Origin: Levilactobacillus yonginensis | Lineage (GTDB): Bacteria > Bacillota > Bacilli > Lactobacillales > Lactobacillaceae | Length of the DNA: 64,000 nt | NCBI RefSeq assembly: GCF_003946265.1 | Contig: NZ_RHNO01000001.1 | Location: 186,001 to 250,000 of the forward strand | Direction of reading: 5' to 3' | Shown: positions 1 to 64,000 of the stretch, one piece after another | Layout: every line of letters begins with the position of its first letter | Position numbering within the stretch: the stretch's first letter is position 1 | Made by a program: the position numbers and the translations under genes | The notes under the pieces: generated by a model | What the model was told of the DNA's origin: nothing | Database searches by the model: none | Seen by the model: only the letters and a program-made list of their open reading frames with translations

Positions 1-444
1 ACTGGGCATCAGGAAATCATAACTACGTTCAGCCATAAAGCAAATGCCTTCTTTCAGAAGTTTTGAAAATCATTAATATCAATTTCACAAGGTAATTATA
101 ACCGAAATACTTACAGTTGACAACCGGTTTGCCAAAAAGATTGTTAATTTATTTACAAAACATCGGCAGCCTTGCTATTAAAGGCTTTCAGTTAACAGCT
201 AAAATTAAGTCGTTCGATTTCAAGTTAACCACCCTGATTATGAAAATTATGATGGATTTCACGAACAGGCGCAGTTTAGCGATTAAATCCGCACCTTTTG
301 GGCCGGCATTCAATGAAAAGAAAAATATTAATCATATGATTTATATTTTGCGTTAGCCATTGTAGTTATTGACTAGATAGCTTAAAATTAACTTATCGAG
401 ACATCATTTATACATAGAAAAGTTTTATGCGGAGGTAAGATAAC
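1..444. other. AT-rich intergenic region, no gene recognised
   Basis: This stretch is low in G+C compared with the rest of the window and has no reading frame with a convincing ribosome site or recognisable protein. A 79-codon frame at 117-356 lacks a Shine-Dalgarno site and its translation is low-complexity. The last 20 bases hold the ggaggt ribosome site (431-436) of the following lipoprotein gene. A promoter for that gene probably lies around 350-410, but no clear -35/-10 pair was identified. Confidence 0.5.
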
Positions 445-1212
445 ATGAAAGTGAGAAAACACTGGCTCGTTGCAATTGTGGCACTGTTAGCCATTGGTGG
501 TTTGGCCGGGTGTTCATCCGGTGTGAACGACCAAGCCAAAAATGCTGATCAAGCAAGTTCAAGCAACTCATCCAATGCCAAGACGGCGAAGGACGAGTCC
601 ATCTTGAAGGAAGCACAAGAATTAAACGCGGATGGTAAATACAAGAAGTCCAACCAGAAGTTGAGCACCATCGATTTGGCCGACTTGAACAAGAAGGGTT
701 TTGGCACGCTGAAGACGGAATTCTTCAACCTACAAAAGAGTAACGATAAGTTCTTGTTGAAGAAGAGTCAGTCCGGTAGTAAGACCACTACCACGAACGG
801 CGGTGGGTCGACGACGTCCAATACCACGCCAACGACTAACAATAGTTTTGATAGCTACGGGAAGTTCACGGGGGACTACTACTTCTACAACGATGATGAT
901 GGCGACCGGCAACAATCTAGTTTGACCATTAATTCTGATGGTACTGTGGTTCAGAACAACAACGATGGTTCCGCCTTCCACGGTTCAGCTACCGTCAAGA
1001 GTTCTGGTGAGACTGGCGTATTGTCCTACGATGTCACGTCAGATACGAACGATACCAAGAGTATTAATGCTAACGTTGAAGTTGATGTCGTTTGGAGTAA
1101 CGGCGAACACGAAACTTACTATGGCTACATGTCATACGACGGCGATTCCGTGCTGACCGATGGCAAGAGCTACGATGGCGACCTGGTCAACGAAGTTTGG
1201 GTTCACTATTAA
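445..1212 (+). CDS. Putative lipoprotein of unknown function
   Basis: A 255-residue exported lipoprotein. The N-terminus has a basic start (MKVRKH), a hydrophobic stretch and a lipobox LAGC, so the mature protein should be lipid-anchored at the Cys near residue 23. A Ser/Asn/Ala-rich linker follows, then a helical segment (about 45-100), a second Ser/Thr/Gly-rich linker (about 105-135), and a C-terminal beta-rich domain with many Asp/Tyr/Gly residues (about 138-255) that resembles a small extracellular beta-sandwich. I do not recognise the family. The start is supported by ggaggt 8 nt upstream. It has its own terminator and is probably monocistronic. Confidence 0.75.
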   Translation: MKVRKHWLVAIVALLAIGGLAGCSSGVNDQAKNADQASSSNSSNAKTAKDESILKEAQELNADGKYKKSNQKLSTIDLADLNKKGFGTLKTEFFNLQKSNDKFLLKKSQSGSKTTTTNGGGSTTSNTTPTTNNSFDSYGKFTGDYYFYNDDDGDRQQSSLTINSDGTVVQNNNDGSAFHGSATVKSSGETGVLSYDVTSDTNDTKSINANVEVDVVWSNGEHETYYGYMSYDGDSVLTDGKSYDGDLVNEVWVHY

Positions 1213-1230
1213 AGATTAATAATTAAACGA

Positions 1231-1277
1231 GGCACGGGGGATTCTCTGATAACTGGGGACTTGCCCGTGTTTTTTTA
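1231..1277 (+). terminator. Rho-independent terminator of the lipoprotein gene
   Basis: GCACGGG pairs with CCCGTGT across a loop of about 25 nt and is followed by seven T residues. It lies 20 nt after the stop codon. Confidence 0.8.
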
Positions 1278-1299
1278 ATCAAATCGAAGGGAGTCCCTT

Positions 1300-2277
1300 A
1301 TGAAAAAATGGGTATTAATGGGTCTGAGCATGTTGGCCGTCGTGGCCCTGGTAAGTGGTTGTCAGAAAAAGACGACCAACAGCGGCAAGGAGTCGGCGGA
1401 CCGGGCGACCCGACCAAGCACGAAGTCTAAGTCATCCAGTAAACGGGCGGCTAGTTCCGCCAGCAAACATCAGGCGACACCAGTTAAAGCAAAACAGTCA
1501 TCGCCGTTCAAACCAATCGTGGCGCAGACCATGGGCCACTTAAAGGGGCAGAATGCTGTCTACGTTCAACAGATTGGGCACGATGCCTACCAGTGGCACG
1601 TTAAGTCACAGAAGGCAGCGAGCGACATTAAACTGTTTATCTTGGCTACCGTGTATCAACAGGTTCAGGCGGGTAAGTTTAATTTAACTGCCACTTACAC
1701 GTTAAAGGATAGCGACAAGGTCGGAGGAACTGGGAGCTTACAGGGGATGGCCGCCGGAACCACGTTGACGAACCAAGAGCTCTTGAAGTATATGATGACG
1801 GTGAGCGACAATACGGCCACCAACGTGGTGATTCGTGAGGTTGGCGGCTTTGACGCCGTTAATCGCGAGATTAAGCGCCTAGGGGCCACGCAGACAGTCC
1901 TCCAACGGAAGATGATGGATCAAAAGTCGTTGGCGGCAGGTAAGGATAACATGACCTCTGCCCTTGACTTGGGTCAATTATTAGTTAAGTTGTGGCAACA
2001 CCAGTTGATTTCAAAGTCGGCCGATACGGCGATGTTGAAATTGATGGCGGCCAACACCAACCACAACAAACTGCCCAAGTTGATTCCGAGTGATCGACAA
2101 GTCTATAACAAGACTGGTGAGTTTGATACTTACGGGGTCGAAAACGATGCCGCAATCTTTGCGAAGGGCAAACAGGCCGTTGTCGTTGTGGCTCTGTCAC
2201 AGGGTGGCACGTTGGCCGAACAGGTTGCGGCCATGAACCAGTTGGGCAAACAGGTCGATGCGGCTGTCTTTAAGTAA
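1300..2277 (+). CDS. Class A beta-lactamase-fold serine hydrolase lipoprotein
   Basis: A 325-residue lipoprotein (lipobox VSGC, Cys21) with a Lys/Ser-rich linker to about residue 70 and a PenP-like serine hydrolase domain. The three active-site motifs of the serine beta-lactamase/penicillin-binding fold are visible: SDIK (108-111, nucleophile Ser108), SDN (169-171) and KTG (271-273). Proteins of this type in lactobacilli are generally annotated as class A beta-lactamase-like or D-Ala-D-Ala carboxypeptidase-like enzymes acting outside the membrane. Drug resistance should not be assumed. Start chosen from the AAGGGAG site before ATG 1300. A monocistronic arrangement is likely, since it follows a terminator. 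Confidence 0.85.
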   Translation: MKKWVLMGLSMLAVVALVSGCQKKTTNSGKESADRATRPSTKSKSSSKRAASSASKHQATPVKAKQSSPFKPIVAQTMGHLKGQNAVYVQQIGHDAYQWHVKSQKAASDIKLFILATVYQQVQAGKFNLTATYTLKDSDKVGGTGSLQGMAAGTTLTNQELLKYMMTVSDNTATNVVIREVGGFDAVNREIKRLGATQTVLQRKMMDQKSLAAGKDNMTSALDLGQLLVKLWQHQLISKSADTAMLKLMAANTNHNKLPKLIPSDRQVYNKTGEFDTYGVENDAAIFAKGKQAVVVVALSQGGTLAEQVAAMNQLGKQVDAAVFK

Positions 2278-2375
2278 GGGACTTAGGTAATTTGAGGATG
2301 GTGGCACGATTAGTTAAAGAACTCGTTATAATAAGAGTTGCGGACTGAATTTTAATGGGGTAAGAAGGGGTACAG

Positions 2376-3353
2376 ATGAAAGACATTGATGCCCACCGTC
2401 AGGCTGAACAGGCGGTGTGGGCTGAACGCCAGCAACAAGAATTACAGAAGCTTCATGGGGCCCAACGCCACTTGTATTTAAACGTCGTGGCTTACGTATT
2501 GATCTCGGTGATTGAGTTTTACTTGGCCATTGTTGGTCATTCACAGACTTTGCGCGCGGATGCCCTAAATAATTTGTCTGGGCTTATTTCGACCGTCCTC
2601 CTGTTGGTCGGTATCTACATTGCCCGGGATATTCACGACGATGATTTGATGGGCCAGCCGCTACCTGAGGAAGATGGTAACGGTAGCCAACGTTTACAAC
2701 TGACTCGTTTTCACTACGAAACGGTCTTCACGATGATTACTGGAATCGTCATGATTGCGATTGCAGCCAGTGTTATCTATGGTGGGGTTCGGGGGTTGAT
2801 GATTCCTGCAACTCAGGAAGTACCGAAGGCCATTACACTAGTGGGTGCCGGGATTGCGACCGTAATTATGGTCGGGGTCTGGTGGCTGAACAAGCGGGCT
2901 GGTCGGAAATTACAAAACGCTGCATTGACTGCGGCTGCCCAGGATAGTTTAAGTGATGCGGTCACCAGTTTAGGAACGATGTTAGCCATTGGCGGCGCCT
3001 TATGGTTTAAGGTTAGCTGGCTTGATGGCGTGGCCAGCATTTTGGTTGGTATCTACATTCTGATGGCTGGCGTACGGATCTTTCGGGAAAGCAGTTTGAA
3101 TTTAGCAGACTACTTTGATCCAGAAGTGGAAGATAAGTTTCGTCAAGCCGTGAATGAATTTGAAGCGGTTCAGGAGGTTGCGGAACTCAAGGCCCATTAC
3201 AACGGGAACGTGGTTACGTTGGATTTGGTGATTGTCGTAGACCCTCACATGGAGGTCCGGGACAGTTATCAGTTGGGTGAAGAAATTGAGGCACGGATGC
3301 GCCGCCAATTTGGGATTGTCGATACTGATGTGATGGCGATTCCTAGCAATTAA
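2376..3353 (+). CDS. Cation diffusion facilitator (CDF) family metal exporter
   Basis: A 325-residue polytopic protein with a charged Gln/Glu-rich N-terminus (1-30), about six membrane segments (residues 30-220) and a cytoplasmic C-terminal domain (about 235-325) typical of CDF proteins. Metal-site signatures are visible: ADALNNLSG in the second membrane helix and AQDSLSDAVTS in the fifth. The family exports Zn2+, Mn2+, Fe2+ or Co2+ by proton antiport, and the substrate cannot be chosen from sequence alone. Ribosome site aaggggtacag precedes ATG 2376. A strong terminator follows, and no metal-sensor gene is adjacent. Confidence 0.9.
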   Translation: MKDIDAHRQAEQAVWAERQQQELQKLHGAQRHLYLNVVAYVLISVIEFYLAIVGHSQTLRADALNNLSGLISTVLLLVGIYIARDIHDDDLMGQPLPEEDGNGSQRLQLTRFHYETVFTMITGIVMIAIAASVIYGGVRGLMIPATQEVPKAITLVGAGIATVIMVGVWWLNKRAGRKLQNAALTAAAQDSLSDAVTSLGTMLAIGGALWFKVSWLDGVASILVGIYILMAGVRIFRESSLNLADYFDPEVEDKFRQAVNEFEAVQEVAELKAHYNGNVVTLDLVIVVDPHMEVRDSYQLGEEIEARMRRQFGIVDTDVMAIPSN

Positions 3354-3366
3354 GCAGATATTGAAC

Positions 3367-3408
3367 GAAAAAAGGGAATTCAGATGATTGTCTGGATTTC
3401 CTTTTTTA
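3367..3408 (+). terminator. Terminator of the CDF gene
   Basis: AAAGGGAATTCAGA pairs with TCTGGATTTCCTTT around a six-base loop, followed by a T-run. It may work in both directions. Confidence 0.8.
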
Positions 3409-3566
3409 ATTATTAATCTATTATTAATAATTTGAACCTGATATCACAACTAGTAACTAAATCCAGTCAGTCAGAAGTCTATCGAATTGATGGTTACTAA
3501 AAAGTGCCTACTACCCAAACTGGCGGGTATCGATTAAAATGGATAAAAAGACAAGGAGGTCTTCTC

Positions 3567-3941
3567 GTGAAGAAGTCGTATAACAATGGGGTTGAAGCAA
3601 CGTTAGGCGTGATCAGTGGTAAGTGGAAACCCCAATTGCTCTGCCACCTAGGCAATCAGCCCCAACGGACTTGTGATCTTCGCCTGAAGCTACCGGCCAT
3701 TTCACAGAAGGTCTTGACCCAACAGTTGCGGGAGCTGGAGCAGGATGGTATTATTACTCGTCAGGTTTCTGGTGACCGGGCGCCGTTTAAAGTGACGTAT
3801 GCCTTGACCGAGCTGGGACATTCACTGGGAGAAATTCTGGTACAGATGTCATTATGGGGCGAGCAGCGGGCAAATCAGGTTCCCGACATGGAAGTCACTC
3901 ACGACCATGAAGGCTTCACCCAACTTTTACAAAATTCTTGA
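3567..3941 (+). CDS. HxlR-family winged-helix transcriptional regulator
   Basis: A product of about 124 residues beginning at GTG 3567, which has an excellent aaggagg site 7 nt upstream. A longer frame from 3504 has none. The protein shows the HxlR pattern: a short N-terminal strand, the ISGKWKP..LCHLG helix, a recognition helix around PAISQKVLTQQLRELEQDGII, and a beta-wing (SGDRAPFKVTYALTELG). HxlR proteins often respond to electrophiles or redox stress and control neighbouring reductases, which fits the Old Yellow Enzyme gene two ORFs downstream. HxlR members usually have an N-terminal Cys sensor. The only Cys residues here are inside the helical core. Confidence 0.88.
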   Translation: MKKSYNNGVEATLGVISGKWKPQLLCHLGNQPQRTCDLRLKLPAISQKVLTQQLRELEQDGIITRQVSGDRAPFKVTYALTELGHSLGEILVQMSLWGEQRANQVPDMEVTHDHEGFTQLLQNS

Positions 3942-3943
3942 GG

Positions 3944-3972
3944 AGGCACTTTTAAGTGCCTTCTTTTTTTTT
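3944..3972 (+). terminator. Terminator after the HxlR gene
   Basis: AGGCACTT/AAGTGCCT hairpin with a two-base loop, followed by nine T residues. It separates hxlR from the small winged-helix/OYE unit. Confidence 0.85.
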
Positions 3973-4015
3973 GGTTGGGTAACGGTTATGCTGAATTCTG
4001 TTGAGGAGGTGGCTA

Positions 4016-4321
4016 ATGAAATCGACCATAAAAGGGCTTAACACGATGCAGGCTACGGTGACGCAGGCCACCCAATGGCACCTGTTGCTGGTACTTGCAG
4101 CGGGACCGCGGACGTCATTGGCGTTGTGGCAAACAGTTCCGTGGCAACAGAAATGGCAGTGTTTGAGCGCGTTGGGCCGACTTCAACGCCACCAACTCGT
4201 GATGTTTCACATGAAACAACGCCGTTGGACGTTGACCGCTGCCGGTGAGACGTTGCGGCCCGTCCTGAGTGCTATTCAAAAATGTTCAGAAGTGAAGGGA
4301 GAAAATTCAAATGACGTATAA
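4016..4321 (+). CDS. Small winged-helix-like protein, partial HxlR similarity
   Basis: A protein of about 101 residues (from ATG 4016 with gaggagg upstream) encoded just before, and overlapping by 11 nt, the flavin oxidoreductase gene. The translation has a helix-turn-helix-like pattern (LLLVLAAGPRTSLALWQTV, then QKWQCLSALGRLQRHQLV) and a wing-like end (RRWTLTAAGETLRPVL) resembling the second half of HxlR domains. It looks like a divergent or degenerated duplicate of the adjacent HxlR regulator. The tight overlap implies translational coupling with the reductase. Function is inferred only from fold-like pattern and context. Confidence 0.6.
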   Translation: MKSTIKGLNTMQATVTQATQWHLLLVLAAGPRTSLALWQTVPWQQKWQCLSALGRLQRHQLVMFHMKQRRWTLTAAGETLRPVLSAIQKCSEVKGENSNDV

Positions 4322-5498
4322 CTTTATGCAACCGTACACGTTCGCCAATGGTTTAACCTTAAAGAACCGCGTGGTCATGTCACCCACGACCACGATGTCT
4401 AGTTTTTACAACGGTCGGGTAACTAACGATGAAATTGCTTTTTATGGTGCCCGTTCCGGTGGTCTGGGTCTGATTATCGGTGAAGTGGCCAACGTAATTG
4501 CCAGTGGTAAAGGTTTTGAAGGAGAGCTATCAATTGCTGATGATGGTGATATTGCTGGATTGAGCGAGTTAGCCCACGCTATGAAACGTAATGGTACCAA
4601 AGCAATCCTTCAGATATTCCATGCTGGTCGGAAGTCAAACGACAGTATTCTACGGGGCGAGCAGCCCGTTAGTGCCAGTGCTATTGCAGCGGCCTACCCT
4701 GCCGATTCTCAGGAACCCCGGGCACTGACCGCCGATGAAATTGATGAAATCATTGTTGCTTTTGGCGCGGCAACTCGTCGGGCCATTGCCGCTGGGTTTG
4801 ATGGTGTGGAGCTTCACGGGGCGAACACTTACTTGCTACAACAGTTCTTTTCTCCCAATTCTAACCAGCGAACGGACAAGTGGGGCGGTGACCGTGAGGC
4901 ACGAATGGGCTTTGCTAAGGCGGTTATTGCTAGTGCCCATGCTGCCATTACAGAAAATGCTGACCGACCATTTTTGCTGGGGTACCGTTTCTCTCCAGAA
5001 GAAATTGAAACACCAGGGATTCGTTTGGCTGACAGCTTGGCCTTTGTAGACATGTTAGCGGAAACGGCTGTCGACTACGTTCACGTGTCGATGGGGTCGG
5101 CCCACCGGACGTCCTTGAACGATAAGACGGATCACGACCCAATTCTGACCAAGGTCGTTCAGCAATTGGCTGGTCGTAAACCACTGATTGGTGTGGGTTC
5201 GGTTGAAACGCCGGCCGATGCGGATGCCGTTTTAGCTATGGGTACTGATTTAGTTGCCATGGGTCGTGAAATGATTCGTGAACCGGAGTGGGTAGAGAAG
5301 GTTGCGGCCGGCGACGAAGCCAGCATTCGTTACCAGTTAGCACCGAGTGAAATGACGGCGCTTAAGATTCCACGTGCCATGCAGGATTACCTAAAGGGCG
5401 CCTTTTATTCGGTCATGCACTTTACGGATGATCCCGCTACGGTTGAGGATTACCAGAATCAAGCAGCCCCTATGGAAGGGTTCGAAAAGAAGCTGTAA
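4311..5498 (+). CDS. NADH:flavin oxidoreductase, Old Yellow Enzyme family
   Basis: A 395-residue FMN-dependent ene-reductase-type TIM barrel. Family signatures are clear: KNRVVMSPTTT near the N-terminus, HAGRKS (FMN/substrate contacts), and the diagnostic HGANTYLLQQFFSPNSNQRTDKWGG region. The C-terminal part (IGVGSVETPADADAVL...DLVAMGREMI) carries the phosphate-binding loop. These enzymes reduce activated C=C bonds or nitro compounds with NAD(P)H in the cytoplasm. Expression is probably under the upstream HxlR-type regulators. ATG 4311 is preceded by gggagaa and overlaps the small upstream gene. Confidence 0.93.
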   Translation: MTYNFMQPYTFANGLTLKNRVVMSPTTTMSSFYNGRVTNDEIAFYGARSGGLGLIIGEVANVIASGKGFEGELSIADDGDIAGLSELAHAMKRNGTKAILQIFHAGRKSNDSILRGEQPVSASAIAAAYPADSQEPRALTADEIDEIIVAFGAATRRAIAAGFDGVELHGANTYLLQQFFSPNSNQRTDKWGGDREARMGFAKAVIASAHAAITENADRPFLLGYRFSPEEIETPGIRLADSLAFVDMLAETAVDYVHVSMGSAHRTSLNDKTDHDPILTKVVQQLAGRKPLIGVGSVETPADADAVLAMGTDLVAMGREMIREPEWVEKVAAGDEASIRYQLAPSEMTALKIPRAMQDYLKGAFYSVMHFTDDPATVEDYQNQAAPMEGFEKKL

Positions 5499-5535
5499 GT
5501 TCCGACAAATTATTGCTAAAAATCAGGTAACATGG

Positions 5536-5567
5536 GCGTCTAGGATGAGAATTCCTAGACGCTTTTT
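5536..5567 (+). terminator. Terminator of the OYE operon
   Basis: GCGTCTAGGA pairs with TCCTAGACGC around a seven-base loop, followed by five T residues. The convergent DUF4097 gene ends eight bases beyond. Confidence 0.88.
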
Positions 5568-5574
5568 CTGTTGG

Positions 5575-6267
5575 TCAGTCCGTTATCCGAACCTGACCAG
5601 AGCCACTCGAAATCGTCAGTGGGTGGGCACCGGGCAGACTGGCCTGTTGGTTATTGCCAGCCCGTTTACGTCCGTTTAAGTTAAATTGACCAGTCTTAAC
5701 ACTGACCTTAAGACCGGCCGTCTTGAAATGGGTCAACGTGGTGGTTCCGTTTTGTTTGTGGAGATGACCACCCGCAGTGACGGTGAGGTGGTCAGCGTTG
5801 GTCGTACCATTCACGTGGTCGATGGCTAGTCGCTGAGTGGTCAGATTATTGATCTGCAGGGTGCCGTTGAGTTGGTGGATGGTCATGCTGGTAAACACCG
5901 CAGGTTCAGCGACGGTGAGGGTGATGACGGCTGTCTTGCCCAATTCAATGTGGTGGTCACTGGCAGATTTTTGAAGCAGTGTCAGGTGGTTATCTTTGGT
6001 GGTCACGGCAAATTGTTGTGGCGCAACGTTGGCCAAGGTTAGTCGATTGACCCGTCCATGTTTGATGATGACCCTCGCTGTGCGGACCGCAATATTTATG
6101 CTCTGTGGCCGATTTGTTAGTTGGTGTTGTTGGGTCTTGAGTGGTGTGATGGTCAGGGAAGTGACGTCAATTCTTTGGTGATGAGTCGTGGCCCAGATGA
6201 CGGTGCCAGTTAAGGCAATGACGAGAATGGCGAGCATAACGAAGATTCTGAGGAATCCTTTTTTCAT
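5575..6267 (-). CDS. DUF4097-like membrane-anchored beta-helix protein
   Basis: About 230 residues from ATG 6267, which has an aaggag site. A 14-codon upstream extension is unlikely. An N-terminal membrane segment (GFLRIFVMLAILVIALTGTVIWA) is followed by an extracytoplasmic domain made of short repeated strands (INIAVRTARVIIKHG, LTLLQKSASDHHIELG, MTIHQLNGTLQINNLTTQRLAIDHVNGTTNADHL), the pattern of DUF4097/putative adhesin proteins. Such genes in lactobacilli are often next to TetR or PspC-type regulators and are linked with envelope stress. The TetR gene lies directly upstream on the same strand, and the two promoter regions share GAATGAAT half-sites. Confidence 0.72.
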   Translation of the reverse strand: MKKGFLRIFVMLAILVIALTGTVIWATTHHQRIDVTSLTITPLKTQQHQLTNRPQSINIAVRTARVIIKHGRVNRLTLANVAPQQFAVTTKDNHLTLLQKSASDHHIELGKTAVITLTVAEPAVFTSMTIHQLNGTLQINNLTTQRLAIDHVNGTTNADHLTVTAGGHLHKQNGTTTLTHFKTAGLKVSVKTGQFNLNGRKRAGNNQQASLPGAHPLTISSGSGQVRITD

Positions 6268-6286
6268 GAACGGTTTCTCCTTTTTT

Positions 6287-6311
6287 GAATGAATATAAAA
6301 GAAATTCATTC
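6287..6311. promoter_or_regulatory. Inverted repeat, candidate TetR operator of the DUF4097 gene
   Basis: GAATGAAT and ATTCATTC form a perfect 8-bp inverted repeat with a 9-bp spacer, placed just upstream of the ribosome site of the DUF4097 gene. The same half-sites recur before the adjacent tetR gene (6935-6976). Confidence 0.55.
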
Positions 6312-6343
6312 ATTTTTTGATTTAAAAAAATAACCTTTGGGGG

Positions 6344-6913
6344 TTATTTTAAAATAACTGAAAGGATACCATCGATTAAATCATTTAGTAGTTGATAGTA
6401 GTCATCTGTTTGAATTTCACTCTGATGAAAGTCAACGACGGTCAAAGCGTTAAACAGACTGATGATTCGGTCTTTGGTGAGACCATTCTTAATTAATCCA
6501 CGTTCTAGCCATCGATCAATCAACCGCATCAAGGTGGCATAAACCAGGCTTTCTTCAACGGCATTCTGATTGGTCTGCGCAATCAGGGCGTTGAGTTTAG
6601 CGTTGTTAAACCACTCTTGGAGAATTTGATTGCCATCGGATAATTGGAAAATCTGTTGTACGACGGTGTGGACCAAGTCGGCTGGTTGGGCGTCCAGATC
6701 GAGCCGATTCATAATTTCAGCTTTGATTTGTTCATTCTCATGGTTATAAACCTGAACAAAAATATCGGCCTTGGAGTCGTAAAAGTTATAAAAGGTACCA
6801 ACCGCGACGTTAGCAAGCTGGGCAATATCGGCGATACTGGTATGTTTAAAACCTTGTGAGCTAAACAGGTCATGAGCTGCAGTGAATAAGCGTTGCTGTT
6901 TTGGTTCCACCAC
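6344..6913 (-). CDS. TetR/AcrR family transcriptional regulator
   Basis: A 189-residue repressor starting at GTG 6913 with aaggagg upstream. The N-terminal DNA-binding domain is typical: LFTAAHDLFSSQGFKHTSIADIAQLANVAVGTFYNFYDSKADIF (about residues 8-52). The C-terminal all-helical ligand domain is unassigned. It is transcribed in the same direction as the DUF4097 gene, 76 bp downstream. Shared GAATGAAT/ATTCATTC motifs suggest it represses itself and that gene. Confidence 0.92.
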   Translation of the reverse strand: MVEPKQQRLFTAAHDLFSSQGFKHTSIADIAQLANVAVGTFYNFYDSKADIFVQVYNHENEQIKAEIMNRLDLDAQPADLVHTVVQQIFQLSDGNQILQEWFNNAKLNALIAQTNQNAVEESLVYATLMRLIDRWLERGLIKNGLTKDRIISLFNALTVVDFHQSEIQTDDYYQLLNDLIDGILSVILK

Positions 6914-6934
6914 TAGAGACCTCCTTTTCTTTCC

Positions 6935-6976
6935 GAATGAATATTATCTCAATCCATTCATTTTGTCAATTCATTC
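6935..6976. promoter_or_regulatory. Candidate autoregulatory operators of tetR
   Basis: GAATGAAT at 6935-6942, CATTCATT near 6955-6962 and ATTCATTC at 6969-6976 repeat the half-sites of the DUF4097 promoter. They cover the likely promoter of tetR. Confidence 0.5.
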
Positions 6977-7014
6977 GTTGATTGTTGCGGGTCAGAGTGG
7001 CGTGTTTGGCAGAC

Positions 7015-7048
7015 AAAAAGGGCTTGAGACCTCTGTCCCAACCCCTTC
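7015..7048 (-). terminator. Terminator of the MFS gene (minus strand)
   Basis: On the minus strand TTGGGAC pairs with GTCTCAA inside a GGG/CCC stem, followed by TTTTTG. It is about 30 nt beyond the MFS stop codon. Confidence 0.7.
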
Positions 7049-7075
7049 TTAAAATCCGAATGAGTTGCCACTTAA

Positions 7076-8335
7076 TTAGCGGGTCGAGTCGGTTAGTTGA
7101 GTGGCCTGCAGCTGGGCGTCATAGCGCCGAACCGTTGGCATTAGTAGCATCGTGAGGCCACAGATCAGGGAACCCATACCCCCAATGATGAACAATTTTT
7201 CAACACCGATAACGTCGGCCAAGGGCCCCGCAAAGATGAGGCCCAGGGGTCCAGCAATACTGGTGATCGAATTCATCACGCCTAGGACACGGCCCAGATG
7301 TTCGGGCAGAAAGCTTTGCTGAATCATGGCCATCATGAGGGTGCTAAAGAACGGTGTGGCCATACCAGCTAGGGCGTTAAGAATCACGAACAAAATAAAA
7401 CCGCGTTGGGTACCTGGCAGAAACCCACTGGCCCCAAACGTCAGGCCCATGGCCAACATTGACCAGAGAATGGGTTTCATGCGATTGCGCCAATTACCGA
7501 ATATACCGATGATCGTCCCACCGGCTAACATGCCGACGGAGTAAACGACCTCGATCAAACCAGCTTGGCCCACTGTACCGTGGAAGTAGCCCATGGTCAT
7601 TAGTGGATACAGACTGGCGGCAGGCATAAACATCAAGGTGAAGGCGGCGCCAATCAGCGTGAACGCCCACAACCCAGGCGTATTTCTGAGCTTATCCAGA
7701 CCAAATTTTGCGTCGGTCAGGAGGTGAACGGGTTCATCAATTACCGGATGTTCGGGAATGCTGACAAACAGTAACAGGGTAATTCCAATGACCGCACCCA
7801 CAACGTCGAGCAGAATCAAAAAGTTAATGGGGACGATGGCAAAGAGAAAGGCGCCCAACGCTGGTGCGATAATCATGTTGGCGGATTGAACCATTCCTAG
7901 CTGACCGTTGATCTTCGTCAATTCCTCAGGTGGCACCATAGTAGGTAGGATCGACTGAATCGTTGGCATTTGAAAGGTCTGAGCAATGGCCCGCACGAGT
8001 AAGGAAATGAAAATTAGCCAGAGCGGGAAGGTATCCTGAAGCGTGCCGACTACTGATAAAATAATGGCAAAGATTGCGGCAATAATATCCGGGACGATCA
8101 ACAGGCCCTTCTTATTGAGGCGGTCGACGAAGGGGCCGACGAACGGACTGAGTAAGGCCATTGGCAACATACCAAGCAGTGTGGCCAGGCTGAGGACAGT
8201 CGCTGAACCTGTTTGCTTGGTGAGATACCAGATAATGGCGTACTGGACGACCATGCTAGTAATACCGGACAAGAACTGACTGGTTAAAAACAAATAAATA
8301 TTGCGCCGCCAATGCGGCAACAGTGGAGTCTCCAA
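7076..8335 (-). CDS. Major facilitator superfamily drug-efflux-type transporter
   Basis: About 419 residues starting at TTG 8335, chosen because AAAGGAGG lies 7 nt upstream; the longer frame to 8374 would run through that site. Twelve membrane segments are expected. The N-terminal half (PHWRRNIYLFLTSQFLSGI..., GPFVDRLNKKGLL) matches the macrolide-efflux/Mef-like MFS subgroup common in lactobacilli. The substrate is unknown. It is separated from the divergent MerR-region genes by a gap, and the adjacent MerR gene is on the same strand but has its own terminator. Confidence 0.88.
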   Translation of the reverse strand: METPLLPHWRRNIYLFLTSQFLSGITSMVVQYAIIWYLTKQTGSATVLSLATLLGMLPMALLSPFVGPFVDRLNKKGLLIVPDIIAAIFAIILSVVGTLQDTFPLWLIFISLLVRAIAQTFQMPTIQSILPTMVPPEELTKINGQLGMVQSANMIIAPALGAFLFAIVPINFLILLDVVGAVIGITLLLFVSIPEHPVIDEPVHLLTDAKFGLDKLRNTPGLWAFTLIGAAFTLMFMPAASLYPLMTMGYFHGTVGQAGLIEVVYSVGMLAGGTIIGIFGNWRNRMKPILWSMLAMGLTFGASGFLPGTQRGFILFVILNALAGMATPFFSTLMMAMIQQSFLPEHLGRVLGVMNSITSIAGPLGLIFAGPLADVIGVEKLFIIGGMGSLICGLTMLLMPTVRRYDAQLQATQLTDSTR

Positions 8336-8530
8336 GGTCAGGCCTCCTTTATAAAAAATATGCTTAATACCCACACAGGCTTATTATATTAACAAATTGG
8401 TAAAGGGGGTGCAAGAAGAACGAATCGTGAAAAATTTTCTCATTGTAATGGTTAGTTGCAGGCTGCTGAGGTGGTTGAATAGACCAGTTATAGGTTGGGA
8501 GTCGGCGGTATTACTAGCCAGGTGGGCACC

Positions 8531-8567
8531 AAAAAAGCCACCAGTAACGGCGAGGTTATTGGTGACT
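8531..8567 (-). terminator. Terminator of merR (minus strand)
   Basis: Minus-strand AGTCACCAATAA pairs imperfectly with TTACTGGTGGCT and is followed by TTTTTT, about 50 nt after the MerR stop codon. Confidence 0.75.
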
Positions 8568-8616
8568 TTCGTTGGGGTTGATTCTGGTTGGTTGATGTTA
8601 GTGGGAATCGGTGAAA

Positions 8617-9039
8617 CTAGGAAGATTGATTTAATTTTTGATCCCGAATATTAGAGGGGACAAAGAAATCTGATTCATGATTCTTAACGATAGCGGCGTA
8701 GTGATCAACTTTGTAGTTGATGGTTTCCAGATGTTTCTTGAGTTCGTCAATTTCAGCTAAGGTGCGTTCTTGCTGGGCCTTGACCATTTCGTAGCGTTCG
8801 GCAACGGTGCATTCACCCTCCTGGACAAGGTCCAGGTAATGTTGGATGCGTTCCACCGGCATCCCGGTCTTGCGGAAGCAAACAATGATGTTCAGCCATT
8901 CAAGGTCAACGTCATTGAAGACCCGGTTGTTGTTTTCATCACGCTGTACGTAGGGTAACATGCCATGGTCGTGGTAATAACGGATACTATAAGTAGAAAT
9001 TCCCATCTTTTGGGCAACTTCGTGGATGGTGTAAGACAT
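8617..9039 (-). CDS. MerR family transcriptional regulator
   Basis: A 140-residue regulator with the MerR N-terminal helix-turn-helix and wing: YTIHEVAQKMGISTYSIRYYHDHGML (residues 3-28) and NRVFNDVDLEWLNIIVCFRKTGMPVERI. A dimerisation coiled coil runs over about residues 75-120 (ERYEMVKAQQERTLAEIDELKKHLETINYKVDHY). No metal-binding Cys cluster is visible, so it belongs to the AdhR/BmrR/TipA-like group that senses organic or redox signals. A ggaggag site precedes ATG 9039. A dyad at 9059-9079 is its probable operator. Confidence 0.92.
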   Translation of the reverse strand: MSYTIHEVAQKMGISTYSIRYYHDHGMLPYVQRDENNNRVFNDVDLEWLNIIVCFRKTGMPVERIQHYLDLVQEGECTVAERYEMVKAQQERTLAEIDELKKHLETINYKVDHYAAIVKNHESDFFVPSNIRDQKLNQSS

Positions 9040-9058
9040 CGGGTCTCCTCCTAAGTGG

Positions 9059-9079
9059 TTAGTGTTCGACTAACTCTAA
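9059..9079. promoter_or_regulatory. MerR-type dyad upstream of merR
   Basis: TTAGTGTT and AACTCTAA form a near-perfect inverted repeat with a 5-bp centre (CGACT). Its form resembles MerR-family operators placed between -35 and -10. It lies between the merR ribosome site and the upstream region, consistent with autoregulation. Confidence 0.55.
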
Positions 9080-9229
9080 GTAATACCAATTATCTTACGC
9101 GTTCATAAATTAAACTGCAACAATTTGTGCTTATATTTGTTGAAACGGCGAGGGTGGTGGCTGTAAACTTTCTTTTTGGATAAATTGGTTGCCTTCTACC
9201 GGCTCTAATGCGGTACACTCAATGAAGAA

Positions 9230-9919
9230 ATGGGGGTGAGCGGTGTGAAACAGTATAACGTTCAGGTACATGGCGCAGATTTTGTGCCCGAGTTGCCATG
9301 GTCATCGGATTCAACCGATAGTGTGTGCGCCCTAGCGGCAAATGATCAACGGGACTTGTTGGTGTTGGATGACGATGAGGACCTGATGGAGATTGTGCCA
9401 CAGGCAACTCCGGAAACTGTGATGAAAAGACTGGAACGAACACCGTTTGACCGCCTCCTTTCCCAAATGACCTTGGCAAATGAAGGACCAGGGGATGCCG
9501 CGACGCAAGCCAGTTGGTACTTATTACTAGATGTTGCGGCGTTGAGTCACGCGGACCTCCTGAGCACGGCGGCCGCGTTAGTGGGACTGACGGTTGCCCC
9601 GGATTCCCCCGCCGCCCTGGCGGCAGCCCAGCAGGCTTTCTGTTGGCTATGGCAAACCAAAGTGACCGCGCATCAGTTGCTTCAACCGCAAGGACTACCA
9701 GTTCTCCAGCGTTTGCTGCGACAGCTGCGGAAACCAACGGCTGTGGCTAGATTTCAAGAACCAGAGAGTTGTGGGCAACGGAGCCGTCGTCTGGTTCATG
9801 ACGTCTTGGCATTGGATCACCAACGGGTAAATGCCCTGCGGCTACCAGCTTCCTGGCAACTTATTCGCTTGGCGATTATTGAACGGCAACGTTTAGTAAC
9901 CACAACTAATTATGATTGA
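9230..9919 (+). CDS. Conserved-looking hypothetical cytoplasmic protein
   Basis: Up to 229 residues from ATG 9230. In-frame GTG codons at 9236 and 9245 are alternative starts, and the GGGGGTGA stretch would serve GTG 9245. No signal peptide or membrane segment is present. The N-terminal part is acidic (LLVLDDDEDLMEIV, about residues 44-57). The rest is Ala/Leu/Gln-rich and helical with many Arg residues in the last 60. I do not recognise a family. Codon usage is like that of neighbours, and a terminator follows the stop, which supports a real gene. Confidence 0.65.
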   Translation: MGVSGVKQYNVQVHGADFVPELPWSSDSTDSVCALAANDQRDLLVLDDDEDLMEIVPQATPETVMKRLERTPFDRLLSQMTLANEGPGDAATQASWYLLLDVAALSHADLLSTAAALVGLTVAPDSPAALAAAQQAFCWLWQTKVTAHQLLQPQGLPVLQRLLRQLRKPTAVARFQEPESCGQRSRRLVHDVLALDHQRVNALRLPASWQLIRLAIIERQRLVTTTNYD

Positions 9920-9926
9920 ATTTACG

Positions 9927-9960
9927 ATGTCACTCGACCAATGTTGGGTGACATTTTTTT
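9927..9960 (+). terminator. Terminator of the hypothetical gene
   Basis: ATGTCAC pairs with GGTGACAT, followed by a run of T residues. Confidence 0.8.
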
Positions 9961-10169
9961 GCGACTAAATTATATACGAATTTAATTACGGGTTTTATAT
10001 AAATAGTTCGTGAATATAAATAAAATAGATAGACAATCACCTAAAAGTCACGTATGATTAGCCATAAATACGAATTTAGTGGTTGCTGGCCTCCGAGAAT
10101 AGTTGGCGGCTGGCTGAGGCTATGGACATAGTAAGTTGTACGGTAGTGGACACATAGGGGGGAACGGAT

Positions 10170-11246
10170 ATGCATTGGTTAGCTGATTTGTTAGCGGCCA
10201 TCGGTGTTGTTTTGAACGGTATTCCACAGGGAATCATGGCCATGTCATTGGGGTTTGCCATTTTTCCGACCATGTTTTCTTTTATTTTTGCTTCCGCGGT
10301 CAACGGCGCTTTCGGCGCCGTGGCACCGTTGTCGTTTCAGGCGGAATCGTTAGCACTGACCGGTAAATTGGGCCGGAACCTACGCGAACGAACGTCCATT
10401 ATTCTGGGTGGCTCAATCATCATGTTGTTGATTGGGGTCACGGGAACGCTGACTAAGATCGTTGCGATTTTGGGAAATAATATTATGGCCGGCATGATGG
10501 CCGGTGTAGGCATCATGCTAGCCAAGATTGCGCTGGGAATGGCGAAAGATGAACAATTGACTGGCTGGTTATCCGTCGGTCTGGCTGCCATCACTTATCT
10601 GATAACCAAGGATCTGGTGTGGACCATCGTGATTTCTGTTGTGGGGTCCAGCCTGGCCGCGGTATTTATCGAACACTACCGTGCTGAGTTGCCGGAACAC
10701 GTGACGGCGCGGCGCTTCATCTTCACGAAGCCGACCATTAGTCTGCGGGTAGTTCGTGGCGCGTTGAGTCTGGCTTGTCTGAACATCGGGGCCAACATCT
10801 CGTATGGTCTGATTACCGGTCAAATGACGGGGCAGAAACCCAATCCAGTCGACCTGAACCTGTTAACGGGGACCCAGGCGTTGGCGGATATGGGGACCAG
10901 TCTATTAGGCGGGGCGCCAGTAGAAGCCATTATTTCAGCGACGGCCAGTGCACCGGAACCGGTCGTTGCCGGCATCATGATGATGTTGATTATGGCGGCC
11001 ATTTTAGCTATTGGCTGGTTACCGAAGTTGGGTAAATACGTGCCGAGTGCGTCGATTGCGGGCTTCCTGTTTATTTTGGGAACCGTCGTGATTTTTCCAG
11101 AGAATGCGACTGCGGCCTTGCATGGTGCAGATGGAACTGTTGCAGCAATTACGCTCGTGGTGACGGCGGTGGCCGATCCGTTTGCCGGGCTGTTATCGGG
11201 AGCCGCGTTGAAATTTATTCTGCCACTCATTGGACTGGGGGTCTAG
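10170..11246 (+). CDS. NCS2/AzgA-like purine permease
   Basis: A 358-residue polytopic membrane protein with about 10-11 hydrophobic segments. Features point to the xanthine/uracil/guanine permease superfamily: the FPTMFSFIFASAVNGAFGAVAPLSFQAESLAL segment, an internal repeat layout and Gly-rich helices such as GGAPVEAIISATASAPEPV. The gene immediately downstream encodes a purine-type phosphoribosyltransferase, 6 nt away, so this is most likely a nucleobase uptake and salvage pair. The protein is shorter than typical NCS2 members (about 430 residues). ATG 10170 is preceded by ggggggaa. No purine riboswitch was found upstream. Confidence 0.75.
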   Translation: MHWLADLLAAIGVVLNGIPQGIMAMSLGFAIFPTMFSFIFASAVNGAFGAVAPLSFQAESLALTGKLGRNLRERTSIILGGSIIMLLIGVTGTLTKIVAILGNNIMAGMMAGVGIMLAKIALGMAKDEQLTGWLSVGLAAITYLITKDLVWTIVISVVGSSLAAVFIEHYRAELPEHVTARRFIFTKPTISLRVVRGALSLACLNIGANISYGLITGQMTGQKPNPVDLNLLTGTQALADMGTSLLGGAPVEAIISATASAPEPVVAGIMMMLIMAAILAIGWLPKLGKYVPSASIAGFLFILGTVVIFPENATAALHGADGTVAAITLVVTAVADPFAGLLSGAALKFILPLIGLGV

Positions 11247-11252
11247 GAACGC

Positions 11253-11795
11253 ATGGAAACGTATGAACTAAAAGTGGGGCCGTTAACGCGGCAGTTACCA
11301 ATTGTCCCAATCAGTGATGAATTGGCTATCGCTTCGTTTGTGCTGTTGGGTGATGCTGAACTAACGGACTATGCCGCTCGGGCTTTGGCTAAACAGGTGC
11401 CAGCTGACTTTGATTATTTGGTTACAATGGAAAGCAAAGGGATTCCGCTGGCCCAGGAACTGAGTCGGGTGACGGCGCACCCGCAGTTCGTTGTTTTACG
11501 GAAGTCAGAGAAGGATTATATGCGTGACCCTTTGAAGGTGCCAGTGACGGCCATTACGACCAGCGCACCCCAAGAATTGGTATTAGATGGTGCCGATGCA
11601 GACCGCTTGGCCAATAAGCGAGTCGTGATTGTTGACGATGTTATCAGCAGTGGCGGTTCTTTGACCGCCGCTCAGGCCCTGATTGAAAAAGCTGGGGCCA
11701 CGGTGGTTGGGCAGGTGGCAGTGCTGGCCGAAGGGGATGCGGCCGACCGGACTGATATCCAGTACTTAGCCAAACTACCATTATTTCCTCTATAG
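11253..11795 (+). CDS. Type I phosphoribosyltransferase (adenine/xanthine-like)
   Basis: A 180-residue soluble enzyme. The PRPP-binding signature VVIVDDVISSGGSL (about residues 126-139) is intact, and the N-terminal MESKGIPLAQEL and PQFVVLRKSEKDYM motifs resemble adenine/xanthine phosphoribosyltransferases. Such enzymes convert a nucleobase and PRPP to the nucleoside monophosphate. The gene is coupled to the upstream permease (6-nt gap, ribosome site inside its stop region), indicating joint import and salvage. The exact base is uncertain: the family includes Apt-, Xpt- and PurR-like members, and no PurR N-terminal HTH is present. Confidence 0.85.
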   Translation: METYELKVGPLTRQLPIVPISDELAIASFVLLGDAELTDYAARALAKQVPADFDYLVTMESKGIPLAQELSRVTAHPQFVVLRKSEKDYMRDPLKVPVTAITTSAPQELVLDGADADRLANKRVVIVDDVISSGGSLTAAQALIEKAGATVVGQVAVLAEGDAADRTDIQYLAKLPLFPL

Positions 11796-11809
11796 AAAAC
11801 GAGTATGCC

Positions 11810-11846
11810 AGCGTTGTGGATGACTAATTCACAGCGCTTTTTTTGG
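11810..11846 (+). terminator. Terminator of the permease/PRTase operon
   Basis: AGCGTTGTG pairs with CACAGCGCT across a short loop, followed by seven T residues. Confidence 0.8.
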
Positions 11847-11886
11847 TTATTTCGGACAGATTTAAACAGTTGAGAAACACAAAATT

Positions 11887-11996
11887 AGGGGCTGGATTTG
11901 CGTCAAATCAGACTTTTCCCCTGCAAAATAAAAACGTCTTGTCTTATTAACAATGTTGAACTATATTTAATTTAGTTAGTTTAATCAACAATTGTT
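11887..11996 (+). promoter_or_regulatory. Leader hairpins upstream of the four-paralogue array
   Basis: Two inverted repeats precede the secreted-protein array. The first is AGGGG...CCCCT (11887-11922), enclosing GGATTTG cgt CAAATC. The second is AACAATGTTGA (11949-11959) against TCAACAATTGTT (11985-11996). Neither has a T-run, so they are more likely operator or leader structures than terminators. The promoter itself is probably in the AT-rich spacer of the second repeat. Confidence 0.4.
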
Positions 11997-12016
11997 TCGG
12001 AAAGCAGGGGAAGCGG

Positions 12017-12517
12017 ATGAGCATTAAGAGATTGCTGTTTGGTTTGGCAGGCGTCGTTTTAGGCGGTGCATTGCTATCAGTGCCAGCTCAGGCCGATACG
12101 CTACCAACTCAGTATCAGGGGACTTGGTACGGCTACATTAGTTCTGAAAAGAGTCACCACGTTCGGCGGTATTACTTCAATCAGGTGACGATTAAGTCCA
12201 ATCACATTAGTTACGACTATGAGAACACAACTAACCCGCGGTTTAAGAATTTAAAGTGGACCTGGGGAGCTTCGGCGAAGGCATCCTACCGCGGCAAGGT
12301 TGATCGAAAAGGTCGCCAGATTTATCGGATCTTCACGGCTCGCACCGATGAGGATGCGCTGGGAAAGATTCGGTTGGGTAACGTTAAGGGTGTTGGTATT
12401 GCCCGGACGGCGCTGATTTTGAACGTGGGGTACGAGAACCTCTACCTCTTCCGTCAGCCGACCCGAAGCCATGCCTGGGGTGAAGAGTACGAAGATTCGT
12501 TTGATATTTATGAGTGA
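12017..12517 (+). CDS. Secreted WYGY/FRQP paralogue 1
   Basis: A 166-residue protein with a signal peptide (MSIKRLLFGLAGVVLGGALLS...PAQA, cleavage near residue 26). The mature N-terminus carries LPTQYQGTWYGYISSEK and the C-terminus LYLFRQPTRSHAWG. These two motifs recur in the next three genes, with a variable beta-rich centre between them. I do not recognise the family. It looks like a small extracellular beta-barrel or lipocalin-size domain without an anchor. It is first in a tightly spaced four-gene unit, with 16 nt to the next gene. The start is supported by gcaggggaagcgg upstream. Confidence 0.8.
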   Translation: MSIKRLLFGLAGVVLGGALLSVPAQADTLPTQYQGTWYGYISSEKSHHVRRYYFNQVTIKSNHISYDYENTTNPRFKNLKWTWGASAKASYRGKVDRKGRQIYRIFTARTDEDALGKIRLGNVKGVGIARTALILNVGYENLYLFRQPTRSHAWGEEYEDSFDIYE

Positions 12518-12533
12518 TCCAGAGAGAATGTGA

Positions 12534-13046
12534 GTGGGGATGAGACAAGTGAAACGACATATTTTAGTAGGCGTGGTCAGTCTGGGACTCACGTTATTGG
12601 CCGGTGGGGTCACTGCTCAGGCGAAGATCCAGTTGCCTAAGAGTTATCAGGGAACTTGGTACGGGTACGTGTGCTCAGAAAAGGTGGATCACGTGAGAAC
12701 GTACAATGTGGTTAAGGTGGGCTTTACCCGTAATCGGTTTGACTACGCGTACTTGAAAACGACTCACAGCGACCTTAGTCAGCTGGACTGGCAGTGGGAA
12801 GAACACACGCTGACAAGTTACGGTAAAAAGGTCAATAAGCACCATCAAACGTATTACACCATCTCCACGGCGGGGTTCGCTGACGACATCGATCACATGC
12901 AGTTAGTCACGGTTAAGGTTAATGGTCAACGGCTGCAGGCACTGAAGATGACAGCGCAACCGGATACGCTCTATGCCTTTCGGCAACCGTTGCGGACTCA
13001 CGCTTGGGGTTGGGATTTTGAGGATTTTGCGCCAACAGATGTCTAG
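12534..13046 (+). CDS. Secreted WYGY/FRQP paralogue 2
   Basis: Up to 170 residues. Starts at ATG 12534, ATG 12540 or GTG 12549 are all possible (upstream agagaatgtgagtgggg). The signal peptide ends GGVTAQA. The mature part begins LPKSYQGTWYGYVCSEK and ends TLYAFRQPLRTHAWGWDFEDF, matching the array consensus. A Cys follows the WYGY motif, and the remaining sequence diverges strongly from paralogue 1. This is consistent with duplication followed by diversification of a surface or secreted protein. No anchor motif or catalytic signature is seen. Confidence 0.78.
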   Translation: MGMRQVKRHILVGVVSLGLTLLAGGVTAQAKIQLPKSYQGTWYGYVCSEKVDHVRTYNVVKVGFTRNRFDYAYLKTTHSDLSQLDWQWEEHTLTSYGKKVNKHHQTYYTISTAGFADDIDHMQLVTVKVNGQRLQALKMTAQPDTLYAFRQPLRTHAWGWDFEDFAPTDV

Positions 13047-13061
13047 AGAGGATAACTAATA

Positions 13062-13559
13062 ATGAAGAAATTAATGTTCTTAGGGTTAGCCGCATTGGGA
13101 CTAGCCTTGGCTAGCAGTGCACCAGCACAGGCGGCCAGTCAATCGGCTAAGTTGCCAGCAAGTTACCAAGGTGTGTGGTACGGGTACGTGGGTAAGGTGA
13201 AACAACATGGTAAATCTTACTATGAAGTTGATAAGATGACGATTACTAATAGTCGGCTCACGGTTGCCGATATGTTTACGGCGAACCAGAATTTAACTCA
13301 CCAGAAGTGGCAATACAGTCTGGTTTTGCCACTAGTTATCACGAAGAAGGTTAACCAAAAGGGGCATGAACGCTACATTTTACGGGCCAATGCGGTTAAG
13401 TTTGATAGTTCAGCTTTACCAACGTTGCGGAAAAAACAGGTCAAAGTCAGTGGTAAAAAGACGACGGCACTCTGGCTTCGGGCAGAGGGGGAAAACACCT
13501 ATGCCTTTAGACAACCGCTGCGCACCCATTCATGGGGACCAGATAGCTACTTCAGTTAA
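13062..13559 (+). CDS. Secreted WYGY/FRQP paralogue 3
   Basis: 165 residues with a signal peptide ending PAQA (about residue 24), then LPASYQGVWYGYVGKVK and, near the end, TYAFRQPLRTHSWG. The central region is Lys-rich and predicted beta. The gene follows paralogue 2 by 15 nt with agaggata as ribosome site, and precedes paralogue 4 by 9 nt, so co-translation is likely. No known domain was recognised. Confidence 0.78.
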   Translation: MKKLMFLGLAALGLALASSAPAQAASQSAKLPASYQGVWYGYVGKVKQHGKSYYEVDKMTITNSRLTVADMFTANQNLTHQKWQYSLVLPLVITKKVNQKGHERYILRANAVKFDSSALPTLRKKQVKVSGKKTTALWLRAEGENTYAFRQPLRTHSWGPDSYFS

Positions 13560-13568
13560 GGAGCGAAT

Positions 13569-14060
13569 ATGATGATCAAAGCAGGACTTAAAGGGGTAAT
13601 CTTAGGAATTGCCAGCGTTGGCTTATTTCTAGTTGGGACCACGGCCCCAGTTCAGGCGGCCAGCAAAACGGTCAAACTGCCTAGTAGCCTCAAGGGAAGT
13701 TGGTACGGCTATTTAGGAAAAGATGAGAATGATTGGCATCGTTATGGCGTGGTCAAATTATCCTTGACCAAGAATTTTACGTTGCGGACTTATACGAGTA
13801 AGAAAAAGTCGCTCAAGCCACTTCGGTGGGAAATGACCACCAAGGTACCCGTTACATATACCAAAAAGGCCAAAGGGGTTTACCGGCTCTATTCACGGAA
13901 TAAAGCGGATCTGGATTCCCCAGTTTTCATTAGCCGTAAGCAGGTTAACGTGAAAGTGTTGGGAAAGAAGAAAATGGCATTGAAACTCCGGATGGATGGC
14001 GAAAATGTCTATCTTTTCCGGCAGCCATTGCGGAGTCATATGTGGACGTATAGTATTTAA
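13569..14060 (+). CDS. Secreted WYGY/FRQP paralogue 4
   Basis: 163 residues (ATG 13569 or 13572, aaggagcg site). The signal peptide ends PVQA near residue 30. The family motifs are LPSSLKGSWYGYLGKD and VYLFRQPLRSHMW, so the Tyr-Gln-Gly of the first motif has become Leu-Lys-Gly. The mature protein is very basic (many Lys/Arg), unlike paralogue 1, which has an acidic tail. The array ends here and is followed within about 35 nt by a long-stem repeat unit (14094-14264) that could also act as its 3' end structure. Confidence 0.78.
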   Translation: MMIKAGLKGVILGIASVGLFLVGTTAPVQAASKTVKLPSSLKGSWYGYLGKDENDWHRYGVVKLSLTKNFTLRTYTSKKKSLKPLRWEMTTKVPVTYTKKAKGVYRLYSRNKADLDSPVFISRKQVNVKVLGKKKMALKLRMDGENVYLFRQPLRSHMWTYSI

Positions 14061-14093
14061 GCTGTTTAAACTGGTTGTTACTTGCCGTCTCCA

Positions 14094-14264
14094 GTGGCCC
14101 GGACTGACCCACAGTGTGGGGACCACCTGCGGCCTGGGGAGCGGTCCTTCGGCTCGACTTGAAGCCTCGTAAAGTTCGACGAGTCTCCAAGCTCGTCCCA
14201 CGTCATCGATTGGCCAATTCAGCCAATCAATGACGTTAGCACTGCGTGAATCAGTCCGGACCAC
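14094..14264 (-). repeat. Long-stem structured repeat, copy 1 (minus orientation)
   Basis: The closing stem pairs GTGGCCCGGACTGA (14094-14107) with TCAGTCCGGACCAC (14251-14264) with one bulge. Inside are a long hairpin with arms GATTGGC/GCCAATC near 14205-14235, a CTTGAAG...CTCCAAG hairpin (about 14158-14193), and a GGACC...GGTCC hairpin (about 14118-14145). Read on the minus strand it shows the family core: GGACGAGCTTGGAGAC, GGCTTCAAGTCGAGC, GGACCGC and CCCCACA. It starts about 33 nt after the stop of paralogue 4. Confidence 0.75.
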
Positions 14265-14483
14265 CTACGACTACTATTGGTGAGTTAACGTAACTTAGCT
14301 TTCGTGATGAACTGGATTGTGCTAGATGGTCATGTTTGGATATGGATAGAGATGAACCCTTATCACTGGTAGTTTGTTGGGGCAGTTATTTAGCTGAGCC
14401 ATTGTTAAAGTAATCAAGTTTTCGCAGCTGAACTGGGTGAAACCTTTTTAACCTGTTGATCCGTGTAAGATTGTTGATCTAGC

Positions 14484-14672
14484 GTAGCCGGAGGTTGCCA
14501 GGGCGGGGGCCGGCCGTGTCGGTGTTATCTGACCGGGTTTTTGGTCAGATAACACGGGACGAGCTTGGAGACCCGCAGGGGTTTCAGCGGGGCTTCAAGT
14601 CGAGCCGGAAGCCCGTACTTTGGCTGCAGGCGGTCCCCACAGCAGGCCTCCGCCCTGGCGGCCGGAGGCGGC
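14484..14672 (+). repeat. Long-stem structured repeat, copy 2 (plus orientation)
   Basis: The closing stem pairs GCCAGGGCGG (14497-14506) with CCGCCCTGGC (14650-14659), extended by GGTT/GGCC wobble pairs. The first inner hairpin is nearly perfect (GTGTTATCTGACC with GGTCAGATAACAC). The second has CCCGC...GCGGG under CTTGGAG/CTTCAAG. The core GGCTTCAAGTCGAGCC and the closing CCCCACAGC match copies at 37.6 and 54.2 kb. It also shares the outer GTAGCCGGAGGTTGCCAGGG start. Confidence 0.78.
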
Positions 14673-14703
14673 CGTTCACCAGATTCCCCAAACCAATACA
14701 AAC

Positions 14704-14756
14704 TAAAAAAACAGGTTCCAACTACGCGCACTTCAAACGCTGGTTGGAACCTGTTT
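14704..14756 (-). terminator. Terminator of oppA (minus strand)
   Basis: AAACAGGTTCCAA pairs with TTGGAACCTGTTT over a loop of about 22 nt. On the minus strand it is followed by a T-run, 75-125 nt after the oppA stop. Confidence 0.82.
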
Positions 14757-14829
14757 CTTCTATATTAATACGTTTATACAAGAGGGGGGTGTTAGGGACT
14801 GAATCGAATCGTTTGGTAGCGGTCGTCGA

Positions 14830-16473
14830 TTACTTGGCGATGTAGGTCGTCTTGAAGTCGTAAGGCACACCGGCACCGTTGTACACGATGCTCTTAACGC
14901 TGCTGCGTAACAGTTGTGATTTAGCAGCTTGGTACAGTGGAATCGTTCCCTGGTCGTTGATCAGCACTTTTTCAGCCTTGACCAGCTTGTTCCAACGCGT
15001 CGTTGGCTTGTTGCCGTCTTGGTTTTCAGCTTCGTCGAGGAGTTTATCAAATTGGGTGTTCTTCCAACCAGTCGTGTTGTAACTGGAGTTGGCTTCGAAG
15101 ACGTCCAAGAAGTTGATTGGGTCGGCGAAGACAGATTGCCAGCCGGCTAAGGTCAGTTCGTAGTTCCCGTTGTTTTGTTGGGTAATCAATTGCACGTAAG
15201 GCACCGTCTTGATGGTGACCTTAACGTTTGGTAACTTTTCGAGGGAACTTTGAACAAATTCAGCGGTTTGCTTGCTGGTGTCGGTGTCGGAAACAGACAG
15301 GGTCACGTCGAGCTTCTTGTCACCAGTTTGCTTCAAGCCTTTGGCTAACAGGCTCTTAGCTTGGTTCAAGTTGTAAGAAACGCCGGACTTCACGTAGGCT
15401 TCTTTGTTGAAGGCCTCACCAGTCTTAGGGTTGTTGCCCATGCCAGCTGGGACGAAGCCTTTGGAAGCAATTGAACCATCTTGCAGAACGTCGTTGACCA
15501 ATTGGTTGCGGTCGATGGCTAAGGAGAGGGCTTTACGAACGTTGGTGTTCTTAAAGGCGGCTACTTTCTTTTGGTTCAAATCCAACCGTTGGGAACCAGT
15601 AGGGAGGCGTTTAACGAAGTCCTTACTGTTCTTGTTGTTCTTGATTTGTTGGCCACTTAAGAGTGTTTCATCGGTCTTCTTAGCATTGTACAGGTTGTAG
15701 CTAGTCGTCGTGGATTCGGTCACTTGTTCGTTGATCTTGTCCAGGTGAACGGCTTGCTTGTCCCAGTAGGTCTTGTTCTTAGCCAATGTCCAGGACTTGC
15801 CGGTCCCGTTCCACTTGGTCAAACGGAATGGGCCGTTGTAGACCGTGGTAGCGGAGCTGGTCCCATACTTCTTCCCAAACTTGTTGACGGCACTTTCGTT
15901 CAATGGGTAGAAGAGGGGCCAAGCCAGTAATTTCTTGAAGTAGGAAACAGGTTTAGTCAGTTGCACGGTCAGTTTGTATTTGCCATCGGCCTTGATACCT
16001 AAAGCACTGAGCGACTTCTTTCCCTTGTTGACGGCTTCGGCGTTCTTGACCTGATAGAGGTAGAAGGCGTCTTGCGAAGCGGTCTTAGGATCCAGCGTCC
16101 GTTGCCAGGAATAAACGAAATCCTTGGCGGTCACGGTGTCACCGTTGGACCACTTGGCACCCTTGCGTAAGTTGAAGGTGTAAGTCTTGCCGCCGTTAGT
16201 GACCTTGGTGCTCGTGGCCAGGGCGTTGGCGGGAACGCCTTTACTGTTCAAACGGTAAAGACCTTCCTGCGTGTTCTGCAAGACTGTGAAACTCAGGGTA
16301 TCGGTAGCTTGCGCCAGGTCGGAGGAGGCGAGTTCGGAAGACTCCGTCCAGTTCAACTCCTGCTTGGCGGCATACTTGCCGGTGGAACTACTACTGCTAG
16401 ACTGGCTCCCACAACCGGCTAACGTTAATCCAATAACTGCTGCAACTGCTAAAACCGTTCCCTTTTTCTTCAT
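14830..16473 (-). CDS. oppA: Oligopeptide ABC transporter substrate-binding lipoprotein
   Basis: A 547-residue extracellular binding lipoprotein. The signal peptide and lipobox LAGC (Cys about residue 21) are followed by a Ser/Gly linker and the SBP_bac_5 fold, with recognisable stretches such as EGLYRLNSKGVPANALATS, FNLRKGAKWSNGDTVTAKDFVYSWQRTLDPKT and GWQSVFADPINFLDVFEANSSYNTTGW. It delivers peptides to an Opp permease, but no permease or ATPase genes are adjacent, so it is an orphan binding protein. An Asp-type T-box leader (16496-16755) precedes it, linking expression to tRNA-Asp charging. Start ATG 16473 has AGGAG upstream. Confidence 0.93.
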   Translation of the reverse strand: MKKKGTVLAVAAVIGLTLAGCGSQSSSSSSTGKYAAKQELNWTESSELASSDLAQATDTLSFTVLQNTQEGLYRLNSKGVPANALATSTKVTNGGKTYTFNLRKGAKWSNGDTVTAKDFVYSWQRTLDPKTASQDAFYLYQVKNAEAVNKGKKSLSALGIKADGKYKLTVQLTKPVSYFKKLLAWPLFYPLNESAVNKFGKKYGTSSATTVYNGPFRLTKWNGTGKSWTLAKNKTYWDKQAVHLDKINEQVTESTTTSYNLYNAKKTDETLLSGQQIKNNKNSKDFVKRLPTGSQRLDLNQKKVAAFKNTNVRKALSLAIDRNQLVNDVLQDGSIASKGFVPAGMGNNPKTGEAFNKEAYVKSGVSYNLNQAKSLLAKGLKQTGDKKLDVTLSVSDTDTSKQTAEFVQSSLEKLPNVKVTIKTVPYVQLITQQNNGNYELTLAGWQSVFADPINFLDVFEANSSYNTTGWKNTQFDKLLDEAENQDGNKPTTRWNKLVKAEKVLINDQGTIPLYQAAKSQLLRSSVKSIVYNGAGVPYDFKTTYIAK

Positions 16474-16495
16474 CCCAAAACATCTCCTAAAATAA

Positions 16496-16755
16496 AAATC
16501 GTCCTTATGTAATCTCTACATAAGGACGATTTCACTCGCGGTGCCACCTTGTTTTATGGGGGACTCGCGCCCACCATCTCCGTAACTTCTGTTGCCAAAA
16601 GTCGGAAGCGGTAACGGGCTTCATGTCGAACAACCGGCTTGCACCAGCTGTTAGCTACCAGGCTCATCTTCGCTGCTCAGTTGTAAGCCACCTTTTCAGC
16701 TACCGGTGGTCTCTAGACTTAGCGTGAACAGCTACTCTTCCTGGTGATGCGTTCG
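16496..16755 (-). promoter_or_regulatory. T-box leader of oppA, specifier GAU (Asp)
   Basis: The minus strand carries the T-box sequence GGTGGCACCGCG (16537-16548) and a perfect terminator hairpin (16496-16532) followed by TTTTTATTTT, just before the oppA ribosome site. Stem I can be folded: ACCAGG/CCTGGT base, AAGAGTA on the 5' side, GCTGTTC/GAGCAGC above, and AGAGACCACCGG...GAAAAGGTGGC at the top. After GAA (16669-16671) the specifier position reads GAU (16666-16668), an Asp codon. The antiterminator bulge base is C, which fits the G discriminator usual for tRNA-Asp. AUG, one base further, would need an A discriminator and fits less well. Confidence 0.85.
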
Positions 16756-17021
16756 TGTATTTCTAATATGCCTCTAATAATAGCGAGGGGGCTGTGCTTT
16801 GTCAACCGTTGAATTGAAATTAGTTAAAATCCGGTATTACAGGATTTATAAAGAGTTTATAGAAGGAATCTGGGTGAAGCTGTTTGGAAATTATTTTATG
16901 AACTCATTGAATACTCATAATTTATATGGGAAATGACTATCGGGATAATTACTTAATAGACGGTGGTATCTAGCGGTTCAGCAGATAATAGACGAGGGAA
17001 ATGTCTGAGGATTTTGGTATA
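16756..17021. other. Gene-free AT-rich spacer between the T-box and EAL gene
   Basis: The minus-strand promoter of the oppA T-box transcript should lie in about 16770-16850. Nothing else recognisable was seen: no coding frame and no strong hairpin. Confidence 0.4.
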
Positions 17022-17073
17022 AAAAAATAGAGACTCGTCTGTATCCAGATGGATGTCAGAACAAGTCTCTATG
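17022..17073 (-). terminator. Terminator of the EAL gene
   Basis: Minus-strand TAGAGACTTGTTCTGACATC pairs with the complementary stretch ending GAGTCTCTA and is followed by seven T residues. Confidence 0.85.
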
Positions 17074-17089
17074 ATGATTTAAGAGCGGA

Positions 17090-17749
17090 TTACTCAGCGC
17101 AGTAAGGTACCGGTTTACTATAAAAATACCCCTGTGTCATCTGAGCATTGTATTGTTGGGCCAGGGCGACGTCGTCCTCATTCTCAACGCCTTCGACGGT
17201 CAGGTCCAGTTGGTACATGTCGGCAATTTTACGCCAAGCATTCAGACTGTCCATGAGATCTGCTTGCCGATGTTGGAGCCGGAAGTTTTGCATGGCAAAC
17301 TTAATGCTATCCATAAACGGTAGGGCTGCCTGAACCGCCGGGCACCATTGATTGTCAGTGCCCACGTCGTCTAGACTCAATTGGATGTGGAAGCTCCGGT
17401 ACAGTGGTACATAGCGGTGCAGCTCAGCCAGTGATGGCGTTTCCGTCAGTTCAACGGTCAATTGGAGATGCTTGATTGATTTTTTAAGATGGATCATGTG
17501 CCCAATAGTCTGGGGATCCATAAATTGTTTGCGATTTAGGTTAAATGAAATTTCAGGATTGTCGGGATGGTCCTTCAGGATATTCGTAATCTCTTGATAG
17601 GACAAAGAGACTTGCTGGTCCATCGGTAGGGCCGTGAAATCAGTTGGTGTGACCCAATAGTCGTGGCAGTACGAACGTAATAACAGCTCGTAGCCCGCTA
17701 ATTTTTGTGTGACCGCGTTAATTTGCGGCTGAACGAAGAATCGATACAT
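17090..17749 (-). CDS. EAL-domain protein, candidate c-di-GMP phosphodiesterase
   Basis: A 219-residue stand-alone EAL domain. The residues used for metal and c-di-GMP binding are largely kept: Glu21 (GYELLLR replaces the EAL signature), Asn70/72 (SFNLNRKQF), Glu100 and Glu103 (VELTET), Asp127-Asp128 (SLDDVGTDN instead of DDFGTGY), Lys150 (IKFA), Glu186 (TVEGVEN) and Gln206 (QGYFYSKP). The loop after the Asp pair is degenerate, so activity is plausible but not certain. No GGDEF or other sensory domain is attached, and no cyclase gene is nearby. Cytoplasmic. Confidence 0.85.
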   Translation of the reverse strand: MYRFFVQPQINAVTQKLAGYELLLRSYCHDYWVTPTDFTALPMDQQVSLSYQEITNILKDHPDNPEISFNLNRKQFMDPQTIGHMIHLKKSIKHLQLTVELTETPSLAELHRYVPLYRSFHIQLSLDDVGTDNQWCPAVQAALPFMDSIKFAMQNFRLQHRQADLMDSLNAWRKIADMYQLDLTVEGVENEDDVALAQQYNAQMTQGYFYSKPVPYCAE

Positions 17750-17930
17750 TTAGAATAAAACCCTCTTTCCCGTTGCACTCTAGGGCTAAACGGTAGAGTC
17801 CAGTATACAGCATCACCAAATTTATTTACAGGCCAAATGGTATAAGTCGTCCCTTATTTTGTCCGTCAATTTCTCCGAACTGTCCCGTGGTTTACCCAAA
17901 CGTGAGTTTCTTCACTGGTTATTCGGGCAC

Positions 17931-17957
17931 TTACATAAGTTACATTACTTACAAAAC
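17931..17957 (+). promoter_or_regulatory. Three 9-bp direct repeats upstream of the AEC carrier
   Basis: TTACAT (17931), TTACAT (17940) and TTACAA (17949) recur at exactly 9-bp steps, with AAG, TAC and AAC between. Location before an AEC-dehydrogenase operon whose downstream neighbours encode a CitA/CitB-type system suggests a response-regulator site. This is inference. Confidence 0.4.
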
Positions 17958-18033
17958 TTTCGATATGTATATTAATGAGCAAAAGGAAGATAATATGGAA
18001 CTATCATATAGATTAATCATGGAGGCGACAAGA

Positions 18034-19107
18034 ATGAGCGTGCTTAAAGCAGTTGAATCTACGTTCACAAACGCAGCAATTATTAGTTCCATTACTTCTA
18101 CCATTTTCATTATCCTATTAGGGTTCTTCCTCCGTCGGCGGGGAACCTTCGGCGAAAACTTTGGAAAGGTTTTGACCAAAGTTGCCCTGAGTGTGGCTAT
18201 CCCAGCACTGGCCTTTAATTCATTCATGCAACCCATGGATGGTGATGCCTTCAAGCAAGGTATGGGCGTCTTAGTATGGGGGATTGTGATTTATATTCTT
18301 TTGATTTTCGTTACCCCATTTATGTACCAACGTTACGTTAAGGGAGAACGTGAAGTCTTAGCTATCTTAACCACTTTCGGTTCAACCACTTTCTTCGGTA
18401 TTCCTATCGTTGGGGCCGTTTACGGTGCCAAGGGTGTTATGTACAGTTCCATCTTCAACATCGGTTACCGGATCTTCCTTTACTCTTACGCCTACATTAA
18501 GATGTCTGGCTTGAAGATGGAAGGTAAGAACATCAAGAAGATGTTCGCCAACCCAATCGTTATCGCAACTTTCTTAGGTCTGTTCATGTGGCTCGGCCAA
18601 CACTTGGTTCCTCAAGTAACGGTCCACGCCGCCCTCAACGGGGTTCAACAAACGGGCATGACGACCGTGGCTTTCTACCGAATCGACCAAACGGCCCTTT
18701 GGCTCTACAAGCCACTGACTTACTTAGCTAACTTGTCTTCACCATTAGCTTGGTTGGCAATTGGTGTTACCTTAGGATCAATTTCCTTCAAGGACGCTGC
18801 CGAGGACAAGACGCCTTGGTACTACGCCTTCAACAAGGTTATCATCGTGCCATTATTGAACTTGATTCTGCTTTGGGTCCTCGACATTACGGGTATCCTG
18901 CCACTGAGCTTCACGGCCGTTGCAACGATTGTTGTCATGATGGCAACGCCAACTGCCGCCGTTGCTTCCGCTTACGCTATTAGCTTTGACCGTGAAGCCG
19001 TTATGTCTTCCAACGCGTCCTTTATCTCGACCATCTGTGCCGTGGTAATGATGCCAATCTGGATTGCTATCTTGACGGTTATCAACGGTTTGGGTATTTT
19101 CCACTAG
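18034..19107 (+). CDS. AEC family (auxin efflux carrier-type) organic acid permease
   Basis: About 357 residues from ATG 18034, chosen because ggagg lies 8 nt upstream; upstream in-frame ATGs (17887, 17995) are less well placed. Ten membrane helices are expected in two five-helix halves: GFFLRRRGTFGENFGKVLTKVALSVAIPALAFNSF in the first and TAVATIVVMMATPTAAVASAYAISFDREA in the second, the latter typical of malate permease-like AEC members. Substrates in lactic acid bacteria include malate and related hydroxy acids. It is followed 32 nt later by a D-2-hydroxyacid dehydrogenase gene, suggesting uptake or efflux of its substrate or product. Confidence 0.87.
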   Translation: MSVLKAVESTFTNAAIISSITSTIFIILLGFFLRRRGTFGENFGKVLTKVALSVAIPALAFNSFMQPMDGDAFKQGMGVLVWGIVIYILLIFVTPFMYQRYVKGEREVLAILTTFGSTTFFGIPIVGAVYGAKGVMYSSIFNIGYRIFLYSYAYIKMSGLKMEGKNIKKMFANPIVIATFLGLFMWLGQHLVPQVTVHAALNGVQQTGMTTVAFYRIDQTALWLYKPLTYLANLSSPLAWLAIGVTLGSISFKDAAEDKTPWYYAFNKVIIVPLLNLILLWVLDITGILPLSFTAVATIVVMMATPTAAVASAYAISFDREAVMSSNASFISTICAVVMMPIWIAILTVINGLGIFH

Positions 19108-19139
19108 AAGTTTAATGAAAGAAAAGGAGTGCTTTTAAA

Positions 19140-20144
19140 ATGGTAAAAATTACGTCCTACGGTGTTCGGCCAATTGAACGGCCTTACTTTGATGAATTGA
19201 ACAAGTATGACTTTGAAATGACCTACGTTGAAGACCTCTTAACTCATGACAACGCCGAAGCATCTAAGGGTGCTGACGCCGTGTTGGTTCGTGGGAACTG
19301 TGTTGCCGACCGTCAGAACTTAGAAAAGTTTGCCAGCTGGGGCATCAAGTACGTTTTCACCCGTTCCGTTGGATTTAACCACATGGACCTGCAGGCTGCC
19401 GCTGATTTAGGCATCGAAATGGCTCGAGTACCAGCCTACTCCCCATACGCCGTTGCCGAATTAGCCTTTACCTTGGGCATGACCCTTTTCCGTCACGTAA
19501 ACTTGGGCATTAGTCAAACGCGCCAAGCTGATTTCACCATCTCCCCAGCAATGTTCAGTAAGGAAATCCACACGGCCACCGTTGGTATCGTTGGTATCGG
19601 CCGGATCGGTTACACGGAAGCTAAGCTGTACAAGGCTTTAGGTGCCAAGGTTGTGGCTTACGACCCATACCCATCTGACGCTGCCAAGGAATTAGCTGAA
19701 TTGATGGAATTACCAGATTTGCTTAAGCAAAGTGACATTGTTTCCATTCACGTGCCTTACTTCCCAGGCAAGAACGAAAACTTGGTCGACGACACCTTCG
19801 TTTCTCAAATGAAGAAGGGCGCCGTATTGATCAACACCGCGCGTGGTGAATTGTCCAACATTCCAGCCATCTTAAAGGGCTTGAACGACGGTCAAATCGA
19901 CGGTTACGGTGCCGACGTTGTGCAAGACGAAGTGAACATCTTAGGTAAGAAGTTTGACAGCGTTGACGCTGTGCCTAACCAAGAGGTTCAAGACCTGTTG
20001 CGGGCTAACCCTAAGGTCCTGATTACACCACACGTTGGTTCTTACACGGAACCAGCTTTGCAAGACATGATCAGTATCAGTTACGATAATTTCCACGATA
20101 TTTTGACGACGGGTGCTACTAAGAACGCCATTCACGCTAAATAA
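19140..20144 (+). CDS. NAD-dependent D-2-hydroxyacid dehydrogenase (D-LDH/HicDH family)
   Basis: A 334-residue cytoplasmic oxidoreductase. The NAD-binding motif is VGIVGIGRIGYTEAKLYKALGAKVVAYDP. The catalytic Arg lies in NTARGELSN, Glu in ADVVQDE and His in TPHVGSYTEPAL, all intact. Length and motif layout match fermentative D-lactate or D-2-hydroxyisocaproate dehydrogenases, which reduce 2-oxo acids with NADH. The neighbouring AEC carrier and the two-component system point to dedicated metabolism of an imported organic acid rather than general glycolytic lactate formation. aaaaggag precedes ATG 19140. A strong terminator follows. Confidence 0.9.
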   Translation: MVKITSYGVRPIERPYFDELNKYDFEMTYVEDLLTHDNAEASKGADAVLVRGNCVADRQNLEKFASWGIKYVFTRSVGFNHMDLQAAADLGIEMARVPAYSPYAVAELAFTLGMTLFRHVNLGISQTRQADFTISPAMFSKEIHTATVGIVGIGRIGYTEAKLYKALGAKVVAYDPYPSDAAKELAELMELPDLLKQSDIVSIHVPYFPGKNENLVDDTFVSQMKKGAVLINTARGELSNIPAILKGLNDGQIDGYGADVVQDEVNILGKKFDSVDAVPNQEVQDLLRANPKVLITPHVGSYTEPALQDMISISYDNFHDILTTGATKNAIHAK

Positions 20145-20161
20145 GCAATCACCATTAAACG

Positions 20162-20192
20162 GGTGCGGAGGACTTTCCTCCGCACCTTTTTT
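20162..20192 (+). terminator. Terminator of the AEC-dehydrogenase operon
   Basis: GGTGCGGAGG/CCTCCGCACC perfect 10-bp stem with a five-base loop and a T6 tail. Confidence 0.93.
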
Positions 20193-20357
20193 GGCGTCAT
20201 CAGGCGGGGTGTCGCAGGCAGTGATTGCGTAGCTAAACCGGTTGCCCCTAAACGTATCCAATTGAAAGGGGATTAACGGCCACCGTTTCGAGTAGCCTTA
20301 ACAGTTGCCTAACGCAACCGATTTCAGTATATTAGGAGGAGTGAGGGGACATTGTTG

Positions 20358-21959
20358 ATGAAGTTTTTTAAAAAACACCTGCCATTTTGGGCGATGGTGA
20401 TTGCTATCATGACGTTAACGATTGGGGTTTCGGTGGCAACCACTGTTTTCCTGATTCACCGGGATACGGTGGCGGAGAACAAGCAGGCTATTCAGAGCCG
20501 CATTCTTAAAATTGCCAAATCGACCGCTAAAATGACGGAAGTCAAACGCGTCATTGCCTCATCCAACGCGGGGACATCGGCCAATCTCCAGGCCTACATC
20601 AAACCTTTGGTCAAACGGGACGACGTGGATTTTATCGTGGTCATGAACCATGATCTGATTCGGCTGTCTCATCCACACAATCAGGACGTGGGTCACCATT
20701 TTAGTTCACTTAAAGACCCCGCCCCGGCCCTGCAAGGGCAGACACGCTATTCTACTGAGCCAGGTGTGCTGGGCCCCGAATACCGCGTTTTTTACCCGGT
20801 CAGAGCTCACGGCAAAATTATTGGGGTCGTCTGTGTGGGGGTTACGCAGCAGAACCTGAATCAGCAACTCCAACATAAGACGCGGCCCATCCTCATTGGG
20901 GGCCTGCTTGGTTTATTGGTCGGGCTGGTGCTTTCCGTTTTGCTCGGTATGTATTTACGCTACTTGTTGCTCGGAATGGAACCTAGTGAAATCTCCGAGC
21001 AAACCGCCCAACAGGCCTTGATCGACAACTCATTGCCCGAAGGCGTCATTGCCATCAACCGCGATGGTGTGGTCATCTCCGCTAATCACACGGCGCAATC
21101 CTTGTTCGGCCGAGAGTTGGTCTTGAATCAAGCTTTACCAGTGGATTTGCGGGAGACCCTCTTTACTGGCGCTGCAGTGACCCAGGCCGCCACGGGGGGC
21201 ATCGAAGCCTCTTTCCGTGATAAGCAGTTGTTGTTATCCACCAATGACCTGCTGGTCCGGGGCAAACAAATCGGTCAGGTTTGTCTGATCCGCGATATGT
21301 CCGAAATCTCCGGTTTGATTGATAAGCTCGCCGGAACCGAACATTACGTGTCCTCGTTACGGGGGCAAACGCATGAATTTATGAACCAACTCCAGGTGAT
21401 CAACGGCTTATTGGAGCTAGAAGAATATCCCCGCGCCCTAGAATTTGTGGGCCAGATTACCGATAATTACCATCACGATATTGGCTACGTCACAGATAAG
21501 ATCAAGTGGCCGGCTATGATCGGCCTGATCCTGGGGAAGAGCAAGGAAGCTAAGGAGCAGGGAATCACGTTTAAGGTGGCTGAGGACGCTTCTGTGCCCC
21601 AAGCAGCCTTTGACGGGAAGGTCGAGGTGTTATTGCTCCGTATCATCTCTAATCTGCTGGATAACGCGATTGGGGCCATTCGTCAACCCGATGACCGGAG
21701 CTTGATCAGTTTGAAATTAGTCCTGACCGGGTCCCAACTACAAATCGTGGTGAGTGACACTGGGAGCGGCATCGCGCCCGATGTCCGGCAACAGATGTTT
21801 ACGCAGGGCTTTTCCACCAAGGGTCCCCATCGTGGGTACGGAATGGGCATTATTCATGCCGCTGTGACAGCGTTGCATGGGCAGTTAGCCATTACTGATA
21901 ATCAGCCATATGGAACCGTTATGACCGTTTTAGTTGAAACCAAGGAAGCGTTGAAATGA
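20358..21959 (+). CDS. CitA/DcuS-type sensor histidine kinase
   Basis: About 533 residues (ATG 20358, GAGGGG 9 nt upstream; TTG 20352 is an alternative). Domain order: membrane helix (about 10-33), extracytoplasmic PDC-type sensor (about 34-170, with the YRVFYPV..HGKIIGVVCVGV signature), second membrane helix (about 178-202), PAS domain (about 212-315), H-box RGQTHEFMNQLQVINGLLEL with the phospho-His in THEF, then HATPase (SNLLDNAIGAI N-box, DTGSGIAPD G1, GYGMGI G2). This family senses di- and tricarboxylates such as citrate, fumarate or malate. The response regulator gene overlaps by 4 nt. The adjacent AEC operon is the obvious target. Confidence 0.93.
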   Translation: MKFFKKHLPFWAMVIAIMTLTIGVSVATTVFLIHRDTVAENKQAIQSRILKIAKSTAKMTEVKRVIASSNAGTSANLQAYIKPLVKRDDVDFIVVMNHDLIRLSHPHNQDVGHHFSSLKDPAPALQGQTRYSTEPGVLGPEYRVFYPVRAHGKIIGVVCVGVTQQNLNQQLQHKTRPILIGGLLGLLVGLVLSVLLGMYLRYLLLGMEPSEISEQTAQQALIDNSLPEGVIAINRDGVVISANHTAQSLFGRELVLNQALPVDLRETLFTGAAVTQAATGGIEASFRDKQLLLSTNDLLVRGKQIGQVCLIRDMSEISGLIDKLAGTEHYVSSLRGQTHEFMNQLQVINGLLELEEYPRALEFVGQITDNYHHDIGYVTDKIKWPAMIGLILGKSKEAKEQGITFKVAEDASVPQAAFDGKVEVLLLRIISNLLDNAIGAIRQPDDRSLISLKLVLTGSQLQIVVSDTGSGIAPDVRQQMFTQGFSTKGPHRGYGMGIIHAAVTALHGQLAITDNQPYGTVMTVLVETKEALK

Positions 21960-22672
21960 AGATATTAATAATTGAAGATGATCCCATGGTCCGGCTAATC
22001 AATCACAAATTTTTGGACCGGATTACCCAGCTAGCCAGTGCCACGGTCACCGAGTGTGAGAGCGCAGTGGTGGCTTTAGACCTGGCCGATTTGGACGAAT
22101 ACGCCCTGATCTTACTGGATATGTATTTACCACAGGTGAGTGGGACCGAGTTCTTAGCGGAACTCTTGAAACGCCAGCTACATCCGCAGGTCATCATGAT
22201 GACGGCGGCCAACGACCAGCAGACCCTAAAGGAGGCCGTCAACTACGGCGTCCTGGATTTCTTGATCAAGCCGTTTTCGTTTGATCGGTTTGAACAGGCG
22301 ATTGCTAAGTTCACGCGACTACAGGTGGTCGATGATAAACATACCGTCTCACAGACGGACCTGGATAGCCTGTTTCAGGGGACGACGGCAACGATGCAAC
22401 CGGAAACGAGCCATGATTTACCCAAAGGGTTGGCTAAACTCTCCCTCCAACGGATCGTCCAGACGCTACGTCAATTTGATTCCGAGTTTTCCAATCAAGA
22501 CGTTGCGGACCAGACGGGATTGTCCCGGGTGTCGACCAAAAAATACGTGGATTTTCTCACGGAGATTGGCTTTCTGGGCTCCCGCATCGTGTATCAGAAC
22601 AGCGGTCGCCCCTTAACCAAGTTTCGAGTCGATGGCCAGGGTGAAGCCACTTTAAACGAATATCTATCATAG
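21956..22672 (+). CDS. CitB/DcuR-type response regulator
   Basis: 238 residues. The receiver domain has the acidic pair IIEDDPMV near the N-terminus, the phospho-acceptor Asp in LILLDMYLP (about residue 55), Thr in MMTAAND and Lys in DFLIKPF. The C-terminal effector has the CitB-type HTH (SNQDVADQTGLSRVSTKKYVDFLTEIGFL). It overlaps the kinase gene by four bases (ATGA), giving strict coupling. Predicted to regulate the upstream carrier-dehydrogenase operon, possibly through the 9-bp repeats at 17931-17957. Confidence 0.93.
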   Translation: MKILIIEDDPMVRLINHKFLDRITQLASATVTECESAVVALDLADLDEYALILLDMYLPQVSGTEFLAELLKRQLHPQVIMMTAANDQQTLKEAVNYGVLDFLIKPFSFDRFEQAIAKFTRLQVVDDKHTVSQTDLDSLFQGTTATMQPETSHDLPKGLAKLSLQRIVQTLRQFDSEFSNQDVADQTGLSRVSTKKYVDFLTEIGFLGSRIVYQNSGRPLTKFRVDGQGEATLNEYLS

Positions 22673-22681
22673 TTGAGACCG

Positions 22682-22733
22682 CAAAAGGCCCCGCCACGTC
22701 ACCAATGGTTGGTGATGTGACGGGGCCTTTCTT
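22682..22733. terminator. Bidirectional terminator
   Basis: AAAGGCCCCG with CGGGGCCTTT as the outer arms and TCACCA/TGGTGA inside, serving the two-component operon and the convergent GNAT gene. Confidence 0.88.
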
Positions 22734-22749
22734 ATCGCTGGAATATCGG

Positions 22750-23268
22750 TTAGTTGGCCGTCGTTAAATTCAGTTCATACGCCCGGCGGACACCGTTAGC
22801 GTTGACTAAGCCCCGGTACTGGTAACCCAGGCTAGTCGCTAACGCCTGCATTTGTTGATTCATGGCGTGGGTGTCGACGCGAAAGTTACGGACACCAGCC
22901 TGGTAAGCCACACTCAGTAGATTGGAGAAGAAGTAGTGGCTGAGATGTTTGCCCGTGAAGCCAGCGCCGAGGGCAATACGGTGAATCGTGGCGTAGGGAT
23001 CCGTGGTGTTGGCCCAAGCCCCGTCAATTTGGTGATAGTTGGGATCGTCGCCGACAATTAACGCGGCCGTTCCGGCAATTTGCCCGTCGACCAACAGAAT
23101 CCAACTGTTCTGTTGGTCAATGTCGGTCGCGATGGCTGATTCGTTGGGATAACCGTCTTGCCATTGCGGGCTCCCACTGGCCTTTAGCTGGGATTTGGCG
23201 TGCGTAATGATCGGCATGATGGCGGGAATATCGGCCGGTTGTGCTCGGCGAATGTAAATCAAACTCAT
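22750..23268 (-). CDS. GNAT family N-acetyltransferase
   Basis: A 172-residue acetyltransferase-fold protein. N-terminal IRRAQPADIPAIMPII and the core IHRIALGAGFTGKHLSHYFFSNLLSVA resemble the acetyl-CoA-binding A motif, although the usual Q/RxxGxG/A loop is altered to GAGFTGKHLS. The C-terminal FRVDTHAMNQQMQALATSLGYQYRGLV is typical of the fold. The substrate (amine, amino acid or peptide) is unknown. Monocistronic, between terminators. Confidence 0.85.
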   Translation of the reverse strand: MSLIYIRRAQPADIPAIMPIITHAKSQLKASGSPQWQDGYPNESAIATDIDQQNSWILLVDGQIAGTAALIVGDDPNYHQIDGAWANTTDPYATIHRIALGAGFTGKHLSHYFFSNLLSVAYQAGVRNFRVDTHAMNQQMQALATSLGYQYRGLVNANGVRRAYELNLTTAN

Positions 23269-23324
23269 GAGTAGGTGCCTTCTCTCTAATATGCTTGGTA
23301 CTAGCGTAGCACGTGACTGACTAA

Positions 23325-23349
23325 TAAAAAAGCCACCACGCGGGGTGAC
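23325..23349 (-). terminator. Terminator of the zinc-ribbon operon
   Basis: Minus-strand GTCACC and GGTGGC arms with a six-base loop and TTTTTT tail, downstream of the last zinc-ribbon gene. Confidence 0.6.
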
Positions 23350-23485
23350 CTTTCGGCTTACACTGTATTTCGTTACTAACTAATGTCCTATCAGTTGGTC
23401 ATCGTGGATGGCGTACGTAAACCTTTTGCAATGATGATGCTAAAAGGACAACTAAAGCCGGAGTGCGACCAATTTATTATTGAGA

Positions 23486-24373
23486 TTAGTAACCTGAATA
23501 GGTATCAATGGCGTCACCGAGACTTCTCAGAGGCGCTTCAGTAAAGAGTGCCACCAGCAGAATAACAATGATAATGATGACGACCAGTACACAGGAGGCT
23601 AGGATCCAGGTATAAAGTGGGTCTAGCCGAGGATGCGTCACGTCGCGAATAATTGTGAGGTAGTAGCCGAAAACCAAAACAGCAATGCTGGGCACGAAGA
23701 TACTTGTTGCCAGAATGGCGTAGTGCGCGGCTAACGACCCCAGGTCAGTAATCGTGGCAGCGTTGATCACCAGGATGGCGGCAACTAGGAAAGCCACTAG
23801 GTTAATCGCGAGAATCGAACTCGTCGCACCAAAGAAGTGGTTGGTAAACTCGAAGAAGTTCAAAGGCTGATGGGCGTTGATCAGACGCCGGAAACCATAG
23901 GCTGCGCCGACCACCAGCGCATACAGCGCGAAAACACAGATGAAGAAGTCCATCCGCACAGCGGTCATCAGCGAACCACCGTTGATGGCGTTGCCGTCTG
24001 AGCCAAGCACCCGCAAGGCGACATTGACAGCGTGTTGCATGAACATGGACAGAATAATCGTGTTTAAGAGCACTTCGAGAAAGACCGTCAGAACACCAAA
24101 CCAGTGATTGGCATTTTCAACGGGTGAAAGGGGATGCTTAAATGATTCCCACCACCAGGAAAAGTAATTGCGACTGGCTAAAGTGCCTGTGGCTAACGCC
24201 TGGCGTTGTGGTGTGGCGCCAGTGTCGGCCGCTTGGGTCGGTTCTGTCGGTGTGGCTGGGGCTGGTTCACTAGCGACTGCCTGGGCCAACTGATACCCAC
24301 AATTGGGGCAGAAGCTGGAGCCAGCGGGAAGGGCAGTCCCACAATTTGGACAAAAATTAGTTTCGTTGGACAT
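23486..24373 (-). CDS. Zinc-ribbon multi-pass membrane protein, operon gene 5
   Basis: 295 residues. The N-terminal zinc ribbon is FCPNCGTALPAGSSFCPNCGYQL (two CxxC knuckles, residues 7-30). A Pro/Thr-rich linker (about 35-65) is followed by about five to six membrane segments, starting after the NYFSWWWESFKHPLSPVENANHWFGVL motif. That motif is also found in gene 4 (SWWWTSLKRPGQPV), showing the two are paralogues. aaaggag precedes ATG 24373. A role in envelope stress or protein quality control at the membrane is suggested by the TcaA-like genes in the same operon. Not functionally identified. Confidence 0.8.
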   Translation of the reverse strand: MSNETNFCPNCGTALPAGSSFCPNCGYQLAQAVASEPAPATPTEPTQAADTGATPQRQALATGTLASRNYFSWWWESFKHPLSPVENANHWFGVLTVFLEVLLNTIILSMFMQHAVNVALRVLGSDGNAINGGSLMTAVRMDFFICVFALYALVVGAAYGFRRLINAHQPLNFFEFTNHFFGATSSILAINLVAFLVAAILVINAATITDLGSLAAHYAILATSIFVPSIAVLVFGYYLTIIRDVTHPRLDPLYTWILASCVLVVIIIIVILLVALFTEAPLRSLGDAIDTYSGY

Positions 24374-24388
24374 TGGTGGACTCCTTTC

Positions 24389-25183
24389 CTAGAGCGTGAA
24401 TGGGAACAGACGCAGCGCGTTTAACAGGGTCACTAGAATCGTGATTCCCAGTCCGACAATAATTTGTCCCAGTAAAGCGGCATAGAGCTTATCGAAGCGG
24501 GGCGTCTTGAGGTTGTGGACTAGGCTGTAGATAAAGCTGGCGTTCAGAAGTAGAAAACCAGGGACCAAGAGGGACCGACTTGCGTCAATAAAGGCGCCAT
24601 AAGCCCCATCTTGAAAGAAGCTGATCACCAGCATCAGAATACTGACGACCACTGCGGGAGTTGCCGTATGGCCAAACTGGTTGACGTATTCGAGAAAGCT
24701 ATTGGACGTTTGATTACGGTCTAATAAACGACGCGCACCAAAGCCAATCGCTACAACAACTAGGACAATCAGGCCCTCTGAGAGGGCGGTAATCGCCGAG
24801 AAGCGAATCGTGAGACCAGGGATTCGTTTGAGGTACGTTGGATTGTCGCTAAACCAGTGAAGGTAGCGATTGTCCATGGAAGCAATCATGGCCGTATTGA
24901 CGATGATCATCAGGACTAAGTTTAAAATACCAAATAGGTTGGTACTTCCAGCGACTGGTTGTCCCGGTCGCTTCAAAGAAGTCCACCACCAGGACAAAAA
25001 GTTCGTTGCGGTGGGCGTCGTTGTGGACGCCATCCGGGTGGCCGTTGGTGTTGGTTCTGACTCTACGGGGATGTCGGGTGTGGGGGTATTGCCGCTTAAG
25101 GCATATCCACATTGCGGGCAAAACTGTGTGTCCGCGTGTAGCGCGTGGCCACAGTTGGGACAGAATTTTTGTGGGTCGTTCAT
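24389..25183 (-). CDS. Zinc-ribbon multi-pass membrane protein, operon gene 4
   Basis: 264 residues. Zinc ribbon FCPNCGHALHADTQFCPQCGYAL (residues 7-29), Thr/Pro-rich linker, then NFLSWWWTSLKRPGQPVAGSTNLFGIL and about five membrane segments to the C-terminus. Paralogue of the next gene (gene 5), 15 nt downstream. aggagg lies before ATG 25183. Both have the ribbon on the presumed cytoplasmic side and a membrane domain of unknown function. Confidence 0.8.
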   Translation of the reverse strand: MNDPQKFCPNCGHALHADTQFCPQCGYALSGNTPTPDIPVESEPTPTATRMASTTTPTATNFLSWWWTSLKRPGQPVAGSTNLFGILNLVLMIIVNTAMIASMDNRYLHWFSDNPTYLKRIPGLTIRFSAITALSEGLIVLVVVAIGFGARRLLDRNQTSNSFLEYVNQFGHTATPAVVVSILMLVISFFQDGAYGAFIDASRSLLVPGFLLLNASFIYSLVHNLKTPRFDKLYAALLGQIIVGLGITILVTLLNALRLFPFTL

Positions 25184-25204
25184 GCGTGGCCTCCTGAATG
25201 AATG

Positions 25205-26677
25205 CTAGTCATCGTTGTCGTGGTAGTCGCTGAGCTTGGTTGCGGGTCCGATGGAGGAAATGACGTAGCCCAGATTAGAGCCGTTAGAATCCTTAACAGT
25301 CGCGGTGTATTGCAAGACCTGAACGTGGGTGTAGTCGGCGTCCTCTAACCAGAAACCGTACTTCACGTTATATGTGACCAGACTCGTACCATTTGGACCA
25401 GGTTTAATGTCTTTAATGGTGGTGGTCATATCGGTAGAATCGACGGCGGCATCGTTGGCATATCCTTTGGCCATGGAGACTAACTCGGAGTAATCAGAGT
25501 TGCTACTGCCATTTGTGAAGAAGTCAGCCAAATCATCATCGTTCCCGTCAGTAGCATCGCTGATATCACCTTCGTCGGTAATCCCGTCAACGGCTACGAA
25601 TAAGTTGCTAAAGAAGTCATCAGCATCACTGTTAGAAATGACATCAGGGTATTTCAAGTCGACACTGCCTTGATCATCGCTATCGCTCAACTTGACCGTG
25701 TTAGTCGTTGCCTTACCAGCGGTCGAGGAGTATTGCGCGTAAACGGCCATGTCGGAGGTCCAAGGTTCATCCTTCAGGCTGTAGGAACCGTTATTATCCG
25801 CGGTCCCGAGCTTTTTGCCGTTCAAGTAGATGGCAGAGCCGGGAACCGTGTTAAATGACAGGGAGATTGTCTTCAGTTCCAGGTTGTAAGTTTTGCTGGT
25901 GGTGATGTGGTAGTCGCTACTGTTGGCCAGTTTGTGCCCCCCCACCGTACCAGAGGCTTCCAGGTGGTATTCACCGGGAACCATAGCGTCTAATTTCTTG
26001 GTGTAGCCGTCAACGCTCGCCGTGGCAATTTTCTTGCCATCCAGCTTGATGACGTTGCCGGAGTGGTTGGTTTTAACGGTTGGGTAGACCGGACTCACGT
26101 TAATTTTGTAACGAGGGAAGATCAGAAAATGGTGGCCACTCTTTTCAAAGGTCATGGTGCCATCATCGCTGCGACCGTTACTGTTCAAGGCCGACTTCAA
26201 GTCGCTCAGTGCCTGGCCGTGGTCGCTGTAATAACGGTTCACGGGCAGTAACGCTTGATTAGACAGCTTCAAATCAGAACTGGCGGTGGTGAAGTAAGGG
26301 GTCATGTTCTTACCACTCTTAATGTGACTGATGGTCCGGTCTAACGTGGCCGAGCGGGAGTAGTGGGTGCCGCCCCAGATGAAGAAGCCGGCGACTGCTA
26401 CGATGGCAACAGCAATGCCACCCCATTTGAGCTTCTTTTTCTTGTCCCAGGGCTTGTGAGGTTTGCGTACTCGGGCAGGCTTAGCTGGTGCGGTAGTCTG
26501 CGTTGATTGAACGGGTGTCGTCGGCTGGTCGACCGAAGCCTGACCAGTATTGAGGTTGTACCCACAGTTTTGGCAGAAGGTGTCCGTTGGGGCAACGGGC
26601 TGGCCACAGTTGGGACAGAAATGTGATTGGCCGCCGGGTTGATTATCCGCGGGAGCCATGAACGGTGTTAAATGCAT
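25205..26677 (-). CDS. TcaA-like zinc-ribbon membrane protein, operon gene 3
   Basis: 490 residues. The zinc ribbon FCPNCGQPVAPTDTFCQNCGYNL (about 21-44) follows a short N-terminal extension. A basic Pro-rich linker leads to a single membrane helix (WGGIAVAIVAVAGFFIWGG, about 88-107). The extracellular part begins with a helical TcaA-type domain (about 110-205) and continues with Ig-like beta domains: PGEYHLEASGTVGGHKLANS and the PEGA-like TVPGSAIYLNGKKLG. The last ~130 residues include an NTF2-like region. TcaA in staphylococci affects glycopeptide susceptibility and senses wall precursors. Here it is a paralogue of operon gene 1. ggaggt precedes ATG 26677. Confidence 0.83.
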   Translation of the reverse strand: MHLTPFMAPADNQPGGQSHFCPNCGQPVAPTDTFCQNCGYNLNTGQASVDQPTTPVQSTQTTAPAKPARVRKPHKPWDKKKKLKWGGIAVAIVAVAGFFIWGGTHYSRSATLDRTISHIKSGKNMTPYFTTASSDLKLSNQALLPVNRYYSDHGQALSDLKSALNSNGRSDDGTMTFEKSGHHFLIFPRYKINVSPVYPTVKTNHSGNVIKLDGKKIATASVDGYTKKLDAMVPGEYHLEASGTVGGHKLANSSDYHITTSKTYNLELKTISLSFNTVPGSAIYLNGKKLGTADNNGSYSLKDEPWTSDMAVYAQYSSTAGKATTNTVKLSDSDDQGSVDLKYPDVISNSDADDFFSNLFVAVDGITDEGDISDATDGNDDDLADFFTNGSSNSDYSELVSMAKGYANDAAVDSTDMTTTIKDIKPGPNGTSLVTYNVKYGFWLEDADYTHVQVLQYTATVKDSNGSNLGYVISSIGPATKLSDYHDNDD

Positions 26678-26694
26678 GGGTTAAACCTCCAGAA

Positions 26695-27135
26695 TTAGTG
26701 TTGGGAATCGTGAACTAAAGCTTCACCGTACAGGCAAAGTTGGCCGGGAGACATGGGTTCGGCCTGAATGGTGATGCGGGCGGCACCAGCGTAGCCCTTG
26801 GCTAAGAGCAGAGCGTAGAGGTGCTTCATCATGTCCTCCCAAGCGGCCTTAGCGCCAGCCCGGGGAGCAACGTCACTTTCAGCGAAAATCATGCCAACAG
26901 TCCGGTAACCCGTCGGAATTTCGGTGTCCTTGGTAATGATAAATGTTTTGGTCTGTGCAACTTCGTCGGGTGTCAGTTCCAGGTCAAACAGCGGGAACGA
27001 TTGGTCGGCGGCGTGGGGAATCATGGCGTAGTCGTCAGCCGTGGTCAGCGTCGTCCCACACTTGAGACAGAAGTTGGCGTCGGCACTGTTTTGGTTGCCA
27101 CAGTTGGAGCAAATACGGTAGTAAGTCTGTTTCAT
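26695..27135 (-). CDS. Zinc-ribbon + YbjQ-like small protein, operon gene 2
   Basis: 146 residues, no membrane segment. N-terminal zinc ribbon CSNCGNQNSADANFCLKCGTTL (about 8-30), then a domain resembling YbjQ/heavy-metal-binding proteins (TGYRTVGMIFAESD...GAKAAWEDMMKHLYALLLAKGYAGAARITIQAE...GQLCLYGEALV). YbjQ-like proteins form multimeric rings; their function is largely unknown. Sitting between two TcaA-like genes in the operon, it may be a cytoplasmic partner of their ribbons. Confidence 0.75.
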   Translation of the reverse strand: MKQTYYRICSNCGNQNSADANFCLKCGTTLTTADDYAMIPHAADQSFPLFDLELTPDEVAQTKTFIITKDTEIPTGYRTVGMIFAESDVAPRAGAKAAWEDMMKHLYALLLAKGYAGAARITIQAEPMSPGQLCLYGEALVHDSQH

Positions 27136-27164
27136 TGGAAGAATCTTCCTTTCGGGAGTGAGTT

Positions 27165-28322
27165 TTAACGATCAGTAACTTTGTCGAAGAGGCCAGTATC
27201 AGAGTTGTAAACGGCCAGGATGTCGTTTGCTTTGTCGTAGCGGAACGTGTCCATGTGGTCACCGTCATCATCGTCGTAAACTTTAACCTGGATGACGTTG
27301 TCGTGGGCTTGCGTGGTACTGTAATCGTAGTCATCGATGTCGTCCATGTAGTCGGTAGCTTGGTAAATATTATCAACGGCGTCTTGACCATCGGAGGATA
27401 GGTCGTCGTAGTCCGAGTATGTGCGACCATTCCCTTGGTCATCACCATCTGAATCATGGGTGTTGGTACCAGAGGTGTTGTCATCGTTAGCCGTGGTCGT
27501 GGCACCAGTTGAGTCGTCGTTGGTATCGTTGGTGGTATCTTTGGCAGTCTTGGCGGCCTTCACACTCAGGTTAACGTCCCTGGTCGTATCGCTGCTGGAA
27601 ATCAGGTTGATCTTGACGCTCTTGTTGGATTGGCTACCAGAAAGCTTAAACGTATAGTGACCAGGGAACAGTGGACCGGCCTTGTAGCTGTAGTGGTCAT
27701 TTTTGGACGTGGCCAGGGCATCGCCGTTCGCCGTAATCGTGGCGTTGTCGACGTTGGTAGAAATGGTAGGATGCATGGTGGTGACTTTCAACTTGTAAAC
27801 GGGGAAGAAGAGCATGGTGTGGCCCGACTTGATCAGGGTAAACGTGTGATCAGCGGATTGGCCGTTTTTTTGCAGGTCCGTCCGCATGTTGGTAACGTAA
27901 TCCTGATGGGTGCGCGCGTAGGTCAACAGCGGTTGAACGGTGTCGCCCGTGATTTTCAGGTTAGGATTATCACTAACCAATAGTTTGGCGAGGTCGTTGC
28001 TTTGATTATCACTGATCATATCGGTGATATTGGCAATCTGCTTGTCTTTACCGGCCTGTTTATTGTAGAACGAGGCCCCCAGGACAATCACAATGATGAC
28101 CGCAATTCCAATGACGGCCCAGACGCTACGCTTGAACCACTTGGACTTCGGTTGCTTACCGGGTTTTGCAGCAGAATTCTTCCGCCGACGTCCCAACCGC
28201 TTAGCCTTGGTCTTTGGTTGTGCAGCGGCTTCGGTGGTTGTCTGACGCAAGTCGTAGCCGCAGTGCTCACAGAAAATGCTATCGGCTGCGACCTCTTGAT
28301 GACAATTAGGACATTTTTTCAT
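27165..28322 (-). CDS. TcaA-like zinc-ribbon membrane protein, operon gene 1
   Basis: 385 residues. The zinc ribbon CPNCHQEVAADSIFCEHCGYDL opens the protein, followed by a very basic linker, one membrane helix (SVWAVIGIAVIIVIVLGASFY, about 67-88) and an extracellular TcaA-like domain (DKQIANITDMISDNQSNDLAKLLVSDNPNLKITGDTVQPLLTYARTH...) plus one Ig-like domain. It then has a long Asp/Thr/Asn-rich linker (about 265-310) and a small C-terminal beta domain. First gene of the five-gene operon; aaggag lies before ATG 28322. A leader hairpin with T-run sits only 30 nt upstream. Confidence 0.83.
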   Translation of the reverse strand: MKKCPNCHQEVAADSIFCEHCGYDLRQTTTEAAAQPKTKAKRLGRRRKNSAAKPGKQPKSKWFKRSVWAVIGIAVIIVIVLGASFYNKQAGKDKQIANITDMISDNQSNDLAKLLVSDNPNLKITGDTVQPLLTYARTHQDYVTNMRTDLQKNGQSADHTFTLIKSGHTMLFFPVYKLKVTTMHPTISTNVDNATITANGDALATSKNDHYSYKAGPLFPGHYTFKLSGSQSNKSVKINLISSSDTTRDVNLSVKAAKTAKDTTNDTNDDSTGATTTANDDNTSGTNTHDSDGDDQGNGRTYSDYDDLSSDGQDAVDNIYQATDYMDDIDDYDYSTTQAHDNVIQVKVYDDDDGDHMDTFRYDKANDILAVYNSDTGLFDKVTDR

Positions 28323-28352
28323 AATTTCTCTCCTTAGAAGTGGGTAGGTACG

Positions 28353-28404
28353 AAAAAAGGCTTTAGCTCCGCGTTTATGACAACCCTTCGCGTTAGCTGA
28401 AGCC
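28353..28404 (-). promoter_or_regulatory. Leader attenuator hairpin of the zinc-ribbon operon
   Basis: On the minus strand GGCTTCAGCTAACGCG pairs with CGCGGAGCTAAAGCC and is followed at once by TTTTTT, 30 nt before the first start codon. With no gene upstream on this strand, the terminator can only act on the operon's own leader. A -10-like TATAAT is present on the minus strand near 28510-28516. No known riboswitch aptamer was recognised in the leader. Confidence 0.65.
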
Positions 28405-28637
28405 GGTTCGAATAAATGACGTGATAATTATGTATGGTATTAAATGCACGAAAACAGAAAAAGTTGCGCATCGCACACGACCTAAATATTAAGTTTTTAC
28501 CATATTGTTATTATACGCTAATGGAAGGTAAGTGGAATAACTATTTTCACAAATTAATTGACAAGTTGTGGACGAGAGGTTTACTATGGCAAGATTGAAA
28601 AATGACTGATGGTCAATTTAGAAAGGGGGAATTCCCT

Positions 28638-29303
28638 ATGGTCAACGTGTTAAGTCGGGACCAAAAGTCCGCTAAGGCGCAACGGATTGCGACCGCTGCC
28701 TGGCAACTATTTTCTCAGTATAGCTTCAGCGATATCTCGATGACCAAACTGGCTGAGGCGGCTGGGGTCGCCAAGGGGACACTCTTTAACTACTATCAGA
28801 CTAAGGAAAGTATCTTTATGACGGGACTACTGACGGGGTATCGAACGTATCTGGCGGACCTGACGCAAAGGCTGGTCGCGCATCCCGTACACACGCCAGC
28901 GGAGCTTAAAGCACGGCTACTAACTGAGACTCGGACGCTGATTACCGACCACAGTACGCTGGTTCGGCTGAACGCTTTGCGGGGGCCAGTATTAGAGGCT
29001 CACGCCGACCGTCAACGCACGGCGCAAGACCGCCAAGCGCTCTATACCGTGAATACCCGGCTGGGGGCCGTATTGGCACAACAGATTCCTGGTTTGTCGG
29101 TAGAAACGGCCACCCATCTTTTTGTGATTCAGAGTGCCATTATCAGTGGTCTGATGAATCTGGCCGGACTCGACCAATTTAATCACACGACGCTGACGGC
29201 GGATTTTCCGGCATTTCAAATCAATCTCGAAGCCGAGGCTTGCCGCACCTTTGGCTATTACCTTGACGGCATCTTTCAGGAGGAAATTCATGCAACAATC
29301 TAA
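28638..29303 (+). CDS. TetR/AcrR family transcriptional regulator
   Basis: About 221 residues from ATG 28638 (aaaggggg upstream; a 12-codon upstream extension is unlikely). DNA-binding domain: KAQRIATAAWQLFSQYSFSDISMTKLAEAAGVAKGTLFNYYQTKESIF. The ligand-binding half is helical with no assigned ligand. The gene overlaps the following EF4-like gene by 14 nt, so the regulator and the translation factor are made from one mRNA, an uncommon pairing. Confidence 0.92.
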   Translation: MVNVLSRDQKSAKAQRIATAAWQLFSQYSFSDISMTKLAEAAGVAKGTLFNYYQTKESIFMTGLLTGYRTYLADLTQRLVAHPVHTPAELKARLLTETRTLITDHSTLVRLNALRGPVLEAHADRQRTAQDRQALYTVNTRLGAVLAQQIPGLSVETATHLFVIQSAIISGLMNLAGLDQFNHTTLTADFPAFQINLEAEACRTFGYYLDGIFQEEIHATI

Positions 29304-30996
29304 CGTTCGTAATTTTGCTATCATTGCCCACATCGACCACGGGAAATCGACCCTGGCCGACCGCATCATGGAACAGACTCAGACCGTCAGCGACCGCGAA
29401 AGCAAGGCCCAGTTACTGGATGACCTGCAGGTTGAACAGGCCCACGGGGTGACTGTGAAATCACGGACCGTGCGGAACTACTATCAGGCTGATGATGGTC
29501 AGGAGTACACGTACAATTTTATCGATACCCCGGGGCACGTTGATTTTACCTACGAAGTCTCCAAAAGCCTAGCTGCCAGTGACGGTGCGCTATTGCTGGT
29601 TGACGCCACTCAGGGCGTGCAGGCCCAAACGGTGGCTAACCTGCGTCTAGCTGAGGAAAACCACCTAACTGTAATTCCGGTGATCAACAAGATCGATGCA
29701 GCCGCGGCCGACGTTGACCGGACTACCGAGCAGATTCGGGCGCTGTCACCGGATTTTGCGGACGGAGAGATGCTAAAAATATCCGCTAAGACCGGACTCA
29801 ACGTGCACGATGTCATGGAGGCCATTCATACGCGAATCCCAGCACCAGTGGGGGATGCACAGCAGCCATTAAAGGCGCTGGTCTTTGACTCCCAGTATGA
29901 CGCTTTCAAAGGGATTATCGCCTACGTCCGTCTGGTCGATGGTGCTTTGAACGCCAATGATAAGCTGACATTGATGGCAAATGGGCAGGCAGTCACCGCT
30001 AATGAAATTGGCATCTTTGCGCCGCAACGGGTGGCTACCAAAAAGCTGCAATCCGGCGATGTTGGTTACGTGGTGACCGGACTAAAGGATCCCCAGGCGC
30101 TGCGCGTGGGGGATACGTTGACAACGATTGCCAATCCCACGGCGACTGCTTTACCGGGTTATGAACCGTCGCAATCCATGGTCTTTGCGGGATTCTATCC
30201 GCAAGGGGACCACTACCACGACCTACAGCTGGCCGTGGAAAAGTTGGCCTTGAACGATACGTCCTTTCATTACCGGCCAGAAAGTTCGGACGCTTTGGGA
30301 GCGGGTTTCCGCTGCGGGTTCTTAGGCATTTTTCACTTACAGATCATCCGCGAACGCCTGCACGATGAGTACGGGTTGGACGTCCTGACGACGGCACCTA
30401 ACGTGACGTACCGGGTGCATTTGAAGAATACGGCGGACCCCGTGGTGGTGAATAACCCCATCAAGTTCCCGGACTATTCGCAGATTGATTTCGTGGAGGA
30501 ACCTTTAGCCACCGCGACCATTACGACCACTAGTGACAGCTTGAGCGACGTCATGAAGTTGGCGACCCAGCATCGGGGCGAGCTACAGGATATGCGCAAC
30601 CAGGGTGACCTGGTGGTTCTGGTCTACCAACTGCCGTTCGCTGAAATTGCTTATGATTTCTTCAACGCGCTGAAGTCCGTGTCCCACGGCTACGCCACGT
30701 TGACGACGGCACTGGCAGGCTATGACATTGCTGACGTGGTCAAGATTGAAGTTCACGTCAACTACGCCAAGGTCGACGCCTTATCCTTTGTGGTTCACCG
30801 TGAGGATGCACCCAAGGTGACCCAGGAACTGGTCCAAAAATTAAAGTTCGTGATTCCACGTAAACTCTACCCTATGCCCGTTCAGGGAGTGGTGGAAGGT
30901 AAGGCACTGTCCCGGGTGGATGTGCCACCGCTGCGGCTAACGGGGAAAAGCGTAGCACGGCTAAGAAGCAAGCCCTGTTACGACGTCAAAGTGTGA
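29290..30996 (+). CDS. EF4 (LepA)-like GTPase paralogue, C-terminal frameshift
   Basis: 569 residues from ATG 29290 (aggagg upstream). G1 AHIDHGKSTLADRI is the LepA form; G3 DTPGHVDF and G4 NKID are intact. The invariant RGIT of switch I is changed to AHGVT. Domains II, III (GFRCGFLGIFHLQIIRERL) and V are present. Near 30937-30942 the frame shifts: the expected LepA C-terminal tail continues in another frame (NGEKRSTAKKQALLRRQSVN...QEVFNAVLDLEK) to a stop at 31071-31073, about 45 residues lost from the annotated product. One lost A in CTAA(A)C would explain it. EF4 binds ribosomes and back-translocates; this is probably a second, divergent copy. Either mildly truncated or decaying. Confidence 0.85.
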   Translation: MQQSNVRNFAIIAHIDHGKSTLADRIMEQTQTVSDRESKAQLLDDLQVEQAHGVTVKSRTVRNYYQADDGQEYTYNFIDTPGHVDFTYEVSKSLAASDGALLLVDATQGVQAQTVANLRLAEENHLTVIPVINKIDAAAADVDRTTEQIRALSPDFADGEMLKISAKTGLNVHDVMEAIHTRIPAPVGDAQQPLKALVFDSQYDAFKGIIAYVRLVDGALNANDKLTLMANGQAVTANEIGIFAPQRVATKKLQSGDVGYVVTGLKDPQALRVGDTLTTIANPTATALPGYEPSQSMVFAGFYPQGDHYHDLQLAVEKLALNDTSFHYRPESSDALGAGFRCGFLGIFHLQIIRERLHDEYGLDVLTTAPNVTYRVHLKNTADPVVVNNPIKFPDYSQIDFVEEPLATATITTTSDSLSDVMKLATQHRGELQDMRNQGDLVVLVYQLPFAEIAYDFFNALKSVSHGYATLTTALAGYDIADVVKIEVHVNYAKVDALSFVVHREDAPKVTQELVQKLKFVIPRKLYPMPVQGVVEGKALSRVDVPPLRLTGKSVARLRSKPCYDVKV

Positions 30997-31146
30997 ACAA
31001 ACGGCAGGCAGCCCACAGCGATATTGATTTGCCGCAGGAAGTGTTTAATGCGGTTTTGGATTTAGAGAAGTAGACGTTAACCCAGTTGACCACTGGTGAA
31101 AAGTTCAAGTTGTTTTGGCAAATAATTAGTTCTTGTTCCGGACGTG

Positions 31147-31183
31147 AAAAGTCACTGACCTGTTCTGGTCAGTGACTTTTTTT
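31147..31183 (+). terminator. Terminator of the tetR-EF4 operon
   Basis: AAGTCACTGACC pairs with GGTCAGTGACTT around a six-base loop, followed by T7. Confidence 0.93.
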
Positions 31184-31301
31184 GCGTTGAGGCTTAACCC
31201 ACATTGTTTACAATTTGGGAGATGATTCGATTACTAATGCTGGTACAACGCTATAAGCAAATAAAAAATATAAAATTCATTATATAAGGTTTCTACTTTA
31301 A

Positions 31302-31330
31302 TTGATTAACGGCAACAAATAAGCTATACT
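31302..31330 (+). promoter_or_regulatory. Promoter of oxdC
   Basis: TTGATT (31302-31307), a 17-bp spacer and TATACT (31325-31330) form a good vegetative promoter, 33 nt upstream of the oxdC start with its aaagggga ribosome site. Confidence 0.7.
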
Positions 31331-31362
31331 CGAAGCATCTTATAGGTAAAGGGGATTTTCAG

Positions 31363-32577
31363 ATGACTGAAAAGAAAGAACCAATTCGGAATGCAGACCA
31401 CACAGGTTGGATTGATGATGGCCCCCGGAACTATCAACGGGATCAGCAAAACCCCGACTTGTTAGTTCCACCCGCAACAGATCACGGTACCGTGGCGAAC
31501 TTACGGTTTAGCTTTTCTGACGTGCACATGCGGTTAGAAGAGGGCGGTTGGACCCGCGAAGTTACGAATCGTGAGCTGCCCGCCTCCCACGACTTGGCAG
31601 GGGTGGATATGTGTTTGAAGCCCGGTGCTTACCGAGAAATGCATTGGCATCAACAGGCTGAATGGGCCATGATGCTGAAAGGAAATGCCCGCGTGACCGC
31701 CCTTAATGAAAAGGGCGAAAGCTTCATTGACGATATTGAAGCCGGTGACCTCTGGGATTTTGAGGCAGGGATTCCGCACTCAATTCAAGCGTTAGATCAG
31801 GGGTGTGAATTTTTACTCGTCTTTAGTGAACCGGATTTTTCCGAAAACAACACCTTCTTACTGACTGACTGGCTAGCGCACACGCCCAAAGACATTATTG
31901 CGGCTAACTTTAAGGTTGATGAAGCGACGCTAAAGCCGTTACCAAATCATGAAAAATACATTTTTAATGGTAGCGTCCCTGGACCTATCGATAGTGTGAA
32001 GAAGCCAGGAACCCCTATGCATACGCCGTTGACACTGCATATGAAAGATGTGCCAGCGAAGAAGTTTGAGGCTGGCAAGGTGTGGATCATTGATGAAGCC
32101 GTCTTCCCAGCTGCCAAGACGATTTCTGCAGCGATTGTGGAGGTTGAACCGGGTGGCATGCGCGAATTACACTGGCATCCGAAGTCAGAGGAATGGGATT
32201 ACTACATTCAGGGTCAAGCCAAGGTTGGCGTCTTTAATTCTAATACGTTAGCCCGTACGTTTAACTTTACGGCTGGGGATGTTGGCGTTATTCCAAAAGA
32301 AGCGGGCCATTACATTCAAAATATTGGCGATGAACCGCTGATTTTCATTGAATTGTTCAAGAACCCCGTTTACTCAGACGTTTCGCTTAACAAGTGGTTG
32401 GCCATTTCACCAACTCAAATGGTTGCCGACCACTTGAATTTGCCCGTTTCAACGGTTGAAAACTTCCCAGCGGAAGAAGCGGCAGTCGTCTGGTATCGTG
32501 ACGCTGCAACGCCGACACGACCGGTGGCACCAAGCTCACCAGAGAAGAGTAGTGCCAGCGACGTTTTTAGTGAATAG
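31363..32577 (+). CDS. oxdC: Oxalate decarboxylase (bicupin)
   Basis: 404 residues. Two cupin domains each keep the Mn ligands: His94, His96, Glu100, His139 in the first, and His270, His272, Glu277, His316 in the second. The lid loop of the N-terminal domain reads SENN (160-163) instead of SENS in Bacillus OxdC, with the catalytic Glu161 retained, favouring decarboxylase over oxidase activity. No signal peptide, so cytoplasmic. It turns oxalate into formate and CO2 and consumes a proton, useful in acid or plant material. A flavin reductase gene follows after 6 nt. No oxalate transporter is adjacent. Confidence 0.93.
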   Translation: MTEKKEPIRNADHTGWIDDGPRNYQRDQQNPDLLVPPATDHGTVANLRFSFSDVHMRLEEGGWTREVTNRELPASHDLAGVDMCLKPGAYREMHWHQQAEWAMMLKGNARVTALNEKGESFIDDIEAGDLWDFEAGIPHSIQALDQGCEFLLVFSEPDFSENNTFLLTDWLAHTPKDIIAANFKVDEATLKPLPNHEKYIFNGSVPGPIDSVKKPGTPMHTPLTLHMKDVPAKKFEAGKVWIIDEAVFPAAKTISAAIVEVEPGGMRELHWHPKSEEWDYYIQGQAKVGVFNSNTLARTFNFTAGDVGVIPKEAGHYIQNIGDEPLIFIELFKNPVYSDVSLNKWLAISPTQMVADHLNLPVSTVENFPAEEAAVVWYRDAATPTRPVAPSSPEKSSASDVFSE

Positions 32578-32583
32578 AAGTGA

Positions 32584-33918
32584 ATGCGAATGAACCAGTT
32601 TGATGTAATCGTGATTGGCGGTGGCGTTGGTGGCGCCGGCGTCGCAGTAAAGGCAGCCTCGCACGGACAATCCGTGGCCATCGTTGAGCAACGTGATTGG
32701 GGTGGCGCGACCGTGACGCGCGGAAGTACGCCTAAAAAGGTCCTGTTAGCTGGAACTGAAGCTCATCAGCAATTTCGTCAGCAAAATGGGGAAGCGGTCC
32801 CGTCGGTTAATTGGCAGCGGTTGGCGGCCCACCGGGATGCGGTGGTGAGTCAAACGCAGGAACGTTTCAAAACACGCTTTCAGACGGCGGGTATCCGGAC
32901 GTTTGAAGGCCACGCGCAGTTCGTAAATGACCGCCAAATTCAGGTCAACGGTCAGTTGCTGACGGGGACGCGCATTGTCCTGGCGACAGGCGCACGACCA
33001 CGGGAGCTCACCATTCCTGGCAGCCAATGGATTCAACACTCGGGTAGTTTCTTTCGCTGTCACCAGTTGCCACAGCGACTCACCATTCTAGGGGCTGGCG
33101 TGATTGCCTTTGCGATTGCTGGTATCGCTAGCGAGGCCGGGGCTCAGGTCACACTGATTCAACGAAACCACGTGGCCTTACGTGGATATGATTCGGATTT
33201 TGTTGCCGAACTGCTGGCTAACTTAGCCCGACAGAACGTCCGAGTGGTTTTTGATGATGGTTTGGCGGAGTTGACTCGTGAGTCGACAGGTATTCAAGTC
33301 TTGACGAAACAAGGCCGGCGTTGGCAAACGGATGCCGTTTACAGCGCACTGGGCCGCGTTCCTAACGTTGAAGATTTAAACCTGCCGGCCGCTAACGTGA
33401 TTACCACCACGCATGGTATTCAGGTGAATACGTATTTGCAAACGAGCAATCCTCGCGTCTATGCTGTCGGGGATTGTGCGGCGACGGCGACGCCTAATTT
33501 GGCCAATTATGCCATTTATCAAGGGAAATACTTGGGTGACTTATTCACGGCTGCACAGGCGTTTCCGATTACCTATCCGGTGATGGCGAGTGCGGTTTTC
33601 AGTGCTCCCAGGTTAGCCCAGGTGGGTTGCTCAACAACCGTCGCCCAGCAATCGCCCGCAACCTATGCGGTGGTTCGTAAGGATCTGAGCCAATGGCTAA
33701 CTTACCAGCGTGATTACGATGATTTGGCCCAGCTAAAGTTAGTGGTGCACCGACAAAGCGGGCAAGTCGTTGGCGCTGAGGTAATTAGCCAGCAGGCGGA
33801 TGTGTTGATCAACTATTTAGCCTTACTGATTCAACAAAAAATCACCCCCGAGCAACTGCACGACACATTCTTTGCGTATCCATCGGCTGCGGTTGATTTA
33901 TACGGTATTTGGACGTAG
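32584..33918 (+). CDS. Pyridine nucleotide-disulfide reductase-like flavoprotein without redox cysteines
   Basis: 444 residues (ATG 32584 or 32590). N-terminal FAD motif VIGGGVGGAGVAVKAASHGQSVAIVE, NAD(P) motif TILGAGVIAFAIAGIASEAGAQVTLI, second FAD motif YAVGDCAATATPNLANYAIYQGKYLG and the C-terminal dimerisation domain all match the glutathione/dihydrolipoamide reductase family. The normal GGTCVNVGCVPKK is GGATVTRGSTPKK: both cysteines are gone (Thr43, Ser48). The C-terminal HP dyad is also lost (FFAYPSAAVD). Disulfide reduction by the normal mechanism is therefore not possible. Coupled to oxdC. Confidence 0.85.
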   Translation: MRMNQFDVIVIGGGVGGAGVAVKAASHGQSVAIVEQRDWGGATVTRGSTPKKVLLAGTEAHQQFRQQNGEAVPSVNWQRLAAHRDAVVSQTQERFKTRFQTAGIRTFEGHAQFVNDRQIQVNGQLLTGTRIVLATGARPRELTIPGSQWIQHSGSFFRCHQLPQRLTILGAGVIAFAIAGIASEAGAQVTLIQRNHVALRGYDSDFVAELLANLARQNVRVVFDDGLAELTRESTGIQVLTKQGRRWQTDAVYSALGRVPNVEDLNLPAANVITTTHGIQVNTYLQTSNPRVYAVGDCAATATPNLANYAIYQGKYLGDLFTAAQAFPITYPVMASAVFSAPRLAQVGCSTTVAQQSPATYAVVRKDLSQWLTYQRDYDDLAQLKLVVHRQSGQVVGAEVISQQADVLINYLALLIQQKITPEQLHDTFFAYPSAAVDLYGIWT

Positions 33919-34018
33919 ACGTCGGTGCTGTCCGGCTCGACCGGGCTTCCCCCAAGCGCTGATGATACGGTTGATGCAATTAATTATAAGTGACAACTGA
34001 ATAAGGTCAGAGATAGGA

Positions 34019-34057
34019 AGAGCGCCTGGGATTTATTATCCACAGGCGCTCTTTTTG
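34019..34057. terminator. Terminator between the oxdC operon and Nudix gene
   Basis: AGAGCGCCTG/CAGGCGCTCT stem followed by TTTTT. It serves the plus-strand oxdC operon. Confidence 0.87.
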
Positions 34058-34087
34058 ATTTAGAATTGTCGTTTGACCTTAGAGTGG

Positions 34088-34552
34088 CTAATCTCCAAAG
34101 TAAGCTTGAACCGCTGCCAACATGTCAGTGGTCTGTTGATTCAACAGAGGTGGCAGGTCGTCGAGCGGGAAGTATTTCAGGTCGAGAGTCTCATCAGTGG
34201 CTGATTCCAGCGTGTGGCCACCAATGGGTTTGACCAGATACAGTTGAGAAATGACTTGGGTGACGTCACCGTTGGGGTATTTGGTAAACCCCTGATCGAA
34301 AATCCCCAGCGATTTGACGAGCTCGACGTCGAGACCGGCGTCTTCCTTGTACTCTCGGACCATAGCTTGGTCGAACGTCTCACCGTATTCGAGGTAGCCG
34401 CCTGGGAGACTCCAGTTGTGCGTGTCGGTCCGTAGGTTGAGCAGAACCTCATGCTGGTCGTTAGTAGCGACCCCGGCCGCAGCGTTGAGAATCAACGGCT
34501 TATGGCCGACTAATTCGCGAATTTCTTTAATGTAATTTGCCAATCGTATCAA
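34088..34552 (-). CDS. Nudix hydrolase
   Basis: 154 residues. The Nudix box GGYLEYGETFDQAMVREYKEDAGL (about 51-75) fits GX5EX7REUXEEXGU, with the REYKED core carrying the metal-binding Glu residues. Acts on nucleoside-diphosphate-linked substrates; specificity is unknown. N-terminal HKPLILNAAAGVATNDQHEVLLNLRTD is the usual first strand pattern. Single gene. Confidence 0.92.
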   Translation of the reverse strand: MIRLANYIKEIRELVGHKPLILNAAAGVATNDQHEVLLNLRTDTHNWSLPGGYLEYGETFDQAMVREYKEDAGLDVELVKSLGIFDQGFTKYPNGDVTQVISQLYLVKPIGGHTLESATDETLDLKYFPLDDLPPLLNQQTTDMLAAVQAYFGD

Positions 34553-34630
34553 ACCTACTTTCTACGTGAAGGTAGCTTTAGTATACCGCTAAATGCTAAG
34601 CTAAATTGGCCCTAAATGATAGTTACAATT

Positions 34631-34681
34631 CAAAAAAAGACGATCCACGCAACGCTACTTAGCGCACGTGGATCGTCCTTT
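34631..34681 (-). terminator. Terminator of padA
   Basis: Minus-strand GACGATCCACG pairs with CGTGGATCGTC with an inner GCGC/GCGT hairpin, followed by seven T residues. Confidence 0.88.
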
Positions 34682-34685
34682 GTCA

Positions 34686-35222
34686 TTACTTGTTTAAGCG
34701 GTGGTAGTTCTCATCAAAATATTTCCCGGCACGAATGTCGTCTGGGAGACTTGGATAAGGGGCTTCACTGATGACATCTTCGTTGTTTTGCCCAGCATCA
34801 CCCATGTAAGTGATCTTAGCAAATTCAGGAACGACCAGCTTAGGGTAAGTATCGTACTTTTCCCGAGCGGCTTCCATCACGTCGATGTGTTCGTTTTGGT
34901 AGGTAACCGTGATTTCAGGATGGTCTTGAACCCACTTAGGGAAGAAGATGGTCCCGTTTAACTTGCCTTCGTTGGGCACGAAGTCCAAAGCGACGTCCGT
35001 CCCGGTTGGTTCGGTCCAGGCAATCTTGTAGATGCCAGGAACCAGCATCACAATGTTGGCTTCTTGGTCGGTGACCCAGCGGCCAGCGACCATGCCACCG
35101 TGAATCCGGTAGTCAACGGTGTGGTCGTTCTTCGCGTACCATTCGTATTCCCAGCCATTATCGTAGGTGTAAATGAAGTGTGTTCCTAAAAAGTCATCGA
35201 GTGTTTTAAATTCTTTTGCCAT
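34686..35222 (-). CDS. padA: Phenolic acid decarboxylase
   Basis: 178 residues, almost collinear with L. plantarum Pad[94 protein letters not shown]. The conserved Tyr, Arg and Glu residues that form the active site of this non-cofactor lipocalin-like barrel lie in these segments. It converts p-coumaric, caffeic or ferulic acid to vinyl derivatives, detoxifying plant phenolics and using a proton. Divergent from padR, with the operator palindrome between. Confidence 0.96.
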
Positions 35223-35272
35223 AAGTCGGGTGCTCCTTTTAATTTCAGATTGGATTAGGCTCTATTCTGCCG

Positions 35273-35306
35273 AATTAAACCATGTAATTAATTACATGGT
35301 TTAATT
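35273..35306. promoter_or_regulatory. PadR operator: 34-bp perfect palindrome
   Basis: A perfect inverted repeat centred between 35289 and 35290. It contains ATGT (35282-35285) and ACAT (35294-35297) with 8 bp between, the known PadR half-site arrangement. It lies between padA and padR and should be bound by PadR until phenolic acids relieve repression. Confidence 0.9.
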
Positions 35307-35457
35307 TACTTGATTACTATAAATCGTTTGGCTAGCAGTGTCAACAATTTTGTCAGTCAAGGGGAGCGGGCAATGACAGTTTGAGCGATTGGCGCTTGAT
35401 GTTTACGCCGGGAACTGGTTCAATGAAGACACAAGTAATTATACGAAAACAAGGGGG

Positions 35458-36003
35458 ATGGCAGCCATCGGCCAGCGTAATCGACTACAATACATTATTT
35501 TAGGTCTATTGAACCAACGCCCCCAGACGGGCTATGACCTGACCAAAGCGTTTGAAAATGAAATTGGGGAGTTTTGGCAGGCCAAGCATAGCCAAATCTA
35601 TCCGATGTTAAAACGACTCGAGGCGGCGGGGGAGATTACTCACGAGGATACGGTGACTGGCGAAAAGCTGGCGAAAAAACAGTATTCATTGACGCCAGCG
35701 GGCCACGAAAAGTTGGTCGCTTGGGTGACGGAACCGTCGCCCGAGTTGACGGCCATCAAGGATGAATTTATATTAAAATTGTACTTTATCAAGTCGATTG
35801 CTGATCCGCGGTTACAACCAATGCTACAGGAACAGGCAGGATTGCATCGTGCCCAGCTAGCCCACCTGCGTCAGCGACAGACGACGGTGTTTCCTAATCA
35901 AGCGGCAATTGACCAGGCGTACGGGCACTATCTGATTTTGGACCACGCCATCGAACGGGAGGAACACTACGTTGACTGGTTGGAGAAATACTTAGCCCAT
36001 TAG
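35458..36003 (+). CDS. padR: PadR transcriptional repressor of phenolic acid stress
   Basis: About 181 residues from ATG 35458 (aaggggg 1-6 nt upstream is close; a longer frame from 35389 is less likely). N-terminal winged helix: LQYIILGLLNQRPQTGYDLTKAFENEIGEFWQAKHSQIYPMLKRLEAAGEI. The C-terminal Vir-like helical domain covers about 100-181. Divergent to padA with a shared operator, the standard phenolic-acid response arrangement. A structured repeat starts 10 nt after the stop codon. Confidence 0.93.
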   Translation: MAAIGQRNRLQYIILGLLNQRPQTGYDLTKAFENEIGEFWQAKHSQIYPMLKRLEAAGEITHEDTVTGEKLAKKQYSLTPAGHEKLVAWVTEPSPELTAIKDEFILKLYFIKSIADPRLQPMLQEQAGLHRAQLAHLRQRQTTVFPNQAAIDQAYGHYLILDHAIEREEHYVDWLEKYLAH

Positions 36004-36012
36004 GTTGATTGT

Positions 36013-36188
36013 CCGCTACGGCGGCCAGGATGGCGCCGGCTGTGGGGACGCTTCAGCCAAACGGCGGGCTTCTCGCTCGCTTTGAAGCCACGAAGACCAC
36101 GTGTCTTCAAAGACGCCCATGGCCTAGGTCGGCCTAAAACGCCAACCAAGGCCATTTTCACTGCCGACGCCATCCTGACCACCTGCGC
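36013..36188 (-). repeat. Long-stem structured repeat, copy 3 (minus orientation)
   Basis: Closing stem GGCCAGGATGGCG (36023-36035) with CGCCATCCTGACC (36168-36180). Read on the minus strand it has GTCTTTGAAGACACG...CGTGGCTTCAAAGCGAG, GCCGTTTGGC and TCCCCACAGCC, matching the core of other copies but with different stem sequences. It begins about 10 nt after the padR stop. Confidence 0.7.
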
Positions 36189-36379
36189 TTAGATAGTCTG
36201 TAGATTGTCGATGGCTTTTAATCATTAATAAATGGTTTTAATAATAGCTAATTTTGAGGGTCTGGAGTAACAATTCCAGGCCCCTTTCTATAGCTAATCC
36301 CCCCCACTGAAACGTGGAGCCAAAGATAGGTGAATTTAAGATTGATACTGTATACTAGCTATGAACAGGAGGAGATTAC

Positions 36380-37201
36380 ATGCAAAAATGGGGAAAATGG
36401 TGGCTCGCCGCTTTGCTGGGGTTAGCCGCAATCGGCGCTAGCGGGGTCACGGCTCACGCGGCGACCAGCCAATACTTAACCGGGAATACGGGTTACGTGC
36501 GGACTAAAAAGGCCATGTACGTGGGTATTTATCAGAAGAAAAATGGCAAGTATCACCAGGTCAAGGTGAAGAAAAATACGCTGCTGAACGCTGAGGGTAC
36601 CATGTCAACGGGGGCGGCCAGCGGTGGCGTGAAGACGACGGCCCTGTTCACCTATGGCGTTGTGAACTATGCGCGGGCTAATCAGCTGAAGTATAAAGAA
36701 CGGGCCACGATTCCGTTTACCAAGGCAAATTTCAAACGGGTCAGTTTGAAGGCACCTATTCGCACGCAAATTTTCAAGGTGGGAAAGGGGTACACTGCCA
36801 ATAGTGACAACTCCAATGCTGCACCCACGCCCGGCTTTTTCCTGACGCTGGATAACTACTTGCAGTACTATAGTAAGGCGCAGATGGCTAAGGATTCCGA
36901 ACTCATGAGCCAACGGTGGGCGGGCACGAGTCGAAACTACAAGCCAACGCGTTCGGTGAAAGCGACGAAGGTCACCGTGAAGGGCAACACGACAACGGTT
37001 GACTACGCTAAGGCATTGAAGGGACTGCCCAACAAAAAAGTCGGCAAGCACCATTACCGCCTGACGATTACGAATAAGAAGACGAAGGGTAGCTTGGGGA
37101 TGCTGCCAATGGACGATGTTTTTGATCTGTACGGTACTTGGACCAACTACACCGTCAATGGTAAGCCCTACTTCTTTGGCGAGTTAGAATCCGGGGACTA
37201 G
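36380..37201 (+). CDS. Secreted protein of unknown function
   Basis: 273 residues with a signal peptide (MQKWGKWWLAALLGLAAIGA...TAHA, cleavage near residue 29). The mature protein is basic (many Lys) and Tyr/Thr-rich. It has an N-terminal region resembling the short basic repeats of SLAP-like or surface proteins (GYVRTKKAMYVGIYQKKNGKYHQVKVKKNTLL), but no cell-wall anchor. I do not recognise the C-terminal domain (about 140-273, ending DVFDLYGTWTNYTVNGKPYFFGELESGD). aggagg precedes ATG 36380. Monocistronic with terminator. Confidence 0.75.
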   Translation: MQKWGKWWLAALLGLAAIGASGVTAHAATSQYLTGNTGYVRTKKAMYVGIYQKKNGKYHQVKVKKNTLLNAEGTMSTGAASGGVKTTALFTYGVVNYARANQLKYKERATIPFTKANFKRVSLKAPIRTQIFKVGKGYTANSDNSNAAPTPGFFLTLDNYLQYYSKAQMAKDSELMSQRWAGTSRNYKPTRSVKATKVTVKGNTTTVDYAKALKGLPNKKVGKHHYRLTITNKKTKGSLGMLPMDDVFDLYGTWTNYTVNGKPYFFGELESGD

Positions 37202-37291
37202 CGGATTTTACTCGCAAGTGCTGGCAGACATTATTTGTTGCCAGTAATCAGAAAATAAATGGGTTTAAGACGCTAACAGTTGAGAATTATC

Positions 37292-37338
37292 AAAATGCTA
37301 TCTTAGTTGCCATCAGGGCTGGTAAGGTAGCATTTTTT
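37292..37338 (+). terminator. Terminator of the secreted-protein gene
   Basis: AATGCTATCTTA pairs with TAAGGTAGCATT with one wobble, followed by T6. Confidence 0.78.
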
Positions 37339-37577
37339 AGTCCGCGTAAATGGATAAGTCAAATTTGGCAGGATTCTCAGTGAATTTTGAACTTTCATCG
37401 GTATTAGGGTGACAAATTCCTATCGAATTTCGTTAGTAAAAGTATCAGTATTTTTAACTGACCGACTGGTGAGAAATGACAGTTACTTTTAATGCTCAAG
37501 TAATGATTAATAGTAAACGGTTGAGAGTCACCAACATTGATAATTAAAAATAACTGACGCTGAAATAGTCGACTAAT

Positions 37578-37768
37578 GTAGCCGGAGGTTGCCAGGGAGG
37601 GTGCCGGCTGTGTCGACGGTGTTGACGGGCGTTCTGTGGCCGTCTACAGCGTGGGGCGGGCTTGGAGATTCGGTGGGCTGCCGAAGCTTCAAGCCGAGCT
37701 GGAGGACCGGTTCTCAGGCCGGAAGCGTCCCCCACAGCGGGTGCCCGCCCTGGCGGCCGCAGGCGGCC
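37578..37768 (+). repeat. Long-stem structured repeat, copy 4 (plus orientation)
   Basis: Starts GTAGCCGGAGGTTGCCAGGG as copy 2. Closing stem GCCAGGGAGGG (37591-37601) with CCCGCCCTGGC (37744-37754); inner CTGTG/CACAG; hairpins GACGG...CCGTC, TTCGG...CCGAA under GCTTGGAG/GCTTCAAGC, and GGACCGG...AAGCGTCC. Core AAGCTTCAAGCCGAGCTGG and CCCCCACAGC. The stem bases differ from copies 2 and 8 in paired fashion. Confidence 0.78.
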
Positions 37769-37983
37769 ATTTACTATATCTCAATAAAAAGTTAGGTTGG
37801 GTAACTAATGAAGGGCCTAAACACTGGTCTGGCAGATAAAATCGATTATGATAGAGTCGACGGCAAAGGTTAACTTGACGGTTGTTAAGCAATAATCTTG
37901 TCAGTTGTTGGTAGGTTAGAAAAGGTAAGTGGGTAGTTAGATATGTGGATTATCAAGTTACCCAGTTTTAGGTATGCTGTACC

Positions 37984-37997
37984 TGTAAGCGGTTACA
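37984..37997. promoter_or_regulatory. cre box (CcpA site) of the GPH sugar locus
   Basis: TGTAAGCGGTTACA fits the cre consensus TGWNANCGNTNWCA exactly, 43 nt before the transporter start. Predicts repression by CcpA when glucose is present. Confidence 0.88.
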
Positions 37998-38039
37998 AGA
38001 ATGTGTGCAATTATTTAAACTTTGGGGGAGGTTTTTATC

Positions 38040-39419
38040 ATGAGTAAGCTTCAGTTGTGGAAACAGCGTTTCTTCTACGGATCAACCGACTTGGCCGGAA
38101 ACTTGATTTGGCAAATTGTTGGCCTGTACCTGTTGTTCTACTACACGACGGTCATGGGAATTTCACCAGCTTTCGTGGGAACGTTGTTCTTAGTCGTTCG
38201 ATTCATTGATGCCTTTGATGGTGTGGTCTATGGATTTTTAATCGACCACACGCATTCCAAGTATGGAAAATCGCGGCCGTACTTCCTATGGTTCGGGATT
38301 CCCCTAGGGATCTTGACCATGGCGCTGTTCTTTAACCCATCATTTGGTGGTAACAAGACGTTCCAATTAGTTTGGATCTCCGTTGTTTACACGCTGTTCA
38401 GCCTGGTCTACTCCGGTGCTAACACGCCAATCACTGCCATTCTGCCTAGCCTGACGAAGGACCCTGACGAACGGACGAACTTAGCAAGCGCACGGATGGT
38501 AATGACCAACATTGGGACTGCGGTTATCGGCGCAATTTCACTGCCAATGGTTGCTTTCCTGGGTGGAAAGAACGCTGAACGCGGTTGGTCGATCTGGGGT
38601 GTCATCATTGGGGCATTGATTATCGTGCTCTTCTTAGGTGCCTTCGCTAACCTGCGTGAACAGGAAACGGAAGAAACACCAGATGGTCCAGAAATTAAGA
38701 GTCACCTGTCGGTTAAGGAATCGTTGAAGGGGGCCGCAAAGAACAAGCCGTGGGTCATCTTAAGTCTTAGTTTCATCCTGCTACAAACGTTCTGGGTAAT
38801 GCGGTTACAGGTAGCCGTTTACTACTTGACCTACGTTTACAAGCGGACAGACTTAGTCGGCCTGTTCAACGGATTGGTTATCTGCGCGGTCATCGGGAAC
38901 ATTTCCATTCCATTCCTCAGCAAGTTTATGAAGCATAAGAGTGTAATGGTGCTGGCGATGCTGACGTTCGCTGTCGGTGAAGCTATGATGGCTTTCAACA
39001 GTGTACCGCTGTTATTCGCAGGTAACGTTATTTCCTTGATTGCCATGGGTGCAGCGTTCTCGATTGCCTTCGTTATGATCGCCGACACGGTTGAATATTC
39101 ACGGTCGGAACTGCACATCGATGAACCCGGTATCTTGTCCTCCGTGCCAATGGTTGGGGCAAAGCTAGGCATGGGCTTCGGTGGCGCGTTAGCTGGTTGG
39201 ATTCTGGCCTGGGGTGGCTTTGACGCCGCTGCGAAGGTCCAGAGCGCGCATGCTCAGACGGCCATTGGGACTGCCTTTATCTGGTTACCAGTCATCTTCG
39301 CCGTTCTGATTGCGGTGATTCTCAGAGCCTACAAGCTGGATGAAGACGAAGTTGCCTCTGCTAAGGCTGCCAAGGATTCCGCCGATAAGGCTGCCCAAAC
39401 GAAACTACAGAATGATTAA
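38040..39419 (+). CDS. GPH family sugar:cation symporter
   Basis: About 459 residues from ATG 38040 (gggggagg upstream). Twelve membrane segments. GPH signatures: KQRFFYGSTDLAGNLIWQIVGLYLLFYYTTV, the D(x)3-5 loop RFIDAFDGVVYGFLIDHTHSKYGKSRPYFLWFGIP, and C-terminal IADTVEYSRSELHIDEPGILSSVPMVGAKLGMGFGGALAGWIL. It imports a sugar or glycoside with H+ or Na+. No PTS EIIA-like tail is present. Downstream esterases and a GH65 phosphorylase suggest an alpha-glucobiose or acylated disaccharide as substrate. Confidence 0.92.
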   Translation: MSKLQLWKQRFFYGSTDLAGNLIWQIVGLYLLFYYTTVMGISPAFVGTLFLVVRFIDAFDGVVYGFLIDHTHSKYGKSRPYFLWFGIPLGILTMALFFNPSFGGNKTFQLVWISVVYTLFSLVYSGANTPITAILPSLTKDPDERTNLASARMVMTNIGTAVIGAISLPMVAFLGGKNAERGWSIWGVIIGALIIVLFLGAFANLREQETEETPDGPEIKSHLSVKESLKGAAKNKPWVILSLSFILLQTFWVMRLQVAVYYLTYVYKRTDLVGLFNGLVICAVIGNISIPFLSKFMKHKSVMVLAMLTFAVGEAMMAFNSVPLLFAGNVISLIAMGAAFSIAFVMIADTVEYSRSELHIDEPGILSSVPMVGAKLGMGFGGALAGWILAWGGFDAAAKVQSAHAQTAIGTAFIWLPVIFAVLIAVILRAYKLDEDEVASAKAAKDSADKAAQTKLQND

Positions 39420-40260
39420 TCATAAATTTGTTTGCGGCGAGCCGGATTTTCCGGTCACCGTGACGTTCACACAACCGGCCGCCATTGCTGACTTCCATGT
39501 TCAGCCGCGGCGGCCGTTGGTGATTCTATTGCCGGGTGGTGGCTACCGGTTTTACTCGGATAGAGAAAATGAAATTGTGGCGTTGCAATACTTGGCGCAA
39601 GGGTTCGCCGTAGCAGTTGTCCAATATCAGTTGGTGACTGACCCACCGGTGTTACCGACCGCGTTGATTCAGTTGGGAATGGTCGTCGCTGAATTTCACC
39701 GTCACGCGGCCGCTTACGGTATCAGTTCTGATCACATCCTGGTGGCTGGTTTTTCGGCTGGTGGCCACTTAGCGGCTCTGTACGCAGACCTCTGGCCGTT
39801 ACTCGGCTGGGATTGCCACGTGGCAACGTCAGAATTAAAAATAGCAGCGTTGGCCTTGGCGTACCCGGTCATTGGGTTGCGGTTAGGCTGGCCGACTGAT
39901 GAGGCGACCAGAGCGGCCATTACGGCAAAGTGGCCCGCTCATGAGGCGGACCAACTGGTGACGTCACAGAATCCACCGACGTTCATCTGGACAACGGCGG
40001 ACGACGAAACGGTGCCAGCAAACAACACGGCGTGCTATACGGCAGCACTCCAGCGGCATGGCGTCCCAGTAACCACGAAAATATACCCGCACGGTCCCCA
40101 CGGACTGAGTCTAGCTCGGGCGGTCACGGCGTTTCCCCGAAAAGCCGGTTCGACAGGGGAGCAATTCATTCGGCCGGACGTAGCGGAATGGTTTACTAAG
40201 GAAATGACCTGGTTAGAGAGCCTCTGGCACCTGGATGAGTTTTGGTTGAATCAGGGCTGA
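39412..40260 (+). CDS. Alpha/beta hydrolase, acyl esterase (BD-FAE/Aes-like)
   Basis: About 282 residues from ATG 39412, which overlaps the transporter stop by 8 nt. Oxyanion-hole motif PGGGYRFYSDRENEIVALQYLAQGF, nucleophile elbow GFSAGGHLAAL, acid Asp in TTADDETVPANN and His in HGPHGLS match acetylxylan-esterase-like hydrolases. No signal peptide, so it acts on imported compounds. A role in deacylating the sugar carried by the GPH permease is inferred from coupling. Confidence 0.87.
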   Translation: MINHKFVCGEPDFPVTVTFTQPAAIADFHVQPRRPLVILLPGGGYRFYSDRENEIVALQYLAQGFAVAVVQYQLVTDPPVLPTALIQLGMVVAEFHRHAAAYGISSDHILVAGFSAGGHLAALYADLWPLLGWDCHVATSELKIAALALAYPVIGLRLGWPTDEATRAAITAKWPAHEADQLVTSQNPPTFIWTTADDETVPANNTACYTAALQRHGVPVTTKIYPHGPHGLSLARAVTAFPRKAGSTGEQFIRPDVAEWFTKEMTWLESLWHLDEFWLNQG

Positions 40261-40401
40261 TGAATGATTTACTCGGGAATCTGGGGTAGGAAAGTTATCT
40301 CTGGTTGAATTCGAGATAGCTGTTCAGGACAGTTAACACTTTAACAGTGAAAGAGGATTAGCCTGGTCATGGCTGATAACGGTGCTGAACGTTAGCCGTG
40401 A

Positions 40402-40534
40402 GGTCGGTAAATATGGGCTCAGCCGTGGAACTGCCTTAGCGCGGTGGGTTTCCGTGGTTAGGCAGAGCCGATCTTCAAGACCGCACTTTGGCTTGAAGTC
40501 GCGCTCACAGCGTTCCAGCCCATATTTACCGGCC
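40402..40534 (+). repeat. Long-stem structured repeat, copy 5 (divergent)
   Basis: An 18-bp closing stem (40402-40419 with 40517-40534) has a single G-T wobble. Inner hairpins are CTGCCTTA...TTAGGCAG and TCTTCAAG...CTTGAAGTC, then GCTCACAGCG. The architecture is that of the family, but sequence has diverged outside the CTTGAAG/ACAGC elements. It interrupts the operon between the two esterase genes. Confidence 0.6.
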
Positions 40535-40595
40535 GGTAAGGCGCCAATTTAAACAATCATAAAAAGCGAGTGCAATGAAGAGAGGGGTAATCAAG

Positions 40596-41648
40596 ATGTT
40601 GAATGATACGACAACCAAGCAGTCATTGGGGTACAGCGAAGAGTTGAAACGACTGCGAAGCATCAAGCCGACTGGCAAAGTGGATGGTGTCACCAGCTGG
40701 ATCAAGGAGCGCGACCCCATCCACACCTTTGAACCGCTGGTCTGGGAGACCGTGGCGGGTATCGATGAAAATCCACAATTGCCGACCGATTTATTCAGTC
40801 TGCGGCAGGGGACCGAGACGAGCGGGCAACGTGATCTGACCAGCGTGGAAATGAAGGTCGAGATGCAACAAATCGTGGCCATGAACCGGCGGGTCCGCGT
40901 CGTGCGGATTGCCCGGATGGACCATTTGACCGCGGATAAGGCCTTGATTTACTTCCACGGTGGCGCCTACTACGGTGGGACACCTGAAGACGTTCTGTTG
41001 GCGTTGAAGTTTGTGGCGGAGCAGGCTAACTGTGTGGTATATAACGTAGACTACGCATTGGCCCCCGAACAACCCTATCCGGCTGGCATTCTGGACGGTT
41101 TGGCGGTGGTAGCGGCTATGGTCAAATCCTACCGGCACATCTGTGTGGGGGGCGACTCCGCCGGGGGCTCGATTGCCTTAGCGGTCAGCCAGCTGTGTAA
41201 ATCAATGGGCATCTGCACGATTGAAAGTCACCTATTGTTCTACCCGACCGTCATTCAGGGCTCCGACTTGAACGGCTCCCTGTGGGATGACCACAGTATT
41301 GACGTAGTTCCCGAACAGCGAGACGCGCTGCACCGCAGCTATCAGTTATTTGAACAGCTCGACACCATCATGAGTGGCTACTACGTGGCGGATCAGCCAG
41401 TTGATTTGACGGCACCGCTACTCTCACCACTCCTGGCTGACCCGGCAATCTTTAAGAACGTTACGTTGCTGGTCGGCGAGTACGATCCGTTCCGACTACA
41501 AGATGAGGTCTTCGTCCAGCAGGCCGGTCAGGCCAACGGGGATGCCCACTACTTCAGATACGGAGGTATCAGCCACGCTTTCCTAAACTTTACCGGAAAT
41601 GTGCCGGCGGTGGAGGACGCACTGGCTATGGGGGCCAAATTGATTTAA
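40596..41648 (+). CDS. Alpha/beta hydrolase of the HSL/steryl acetyl hydrolase family
   Basis: About 350 residues from ATG 40596 (gagggg upstream). The HGG oxyanion motif (LIYFHGGAYYGG, about 116-127), GDSAGGS nucleophile elbow and C-terminal HAF (GGISHAFLNF) are those of hormone-sensitive-lipase-like esterases, with the acidic residue in GEYDPFRLQDE. The 100-residue N-terminal cap is variable. Second esterase in the GPH/GH65 locus, separated from the first by a structured repeat. Confidence 0.87.
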   Translation: MLNDTTTKQSLGYSEELKRLRSIKPTGKVDGVTSWIKERDPIHTFEPLVWETVAGIDENPQLPTDLFSLRQGTETSGQRDLTSVEMKVEMQQIVAMNRRVRVVRIARMDHLTADKALIYFHGGAYYGGTPEDVLLALKFVAEQANCVVYNVDYALAPEQPYPAGILDGLAVVAAMVKSYRHICVGGDSAGGSIALAVSQLCKSMGICTIESHLLFYPTVIQGSDLNGSLWDDHSIDVVPEQRDALHRSYQLFEQLDTIMSGYYVADQPVDLTAPLLSPLLADPAIFKNVTLLVGEYDPFRLQDEVFVQQAGQANGDAHYFRYGGISHAFLNFTGNVPAVEDALAMGAKLI

Positions 41649-41674
41649 AATAGCAGCGAAACGGGGGGATTATT

Positions 41675-43879
41675 GTGACTTTACGCGATTATCATTTGAC
41701 GTTACACGACGTGGCCGACCATCAACCGGAGTACTTGGAAACGATCTTTTCACTGGCCAATGGCCACTTCGGGGTCCGTGCCAATGACCCAATCAGCGGC
41801 AATCCCATCACCGGGACGCTGATCAACGGTTTCTACGAGACGTCGCCAATTACCTACGGAGAAGCGGGAATTGGCTACGCTCAACAACATCAAACCATTC
41901 TAAATCTGTCGGACCTGCGGCACATTCACGTGACGACCGACAGCGGCCACCGCTTCACCAGTAGTGAGCGGACGGTGGTCGACCTGGACTTAACGACCGG
42001 GGAATTAACCGAACAATTTGTCTTACAAACGCAACAGGGCGAGACCATTACCATGGGCATGAAGTCCGTAATTGGGCAGCGCCAGACTAACTTTTGGGCG
42101 GCCAGCTACAGCTTTACCGCTGGTAACTATACGGGTGGGCTGCTGGTCAGCAAGTCGATTGCTGTGCCCGCTGAGGCGGAATCGATTCCGTCGGCTGACC
42201 CCCGGAAAACCCGGATGGCGGGCCTGCCCATCTGTGAAACGCAGTTTGTTTCGCGGGGACTTCAACGCTATCACGTGAAGACTCGGCGGACGAAACAAGC
42301 CGTGACCATTTACTTGGGGATGCTTGATAAAACGGCCAGCCTCTTACAGCAACCGGTCGACCTGAGCGATGGCGCGGCGCATAAGCTGGAGTACGAGGTT
42401 TACGTTGGTGAAATTGGTGAGCAGAACACGATTGATCCCGCCGCACCATTTCTGGCAAACACGGTTTCAGCTTTGCAGGACGATAGCCGCCAATTTTGGC
42501 AGGACGTCTGGCACCGCAGTGAGGTTACTGTTGGTGGCAATGAGGAGTTGAACCTCGCCATCCACTACAACATTTTCCAGCTGAATCAAGCTGCTGGTCG
42601 GGATGGGCGGACGAACATTGCTGCGAAGGGCCTCAGTGGGTCTGGTTATGAGGGCCACTACTTCTGGGATACGGAAATGTACATGTTGCCGTACTTCATT
42701 TACACCAATCAACAGATGGCGCGGCAACTCTTGCTGTACCGTTACCAAACGTTACCAAAGGCGCGGCAACGGGCGCGGGCGTTGGGTGTTGGCCAGGGGG
42801 CACTGTTTGCCTGGCGGACCATCAACGGTGAGGAGGCCTCGGCCTACTTCCCAGCGGGGACCGCGCAGTATCACATTGACGCTGACGTGGCTTACGCTGT
42901 GGGGAAGTACTATGAAATCACCCGCGACATCGACTTCATTGAACAGTGTGGGTTTGAAATGGTTCTGGAAACGGCTAACTTCTGGGAGGCCTTTGGCGGC
43001 TGGCATCAGGTGGGCACGGAGAACCGATTTGAATTTCACACGGTCACGGGACCCGACGAGTATACGGCGCTGGTCAACAATAATTACTACACGAATCGAT
43101 TGGCTAAGCACAATTTTGAATTAGTGATCTACTTAGCCAAGGAGATATTAAAGCAAGATCCACACGGGTTAGAGAAATACGGCATTGGCCAGGGGGACTT
43201 GGATGTCTTTGAAAACCTGGCGGAACACGTTTACCTGCCGTATAGCGCGGACCTACAGATCAATGAACAGGATGATAGCTTCCTGAGCAAGCCGCGCTGG
43301 CCGGTCGACCGGTCGACGCCGGAGAACTTCCCGTTATTGCTGCACTACCACCCGTTGACGATTTATCGCTACCAGATTGCGAAGCAGGCCGATACGTTAC
43401 TGGCGGACTACCTCTTCCCAGAGGACTTGTCGCCGGAACAGTTGAAGCGCGAATACCGGTATTATGAGGGGGTCACGACCCACGACTCGTCACTGTCCCG
43501 GTCGATCTTTAGCATCTTAGCAGCCCGGATGGGTGATCCAGAAAAGGCCTACGGATACTTCATGGATACGGCACAAATGGACCTGGTCAACCTGCAAAAG
43601 AATACGGCGGATGGCCTCCATTTGGCCAATCTAGGTGGCAGCTGGTTAGCACTGGTGGCGGGTTTCTCTGGCTTCTACGTGCAAGACGAGGTCGTGCATT
43701 TCAACAATCACCTACCTAAGGAAATCACCAAACTGACGTACCGGATGAAGATTGCGGCCAGTGTCTTAGAGATTGAACTCACGGCTAACGATACCAACGT
43801 CACGGTCATCAGCGGGCCAATTCCGACCTACGGCGTGAGCGTGGATGGTGAATTGATTTCGTTGGTAAAGGTGGGCTAA
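41675..43879 (+). CDS. Glycoside hydrolase family 65 (disaccharide phosphorylase)
   Basis: 734 residues from GTG 41675 (gggggg upstream). Domains: N-terminal beta-sandwich (1-250), helical linker, (alpha/alpha)6 barrel (about 300-640) and C-terminal beta domain. The general acid Glu462 is in TGPDEYTALVNNNYYTN; phosphate-binding residues are expected in HDSSLSRSIFSILAARMG. The family splits alpha-glucosides (maltose, trehalose, kojibiose, nigerose or glucosylglycerol) by phosphorolysis. No beta-phosphoglucomutase gene is linked, so the product-handling step lies elsewhere. Which disaccharide is used cannot be decided from sequence. Confidence 0.92.
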   Translation: MTLRDYHLTLHDVADHQPEYLETIFSLANGHFGVRANDPISGNPITGTLINGFYETSPITYGEAGIGYAQQHQTILNLSDLRHIHVTTDSGHRFTSSERTVVDLDLTTGELTEQFVLQTQQGETITMGMKSVIGQRQTNFWAASYSFTAGNYTGGLLVSKSIAVPAEAESIPSADPRKTRMAGLPICETQFVSRGLQRYHVKTRRTKQAVTIYLGMLDKTASLLQQPVDLSDGAAHKLEYEVYVGEIGEQNTIDPAAPFLANTVSALQDDSRQFWQDVWHRSEVTVGGNEELNLAIHYNIFQLNQAAGRDGRTNIAAKGLSGSGYEGHYFWDTEMYMLPYFIYTNQQMARQLLLYRYQTLPKARQRARALGVGQGALFAWRTINGEEASAYFPAGTAQYHIDADVAYAVGKYYEITRDIDFIEQCGFEMVLETANFWEAFGGWHQVGTENRFEFHTVTGPDEYTALVNNNYYTNRLAKHNFELVIYLAKEILKQDPHGLEKYGIGQGDLDVFENLAEHVYLPYSADLQINEQDDSFLSKPRWPVDRSTPENFPLLLHYHPLTIYRYQIAKQADTLLADYLFPEDLSPEQLKREYRYYEGVTTHDSSLSRSIFSILAARMGDPEKAYGYFMDTAQMDLVNLQKNTADGLHLANLGGSWLALVAGFSGFYVQDEVVHFNNHLPKEITKLTYRMKIAASVLEIELTANDTNVTVISGPIPTYGVSVDGELISLVKVG

Positions 43880-43956
43880 GTTAAATCGGGTTGGCTGGCA
43901 GTACTAGCAGGTAGCTACAGAGATGGTTGCCGTGGCGGCTGGTCAATCGAATGTAT

Positions 43957-44004
43957 AAAAGTGGCCCCTAACCGTGGTAAAAACCTCGGTTAGGGGCCAC
44001 TTTA
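43957..44004. terminator. Terminator of the GH65 operon
   Basis: AAAGTGGCCCCTAACCG pairs with CGGTTAGGGGCCACTTT, a 17-bp stem. The T-tail is short, but the stem is very strong. Confidence 0.85.
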
Positions 44005-44014
44005 GTGACTGAAG

Positions 44015-44581
44015 TTAAAAGTTGAAAGGCCCACCATGCCTGATACAGCAAGGATTGGGTATTGGAGGTTAGTCAGACATAGTGGGAAAGTTCCGCCTTA
44101 CCGTTCGCCAAATTTGGACTGGAACGCGGTGGGAAGGACGGGACAAGCCAAAGGGCGGTCTTGCCCCTCGCTTGAAGCCGCAAAGCACGTTTTCAAGTCG
44201 CCATTTTCAAGAAAATCACTTGAAAATCCCACGGCTGAGTCCAAAGTTGACTCACTCTCGGCTACTTAGTGTCGCGCCAGTAATATTGCATAAGCGCTGT
44301 TATCCAGGTAGTTAAACTAGCTTAGTTTCCAAGCACCCATTTAACCGGAGGTGGTCAGAGGTGGAGCCAGCTGTGTCGACGGTGTTAGCCGATTTTCGGC
44401 TTACAGCGTGGGACGTGTTTGAAGACTGGTGGTTTTCCAGGCTTCAAACCGAGCCGGAGGACCGCTTCTCAGGCCGGAGGCGTTCCCCACAGCAGGCGGA
44501 ATCTCTGACCTCCGCAGGTGGAAGTCAATAACGTCTTGCTATTCTTGGTTTGATAACGGTTTTCGGCCTTTCAACCTTTAG
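44015..44581. mobile_element. MITE-like composite element E1 with two structured units
   Basis: 567 bp. Left end TTAAAAGTTGAAAG, right end CTTTCAACCTTTAG: terminal inverted repeats as in E3 with two changes. The left half (about 44085-44275) is a minus-oriented structured unit; the right half (about 44345-44530) is a plus-oriented one with GGTCAGAG/CTCTGACC closing stem, GGCTTCAAACCGAGCCGGAGGACCGC and CCCCACAGC. No transposase frame of useful length. No target duplication could be matched here. The right end supplies the stop codon of the adjacent minus-strand gene. Confidence 0.8.
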
Positions 44582-44838
44582 ACAAACAGTTTAGTAAGCA
44601 GTGTGATCGTTAGTAAAATCATGGTCGCCACCTGAATGACCTGGGTGGACAAGTAGTTGGCAACGTGTTGCCGCCAAAGCTTGCGACCGAACCAGAAATA
44701 GGTGATCAACATTAGCCAGAGATAGTAACCGAAGGCTAACTGTAAAAAGGTGGCGGTCGTTAGACTTGTGACCATCAGTAAGACGGCAACGAGACAGTAG
44801 AAGTCATAGATAATAAAGATGGTTTTCGCGTTCTTGAT
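44578..44838 (-). CDS. Small membrane protein with non-standard (ATC) start
   Basis: A hydrophobic frame of about 87 codons with three membrane segments: KTIFIIYDFYCLVAVLLMV, LQLAFGYYLWLMLITYFWF and VIQVATMILLTITLLTKLFV. A strong aaggagg site points to codon 44838-44836, which is ATC, not ATG/GTG/TTG. The first standard start in frame is ATG 44775, inside the first helix and without ribosome site. Either ATC is used, or a start codon was mutated. The stop codon lies within the inverted repeat of element E1, so the natural C-terminus may have been cut. Family not recognised. Confidence 0.55.
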   Translation of the reverse strand: MKNAKTIFIIYDFYCLVAVLLMVTSLTTATFLQLAFGYYLWLMLITYFWFGRKLWRQHVANYLSTQVIQVATMILLTITLLTKLFV

Positions 44839-44992
44839 AAGTGCCCCTCCTTAAATGTTCCCCTGAGACCCATCCAATTATAACAGATACTTATTTGGCT
44901 AGGGCCTGAATTTATAGCGGTGGTGTTTGACCACTAAACGACTAGATATCAGGTATACTGAGGACATGAATATTTAATGGAGGTTGATTAAG

Positions 44993-45487
44993 ATGACAGT
45001 CACAATTATGAACGCCCAGATTACCGATCTGACGCAAATCATGGTCATTGAGAATGCCGGTTTCTCAGTAGCTGAGGCGGCCAGTGAGGCCAGCATGGCC
45101 GAACGAATCCAGCAGATTCCAGATACTTTTTTGGTTGCCAAACAGGGCCCTGAAGTGCTGGGCTACGTGGTGGGGCCGGCGTTTGACCGCCGTTACCTGA
45201 CCGATGACCTCTTTGCCAAGTCGACACCTAATGCCGCTGGGGCACCGTACCAAACGGTGCTGAGCTTGGCAGTTAGTCCACAGCATCAGGGTGAGGGCGT
45301 TGGTGGGCAACTTCTGACGGCGCTGGCTAAGGTTGCCCGACAGGAAAGTCGCCAAGCCATCACACTGACCTGCCTGAAGCGATTGGTCCCCTTCTATGAG
45401 GCCAATGGGTACGTGAACGAAGGCGTCTCCGCCTCGGCCCATGCGGGTGAGACCTGGTACAACCTGGTCTTACCGTTGATGGACTAG
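44993..45487 (+). CDS. GNAT family N-acetyltransferase
   Basis: About 164 residues from ATG 44993 (ggagg 9 nt upstream). The acetyl-CoA-binding motif SLAVSPQHQGEGVGGQLLTALAKVARQ is canonical (Q-x-x-G-x-G). C-terminal LTCLKRLVPFYEANGYVNEG fits the fold. The N-terminal half resembles RimI- or YitI-like enzymes. Substrate unknown. Its 3' end overlaps by 4 nt the convergent SMR gene. Confidence 0.9.
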   Translation: MTVTIMNAQITDLTQIMVIENAGFSVAEAASEASMAERIQQIPDTFLVAKQGPEVLGYVVGPAFDRRYLTDDLFAKSTPNAAGAPYQTVLSLAVSPQHQGEGVGGQLLTALAKVARQESRQAITLTCLKRLVPFYEANGYVNEGVSASAHAGETWYNLVLPLMD

Positions 45488-45798
45488 CTGATTAATTTCA
45501 ATCCCATAGTAGCGCCCAGAATCACCGTCACCCAGAGCAACTTCCGCCAGTCCTTGGACTCGTGGAAGAAGAGCATGCCAGTGATGACCCCGCCGGCGGC
45601 ACCGATTCCCGTCCAAACAGCGTAGGCGGTCCCCATCGGCAGGGTGTTCAGGGCGAGTTCCAGACCACCAAAACTAAAGGTAAAGGCCAGGATCATCAGT
45701 CCCCATAGCCACCATTTATGGGCGTGAAGGGCCCAGTTCATGAAGGTGACGCCCAACATTTCGCAGAGTCCTGCGACAATTAAGAATAGCCAAGCCAT
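45484..45798 (-). CDS. SMR family transporter, subunit 2 of a guanidinium exporter pair
   Basis: 104 residues, four membrane helices. The central Glu13 of SMR proteins is present (VAGLCEMLGVTFMNWA), as is the second-helix region GGLELALNTLPMGTAYAVWTGIGAAGGVITG. It is 2 nt downstream of another SMR gene on the same strand, and the pair lies behind a guanidine-I riboswitch. A heterodimeric guanidinium/H+ antiporter is predicted. The two subunits are expected to insert in opposite orientation. Confidence 0.92.
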   Translation of the reverse strand: MAWLFLIVAGLCEMLGVTFMNWALHAHKWWLWGLMILAFTFSFGGLELALNTLPMGTAYAVWTGIGAAGGVITGMLFFHESKDWRKLLWVTVILGATMGLKLIS

Positions 45799-45800
45799 GA

Positions 45801-46127
45801 TTAGTTTCCTCCTTGAGTTGTGGTGAACTGGAGGCCACCGATACCGATGACCAGCAATCCGACCAAGACGAGTTTACTGAAACTGATGGGTTCACTGAAG
45901 GCCAGCACACCCACGGCGGTCGTTCCCAGCGTTCCGAGTCCAACGTAGACCGCGTAGGCGGTTCCGGCGGGGATGACCTGACTGGCGCGAATCAACAAGT
46001 AGAAGCTGAGGAGCACCGCGAGGCCAGTTAGTCCCCATTCCCAAGGGGTGGTCGCGTGTTTGAAGCCCACGACCCAGCTGACCTCAAAGAGGGCACCTAA
46101 GACGACGAGTAACCACTGTTTAAGCAT
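45801..46127 (-). CDS. SMR family transporter, subunit 1 of a guanidinium exporter pair
   Basis: 108 residues with Glu15 in the first helix (VVLGALFEVSWVVGFKHA) and QVIPAGTAYAVYVGLGTLGTTAVGVLAFSEPIS. The W-x-x-GFKHA motif is characteristic of the SugE/Gdx branch, which exports guanidinium. The first gene after the riboswitch; ggagga precedes ATG 46127. Confidence 0.93.
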   Translation of the reverse strand: MLKQWLLVVLGALFEVSWVVGFKHATTPWEWGLTGLAVLLSFYLLIRASQVIPAGTAYAVYVGLGTLGTTAVGVLAFSEPISFSKLVLVGLLVIGIGGLQFTTTQGGN

Positions 46128-46161
46128 AAATACCGTTCCTCCTTAATCCTCACGACCAAAT

Positions 46162-46295
46162 AAAAAGCCTGAGAAATATTGCCGAATTAACGACAATATC
46201 TCCCAGGCTTTTTCCCTTCCGTGGCCGTAGCCGCGGCTACGGGTTCTCTCTCGGACCAGACCCATGGTAGTGGCGGAACCCTAGAGAACTTTCTT
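46162..46295 (-). promoter_or_regulatory. Guanidine-I (ykkC) riboswitch with terminator
   Basis: Minus-strand sequence contains the class hallmarks: CTAGGGTTCCG, CTGGTCCGAGAG, then the CACGGAAGGGA element and AAAAAGCCTGGGAG. An overlapping terminator (46162-46213) pairs AAAAAGCCTGGGAGATATTG with its complement and ends in a T-run. Guanidine binding should prevent termination and turn on the SMR pair. Confidence 0.95.
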
Positions 46296-46418
46296 CAGTT
46301 GTGAGTCAGTAGCGCTAGCTTAGCACATTTTGAAAAGAGGGGCAAGCTGGACGTGAAAATGCGTGTAAGAAACCGTGATAACAACGCTTTTACCCAGATA
46401 AGTGACGAATTTCACGAA

Positions 46419-46438
46419 AAATACAATCGATTGTATTT
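46419..46438. promoter_or_regulatory. 20-bp perfect palindrome upstream of the fructokinase operon
   Basis: AAATACAATC/GATTGTATTT, a perfect inverted repeat with no spacer, about 200 bp before the fructokinase start. Good operator candidate; the regulator is not in this window's neighbourhood. Confidence 0.5.
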
Positions 46439-46515
46439 CCGTCCTGATAGGATTTTTACGGATTTTCTGAAAATTATTGTGCGAATCTCCCCCTTAAAAA
46501 CGTCAAATGCGATGC

Positions 46516-46534
46516 TATACTGAAAACGATTTAA
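46516..46534 (+). promoter_or_regulatory. -10 element with overlapping cre-like site
   Basis: TATACT (46516-46521) may be the -10 box. TGAAAACGATTTAA (46521-46534) matches the cre consensus except for one position at the 3' end. Together they suggest CcpA control of the fructokinase operon. Confidence 0.5.
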
Positions 46535-46616
46535 AAATGACTGTACCGGTCATTCATAGCTTTGGAAAAAGGTGCCGCGGGTCACGGCCCCCGGCGTAAA
46601 TATGGAGGTAGCAATT

Positions 46617-47492
46617 ATGCAACTCGGAAGTATTGAAGCTGGGGGAACTAAATTTGTTTGTGCAGTTGGTAACGAAGATTACCGTGTGCAAGACAAGGTG
46701 CGGATCCCAACGACCACCCCAGAAGAAACGTTAAGCAAAACCATCGACTACTTTAAGCAATTCCCAGAAATCAAGGCAATTGCCATTTCATCATTTGGTC
46801 CCATTGAACTGCGGCACAACTCGCCGAAGTACGGTTATATCACGGACACGCCTAAGAAGGGCTGGTCCAACACCGACTTTGTGGGGCGGCTCAAGCAGGA
46901 TTTGGACGTGCCAATGTACTGGACGTCCGACGTCAATGGCTCGGCCTATGGTGAATACGTTATGTCGACACTGTTTAATGAAAACATCAACTCACTGGTC
47001 TACTTTACGATTGGGACTGGCGTTGGTGCTGGGGCGATTATCAACGGTAACTTTGTGGGGAGCTTAGGCCATCCCGAAATGGGGCACGTTCGCTTGAAGC
47101 GGCATCCTGATGATTTAGACTTTCCCGGGATCTGTCCGTTTCATGGGGACTGCTTGGAGGGATTAGTCAGCGGACCAACGTTCGACGCGCGGCTGGGGAA
47201 ACCCGGTAAGGACGTGCCACTGACGGATCACGTGTGGGATATTTTAGCCTACTACGTGGCGCAAGCAGCCCTGCAGGAAACGTTGATGTTGCGGCCTGAC
47301 AAGATCATCTTCGGTGGCGGTGTCGTCAGTGAAGACTTCTTGGTCAAGGTCCGGGCCGAATTCGACAAGCTATTGAACGGCTACGTCAGCGTTGGCAATC
47401 TGGAAGATTACATCGTGATGCCAACGGTTAAAGACAACGGTTCAGCCACGCTAGGTGACTTTGCCTTAGCACTCAATGAGTATAACAAGTGA
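46617..47492 (+). CDS. scrK: ROK family fructokinase
   Basis: About 291 residues from ATG 46617 (ggaggt upstream). The ATP-binding GSIEAGGTKFVCAVG motif, IGTGVGAGAIING and the zinc-binding stretch GHPEMGHVRLKRHPDDLDFPGICPFHGDCLEGLVSGP are typical of bacterial ROK fructokinases. It phosphorylates fructose to fructose 6-phosphate. First gene of an apparent four-gene operon (18 nt to the next). An alternative hexose substrate cannot be excluded. Confidence 0.93.
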   Translation: MQLGSIEAGGTKFVCAVGNEDYRVQDKVRIPTTTPEETLSKTIDYFKQFPEIKAIAISSFGPIELRHNSPKYGYITDTPKKGWSNTDFVGRLKQDLDVPMYWTSDVNGSAYGEYVMSTLFNENINSLVYFTIGTGVGAGAIINGNFVGSLGHPEMGHVRLKRHPDDLDFPGICPFHGDCLEGLVSGPTFDARLGKPGKDVPLTDHVWDILAYYVAQAALQETLMLRPDKIIFGGGVVSEDFLVKVRAEFDKLLNGYVSVGNLEDYIVMPTVKDNGSATLGDFALALNEYNK

Positions 47493-47510
47493 GAGAGGGA
47501 GAACTAAATT

Positions 47511-48512
47511 ATGAAAGCCTTAGTATTAACTGGAACCAAGCAAATGGAGATTCAAGACCTCGCCAAGCCAGAAGTTAAAGCGGATGAAGTGTTAGTTAAC
47601 ACCGCCTACGCTGGAATTTGTGGAACCGACCGCGCATTGTACGCGGGCCTTCCTGGTTCTGCCGATGCTGTGCCACCAATCGTTTTGGGTCATGAAAACT
47701 CTGGAATTGTTGCTGCCATTGGTAGCGATGTGACCAACGTGAAGGTTGGCGACCGGGTAACGGTTGACCCTAACATCTACTGTGGCCAATGCGAATACTG
47801 CCGGACTGACCGTCCAGAACTCTGTGATGACTTGTCTGCCGTTGGGGTTACTCGCGATGGTGGGTTGGAAGAATCCTTTACGGCACCTTCCTCCGTTGTT
47901 TACCCAATTCCTGACAGTGTTTCCTTAAAGGCCGCCGCAACCACTGAACCAATTTCTTGTGCGGTTCACGGGGTTAAATTACTCGACTTGACGCCATATC
48001 AAAAGGCCTTGGTCATCGGTGATGGTTTCATGGGGCAATTATTTGTGCAATTATTACAAGCTTACGGCGTACACCAAGTGGACTTTGCCGGCATCAACGA
48101 CAAGAAGTTGGCTTTCAACAAGGAAAAATTTGGCGTTACGAACACCTTCAACACCAAGCATGAGAGCTTACCAGCCGACTACGACGTTGTGATCGAAGCC
48201 GTTGGGTTGCCACAAACGCAGGAACAAGCTGTTGAAGCAACTAAGAAGGGCGCTCAAGTCTTGATGTTTGGTGTGGGGAAGCCTAACCAGACTTTCTCCA
48301 TGAACACCTACGAAGTTTACCAAAAGCAATTGAAGATCCAAGGGGCTTTCATTAACCCATACGCTTTCGAAGATGCCATTGCTTTGTTGGCTAGCGGTCA
48401 ATTGGACGTGGAATCTTTGATCAGCCACGAAGTTAGTTTGGAACAAGTCGAAGATGTATTGAATGGTAAGGTTGCCGGCGTCAGCAAGGCTGTCGTCAAG
48501 GTTGCTGACTAG
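47511..48512 (+). CDS. Zinc-dependent medium-chain alcohol/polyol dehydrogenase
   Basis: 333 residues. Catalytic zinc Cys in AGICGTDRALYAG and GHE in VLGHENSGIV; structural zinc motif CGQCEYCRTDRPELC; Rossmann region VIGDGFMGQLFVQLLQAYG (the usual GxGxxG is GDGFMG). The group includes sorbitol, threonine and galactitol-phosphate dehydrogenases. With fructokinase upstream, conversion of a polyol or a sugar alcohol to fructose is a reasonable guess. agagggagaa precedes ATG 47511. Confidence 0.9.
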   Translation: MKALVLTGTKQMEIQDLAKPEVKADEVLVNTAYAGICGTDRALYAGLPGSADAVPPIVLGHENSGIVAAIGSDVTNVKVGDRVTVDPNIYCGQCEYCRTDRPELCDDLSAVGVTRDGGLEESFTAPSSVVYPIPDSVSLKAAATTEPISCAVHGVKLLDLTPYQKALVIGDGFMGQLFVQLLQAYGVHQVDFAGINDKKLAFNKEKFGVTNTFNTKHESLPADYDVVIEAVGLPQTQEQAVEATKKGAQVLMFGVGKPNQTFSMNTYEVYQKQLKIQGAFINPYAFEDAIALLASGQLDVESLISHEVSLEQVEDVLNGKVAGVSKAVVKVAD

Positions 48513-48535
48513 TCACGTAAAGGTAAGGGATAATC

Positions 48536-49309
48536 ATGAAAGCTGAAGCAGTGAGTGATTTGAATGAGGGGGCGTCAGGCGTGGAATTAACTGGTCAACG
48601 AACCATTTCAATGTCCAAAGCAATTTCGTACTTCGCCCTGTCGCTGGTCATCAACTCAGCAGGAAACGTGCTGACGTTGGTCACAAGTGCTAAGATTCAT
48701 CCGTCCTTCTTGGGGGCGGCGTATTGGTCAGCCGCGGAGGCCAACCTGGGGACGGCCTTCCACTGGAATTTGTTCTGGGCGTTCCTGATCATGGGATTCT
48801 TGACCGCAGTCTTAAACGCGGTCCTGATTCACCACTGGGACTGGAAACGAATCGCTGGGAACATGGTCTTCATGGTACCGTTCTCCGCGTTGATCCAAGT
48901 CTTTGAAGACTTCTTTGACGGCAAGTATCCCGCATTGTTTGCGGGCCTGCCAGACGCGCACAGTGCCGGGATGATCATCTTCTACATCGCCCTGAACTTC
49001 TTGGGGGTGGCCTTCATTGCGGTGGCCATTTCCATCTACCAACGGGTCAACCTAGTCTTGCATCCAGCCGATGATTTGATGCAGATTCTCCGGTTCCGGT
49101 ACTTTAAGGGGCAAGCTGCTAAGGCGATGTGGGCATCGTACATTCCACCAACCATTATGGCCATCATTGCGATCATCATTACCCGGCAATTCACCAACTT
49201 CGGTCTGGGGACCGTCTTTGCCTTCCTGGCACAGGGTGGAATCACTGGGGTCGCTGACCGCGTCATCTTCCCTAAGCTGAAGCATCAGGCTGTGGATGTT
49301 GGTAAATAA
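48536..49309 (+). CDS. Multi-pass membrane protein (YczE/YitT-like)
   Basis: 257 residues with five to six membrane segments; the N-terminal about 25 residues are soluble. The pattern (ALSLVINSAGNVLTLVT, FWAFLIMGFLTAVLNAVLI, VPFSALIQVFEDFFDG, IIFYIALNFLGVAFIAVAISIYQ) resembles YczE/YyaS-type small integral membrane proteins. Transport of the operon's substrate is possible but unproven. Third gene of the fructokinase operon; 23 nt from the dehydrogenase. Confidence 0.7.
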   Translation: MKAEAVSDLNEGASGVELTGQRTISMSKAISYFALSLVINSAGNVLTLVTSAKIHPSFLGAAYWSAAEANLGTAFHWNLFWAFLIMGFLTAVLNAVLIHHWDWKRIAGNMVFMVPFSALIQVFEDFFDGKYPALFAGLPDAHSAGMIIFYIALNFLGVAFIAVAISIYQRVNLVLHPADDLMQILRFRYFKGQAAKAMWASYIPPTIMAIIAIIITRQFTNFGLGTVFAFLAQGGITGVADRVIFPKLKHQAVDVGK

Positions 49310-49340
49310 CGACTGAAAAAAGAAAGAGGCGTCCTTTAAC

Positions 49341-49733
49341 ATGGCAATTAATGACTTTATTACTGGGATTCAACACGTCGGCATTCCTTCCGCCGATTTG
49401 GACAAGACCATTGCGTTTTACAAGTCTTTAGGTTTTGAACAGGCCGGGCTATTTCCTAACGGGGCTAACCGGTGTGCCTTCATGCGATTCGGCAATTTGA
49501 CGATTGAAACGTGGGAAGGCGACCCAACCAATCCAACGGCTGGTGCCATCAACCATATTTCATTGAACACGACTGACGTCGATCAGGCCTTCGCTGCTGC
49601 TAAGGAACAGGGCTTGGACTTGGTCAACGATGAGATTCAATCTATCCCATCCTTCTGGGACAAGGGCATTCGGTTCTTTAACATTTTAGGACCTAATCAC
49701 GAAACGATTGAATTTTGTCAGATTCTCAAATAA
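49341..49733 (+). CDS. VOC/glyoxalase-bleomycin resistance family protein
   Basis: 130 residues in a beta-alpha-beta3 VOC repeat pair: ITGIQHVGIPSADLDKTIAFYKSLGFE, ..AINHISLNTTDVDQAFAAAKEQGLD, and NILGPNHETIEFCQIL. Metal-site residues (His12, Glu52 region, His72, Glu126) are consistent with a glyoxalase-like or isomerase-like activity. It closes the fructokinase-dehydrogenase-membrane protein operon and may act on a reactive carbonyl or open-chain sugar. Confidence 0.85.
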   Translation: MAINDFITGIQHVGIPSADLDKTIAFYKSLGFEQAGLFPNGANRCAFMRFGNLTIETWEGDPTNPTAGAINHISLNTTDVDQAFAAAKEQGLDLVNDEIQSIPSFWDKGIRFFNILGPNHETIEFCQILK

Positions 49734-49737
49734 GTAA

Positions 49738-49780
49738 GTTAGTGGTCACGCAATTCTGGGGGGATGGCGTGACCACTAAC
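49738..49780 (+). terminator. Hairpin after the VOC gene
   Basis: GTTAGTGGTCACGC with GCGTGACCACTAAC, a perfect 14-bp stem, but without a T-run. It probably protects or ends the operon transcript. Confidence 0.6.
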
Positions 49781-49872
49781 CCTTCAAGTGAAACGTTCAG
49801 CGGGAAATTTCACGAGGACTGGCCCGGCGCTGCCAGCAAAGGGCTAGCTTGATTCCTATGTGAATAACCAGC

Positions 49873-49907
49873 AAAAAAAGTTGTGGCTACGGCCGCAACT
49901 TTTTTTA
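49873..49907. terminator. Bidirectional terminator
   Basis: AAAAAAAGTTGTGG with CCGCAACTTTTTTT around a short loop. Confidence 0.82.
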
Positions 49908-49971
49908 TCGTCAATTTTATTAGGTTGAAACGTGCAATCTCAACGTTACTTAACCTCGATAGACAAACAAT

Positions 49972-50543
49972 CTAAAGGTTGAAAGTACTGAAACACCCAC
50001 TATGCTTGATATAACAAGGATTGGGTGTAGGGGTTTAGTCAAATATGGCGGGAAATTGTTGCCTTACCGTTCGCCAAATTTTGCCTGGAACGCGGTGGGA
50101 AGGACGGGGCAAGCCAAAGAGCGGTCTTGCCCCTCGCTTGAAGCCGCAAAGCACGTCTCCAAGTCGTTCAAGAAAATCACTTGAAAATTCCACGGCTGAG
50201 TCCAAATTTGACTCACTCTCGGCTACCTAGTGGCGCGCCAATAATATTGCGTAAGTGCTGTCATTTAGGCATCTAAGCTAGCTTATTCTCCAGGAACCTA
50301 TTTAACCGGAGGTGGTCAGAGGTGGAGCCAGCTGTGTCAACGGTGTTAGCCGATTTCGGCTTACAGCGTGGGACGGGTTTGAAGACTGGTGGTTTTTCCA
50401 GGCTTCAAACCGATCCGAAGGACCGCTTTTCAGGCCGGAGGCGTTCCCCACAGCAGGCGGAATCTCTGATTGCCTCCGGTGGCTGGGTGAGACGAATTTA
50501 AGTCGATAATGCTTTACTAGTCTTGGCTTGATAACGGTTTTCG
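49972..50543. mobile_element. MITE-like composite element E2 (right end lost)
   Basis: Left inverted repeat CTAAAGGTTGAAAG at 49972 is followed by the same two-unit layout as E3 (minus unit about 50055-50225, plus unit about 50305-50490). Similarity to E3 stops at about 50543, before the expected right repeat. It ends about 10 nt from the stop codon of the MocR-type gene on the minus strand, so the 3' repeat has been replaced by or lost into host sequence. Confidence 0.78.
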
Positions 50544-50553
50544 CACGCTGTTA

Positions 50554-51960
50554 TTACTGCAATTTTTGCGTTAAAACTTGTTGCAGGCTGGCGTCCATCC
50601 CAGCGAAGTTGAACCGGAAGGATTGCTTAGTGGCACCGTAAATGGGGCCAGGCTTAACCAGGATTTGGTTAGCCAACAGGTCGTTGAAGATGTTGGGGTC
50701 GGCCTGAGTGACCCACAGATAGAAGCCGCCCCGGGGTGTGATAAATTCCCAGTTGGGTCGCTCTTGGCGAAAGATAGCCGTCACGGCTTCACGGCGGGTG
50801 GCCAGTTCGGCGGTGAGCTTGGTAATTTCAGCGGTAAAGGTGTCGCTACTGAGGGCCAAGTGTGCCATGACCTGGGCCAACATGCTGGGTACGATGTCGA
50901 GCTTTTTTTGAACCTGGAGCAACCGTTGGCCAATGGCTTGCGGTGCGACGATCCAGCCCAGACGGGTCGTGGAACCCAGCAGTTTGGAGAGGGAGCTGAT
51001 GTAAATGACGTTCTCAGGCGCCAGAGACTTGAACGTTGGGACGACATCTTCCTTGGGTACGAGCCAGCCAAACACATCATCCTCAATGATGGCAACTTGG
51101 TAGGACTGGCACAGGTGCAGGATTCGTTGGCGTTCGGCTAGCGGCATGACCCGACCGGTTGGGTTTTGGAAGGTGGGATTAAGTATTAATAACTTAATTC
51201 GATGTTTAAGAATTACGTCCTCCAGTACGTCGAGGTCTAAGCCATTAGGTGTCGTTGGGACAGCGTAAGTCTTTACACCGATGGTCTTAAAAATGGCACT
51301 GGAGTTGAAGTAGGAGGGCGAGGCAAATGCCACAGCGTCGCCCATTTGTAGGAGACTTCTGAGTATTAATAACAAAGACTGTTGGGCACCACCAGTAATA
51401 ATTAACGACTGGTTGGTGGTCTTAAACTGGTTACGCTGCGTGTGGAGTCGACTAATTGTATGAATCAATGGCTGATAGCCCGCGTCCTGCTCCTGTTTCT
51501 GAGCCATTAAGAAACTTCGCCAGTCCATCTGAAGGGAGCCAAGTTGCGGAATTAAAGCCATTGGTAGTTCGTTAGCAGCACCGTCGATTAGATGGCCCTT
51601 GTCCAACGCCCGTGCTTGGAGGAGTTTACTCTGATAGGTGTCATCACGAGAAGAACCCGCGTTTTCCAGGAAGACATTCCAGTTTACTTTAGTTGTGAGT
51701 GAATTAACTTGTGGGAGCTCGGAAATAAAGGTACCGCTTCCAGTTTTCTTGACCAGGAGGCCACTCGCGGTGAGTTCCATGAAGGCCCGAGTCACGGTCG
51801 ACCGGTCAACGTGAAGTAACTTCGCCAGGTCTCGTTCTGCGGGGAGTCGTTGTCCGGGAAGTAGCTTGTCCTCTTGGATGAGGCGCTTAACCAGTTGGGT
51901 GATGGCGAGGTATTTTGGCTTAATGGGTGGGAGATCTTCGTGCCAATTAATCATGAGCAA
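50554..51960 (-). CDS. MocR/PdxR family GntR-aminotransferase regulator
   Basis: 468 residues. N-terminal GntR winged helix (KPKYLAITQLVKRLIQEDKLLPGQRLPAERDLAKLLHVDRSTVTRAFMELTASGLL, about 12-75) fused to a fold-type I aminotransferase domain with NPTFQNPTG, IIEDDVFGW and SSLSKLLGSTTRLGW (PLP-binding Lys in SLSKL). Divergently placed from a pyridoxal-kinase-type gene and an ECF S component, so it is most likely a PdxR-type sensor of PLP controlling B6 salvage. TCATG 51960 region: ATG 51960 or 51954. Confidence 0.93.
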   Translation of the reverse strand: MLMINWHEDLPPIKPKYLAITQLVKRLIQEDKLLPGQRLPAERDLAKLLHVDRSTVTRAFMELTASGLLVKKTGSGTFISELPQVNSLTTKVNWNVFLENAGSSRDDTYQSKLLQARALDKGHLIDGAANELPMALIPQLGSLQMDWRSFLMAQKQEQDAGYQPLIHTISRLHTQRNQFKTTNQSLIITGGAQQSLLLILRSLLQMGDAVAFASPSYFNSSAIFKTIGVKTYAVPTTPNGLDLDVLEDVILKHRIKLLILNPTFQNPTGRVMPLAERQRILHLCQSYQVAIIEDDVFGWLVPKEDVVPTFKSLAPENVIYISSLSKLLGSTTRLGWIVAPQAIGQRLLQVQKKLDIVPSMLAQVMAHLALSSDTFTAEITKLTAELATRREAVTAIFRQERPNWEFITPRGGFYLWVTQADPNIFNDLLANQILVKPGPIYGATKQSFRFNFAGMDASLQQVLTQKLQ

Positions 51961-51988
51961 TTTTCCTTTCTTTTGCCCCCAGTATAGT

Positions 51989-52016
51989 AATTGGCTGGAT
52001 TAAAAACAAGCCAATT
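51989..52016. promoter_or_regulatory. Inverted repeat operator in the mocR-pdxK divergent promoter
   Basis: AATTGGCT (51989-51996) and AGCCAATT (52009-52016), spacing 12 bp, with a related ACCAAT at 52042. Candidate PdxR-type binding site in the shared promoter region. Confidence 0.6.
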
Positions 52017-52072
52017 GGCCGTTGTGATTTTTTCACAAAAAACCAATACTAGAACGTGTAGGAGGAGATCAC

Positions 52073-52873
52073 ATGGAAAACGTCTTAACGATTGCTGGAT
52101 CAGACAGTCTGGCCGGCGGTGGTATTCAAGCCGATTTGAAAACGTTTGAAGAGCTCAACGTCTTTGGCGTGAGTGCTCTGACCAGTGTGGCGAGCATCAC
52201 GCCAACCAACTTAACCCTTCATCAGTTACCCACAGCGGTAATCGTTGACCAGTTGACGTCGATTCTGACGCAATTGCCGATTCATTTCGCTAAGACGGGT
52301 CTGCTGGGTGATCTGGCCACCTTGGAGGTCGTGTGTGCACAGCTCGAGTCAACCACGACACAGGTGGTGGTCGACCCGGTCCTGGTCTTTAAGGAAGGGC
52401 AGTCACAATTACAAGCAACTTACATAACCGCCGTCAAGCAACGGCTACTCCCGTTGGGTTACGTGACAACGCCAAATTTGGCGGAAGCGGCGCAACTGAG
52501 TGGGATGACCATCACCAACAAGACGGAGATGGTCGAAGCGGCCAAACGAATTCAGGCAACGGGTTGCCCCAACGTGGTCATCAAGGGTGGTAATCGGTTG
52601 ACTGGGGACGTGGCCAGCGATTATCTGAGAATGGGCAGTGTAGATTATTGGTTTGAGAGTCCAAAGATCGATCGGCAGACGACCGATGGTGCTGGGTGTA
52701 CCTTCTCCGCGGCAATTACTGCGCAACTGGCGAAGGGCCAAGCGTTACCGGAAGCTGTCGAGGTGGCCAAGCGGTTCGTCCACATGGGAATCACCCATGG
52801 TGTAAGCATTAGCGAGCGGCTAGGCAGTGTTTGGCAGGGAGCAAGTCGACAATGGGAGGAAGAGACAAAATGA
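52073..52873 (+). CDS. pdxK: Pyridoxal/hydroxymethylpyrimidine kinase-type (PdxK/ThiD-like)
   Basis: 266 residues. The ribokinase-like signatures are VLTIAGSDSLAGGGIQADLKTFEELNVFG (substrate side) and DGAGCTFSAAITAQLAKG (anion hole, catalytic Asp). The ThiD-like kinases of Firmicutes often act on pyridoxine, pyridoxal and pyridoxamine. The divergent PdxR-type regulator and the ECF component favour vitamin B6. It overlaps the next gene by 4 nt. ggaggag precedes ATG 52073. Confidence 0.9.
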   Translation: MENVLTIAGSDSLAGGGIQADLKTFEELNVFGVSALTSVASITPTNLTLHQLPTAVIVDQLTSILTQLPIHFAKTGLLGDLATLEVVCAQLESTTTQVVVDPVLVFKEGQSQLQATYITAVKQRLLPLGYVTTPNLAEAAQLSGMTITNKTEMVEAAKRIQATGCPNVVIKGGNRLTGDVASDYLRMGSVDYWFESPKIDRQTTDGAGCTFSAAITAQLAKGQALPEAVEVAKRFVHMGITHGVSISERLGSVWQGASRQWEEETK

Positions 52874-53370
52874 AACGTGGATCATTAAGAGAAAACACTT
52901 TAGCAGCTGTGCTGATTGCCATGACCGTGGCGTTGTCAATTTTGGTCGTTATCCCCATTCCCGCAACCAAAGGGATGGTGACACTGTGTGAGGTGGGTAT
53001 CTACACCAGTGCCATTCTTTACGGCGGCCGGATGGGTTTTCTAGTCGGTGGTGCCAGTGGGTTCCTGATCGATATCTTAACGGGTTATCCAGTTTGGTGC
53101 CTGTTCTCGTTGGTCATTCACGGGACGCAAGGCTTGGCAGTCGGGTATTTTACCCCACAAAACAACAAGTCAATCAAAACAATGATTGTGCCACTACTGA
53201 TTGGCAGCGTTATCATGGTCGTTGGGTACTTTTTTGCCACGGCCTTACTGTTTGGCTGGCCCGCGGGGTTAGCTTCAATCTTCAGTAATATTATTCAAGT
53301 TGGATTCGGCATGGTGGTCACGTTGTCAATCGTGGGCAGCCTTGCCAAGTTGAAACCAAATTTAGTTTAG
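52870..53370 (+). CDS. ECF transporter S component, pyridoxine-type
   Basis: About 166 residues from ATG 52870, which overlaps the kinase stop as ATGA. Six hydrophobic helices. The S-component motif region ends in LYGGRMGFLVGGASGFLIDILTGYPVWCLFSLVIHG. Small S components use a shared EcfAA'T energising module. Context (PdxK, PdxR-type) predicts uptake of a B6 vitamer, as for PdxU. The energising module is not in the window. Confidence 0.87.
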   Translation: MKRGSLRENTLAAVLIAMTVALSILVVIPIPATKGMVTLCEVGIYTSAILYGGRMGFLVGGASGFLIDILTGYPVWCLFSLVIHGTQGLAVGYFTPQNNKSIKTMIVPLLIGSVIMVVGYFFATALLFGWPAGLASIFSNIIQVGFGMVVTLSIVGSLAKLKPNLV

Positions 53371-53390
53371 TCTAGGGAGTGTGTGTTGGT

Positions 53391-53951
53391 ATGTTGGATA
53401 TTAATTTGGATGAGTTGAAACAGCAGTTAGCTAAAATTGTACAAGACGTCTTGGACGCCGCAAAATTACACCGAGGAGACCTCTTCGTCTTAGGGTGCTC
53501 AACTAGTGAAATCGTCGGGGGCCACATCGGTAAGAATTCCGATTTGGATGTTGGGATGGCCGTTATCGAGACCCTACGGAGTAAATTAGAACCACTTGGC
53601 GTTCATTTAGCTGTCCAGGGGTGTGAACACATCAACCGGAGCGTGGTTGTTGAACGTGAAGTGGCAGAGAAGAAAGGCTTTGAAATTGTCACGGTTGTGC
53701 CAGCTATGCACGCTGGCGGGGCTGGCTCCATCGCCGCCTTCAAGCAATTCAAGGATCCCGTTGAAGTTGAACATATCGTTGCACAAGCCGGGTTGGACAT
53801 TGGTGACACGTCAATCGGGATGCACGTCAAGTTCGTTCAGGTTCCCGTTCGTCCATCACAATTGGAATTAGGCGGCGCACACGTTACGGCACTACGGTCA
53901 CGGCCAAAGTACGTCGGCGGCCCTCGTGCCAACTACGACCCAATCCAGTAA
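53391..53951 (+). CDS. DUF436 (YwlG) family protein
   Basis: About 186 residues (ATG 53391; GTG 53379 possible). Matches the TIGR01440/DUF436 family: [79 protein letters not shown] and [23 protein letters not shown]. The family has no known reaction; in Bacillus subtilis ywlG lies beside glyA, a PLP enzyme gene. Here it closes a B6 salvage operon, 20 nt after the S component. Suggests a role linked to B6 or glycine metabolism. Confidence 0.9.
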
Positions 53952-54030
53952 GATTTGCCGTCTTCGGCTGGCAGTCTGTGAGCGATTTTATTACGATGTT
54001 ATTTTAACTAAATTGAAACTATACAAATAG

Positions 54031-54080
54031 AAAGAGGATTGAGACAACTGGGATTACCTAGCTGTTTCAATCCTTTTGCG
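54031..54080 (+). terminator. Terminator of the B6 operon
   Basis: AGGATTGAGACA with TGTTTCAATCCT, followed by TTTTG. Confidence 0.75.
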
Positions 54081-54169
54081 TTAATGTGGATATTTGATAG
54101 TTTTAAGAAATAAGATATTGTGGTTATTTTTATCAACGCGGCATAAGTTTTTTTGCAGTTAACCCAATC

Positions 54170-54358
54170 GTAGCTGGAGGTTGTCAGGGTGGGGCCAGCT
54201 GTGTCGGTGGCGTTAGCTCGGTGATTTACCGAGGTTACGCCACGGGACGAGCTTGGAAACACGCGTTTCTGTCGTGGTTTCAAGTCGAGCTGGAGGACCG
54301 GTTCATAGGCCGGAAGCGGTCCCCACAGCAAGCCGGCACCCTGACAACCGGAGGCGGA
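54170..54358 (+). repeat. Long-stem structured repeat, copy 8 (plus orientation)
   Basis: Closing stem GGTTGTCAGGGTG (54179-54191) pairs perfectly with CACCCTGACAACC (54338-54350). Inner stem CTGTG/CACAG. Hairpins: GTGGCGTTAGCTCGGT with ACCGAGGTTACGCCAC, GCTTGGAAAC with GTTTCAAGTC, and GGACCG with CGGTCC. Core GGTTTCAAGTCGAGCTGGAGGACCG...CCCCACAGC. It ends 3 nt before the stop codon of the convergent HicB-like gene. Confidence 0.8.
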
Positions 54359-54360
54359 AA

Positions 54361-54612
54361 TTATAGTGTAATTGTGATAGCAAAGACGTGCTGGTTAGCA
54401 GTGAGCCGCCAATGCTTGGGGTCCTGATCCATGGCAACAGCTGGATGACACATAAGCTGCTGGATGTCTGCTTTGGCTGCGACGGTCAGTAGTTCTACAC
54501 TGGTTTCGCGGGTCGTTAGTTCGGGCAATGTAGGGGAAGTTGCCACGTAGTAGTGGCCCTCCTGGTTGTGGTATTCAGTCGCAATAATGGGGTAAACGGT
54601 CCGTTTTTTCAT
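54361..54612 (-). CDS. HicB-like orphan protein
   Basis: 83 residues from ATG 54612 (aagggagc upstream; a 9-codon upstream extension is unlikely). YPIIATEYHNQEGHYYVATSPTLPELTTRETSVELLTVAAKADIQQLM resembles the RNase-H-like fold of HicB antitoxins. No HTH or RHH DNA-binding tail and no HicA toxin gene are nearby, so it is probably an orphan or a non-TA relative. The stop codon abuts the structured repeat. Confidence 0.7.
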   Translation of the reverse strand: MKKRTVYPIIATEYHNQEGHYYVATSPTLPELTTRETSVELLTVAAKADIQQLMCHPAVAMDQDPKHWRLTANQHVFAITITL

Positions 54613-54771
54613 AATAAGCTCCCTTGGTTGTTTGGCCAAGTATACCCGTTGGTTGCGGGAAAACCAAGTAAAATTGTAAACGTTTACATTTTTTTTACAA
54701 TGAAATCAATCGTCGCATAATTGTATTTGGCAATCAGGGATTGCAGTGCTTGATGATTCAACGTATATTAA

Positions 54772-55365
54772 CTAAAGGTTGAAAATACTGAAACACCCAC
54801 TATGCTTGATACAACAAGGATTGGGTATTGGGTTTTAGTCAGACATAGTTGGAAATTATCGCCTTACCGTTCGCCAAATTTGGACTGGAACGCGGTGGGA
54901 AGGACAGGACAAGCCAGAAGGCGGTCGTCCCCTCGCTTGAAGCCGCAAAGCACGTCTTCAAGTCACCATTTTCAAGAAATTCACTTGAAAATCCCCCGGC
55001 TAAGTCCAAATTTGACCCACTCTCGGCTACCTAGTGGCGCGCCAATAATTCTGAATAAGTACTGTCATTCAAGCATTTAAGTTAGCTTAGTTTCCAAGAA
55101 TCCGTTTAACCGGAGGAGGTTAGAGGTGGAGTCAGCTGTGTCGACGGTGTTAGCCGATTCTCGGCTTACAGCGTGGGACGTGTTTGGAGACTGGTGGTTT
55201 TTCCAGGCTTCAAACCGAGCCGCAGGACCGCTTTTCAGGCCGGAGGCGTTCCCCACAGCAGGCGGAATCTCTGACCGCCGCAGGTGGCTGGGTGAGGCTA
55301 ATTTTAAGTCGATAACGCTTTTCTATTCTCGGTTTGATAACAGTTTCCGAACTTTCAACCTTTAG
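54772..55365. mobile_element. MITE-like composite element E3 with terminal repeats and 9-bp target duplication
   Basis: 594 bp between CTAAAGGTTGAAAATACTGAAAC at the left and its imperfect inverted copy at the right (ends at CTTTAG 55365). The flanks are GTATATTAA at 54763-54771 and GTATATTAA at 55366-55374, an exact 9-bp target-site duplication. Inside, a minus-oriented structured unit (about 54855-55030; stem CAAATTTGGACT/AGTCCAAATTTG, hairpin ATTTTCAAG/CTTGAAAAT) and a plus-oriented unit (about 55108-55292). No transposase. Typical of a non-autonomous element moved in trans. Confidence 0.9.
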
Positions 55366-55423
55366 GTATATTAAGCTTTACGGCATGAAGTTGTTTGATG
55401 AAAGCAGAAAGGAAGTTTACTGA

Positions 55424-56059
55424 ATGAATGCACCTAGACTAGCCAGGGCAGCCCTGTCGCCCGTTGAATTTACTAGCATTGAGCAGGAGGAGGACCACTT
55501 ACTACAGTTTGGTGACTTACAAGGTCAGACAGTAGAAGAAATGGTGCAGGAACATCCGATGATTGATCAGTGCTATTTCAAAGGCATGACGTTTTTAAAC
55601 GATACCTTTGATCGGTTTGAACTAACGGATGTTGTCTTTGAAAATTGTACGCTGGCGAATTGCCAATTGACCGGTGCCAGTTGGTATCGGGTGCAGTTTC
55701 AGAACTGTAAATTGGTGGGTTCCACGCTGGACCACGCCGTTTTGAAGGATGTGGCTTTTCAGGATTGTGATTTATCATTAGCTAATCTCAACCAGGCAAA
55801 ACTCACGAACGTTACGTTTACTGATTCCCGGTTGAAGGAATTGAACTGCTTGGACACCCAGTTGCGTCAGGTAAAGTTGGTTGGCTGTGATTTAGATGCC
55901 GCTGACTTTACGGAAACGTCGTTGAAAAAGACCGACTTAACGACCTGTTCGTTTACCACGCTGCAAGCAACGGCATTGGATGTCCGCGGCTGTCAGATGA
56001 CCACGGAGCAGGCAGCGTACTTTGCCCAACTTTTTCTTGGCATTGACTGGCTAGCGTGA
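55424..56059 (+). CDS. Pentapeptide repeat protein
   Basis: 211 residues. The N-terminal about 45 residues are not repetitive; then about 24 A(D/N)LXX-like pentapeptides: CYFKG MTFLN DTFDR FELTD VVFEN CTLAN CQLTG ASWYR VQFQN CKLVG STLDH. They form a right-handed quadrilateral beta-helix. Relatives include Qnr/MfpA, which mimic DNA and bind gyrase, but no specific Qnr loops were seen, so function is open. ggaagtttactga precedes ATG 55424. Its end overlaps the convergent LacI gene by 9 nt. Confidence 0.9.
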   Translation: MNAPRLARAALSPVEFTSIEQEEDHLLQFGDLQGQTVEEMVQEHPMIDQCYFKGMTFLNDTFDRFELTDVVFENCTLANCQLTGASWYRVQFQNCKLVGSTLDHAVLKDVAFQDCDLSLANLNQAKLTNVTFTDSRLKELNCLDTQLRQVKLVGCDLDAADFTETSLKKTDLTTCSFTTLQATALDVRGCQMTTEQAAYFAQLFLGIDWLA

Positions 56060-57028
56060 AATGGTCGTGGCAGCCAAACGAATCTCGGCGGGGAGCATGT
56101 CAGCACCGTTGATCCGGTCTAACAACCGATCGATGGCGGTCTTACCCAACTGATTGATGGGCTGGCGAGCAGTGACGATGGGTTGAGGGAGAAAGTCAAA
56201 CCAGTCCTGATCGTCAAATCCTCCCAGTTGAAGGGTGGGGAGGGCTAACTCGGGTAATTTCCGAAGAACGCCTTCCATGATGGTATTGTCGGCGACAAAG
56301 AGGCCATCACACTTCTGGTTGACCAGCAGTTGGCGGGTCATCTGCGGAACGTTACTGTTATCTGTACGAGCCGTGGCCTCAATTGCGGGATCGGGTTCCA
56401 GGCCAGCTGCAATGAGGGCTTGCTGGTATCCCTGCAGGCGTTCAGCAGCGGTAAAAGACACGGCACTGTTGATGATGCCGACGCGCTGGGCACCTTGCGT
56501 AATCAGTTGCGCGACGATGTCTTGCGTTCCTTGGACATTATCGACTAAGACCCGGTCGAAGGGCGTTTCAATGCCAGCGGGTGGCATACGGTCCACGAAG
56601 ACGGCCGGTGTGTCACCCAGGATGGCGGCGTAATCCGTGGGACCGCCGGCACTGGTGATAATGACGCCGTCCACCTGCTTTTCCAGCATCAAGTTGAGCG
56701 CGTTGGCCTCCTTAGCCAGACTTTCGTCAGTATTCACGATTAAAACGTCATACCCAGCCTTGCCAGCGGCGTCCTCAATCGCCCGAATCAGGCGGGTGAA
56801 GAAGTCGTTCAGAATATCGGGGATGATGACGCCGAGGGTGTGGGTCTGTTGTAGCCGGATGCTGCGAGCAAGCCCATTGGGATGGTACCCAAGATTATTG
56901 GCGATGTTTTGAATCTTCTGGCGCGTGTCGCGTTTGACACGGGGGCTTTGGCTGAGCGCCCGCGAAACGGTAGCTTCTGAGACGCCTGCCGCCTTTGCCA
57001 CATCTTTAATGGTTACTTTTCCAGTCAA
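56051..57028 (-). CDS. LacI family transcriptional regulator
   Basis: 325 residues from TTG 57028 (gaggtga upstream). The HTH VTIKDVAKAAGVSEATVSRALSQSPRVKRDTRQKIQNIANNLGYHPNGLARSIR is canonical. The periplasmic-binding-protein-like core (about 60-325) has the usual DILNDFFTRLIRAIEDAAGKAGYDVLIVNTDES. Effector unknown; no sugar genes adjacent. Candidate operators (GGTAGCGYTTWA) occur upstream and around tRNA-Gln. Confidence 0.93.
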   Translation of the reverse strand: MTGKVTIKDVAKAAGVSEATVSRALSQSPRVKRDTRQKIQNIANNLGYHPNGLARSIRLQQTHTLGVIIPDILNDFFTRLIRAIEDAAGKAGYDVLIVNTDESLAKEANALNLMLEKQVDGVIITSAGGPTDYAAILGDTPAVFVDRMPPAGIETPFDRVLVDNVQGTQDIVAQLITQGAQRVGIINSAVSFTAAERLQGYQQALIAAGLEPDPAIEATARTDNSNVPQMTRQLLVNQKCDGLFVADNTIMEGVLRKLPELALPTLQLGGFDDQDWFDFLPQPIVTARQPINQLGKTAIDRLLDRINGADMLPAEIRLAATTISR

Positions 57029-57237
57029 TCAGAGTCACCTCTTATTAATAAGATTTCGGTTTATTAGGACTAAAAATAAGCGCACTGTCCAATGAATTAT
57101 CACCTATGGTAGCGTTTTAGGTGGACTAGCGTCAACTTATCTTGAAAAATGATGAAAAAATGCAAAAAAAGACTTGCGTAATCTTGGACATAAATGCTAA
57201 AATTATTACCTGTTGAGTCAGTAATGACGTCAATTCT

Positions 57238-57309
57238 TGGGCTATAGCCAAGTGGTAAGGCAACGGGTTTTGATCCCGTGATGCGCTGGTTCGAACCCAG
57301 CTAGCCCAA
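57238..57309 (+). tRNA. trnQ: tRNA-Gln (UUG)
   Basis: Full cloverleaf: acceptor TGGGCTA with TAGCCCA, D-arm, anticodon loop TTTTGAT (anticodon TTG), T-loop GGTTCGAACC. No CCA is encoded; the discriminator is A57309. Confidence 0.95.
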
Positions 57310-57325
57310 TTCGTTATGCCTTAAA

Positions 57326-57369
57326 CGCTACCGATTAGCAAGCAATTGCTATGACGGTAGTTTTTTTTT
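57326..57369 (+). terminator. Terminator of tRNA-Gln
   Basis: CTACCG with CGGTAG arms, inner AGCAA/TTGCT, followed by nine T residues. Confidence 0.83.
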
Positions 57370-57670
57370 CGGCCAAATTAAGTTGAACTTGCAAGTAAAG
57401 TTCCGGTGGTAAAAAAAGATTTTCAGAAAAATAAGTCTTATTTTTGGTAGCGCTTAATTACTTGTTGCACAAGCAAAAACAGTGAGTTAAACTAGGGCAG
57501 TAAGTAGTAGGAAAAGTTTTGCCAAAAACTATATTCGTTATGAATTGATTGAATATATTTTGATTTAATCGTATAAATTATACGGTGTGGCGTCTATTAA
57601 TTTTACTTATCGGTTGACAGGGGAAAATCTAGGCGATATAATGCAGTTAAATTAAATACGTATTAAGCCG

Positions 57671-57875
57671 TGATTAGAAGATTATTAGCGGGTTGATGGG
57701 TTTTAGCGAGCGATGTTTGGTGGGAGATCGTATTTCTAAATCCGTGAAGACACTTCTTAGGCTGGCAGCGCGTCTGGCTACCCGTTCGGAAATTTTAGGA
57801 ACGTTATCAATAAAGTGAAACTATTTAAGGTGGTACAGCGTCATGCGCCCTTGCAATTGCAAGGGCGCTTTTTTG
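57671..57875 (+). promoter_or_regulatory. T-box leader, specifier GAC (Asp), upstream of aspD
   Basis: Stem I: AGAAG/CTTCT base, GCGGGTT/AATCCGT above, and apical AGCGAGCGATGTTTGGTGGGAGATCG. The 3' side of the specifier loop reads GAA-GAC-A (57746-57752), so GAC (57749-57751) codes for Asp. T-box sequence GGTGGTACAGCG (57829-57840), then a 24-nt perfect terminator stem (57845-57868) and T6. The bulge base is T, which would wobble with the usual G discriminator of tRNA-Asp. The aspD start is about 520 nt downstream, beyond two more terminator-like hairpins. Confidence 0.85.
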
Positions 57876-58248
57876 TACAATTTTTTAATTAGATATTTAA
57901 TGGCATGTTAGAAAAAGAAGACTGATAAGGGGGTAACGATTATGTCCAAACATAAAACGAGCCACGGTTCTGGATGATTTACGATAGCTTGGTGAATTTT
58001 CTGTAAGTGTGTTAGTTCTTGCGGGGCTTTAACACGTAAATAGAGATAAGTATCGTGACCTCCCGGAGTCTAATCAGCTCCGAAAACTAAAATAACTCAT
58101 TTCATTTTGGTTTTTTTTGGAGATTAAATTATTACCGTTGGCAAGGGCCTAGTCAAGCGATTGGGCCCTTTTTGTGGTGCCCTAAATTTCATTGTTGGTG
58201 CTTTCACATATTGCAATGAAATAAAGTAAGTGTTATAACAAAGAAGGA
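57876..58248 (+). other. Long gap with further hairpins and a short leader-like ORF
   Basis: Contains terminator-like hairpins at about 58082-58118 (AAAACTAAAAT with ATTTTGGTTTT, then T-run) and 58144-58175 (AAGGGCC with GGGCCCTT, then T-run), and the inverted repeat ATTTCATTG/CAATGAAAT (58187-58224). A short frame at 57942-57977 (gggggt ribosome site, 11 codons) may be a leader peptide; it has no run of regulatory codons. Confidence 0.45.
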
Positions 58249-58262
58249 TGAAAACGATTACA
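58249..58262. promoter_or_regulatory. cre box upstream of aspD
   Basis: TGAAAACGATTACA matches the cre consensus exactly, 135-150 bp before the aspD start. Predicts CcpA control of aspD-aspT. Confidence 0.85.
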
Positions 58263-58397
58263 GAGCCCCGCAAGCTTAAATTGTTGAATCCACAACTACT
58301 GGCCAGTAGAAAAAAATATACTTAACGTGTTTCTTCTTATAACTTGAACCGATTATTTGAGTTTTGAAGAAGGGCGTTAGAAATGAGGGCTATTCTT

Positions 58398-60053
58398 ATG
58401 ACTGTCAAAGATGTTGTGGCAAATGCTGATTTAGCTACTTTTAATAAGATTGACGAATCAGGTTTAGACAAATTCACCAAACTATCAAATTTCGAAGTTT
58501 CTGCAATTTTCCTGGAATACGCTGCAAAGAACATCAGAAATAACCGGGTTATCAACGCCGGCCGTGGGAATCCTAACTGGATCAACACGACTGCCCGTCT
58601 GGCTAACCAAAAGTTAGTTAACTTCGGTGTTGAAGAATCAAAGCGTACCTTTGAACGTGATGATGGTGCCATGGCCGGCTTTATTGAAGGCGAAGGCGTT
58701 GCTGATCGTTTCTTAGCTACCTTATCAGATACGGATTCAACTGATCAATTCCTACGTTCTGCATTCGACTACTGTGTCGACAAGTTAGGTTTTGATAAGG
58801 ATGCATTCGTTAAAGAATTATTAGACGGAGTAATTGGTAACAACTACCCTGTTCCTTCTCGTGCACTCAAATACACGGAACAAATTTTGAACGCTTACTT
58901 ACAAAAGAACTTATACAAGGGTGTCGACCTGGCTGGTGAGACTGATGTCTTCCCAACTGAAGGTGGGACTGCCGCAATGGTTTACTTATTCCAAGAATTA
59001 AAGCAATCACATATTTTAAACCCTGGTGACACTATTGCTATTAACTCACCAATCTTCACGCCTTACTTACAAATTCCTGAATTAGCAGAATACAACTTGA
59101 AGATCGTTAAGTTGGCTGCTGACGAAGATGACAACTGGCAGATGACTGACGAGCAAATGGATACTTTGAAGGACCCATCTATCAAGGGCTTCTTCGATGT
59201 TAACCCTACTAACCCTTCAGCTCGTGCCTACAGTCCTCACACTCTTGATAAGTTCAAAGAAGTCGTTGAAGCTAACCCTAACTTAGTGGTTATTTCAGAT
59301 GATGTTTACGGAACCTTCGCAGATGACTATCAATCAATCTACGCTGCTATTCCTCACAACACCCTGTTAGTTTACTCATTCTCTAAGCTTTACGGTGCAA
59401 CTGGCCAACGCTTAGGTTTGATTGCTGCTAACAAGAACAACGTTTGCGACCGGATTATCAAGGAAGTTACGAACAACGATAAGTCCATCAAGGATGCTAT
59501 GGAAGAACGTTACTCCATGGTCGTTCCAGAACCAAACGAAATGAAGTTTATTGACCGGACTGTTGCTGACAGCCGTGCTATCGGCCTGTACCATACTTCT
59601 GGTCTGTCAACTCCTCAACAAATCATGATGGATCTGTTCGCTTTGAACAGCTTGATCACTGATGATGTTGATGATTACCTGTTGACTTCTAAGAAAGTCG
59701 TTAACTACCGTTACCACGCCCTTTGGGATGAAATCGGTGTTAACGTTGACAACTCACATGCCAACACGAAGTACTACACGTTGGTTGACATTTATGACTT
59801 GGTTGAAAAGGTTCATGGCGAAGAATTTGGGAAGTACTTCCGTTCTCAATACTCTTACCTGAGCTTCCCATACAGATTAGCTAAGGAATTCGGTGCCGTT
59901 GTTATGGACGCTTCTGGATTTGGTGCTCGTAAGGGTTACGTCCGGATCTCATTAGCTAACTTAACTTCCGATGATTACCGCGATCTTGCTAAGTGCATTA
60001 AGTCATTGATCGACGAGTACTACATGGAATTTCAACAAGATCAAAAAGCATAA
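58398..60053 (+). CDS. aspD: Aspartate 4-decarboxylase (PLP-dependent)
   Basis: About 551 residues from ATG 58398 (gaggg 8 nt upstream; ATG 58383 is an alternative). Fold-type I aminotransferase scaffold with the Asp-decarboxylase insertions: NRVINAGRGNPNWINTTARLA, DVNPTNPSARAYSP, VISDDVYGTFADDYQSI, and Lys330 in YSFSKLYGATGQRLG binding PLP. Converts L-aspartate to L-alanine and CO2, consuming a proton. It works with AspT, encoded 29 nt downstream, as an acid-tolerance and energy-yielding cycle. Codon use is biased, indicating high expression. Confidence 0.96.
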   Translation: MTVKDVVANADLATFNKIDESGLDKFTKLSNFEVSAIFLEYAAKNIRNNRVINAGRGNPNWINTTARLANQKLVNFGVEESKRTFERDDGAMAGFIEGEGVADRFLATLSDTDSTDQFLRSAFDYCVDKLGFDKDAFVKELLDGVIGNNYPVPSRALKYTEQILNAYLQKNLYKGVDLAGETDVFPTEGGTAAMVYLFQELKQSHILNPGDTIAINSPIFTPYLQIPELAEYNLKIVKLAADEDDNWQMTDEQMDTLKDPSIKGFFDVNPTNPSARAYSPHTLDKFKEVVEANPNLVVISDDVYGTFADDYQSIYAAIPHNTLLVYSFSKLYGATGQRLGLIAANKNNVCDRIIKEVTNNDKSIKDAMEERYSMVVPEPNEMKFIDRTVADSRAIGLYHTSGLSTPQQIMMDLFALNSLITDDVDDYLLTSKKVVNYRYHALWDEIGVNVDNSHANTKYYTLVDIYDLVEKVHGEEFGKYFRSQYSYLSFPYRLAKEFGAVVMDASGFGARKGYVRISLANLTSDDYRDLAKCIKSLIDEYYMEFQQDQKA

Positions 60054-60082
60054 AAAATAATCACGTTTAGGAAGTAATTACT

Positions 60083-61729
60083 ATGGGCGCAATAGCTAGT
60101 TTTATGGTGGCAACACCAGTATTCTCAATCTTCATTTGTCTAGCTTTGGGATATTTATTAGGTAAAGTAAAAATTGGTTCGTTTAATCTTGGGGCAACCG
60201 TTGGTGTTTTGATTGTTTCCTTGATTATCGGCCAAATCGGGGCATTTACCCGTGATAAAGTTTTAGGTGCCATCTTCTTCGACTTCTTCATGTTTGCCGT
60301 TGGGTACCGAGTTGGACCTTCATTCATTTCAAGTATGAAGAAATTCGGGACTAAGATCCTGATTTCCAGTTGTGTCTTCTTACTCTCAGCCTTCTTGGTT
60401 GCGTGGGCCTGCTTCGCAGCATTTCACGTTGGACCAGGGATTGCTGCCGGGACCATTGCCGGTGCCTTAACGCAATCTGCTGTTATCGGGAGTTCTCTGG
60501 AAACCATTTCTAAGTTACCCGTTAGTGCGGCAGTCAGGGCAACCTACTCCGCACAGGTGCCAATTGTTTACGCTTTGACGTACGTATTTGGGACTATCGG
60601 TGTTCTGATCTTCTTGCGTGATATCGCACCAAAACTGTTGCATATCGACATCAAGAAGCAATCAACTGACGTTGCATTGAAGATGAACTTCCATACTGCA
60701 GCTCCAAGCCCTACTCGGGTACGGACCTTTGCAATTCAAAGCGAATCTCGCTTCATTGGCTGGACAATGCCAATGTTGAAGAAGTCTATTGGCTTCGGTG
60801 TGAACGTTTTGGAAGCCTTTGACAGCGAAGGTAACAGTGTTGCTGACAACGACTACCTCTTACAAGCTGGTGACCGCATTACGTTGGCTGGTTATGCCGA
60901 CAACGTCTCGCAAGCCATCAACGGTGAAGACGTCGCCGAAGTTCTAGGTCAAAAGACGCGTTTCAAAGAAAAAATGTTTGTTCTTGCTAAGAACTTTAAC
61001 AAGAGCCAACTTGCTGAATTGAAGGCAGACAATGTCTTCATCAACATGTTCGATCCTAAAGACGGTCAAAAGCAAAAAGCTGATGAACTGAAGCCAGGTT
61101 CCATTATTGGACTGACCGGTGATACCAGCAACAGTGGTAAGTTATTGCATACCATGGGCTTATGGCGGTCTGACCGGGACGCTATCAACTTTGCACTCTT
61201 CTGTTTCGGGATTGCAATCAGTGCCCTCTTAGGGATTGCCGGCTTCAAGGTTAACGGTATTCCATTGCAATTAGGTGATGGGACTGCCAGTCTGTTGATG
61301 GGGTTAGCATTGAGTATCTGGGTTAACCGTTATCAATACCTTGAATCCATTCCTGACAGTGTCAGTGGATTCTTCCAAAGCTTAGGCTTGAACTTATTCA
61401 TCGTTACTGTTGGATTGAACGCTGCGCGGACGTTTACGAGCGCCTTCCAGTCATTGGGGATCAGTATCTTCTTGATTGGTGCTATTATCTCCATCGTGCC
61501 ACATATTATTACCCTGTACATTGGTAAGTATGTCCTGCACATGGAACCAATTGCACTGATTGGGTCATTGACTGGGGCAGATACGTTGTCCGCTGGACTG
61601 AACGCCATTTCAGAACGTGCTGGAGATGTCGGTGGTCCATACTACGCGGCTACCGTGGCTCCTGCATATGTAATTGGTAACATTGTCTTAACGCTGCTTG
61701 GACCTATCTTCTTAGTTCTCTTGAGCTAA
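60083..61729 (+). CDS. aspT: Aspartate:alanine antiporter
   Basis: 548 residues, AAE family. Two membrane domains (about 8-165 and 370-548) flank two soluble TrkA_C-like (RCK C) domains (about 210-290 and 295-365). Features include FMFAVGYRVGPSFISSMKKFG and GALTQSAVIGSSLETISKLPVSAAVRATYSAQVPIVYALTY in the first half and the mirrored IGSLTGADTLSAGLNAISERAG in the second. Exchanges aspartate-1 for alanine, electrogenic, so AspD plus AspT creates a proton motive force. aggaag lies before ATG 60083. Confidence 0.96.
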   Translation: MGAIASFMVATPVFSIFICLALGYLLGKVKIGSFNLGATVGVLIVSLIIGQIGAFTRDKVLGAIFFDFFMFAVGYRVGPSFISSMKKFGTKILISSCVFLLSAFLVAWACFAAFHVGPGIAAGTIAGALTQSAVIGSSLETISKLPVSAAVRATYSAQVPIVYALTYVFGTIGVLIFLRDIAPKLLHIDIKKQSTDVALKMNFHTAAPSPTRVRTFAIQSESRFIGWTMPMLKKSIGFGVNVLEAFDSEGNSVADNDYLLQAGDRITLAGYADNVSQAINGEDVAEVLGQKTRFKEKMFVLAKNFNKSQLAELKADNVFINMFDPKDGQKQKADELKPGSIIGLTGDTSNSGKLLHTMGLWRSDRDAINFALFCFGIAISALLGIAGFKVNGIPLQLGDGTASLLMGLALSIWVNRYQYLESIPDSVSGFFQSLGLNLFIVTVGLNAARTFTSAFQSLGISIFLIGAIISIVPHIITLYIGKYVLHMEPIALIGSLTGADTLSAGLNAISERAGDVGGPYYAATVAPAYVIGNIVLTLLGPIFLVLLS

Positions 61730-61833
61730 TTGAGTTTGGTTCGCAGAATAGGCCTTTCCCCGGGACGAGGCGCCTAACCACCCAGTCCTAGAAAAGGTAA
61801 GAGCATCGCAGTTAAATATGTCACAGCTCCTTT

Positions 61834-61873
61834 AAAAAAGATAAGGCTCGAATTTGGGTTTTATCTTTTTTTT
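61834..61873 (+). terminator. Terminator of the aspD-aspT operon
   Basis: AAAAGATAA with TTATCTTTT arms and a run of T residues; separates aspT from aspS. Confidence 0.8.
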
Positions 61874-61939
61874 GGAAAAATTTATTAAATAGTCTTAATG
61901 GTTTATGACCAACACTCACAGACTGGAGATGTTAATATA

Positions 61940-63715
61940 ATGAAGAGAACATGTTATGCCGGATTAGTTGATACTGATTTATTGGATCAAGAGGTTGTTT
62001 TGAAGGGCTGGGTTCAAAAACGTCGGGACCTGGGTAATCTGATTTTCGTTGACTTGCGGGACCGTGAAGGAATCGTGCAATTGGTCTTTAGTCAAGAATT
62101 TAGTGCGGATGCACTAGCAGTTGCGGATGGTTTACGTAGTGAGTACGTGATTGAAATCAAAGGGACCGTTAAAAAACGGGCCAGAGATGGCGTTAATCCC
62201 AATATCAAGACTGGTCAGGTGGAAGTGGAAGTTCACGAAGCCAAACTCTTAGCTGCTGCTGAGACGCCACCATTCTATATTGAAGATGGCAACAACGTGT
62301 CTGATGAATTGCGGTTGAAGTACCGGTATCTTGATTTACGCCGGCCAGAAATGCAGCATAATATCAAGACGCGGAGTCTAATCATGCGGGCTACTCGGAA
62401 TTACTTGGATACGCACGACTTCTTCGATATTGAAACGCCAGATTTAACGGCGTCAACGCCCGAAGGGGCCCGGGATTACTTAGTACCATCCCGAGTTTAT
62501 CCAGGCCATTTCTACGCCTTACCACAGTCGCCACAGCTGTTTAAACAGTTGCTGATGGGGTCGGGATTTGACCGTTACTACCAAATTGCCCGTTGCTTCC
62601 GTGACGAAGATTTACGGGGCGACCGCCAACCAGAATTTACGCAAATTGACTTGGAAACGAGTTTCTTGGAAGCCGACGAGATTCAAAGTATCGTTGAAGG
62701 CCTCCTGAAGCAAGTGATGCATGATGTTCTGGGGAAGGATATCAAGACGCCATTCCAGCGGATCGAATGGCAGGAAGCCATGGATCGTTTCGGTTCAGAC
62801 AAGCCAGATGTTCGATTTGATATGGAACTGCACGACCTCTCTGACATCGTGAAAGACCTGGACTTCAAGGTCTTCCATGACGCTGTTAGCAATGGTGGCT
62901 TCGTGAAGGCCATTTGTGTTCCTGGTGGGGCTGACAAATACTCTCGCAAGGATCTCGATACGAAGACGCAGTACGTTGAACGCTTTGGTGCCAAGGGAAT
63001 TGCTTGGGTCAAGGTCACAGACGACGGCTTTACTGGACCAACTAGCAAGTTCGTTGCCGGTAAAGAAGCTGAAATTAGTGCGGCACTTGGTGCAAATGCG
63101 GGCGACCTGATTCTGTTCATTGCGGACAGCTTTAAGGTGGTTTCAGACACCCTGGGTTACCTGCGGAAGTCGATCGCCAAGGAAATGGGTATGATCGACG
63201 AGTCTCAATTTGCTTACTTGTGGGTCGTTAACTGGCCACTGTTTGAATATGATGAAGGCATTAAGCGGTGGATCGCCGCTCACCATCCATTCACCATGCC
63301 AAACGAAGAGGACCTGCATTACCTAGAGGAGGGTGAAAACCCACATCTGGCTCATGCGCAAAGCTATGACATTGTTTTGAATGGGTACGAAATTGGTGGG
63401 GGATCCATCCGGATTCACACCCGTGAGGTTCAAGAAAAGATGTTCAGAGCGCTTGGATTTACCAAGGAACGGGCTGAACGGAACTTTGGTTTCTTGATTC
63501 ACGCTTTCGATATGGGCTTCCCACCTCATGGTGGCTTGGCGATTGGACTGGATCGTTTTGCCATGATTCTGTCTGGCAGTAAGAATATCCGTGACGTGAT
63601 TGCCTTCCCTAAGAACTCCAAGGCAACGGAGCCACTGACCAACGCGCCAGAAACGGTATCCGCTGATCAGCTGGAAGCGTTAGGCTTGGCTGTTGTGAAA
63701 CAGGACAAGGACTAG
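61940..63715 (+). CDS. aspS: Aspartyl-tRNA synthetase
   Basis: About 591 residues from ATG 61940 (ggagatg upstream; the 14-codon extension is unlikely). OB-fold anticodon-binding domain (1-110, [22 protein letters not shown]), class II motif 2 ([20 protein letters not shown]), bacterial insertion (GAD) domain about 290-420, and motif 3 ([14 protein letters not shown]). Charges tRNA-Asp. Here it is not linked to hisS as in many Firmicutes, but lies next to aspD-aspT. No T-box directly precedes it. Confidence 0.97.
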
Positions 63716-64000
63716 CTAGAACGTGTCGGCCGCAATGGCCAGATCCCCCGCGTTGAAAAATAAAAGCTTGCGGGGCTATCTTGGGTTTCATGATCAGTGG
63801 CAATGACGGTTCAGTCTTGAGGTTGTCTAAGTTGCGTGAAAGCAAGAAATTTTGGGTCGACTGAATTGACGCGGACGGATTCGTCTGGTCATTGAGGGAA
63901 AATACGAGTTAATTTTCAATTATTAATAACAGGATAGATGTATTATCAATACTTGGAAACTGGCTCACTTATTTTAAGAATTACCATTGTTTAACTTACT
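63716..64000. other. Downstream region of aspS
   Basis: A CCCCGC (63746 region) with GCGGGG hairpin but without T-run, then AT-rich sequence with no convincing gene to the window end. Confidence 0.4.

Follow-up and report, generated by a model that had tools for sequence, protein, structure and literature searches.

The genome of Levilactobacillus yonginensis carries a real family of structured, mobile repeat units that is undescribed as far as our searches reached. In Levilactobacillus, these units crowd the 3' borders of genes with their own 3' end gene-ward and are clustered as divergent pairs. Their closing stem, CTGTG/CACAG step and two or three hairpins have been kept through covariation across ten genera. 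Our best reading, held with moderate confidence, is that the unit is a non-autonomous REP/BIME-like repeat, about five times the size of a REP, that is retained at gene borders. Searches of the window against Rfam at gathering thresholds gave no match to a unit, four loci compared with Rfam 15 at E<=5 gave nothing above the gathering score, and the open-licence papers searched did not describe a family of this kind from Lactobacillaceae, in keeping with an earlier note on this DNA that had proposed an unnamed structured long-stem family.

Repeat units in the window and in other genomes

The window, by which we mean the whole 64-kb stretch of DNA that was analysed, contains 12 repeat units: eight of type A (three hairpins, about 190 nt) and four of type B (two hairpins, about 160-180 nt). 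The motif GGCTTCAARYCGAGC occurs here 16 times with up to three mismatches against 4.87 expected, a count reached in 0 of 100 shuffles. Covariance model R1, built from 34 copies of the L. yonginensis genome, matches 11 of the 12 units (E from 5e-46 to 6e-9), and the remaining 6 of its 17 rows in the window are weaker opposite-strand echoes of the same palindromes. The twelfth unit forms the left arm of the 54.8-kb element; it has no R1 match at E<=1 and was recognised solely through its 76-89% identity to the 44.0-kb element. Folding energies of the 12 units as cut range from -78 to -122 kcal/mol. The units and the TIR elements that contain some of them are listed here by their positions in the window.

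14081-14275, minus strand: type A unit, left partner in the 14.1/14.5 divergent pair (R1 171.3 bits, E 2.8e-42)
14483-14675, plus strand: type A unit, right member of the 14.1/14.5 pair (R1 175.3 bits)
36008-36193, minus strand: type A unit, 36.0 (R1 132.7 bits)
37577-37770, plus strand: type A unit (R1 170.7 bits)
40391-40548, plus strand: type B unit with two hairpins, 40.4 (R1 54.2 bits, E 2.3e-12)
44014-44581: TIR element 44.0 with a divergent B-A pair inside and a degenerate left TIR; identity to the 50.0 and 54.8 copies 85-87%
44089-44266, minus strand: type B unit in the 44.0 element (R1 47.3 bits, E 1.3e-10)
44340-44525, plus strand: type A unit in the 44.0 element (R1 161.6 bits)
49972-50546: TIR element 50.0, left end CTAAAGGTTGAAAG, right TIR lost
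50055-50227, minus strand: type B unit in the 50.0 element (R1 40.8 bits, E 6e-9)
50301-50486, plus strand: type A unit in the 50.0 element (R1 139.8 bits)
54169-54361, plus strand: type A unit, 54.2 (R1 185.9 bits)
54772-55365: TIR element 54.8, complete, CTAAAGG...CCTTTAG, with GTATATTAA on each side
54854-55031, minus strand: type B unit in the 54.8 element, limits carried over from the 44.0 copy (repeat families D1/D3)
55105-55291, plus strand: type A unit in the 54.8 element (R1 151.3 bits)

Each of the nine loci that the earlier note had listed contains the repeat, and the family proves larger than was noted. The loci at 14.1 and 14.5 kb, described there as two stand-alone units, form one divergent pair. 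The proposed common architecture stands, except in the 40.4 unit and in the left arms of the paired elements, where there is one hairpin fewer and the GGACCG arm is absent. The loci at 44.0, 50.0 and 54.8 kb, put forward as paired forms of the repeat, do carry it, but as members of a separate TIR element family bearing a B-A pair. The supposedly unusual density (five loci in about 15 kb) turns out to be ordinary for this genome, of which 397,638 bases hold 77 units (94 hits less 17 opposite-strand echoes; contigs C2 and C56 among them were selected as unit-bearing) and contig C1 alone holds 25 units in 169 kb.

The TIR element is about 575-595 bp long, ends in CTAAAGGTTGAAA and contains one B and one A unit arranged divergently. 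Its copies in the L. yonginensis genome and in genome G049 are about 84-92% identical to those of the window, and the limits of the 50.0 element recur, within a few bases, in several matches from these two genomes. The 54.8 composite shows the TIR and target duplication of a MITE and is absent from genome G050. Copies elsewhere have TTACTTGA or GCGATAAA on their flanks, and the target duplications measure 8-9 bp. Several other genomes of the genus match mainly the core of the element, from the B unit through the A unit. The TIR element is a separate mobile entity carrying units, with TIRs and 8-9 bp duplications of its own.

Beyond the window, blastn with one unit as query returned 41 matches in the L. 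yonginensis genome. The covariance-model search suggested in the earlier note did bring up further copies, at least 150 in this genome (weakest listed E 6.5e-24), and extrapolation from contig C1 gives about 400 units in 2.7 Mb, or roughly 3% of the genome. R1 matches 23 of 24 Levilactobacillus genomes (L. yonginensis included), 45 of 201 genomes and 10 of 40 genera in a sample of the family with 12 candidates scored per genome, and none of 16 genomes from other families of the order. A pattern scan found Levilactobacillus carriers in tongjiangensis, mulengensis, lanxiensis, wangkuiensis, fuyuanensis and parabrevis, and also an uncultured Lactobacillus MAG; its matches in the unrelated MAGs L092 and L109 were rejected for want of a model match. 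Copy number is patchy inside one genus, with 101 of 102 scored candidates matching in genome G228 against 6, 4 and 3 in its congeners G161, G206 and G135. Plasmids and phages gave no match in distant blastn searches with the 54.2 unit, and of two patterns scanned over viral contigs, one hit nothing and the other 3 stretches, all lacking a model match.

A fold that belongs to one strand

In the type A consensus, the closing stem measures about 20 bp, has a GGA/GGA internal loop close to its base and leads into the CTGTG/CACAG step. The interior comprises hairpin 1, whose sequence varies, a GGGAC/GTCCC stem, hairpin 2 (CGAGCTTG...CAAGTCGAG) and hairpin 3 (GACCG...GGC), the last being absent from type B. 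Across the family, units measure about 140-200 nt and contain either two or three hairpins. Among the 34 copies from L. yonginensis, two-sided changes occur in 51 of 70 pairs and 95.3% of cells are paired, against 83.0% in shuffled alignments and 32-44% with slid partners. The other genera show two-sided changes in 67 of 70 pairs, and 94.4% of cells are paired (63.0% shuffled). It should be noted that the latter alignment is fitted to the model. Its 44 rows represent nine other genera and, in one row, Levilactobacillus itself; two are strand echoes. One genus in it, g47, has a sole genome (G144) with a 4.5-kb contig whose match score and length are the same as those of G220 from genus g19, and the presence of the repeat in one of these two genera may rest on contamination or transfer. 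The shape is conserved between related genera although the sequence letters differ.

The two strands are not equivalent. G-U cells number 170 and A-C cells 26, and with the columns removed in which G-U is the commonest pair there are still 90 G-U against 26 A-C; the RNAalifold consensus of the opposite strand has 24 G-U and 69 A-C cells. In 140 of 147 units, the folding strand is the one with the lower minimum free energy. This G-U excess and the lower energies imply that one strand is maintained in foldable form, whether in RNA or in single-stranded DNA.

Resident copies were followed in 54 comparisons of 36 L. yonginensis loci with their orthologs in G049 or G050; comparisons with more than 15 gaps, lost cores included, were omitted, and constraint is therefore measured on survivors. 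Stems change more slowly in these copies, diverging by 5.2% against 9.3% in loops, 12.5% in intergenic flanks and 6.6% in coding flanks (stem/intergenic ratio 0.41, 95% interval 0.32-0.51; stem/loop ratio 0.56, 0.45-0.71). Among 3606 pairs compared between orthologs, two-sided changes keep pairing in 21 and break it in 17, the corresponding counts for stop-facing units being 9 and 14, and new changes are weakly strand-specific (85 G-U-forming, 64 A-C-forming; ratio 1.33, 0.96-1.91). Since keeping and breaking are near even and strand specificity is weak, neither selection on the folding strand nor selection for compensatory change follows from the slower stems of resident copies. Strand preference is strong among paralogs and weak among resident copies, which suggests two layers, in which strand-specific folding serves propagation and stem integrity matters post-insertion. 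Alternatively, gene conversion or hairpin-templated repair could have produced the matched stems. Individual copies are dispensable, as the unit core is missing in G050 for two units of contig C1 and in G049 or G050 for further units of C2 and C56; the 36.0 unit is one whose core is missing in G050.

Placement relative to genes and terminators

Placement was examined in 151 units of at least 60 bits from L. yonginensis and other Levilactobacillus, with exact duplicates removed and orthologs of near relatives counted apart (the sets of 147 and 149 units follow the same sampling); gene calls are ORF heuristics. The 3' end faces a stop codon in 97 of these 151 distinct units, and in 41 of 52 units of the L. 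yonginensis genome alone, 13 of them within 35 nt. For instance, the 3' end of the 36.0 unit lies about 5 nt beyond the stop codon of a PadR-type gene. Distances were analysed for 147 of the 151 units, with 95 of the 97 stop-facing ones usable. Among these 95, 45 lie within 35 nt of the gene, none with an intervening terminator and 12 with a terminator beyond the unit; the other 50 lie farther off, and in 27 a terminator stands between gene and unit. Of 149 3' flanks, 38 contain a terminator read toward the unit and 14 one read away from it, compared with 3-7 in shuffles, and the terminator T-runs mostly lie 10-40 nt from the unit. Solo units, counted in the L. yonginensis genome only, have their 3' end nearer the gene in 13 of 17 cases (p=0.049), which we count against our best reading.

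Units also keep a characteristic order among themselves. Neighbours within 700 nt of each other in the 397,638 bases of L. yonginensis sequence are arranged as '-+' in 26 cases, '--' in three and '+-' in one, and all seven such pairs in other genera are '-+'. By eye, the spacers of pairs are unrelated between loci, save for orthologous loci and TIR elements. The genes between five 'far' divergent pairs, two of which are one locus of one genome, were considered as cargo and rejected, as they make up four different gene sets; one of them presumably resembles ruvA.

Outside Levilactobacillus the pattern is less complete. In other genera, 19 of 35 units face a stop codon, with weaker closeness, and terminator adjacency in 33 such units amounts to seven read toward the unit against four, five and seven in the other directions; among G228 copies it is seen in one of eight. 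Hence border placement may be a Levilactobacillus feature, and the terminator pattern is a trait either of older Levilactobacillus copies or of that lineage.

Mobility, origin and possible role

Single units insert. At the 54.2 locus, positions 54169-54358 are absent from the orthologous site in G050, which reads ...GCAGTTAACGCAATTATAG... where the window reads ...CCCAAT, the unit and AATTATAG...; G049 has a truncated copy of the unit at this site. The 3-bp overlap AAT is a possible target duplication. Likewise, eight copies in G228 have the unit alone in common between unrelated flanks, and seven of the eight are 86-91% identical to the query copy. The empty site and these copies identify the single unit itself as the mobile entity. 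In 147 units, target duplications did not clearly exceed those in shuffled pairings; of many registers tried, the best had 7 against 1.75 expected. The 5' foot of the same 147 units shows at most a loose GTAG (G in 75, T in 100, A in 131, G in 115) that is not kept in several copies from other genera.

In the reading that we prefer, a REP/BIME-like repeat retained at gene borders, the fold of one strand, as single-stranded DNA or RNA, would be the feature recognised by a putative trans-acting enzyme that copies the unit. Once inserted, copies next to a stop codon or terminator would be kept for the action of their hairpin in transcripts there. Such a border element might stop, destabilise or buffer read-through and antisense transcripts, and copies inside 3' UTRs might protect mRNA 3' ends. 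Judging from orientation, the border role is probably the most likely host function, because a polymerase entering the gene from outside would transcribe the folding strand.

The units could instead be a purely selfish miniature transposon served by a transposase in trans, their placement marking where insertions are harmless, a possibility that we take seriously but think somewhat unlikely. Bursts in some species such as that in G228, the tolerated losses of unit cores and the varied distances of G228 copies from genes all fit this explanation. On the other hand, resident stems would not be expected to diverge at 0.41 of the intergenic rate, and harm avoidance alone leaves orientation and the closeness to stop codons and terminators unexplained.

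A bolder proposal, and in our view an unlikely one, is that the units constitute a SINE-like class of dispersed RNA elements, about 400 per genome, which would spread through a folded single-strand intermediate and in Levilactobacillus form borders that halt antisense and read-through transcription. Less probable again is a dispersed functional RNA gene in which each unit has its own folding-strand promoter and acts as a non-coding RNA. The one-strand fold and its covariation in several genera would suit such a gene, but upstream promoters show no excess (strong sites at 24 of 149 units in sense, 25 in antisense and 21 in shuffled sequence), and the central segments of pairs, orthologous loci and TIR elements aside, are by eye unrelated between loci.

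We give a similarly low probability to a derivative of IS200/IS605-type (HUH, single-strand) elements that is mobilised, as REPs are proposed to be, by a Y1 or RAYT transposase. The loose GTAG foot, the C-M-A-N preceding the unit, the subterminal hairpins, the empty site of the form ...CAAT/TATAG and the lack of a clear target duplication excess are all reminiscent of such elements. However, the Y1_Tnp profile has no match in 4 of 15 genomes of the genus (one of them 72% complete), all of which have unit matches (47, 51, at least 63 and at least 63), and no units are present at 15 Y1 loci, of which the genus contributes 11. Insertion of IS200/IS605 elements is reported to be linked to the lagging strand, whereas the units show no replication-strand bias on two chromosomes, lying by GC skew on the leading strand in 25 of 55 copies (G014) and 45 of 95 (G003), these being the copies used among the 115 and 138 matches listed. 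A count by half-length chromosome split (35 of 55, p=0.058, and 42 of 95) was superseded by this recount, as the GC-skew switch points lie elsewhere. That all units are the TIR element (a DDE-type MITE) and single units its broken remains is hardly credible, for although three window loci are TIR-element copies with 8-9 bp duplications, single units with similar ends recur between unrelated flanks in L. yonginensis and G228, and the 54.2 insertion is without TIR.

As partners of the unit, a Y1 transposase was set aside as not universal in the unit-bearing genomes of the genus, and so was a reverse transcriptase (group II intron or retron), RVT_1 being found in 5 of 15. Y1_Tnp and RVT_1 profiles over these 15 genomes, together with the 15 Y1 loci, revealed no mobilising gene, and Pfam returned no transposase among 20 window proteins.

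Among known repeats, the closest likeness is to REP, BIME and REPIN sequences (PMC3733652), which share the high copy number of extragenic palindromes, dimers, closeness to gene 3' ends, G-T pairing in stems and perhaps a loose 5' GTAG foot. In Levilactobacillus the units are likewise extragenic, near gene 3' ends and often paired. Most close pairs (26 of 30) have their 5' ends inside, corresponding to the TT type in the terms of that source, which also finds convergent REPs mostly no more than 20 bp from either gene end, similar to the placement seen here. In contrast, REPs are described there as single stem-loops of 20-40 bp associated with RAYTs, whereas the units are multi-arm junctions of about 140-200 nt with which a RAYT was not found. 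By size and by RAYT association, we do not count them as REP/BIME members. According to the same source, GTAG repeats have hosts in Proteobacteria, Cyanobacteria, Chloroflexi and the PVC group, and its main text does not mention lactobacilli or Firmicutes.

ERIC/RU-1, YPAL/RU-2 and other MITE-like repeats, as portrayed in PMC2229807, resemble the units in being mostly intergenic with RNA secondary-structure motifs, and are about 100-170 bp where sized in PMC2267715 and PMC2759123. Unlike these repeats, the units have a multi-arm junction with covariation in ten genera, and single units show neither TIRs nor a clear target duplication. The stem-loop families of PMC2267715 are similar in being structured intergenic repeats found genome-wide. 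The main text of this source names Lactobacillus once, with L. johnsonii among 40 genomes, and one of its families is Lac-1, presumably from L. johnsonii.

These repeats would give REPs a counterpart among Gram-positive bacteria, with no RAYT detected: in a food bacterium, a structured repeat making up about 3% of the genome, kept by covariation in ten genera and unmatched in Rfam 15. They make testable the old question of whether extragenic palindromes are selfish or mark the borders of transcripts, and allow two time scales to be compared, that of the strand-specific fold in paralogs and that of the slower-changing stems in resident orthologs. A family model would benefit both genome annotation and RNA-seq in these genera.

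Core loss in orthologous units

Several orthologs of the hairpin-rich units in the comparison genomes G049 and G050 lack the unit core and retain the outer parts of the unit, and some of these core losses lie at short repeats located at the unit ends.

Features beside the units

12017-14060, four successive ORFs of 163-170 aa each, left of the first unit
36380-37201, 273-aa protein, flanked by the 36.0 and 37.6 units
46198-46295 (-), guanidine-I riboswitch, scoring 84.7 bits against RF00442 of Rfam

The four ORFs share a common repeat at a spacing of ~520-530 nt and are apparently tandem paralogs; the two that were searched against Pfam gave no match. The 273-aa protein, likewise without a match in a Pfam search, carries an apparent signal peptide (judged by eye).

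A second repeat family

A further repeat of ~168 bp (GAGTGGGACA...TTGTCCCA) occurs besides the hairpin units, with counterparts in G049, and its presence or absence differs at the same sites between L. yonginensis, G049 and G050.

16817-16986 of sequence L185, ~168-bp repeat
6348-6516 of sequence L188, ~168-bp repeat

Units of matching score and length in two genera

The units of G220 (genus g19) and G144 (genus g47) are equal in score and length (L259 and L260), the latter sitting on a 4.5-kb contig. This equality possibly reflects transfer or contamination.
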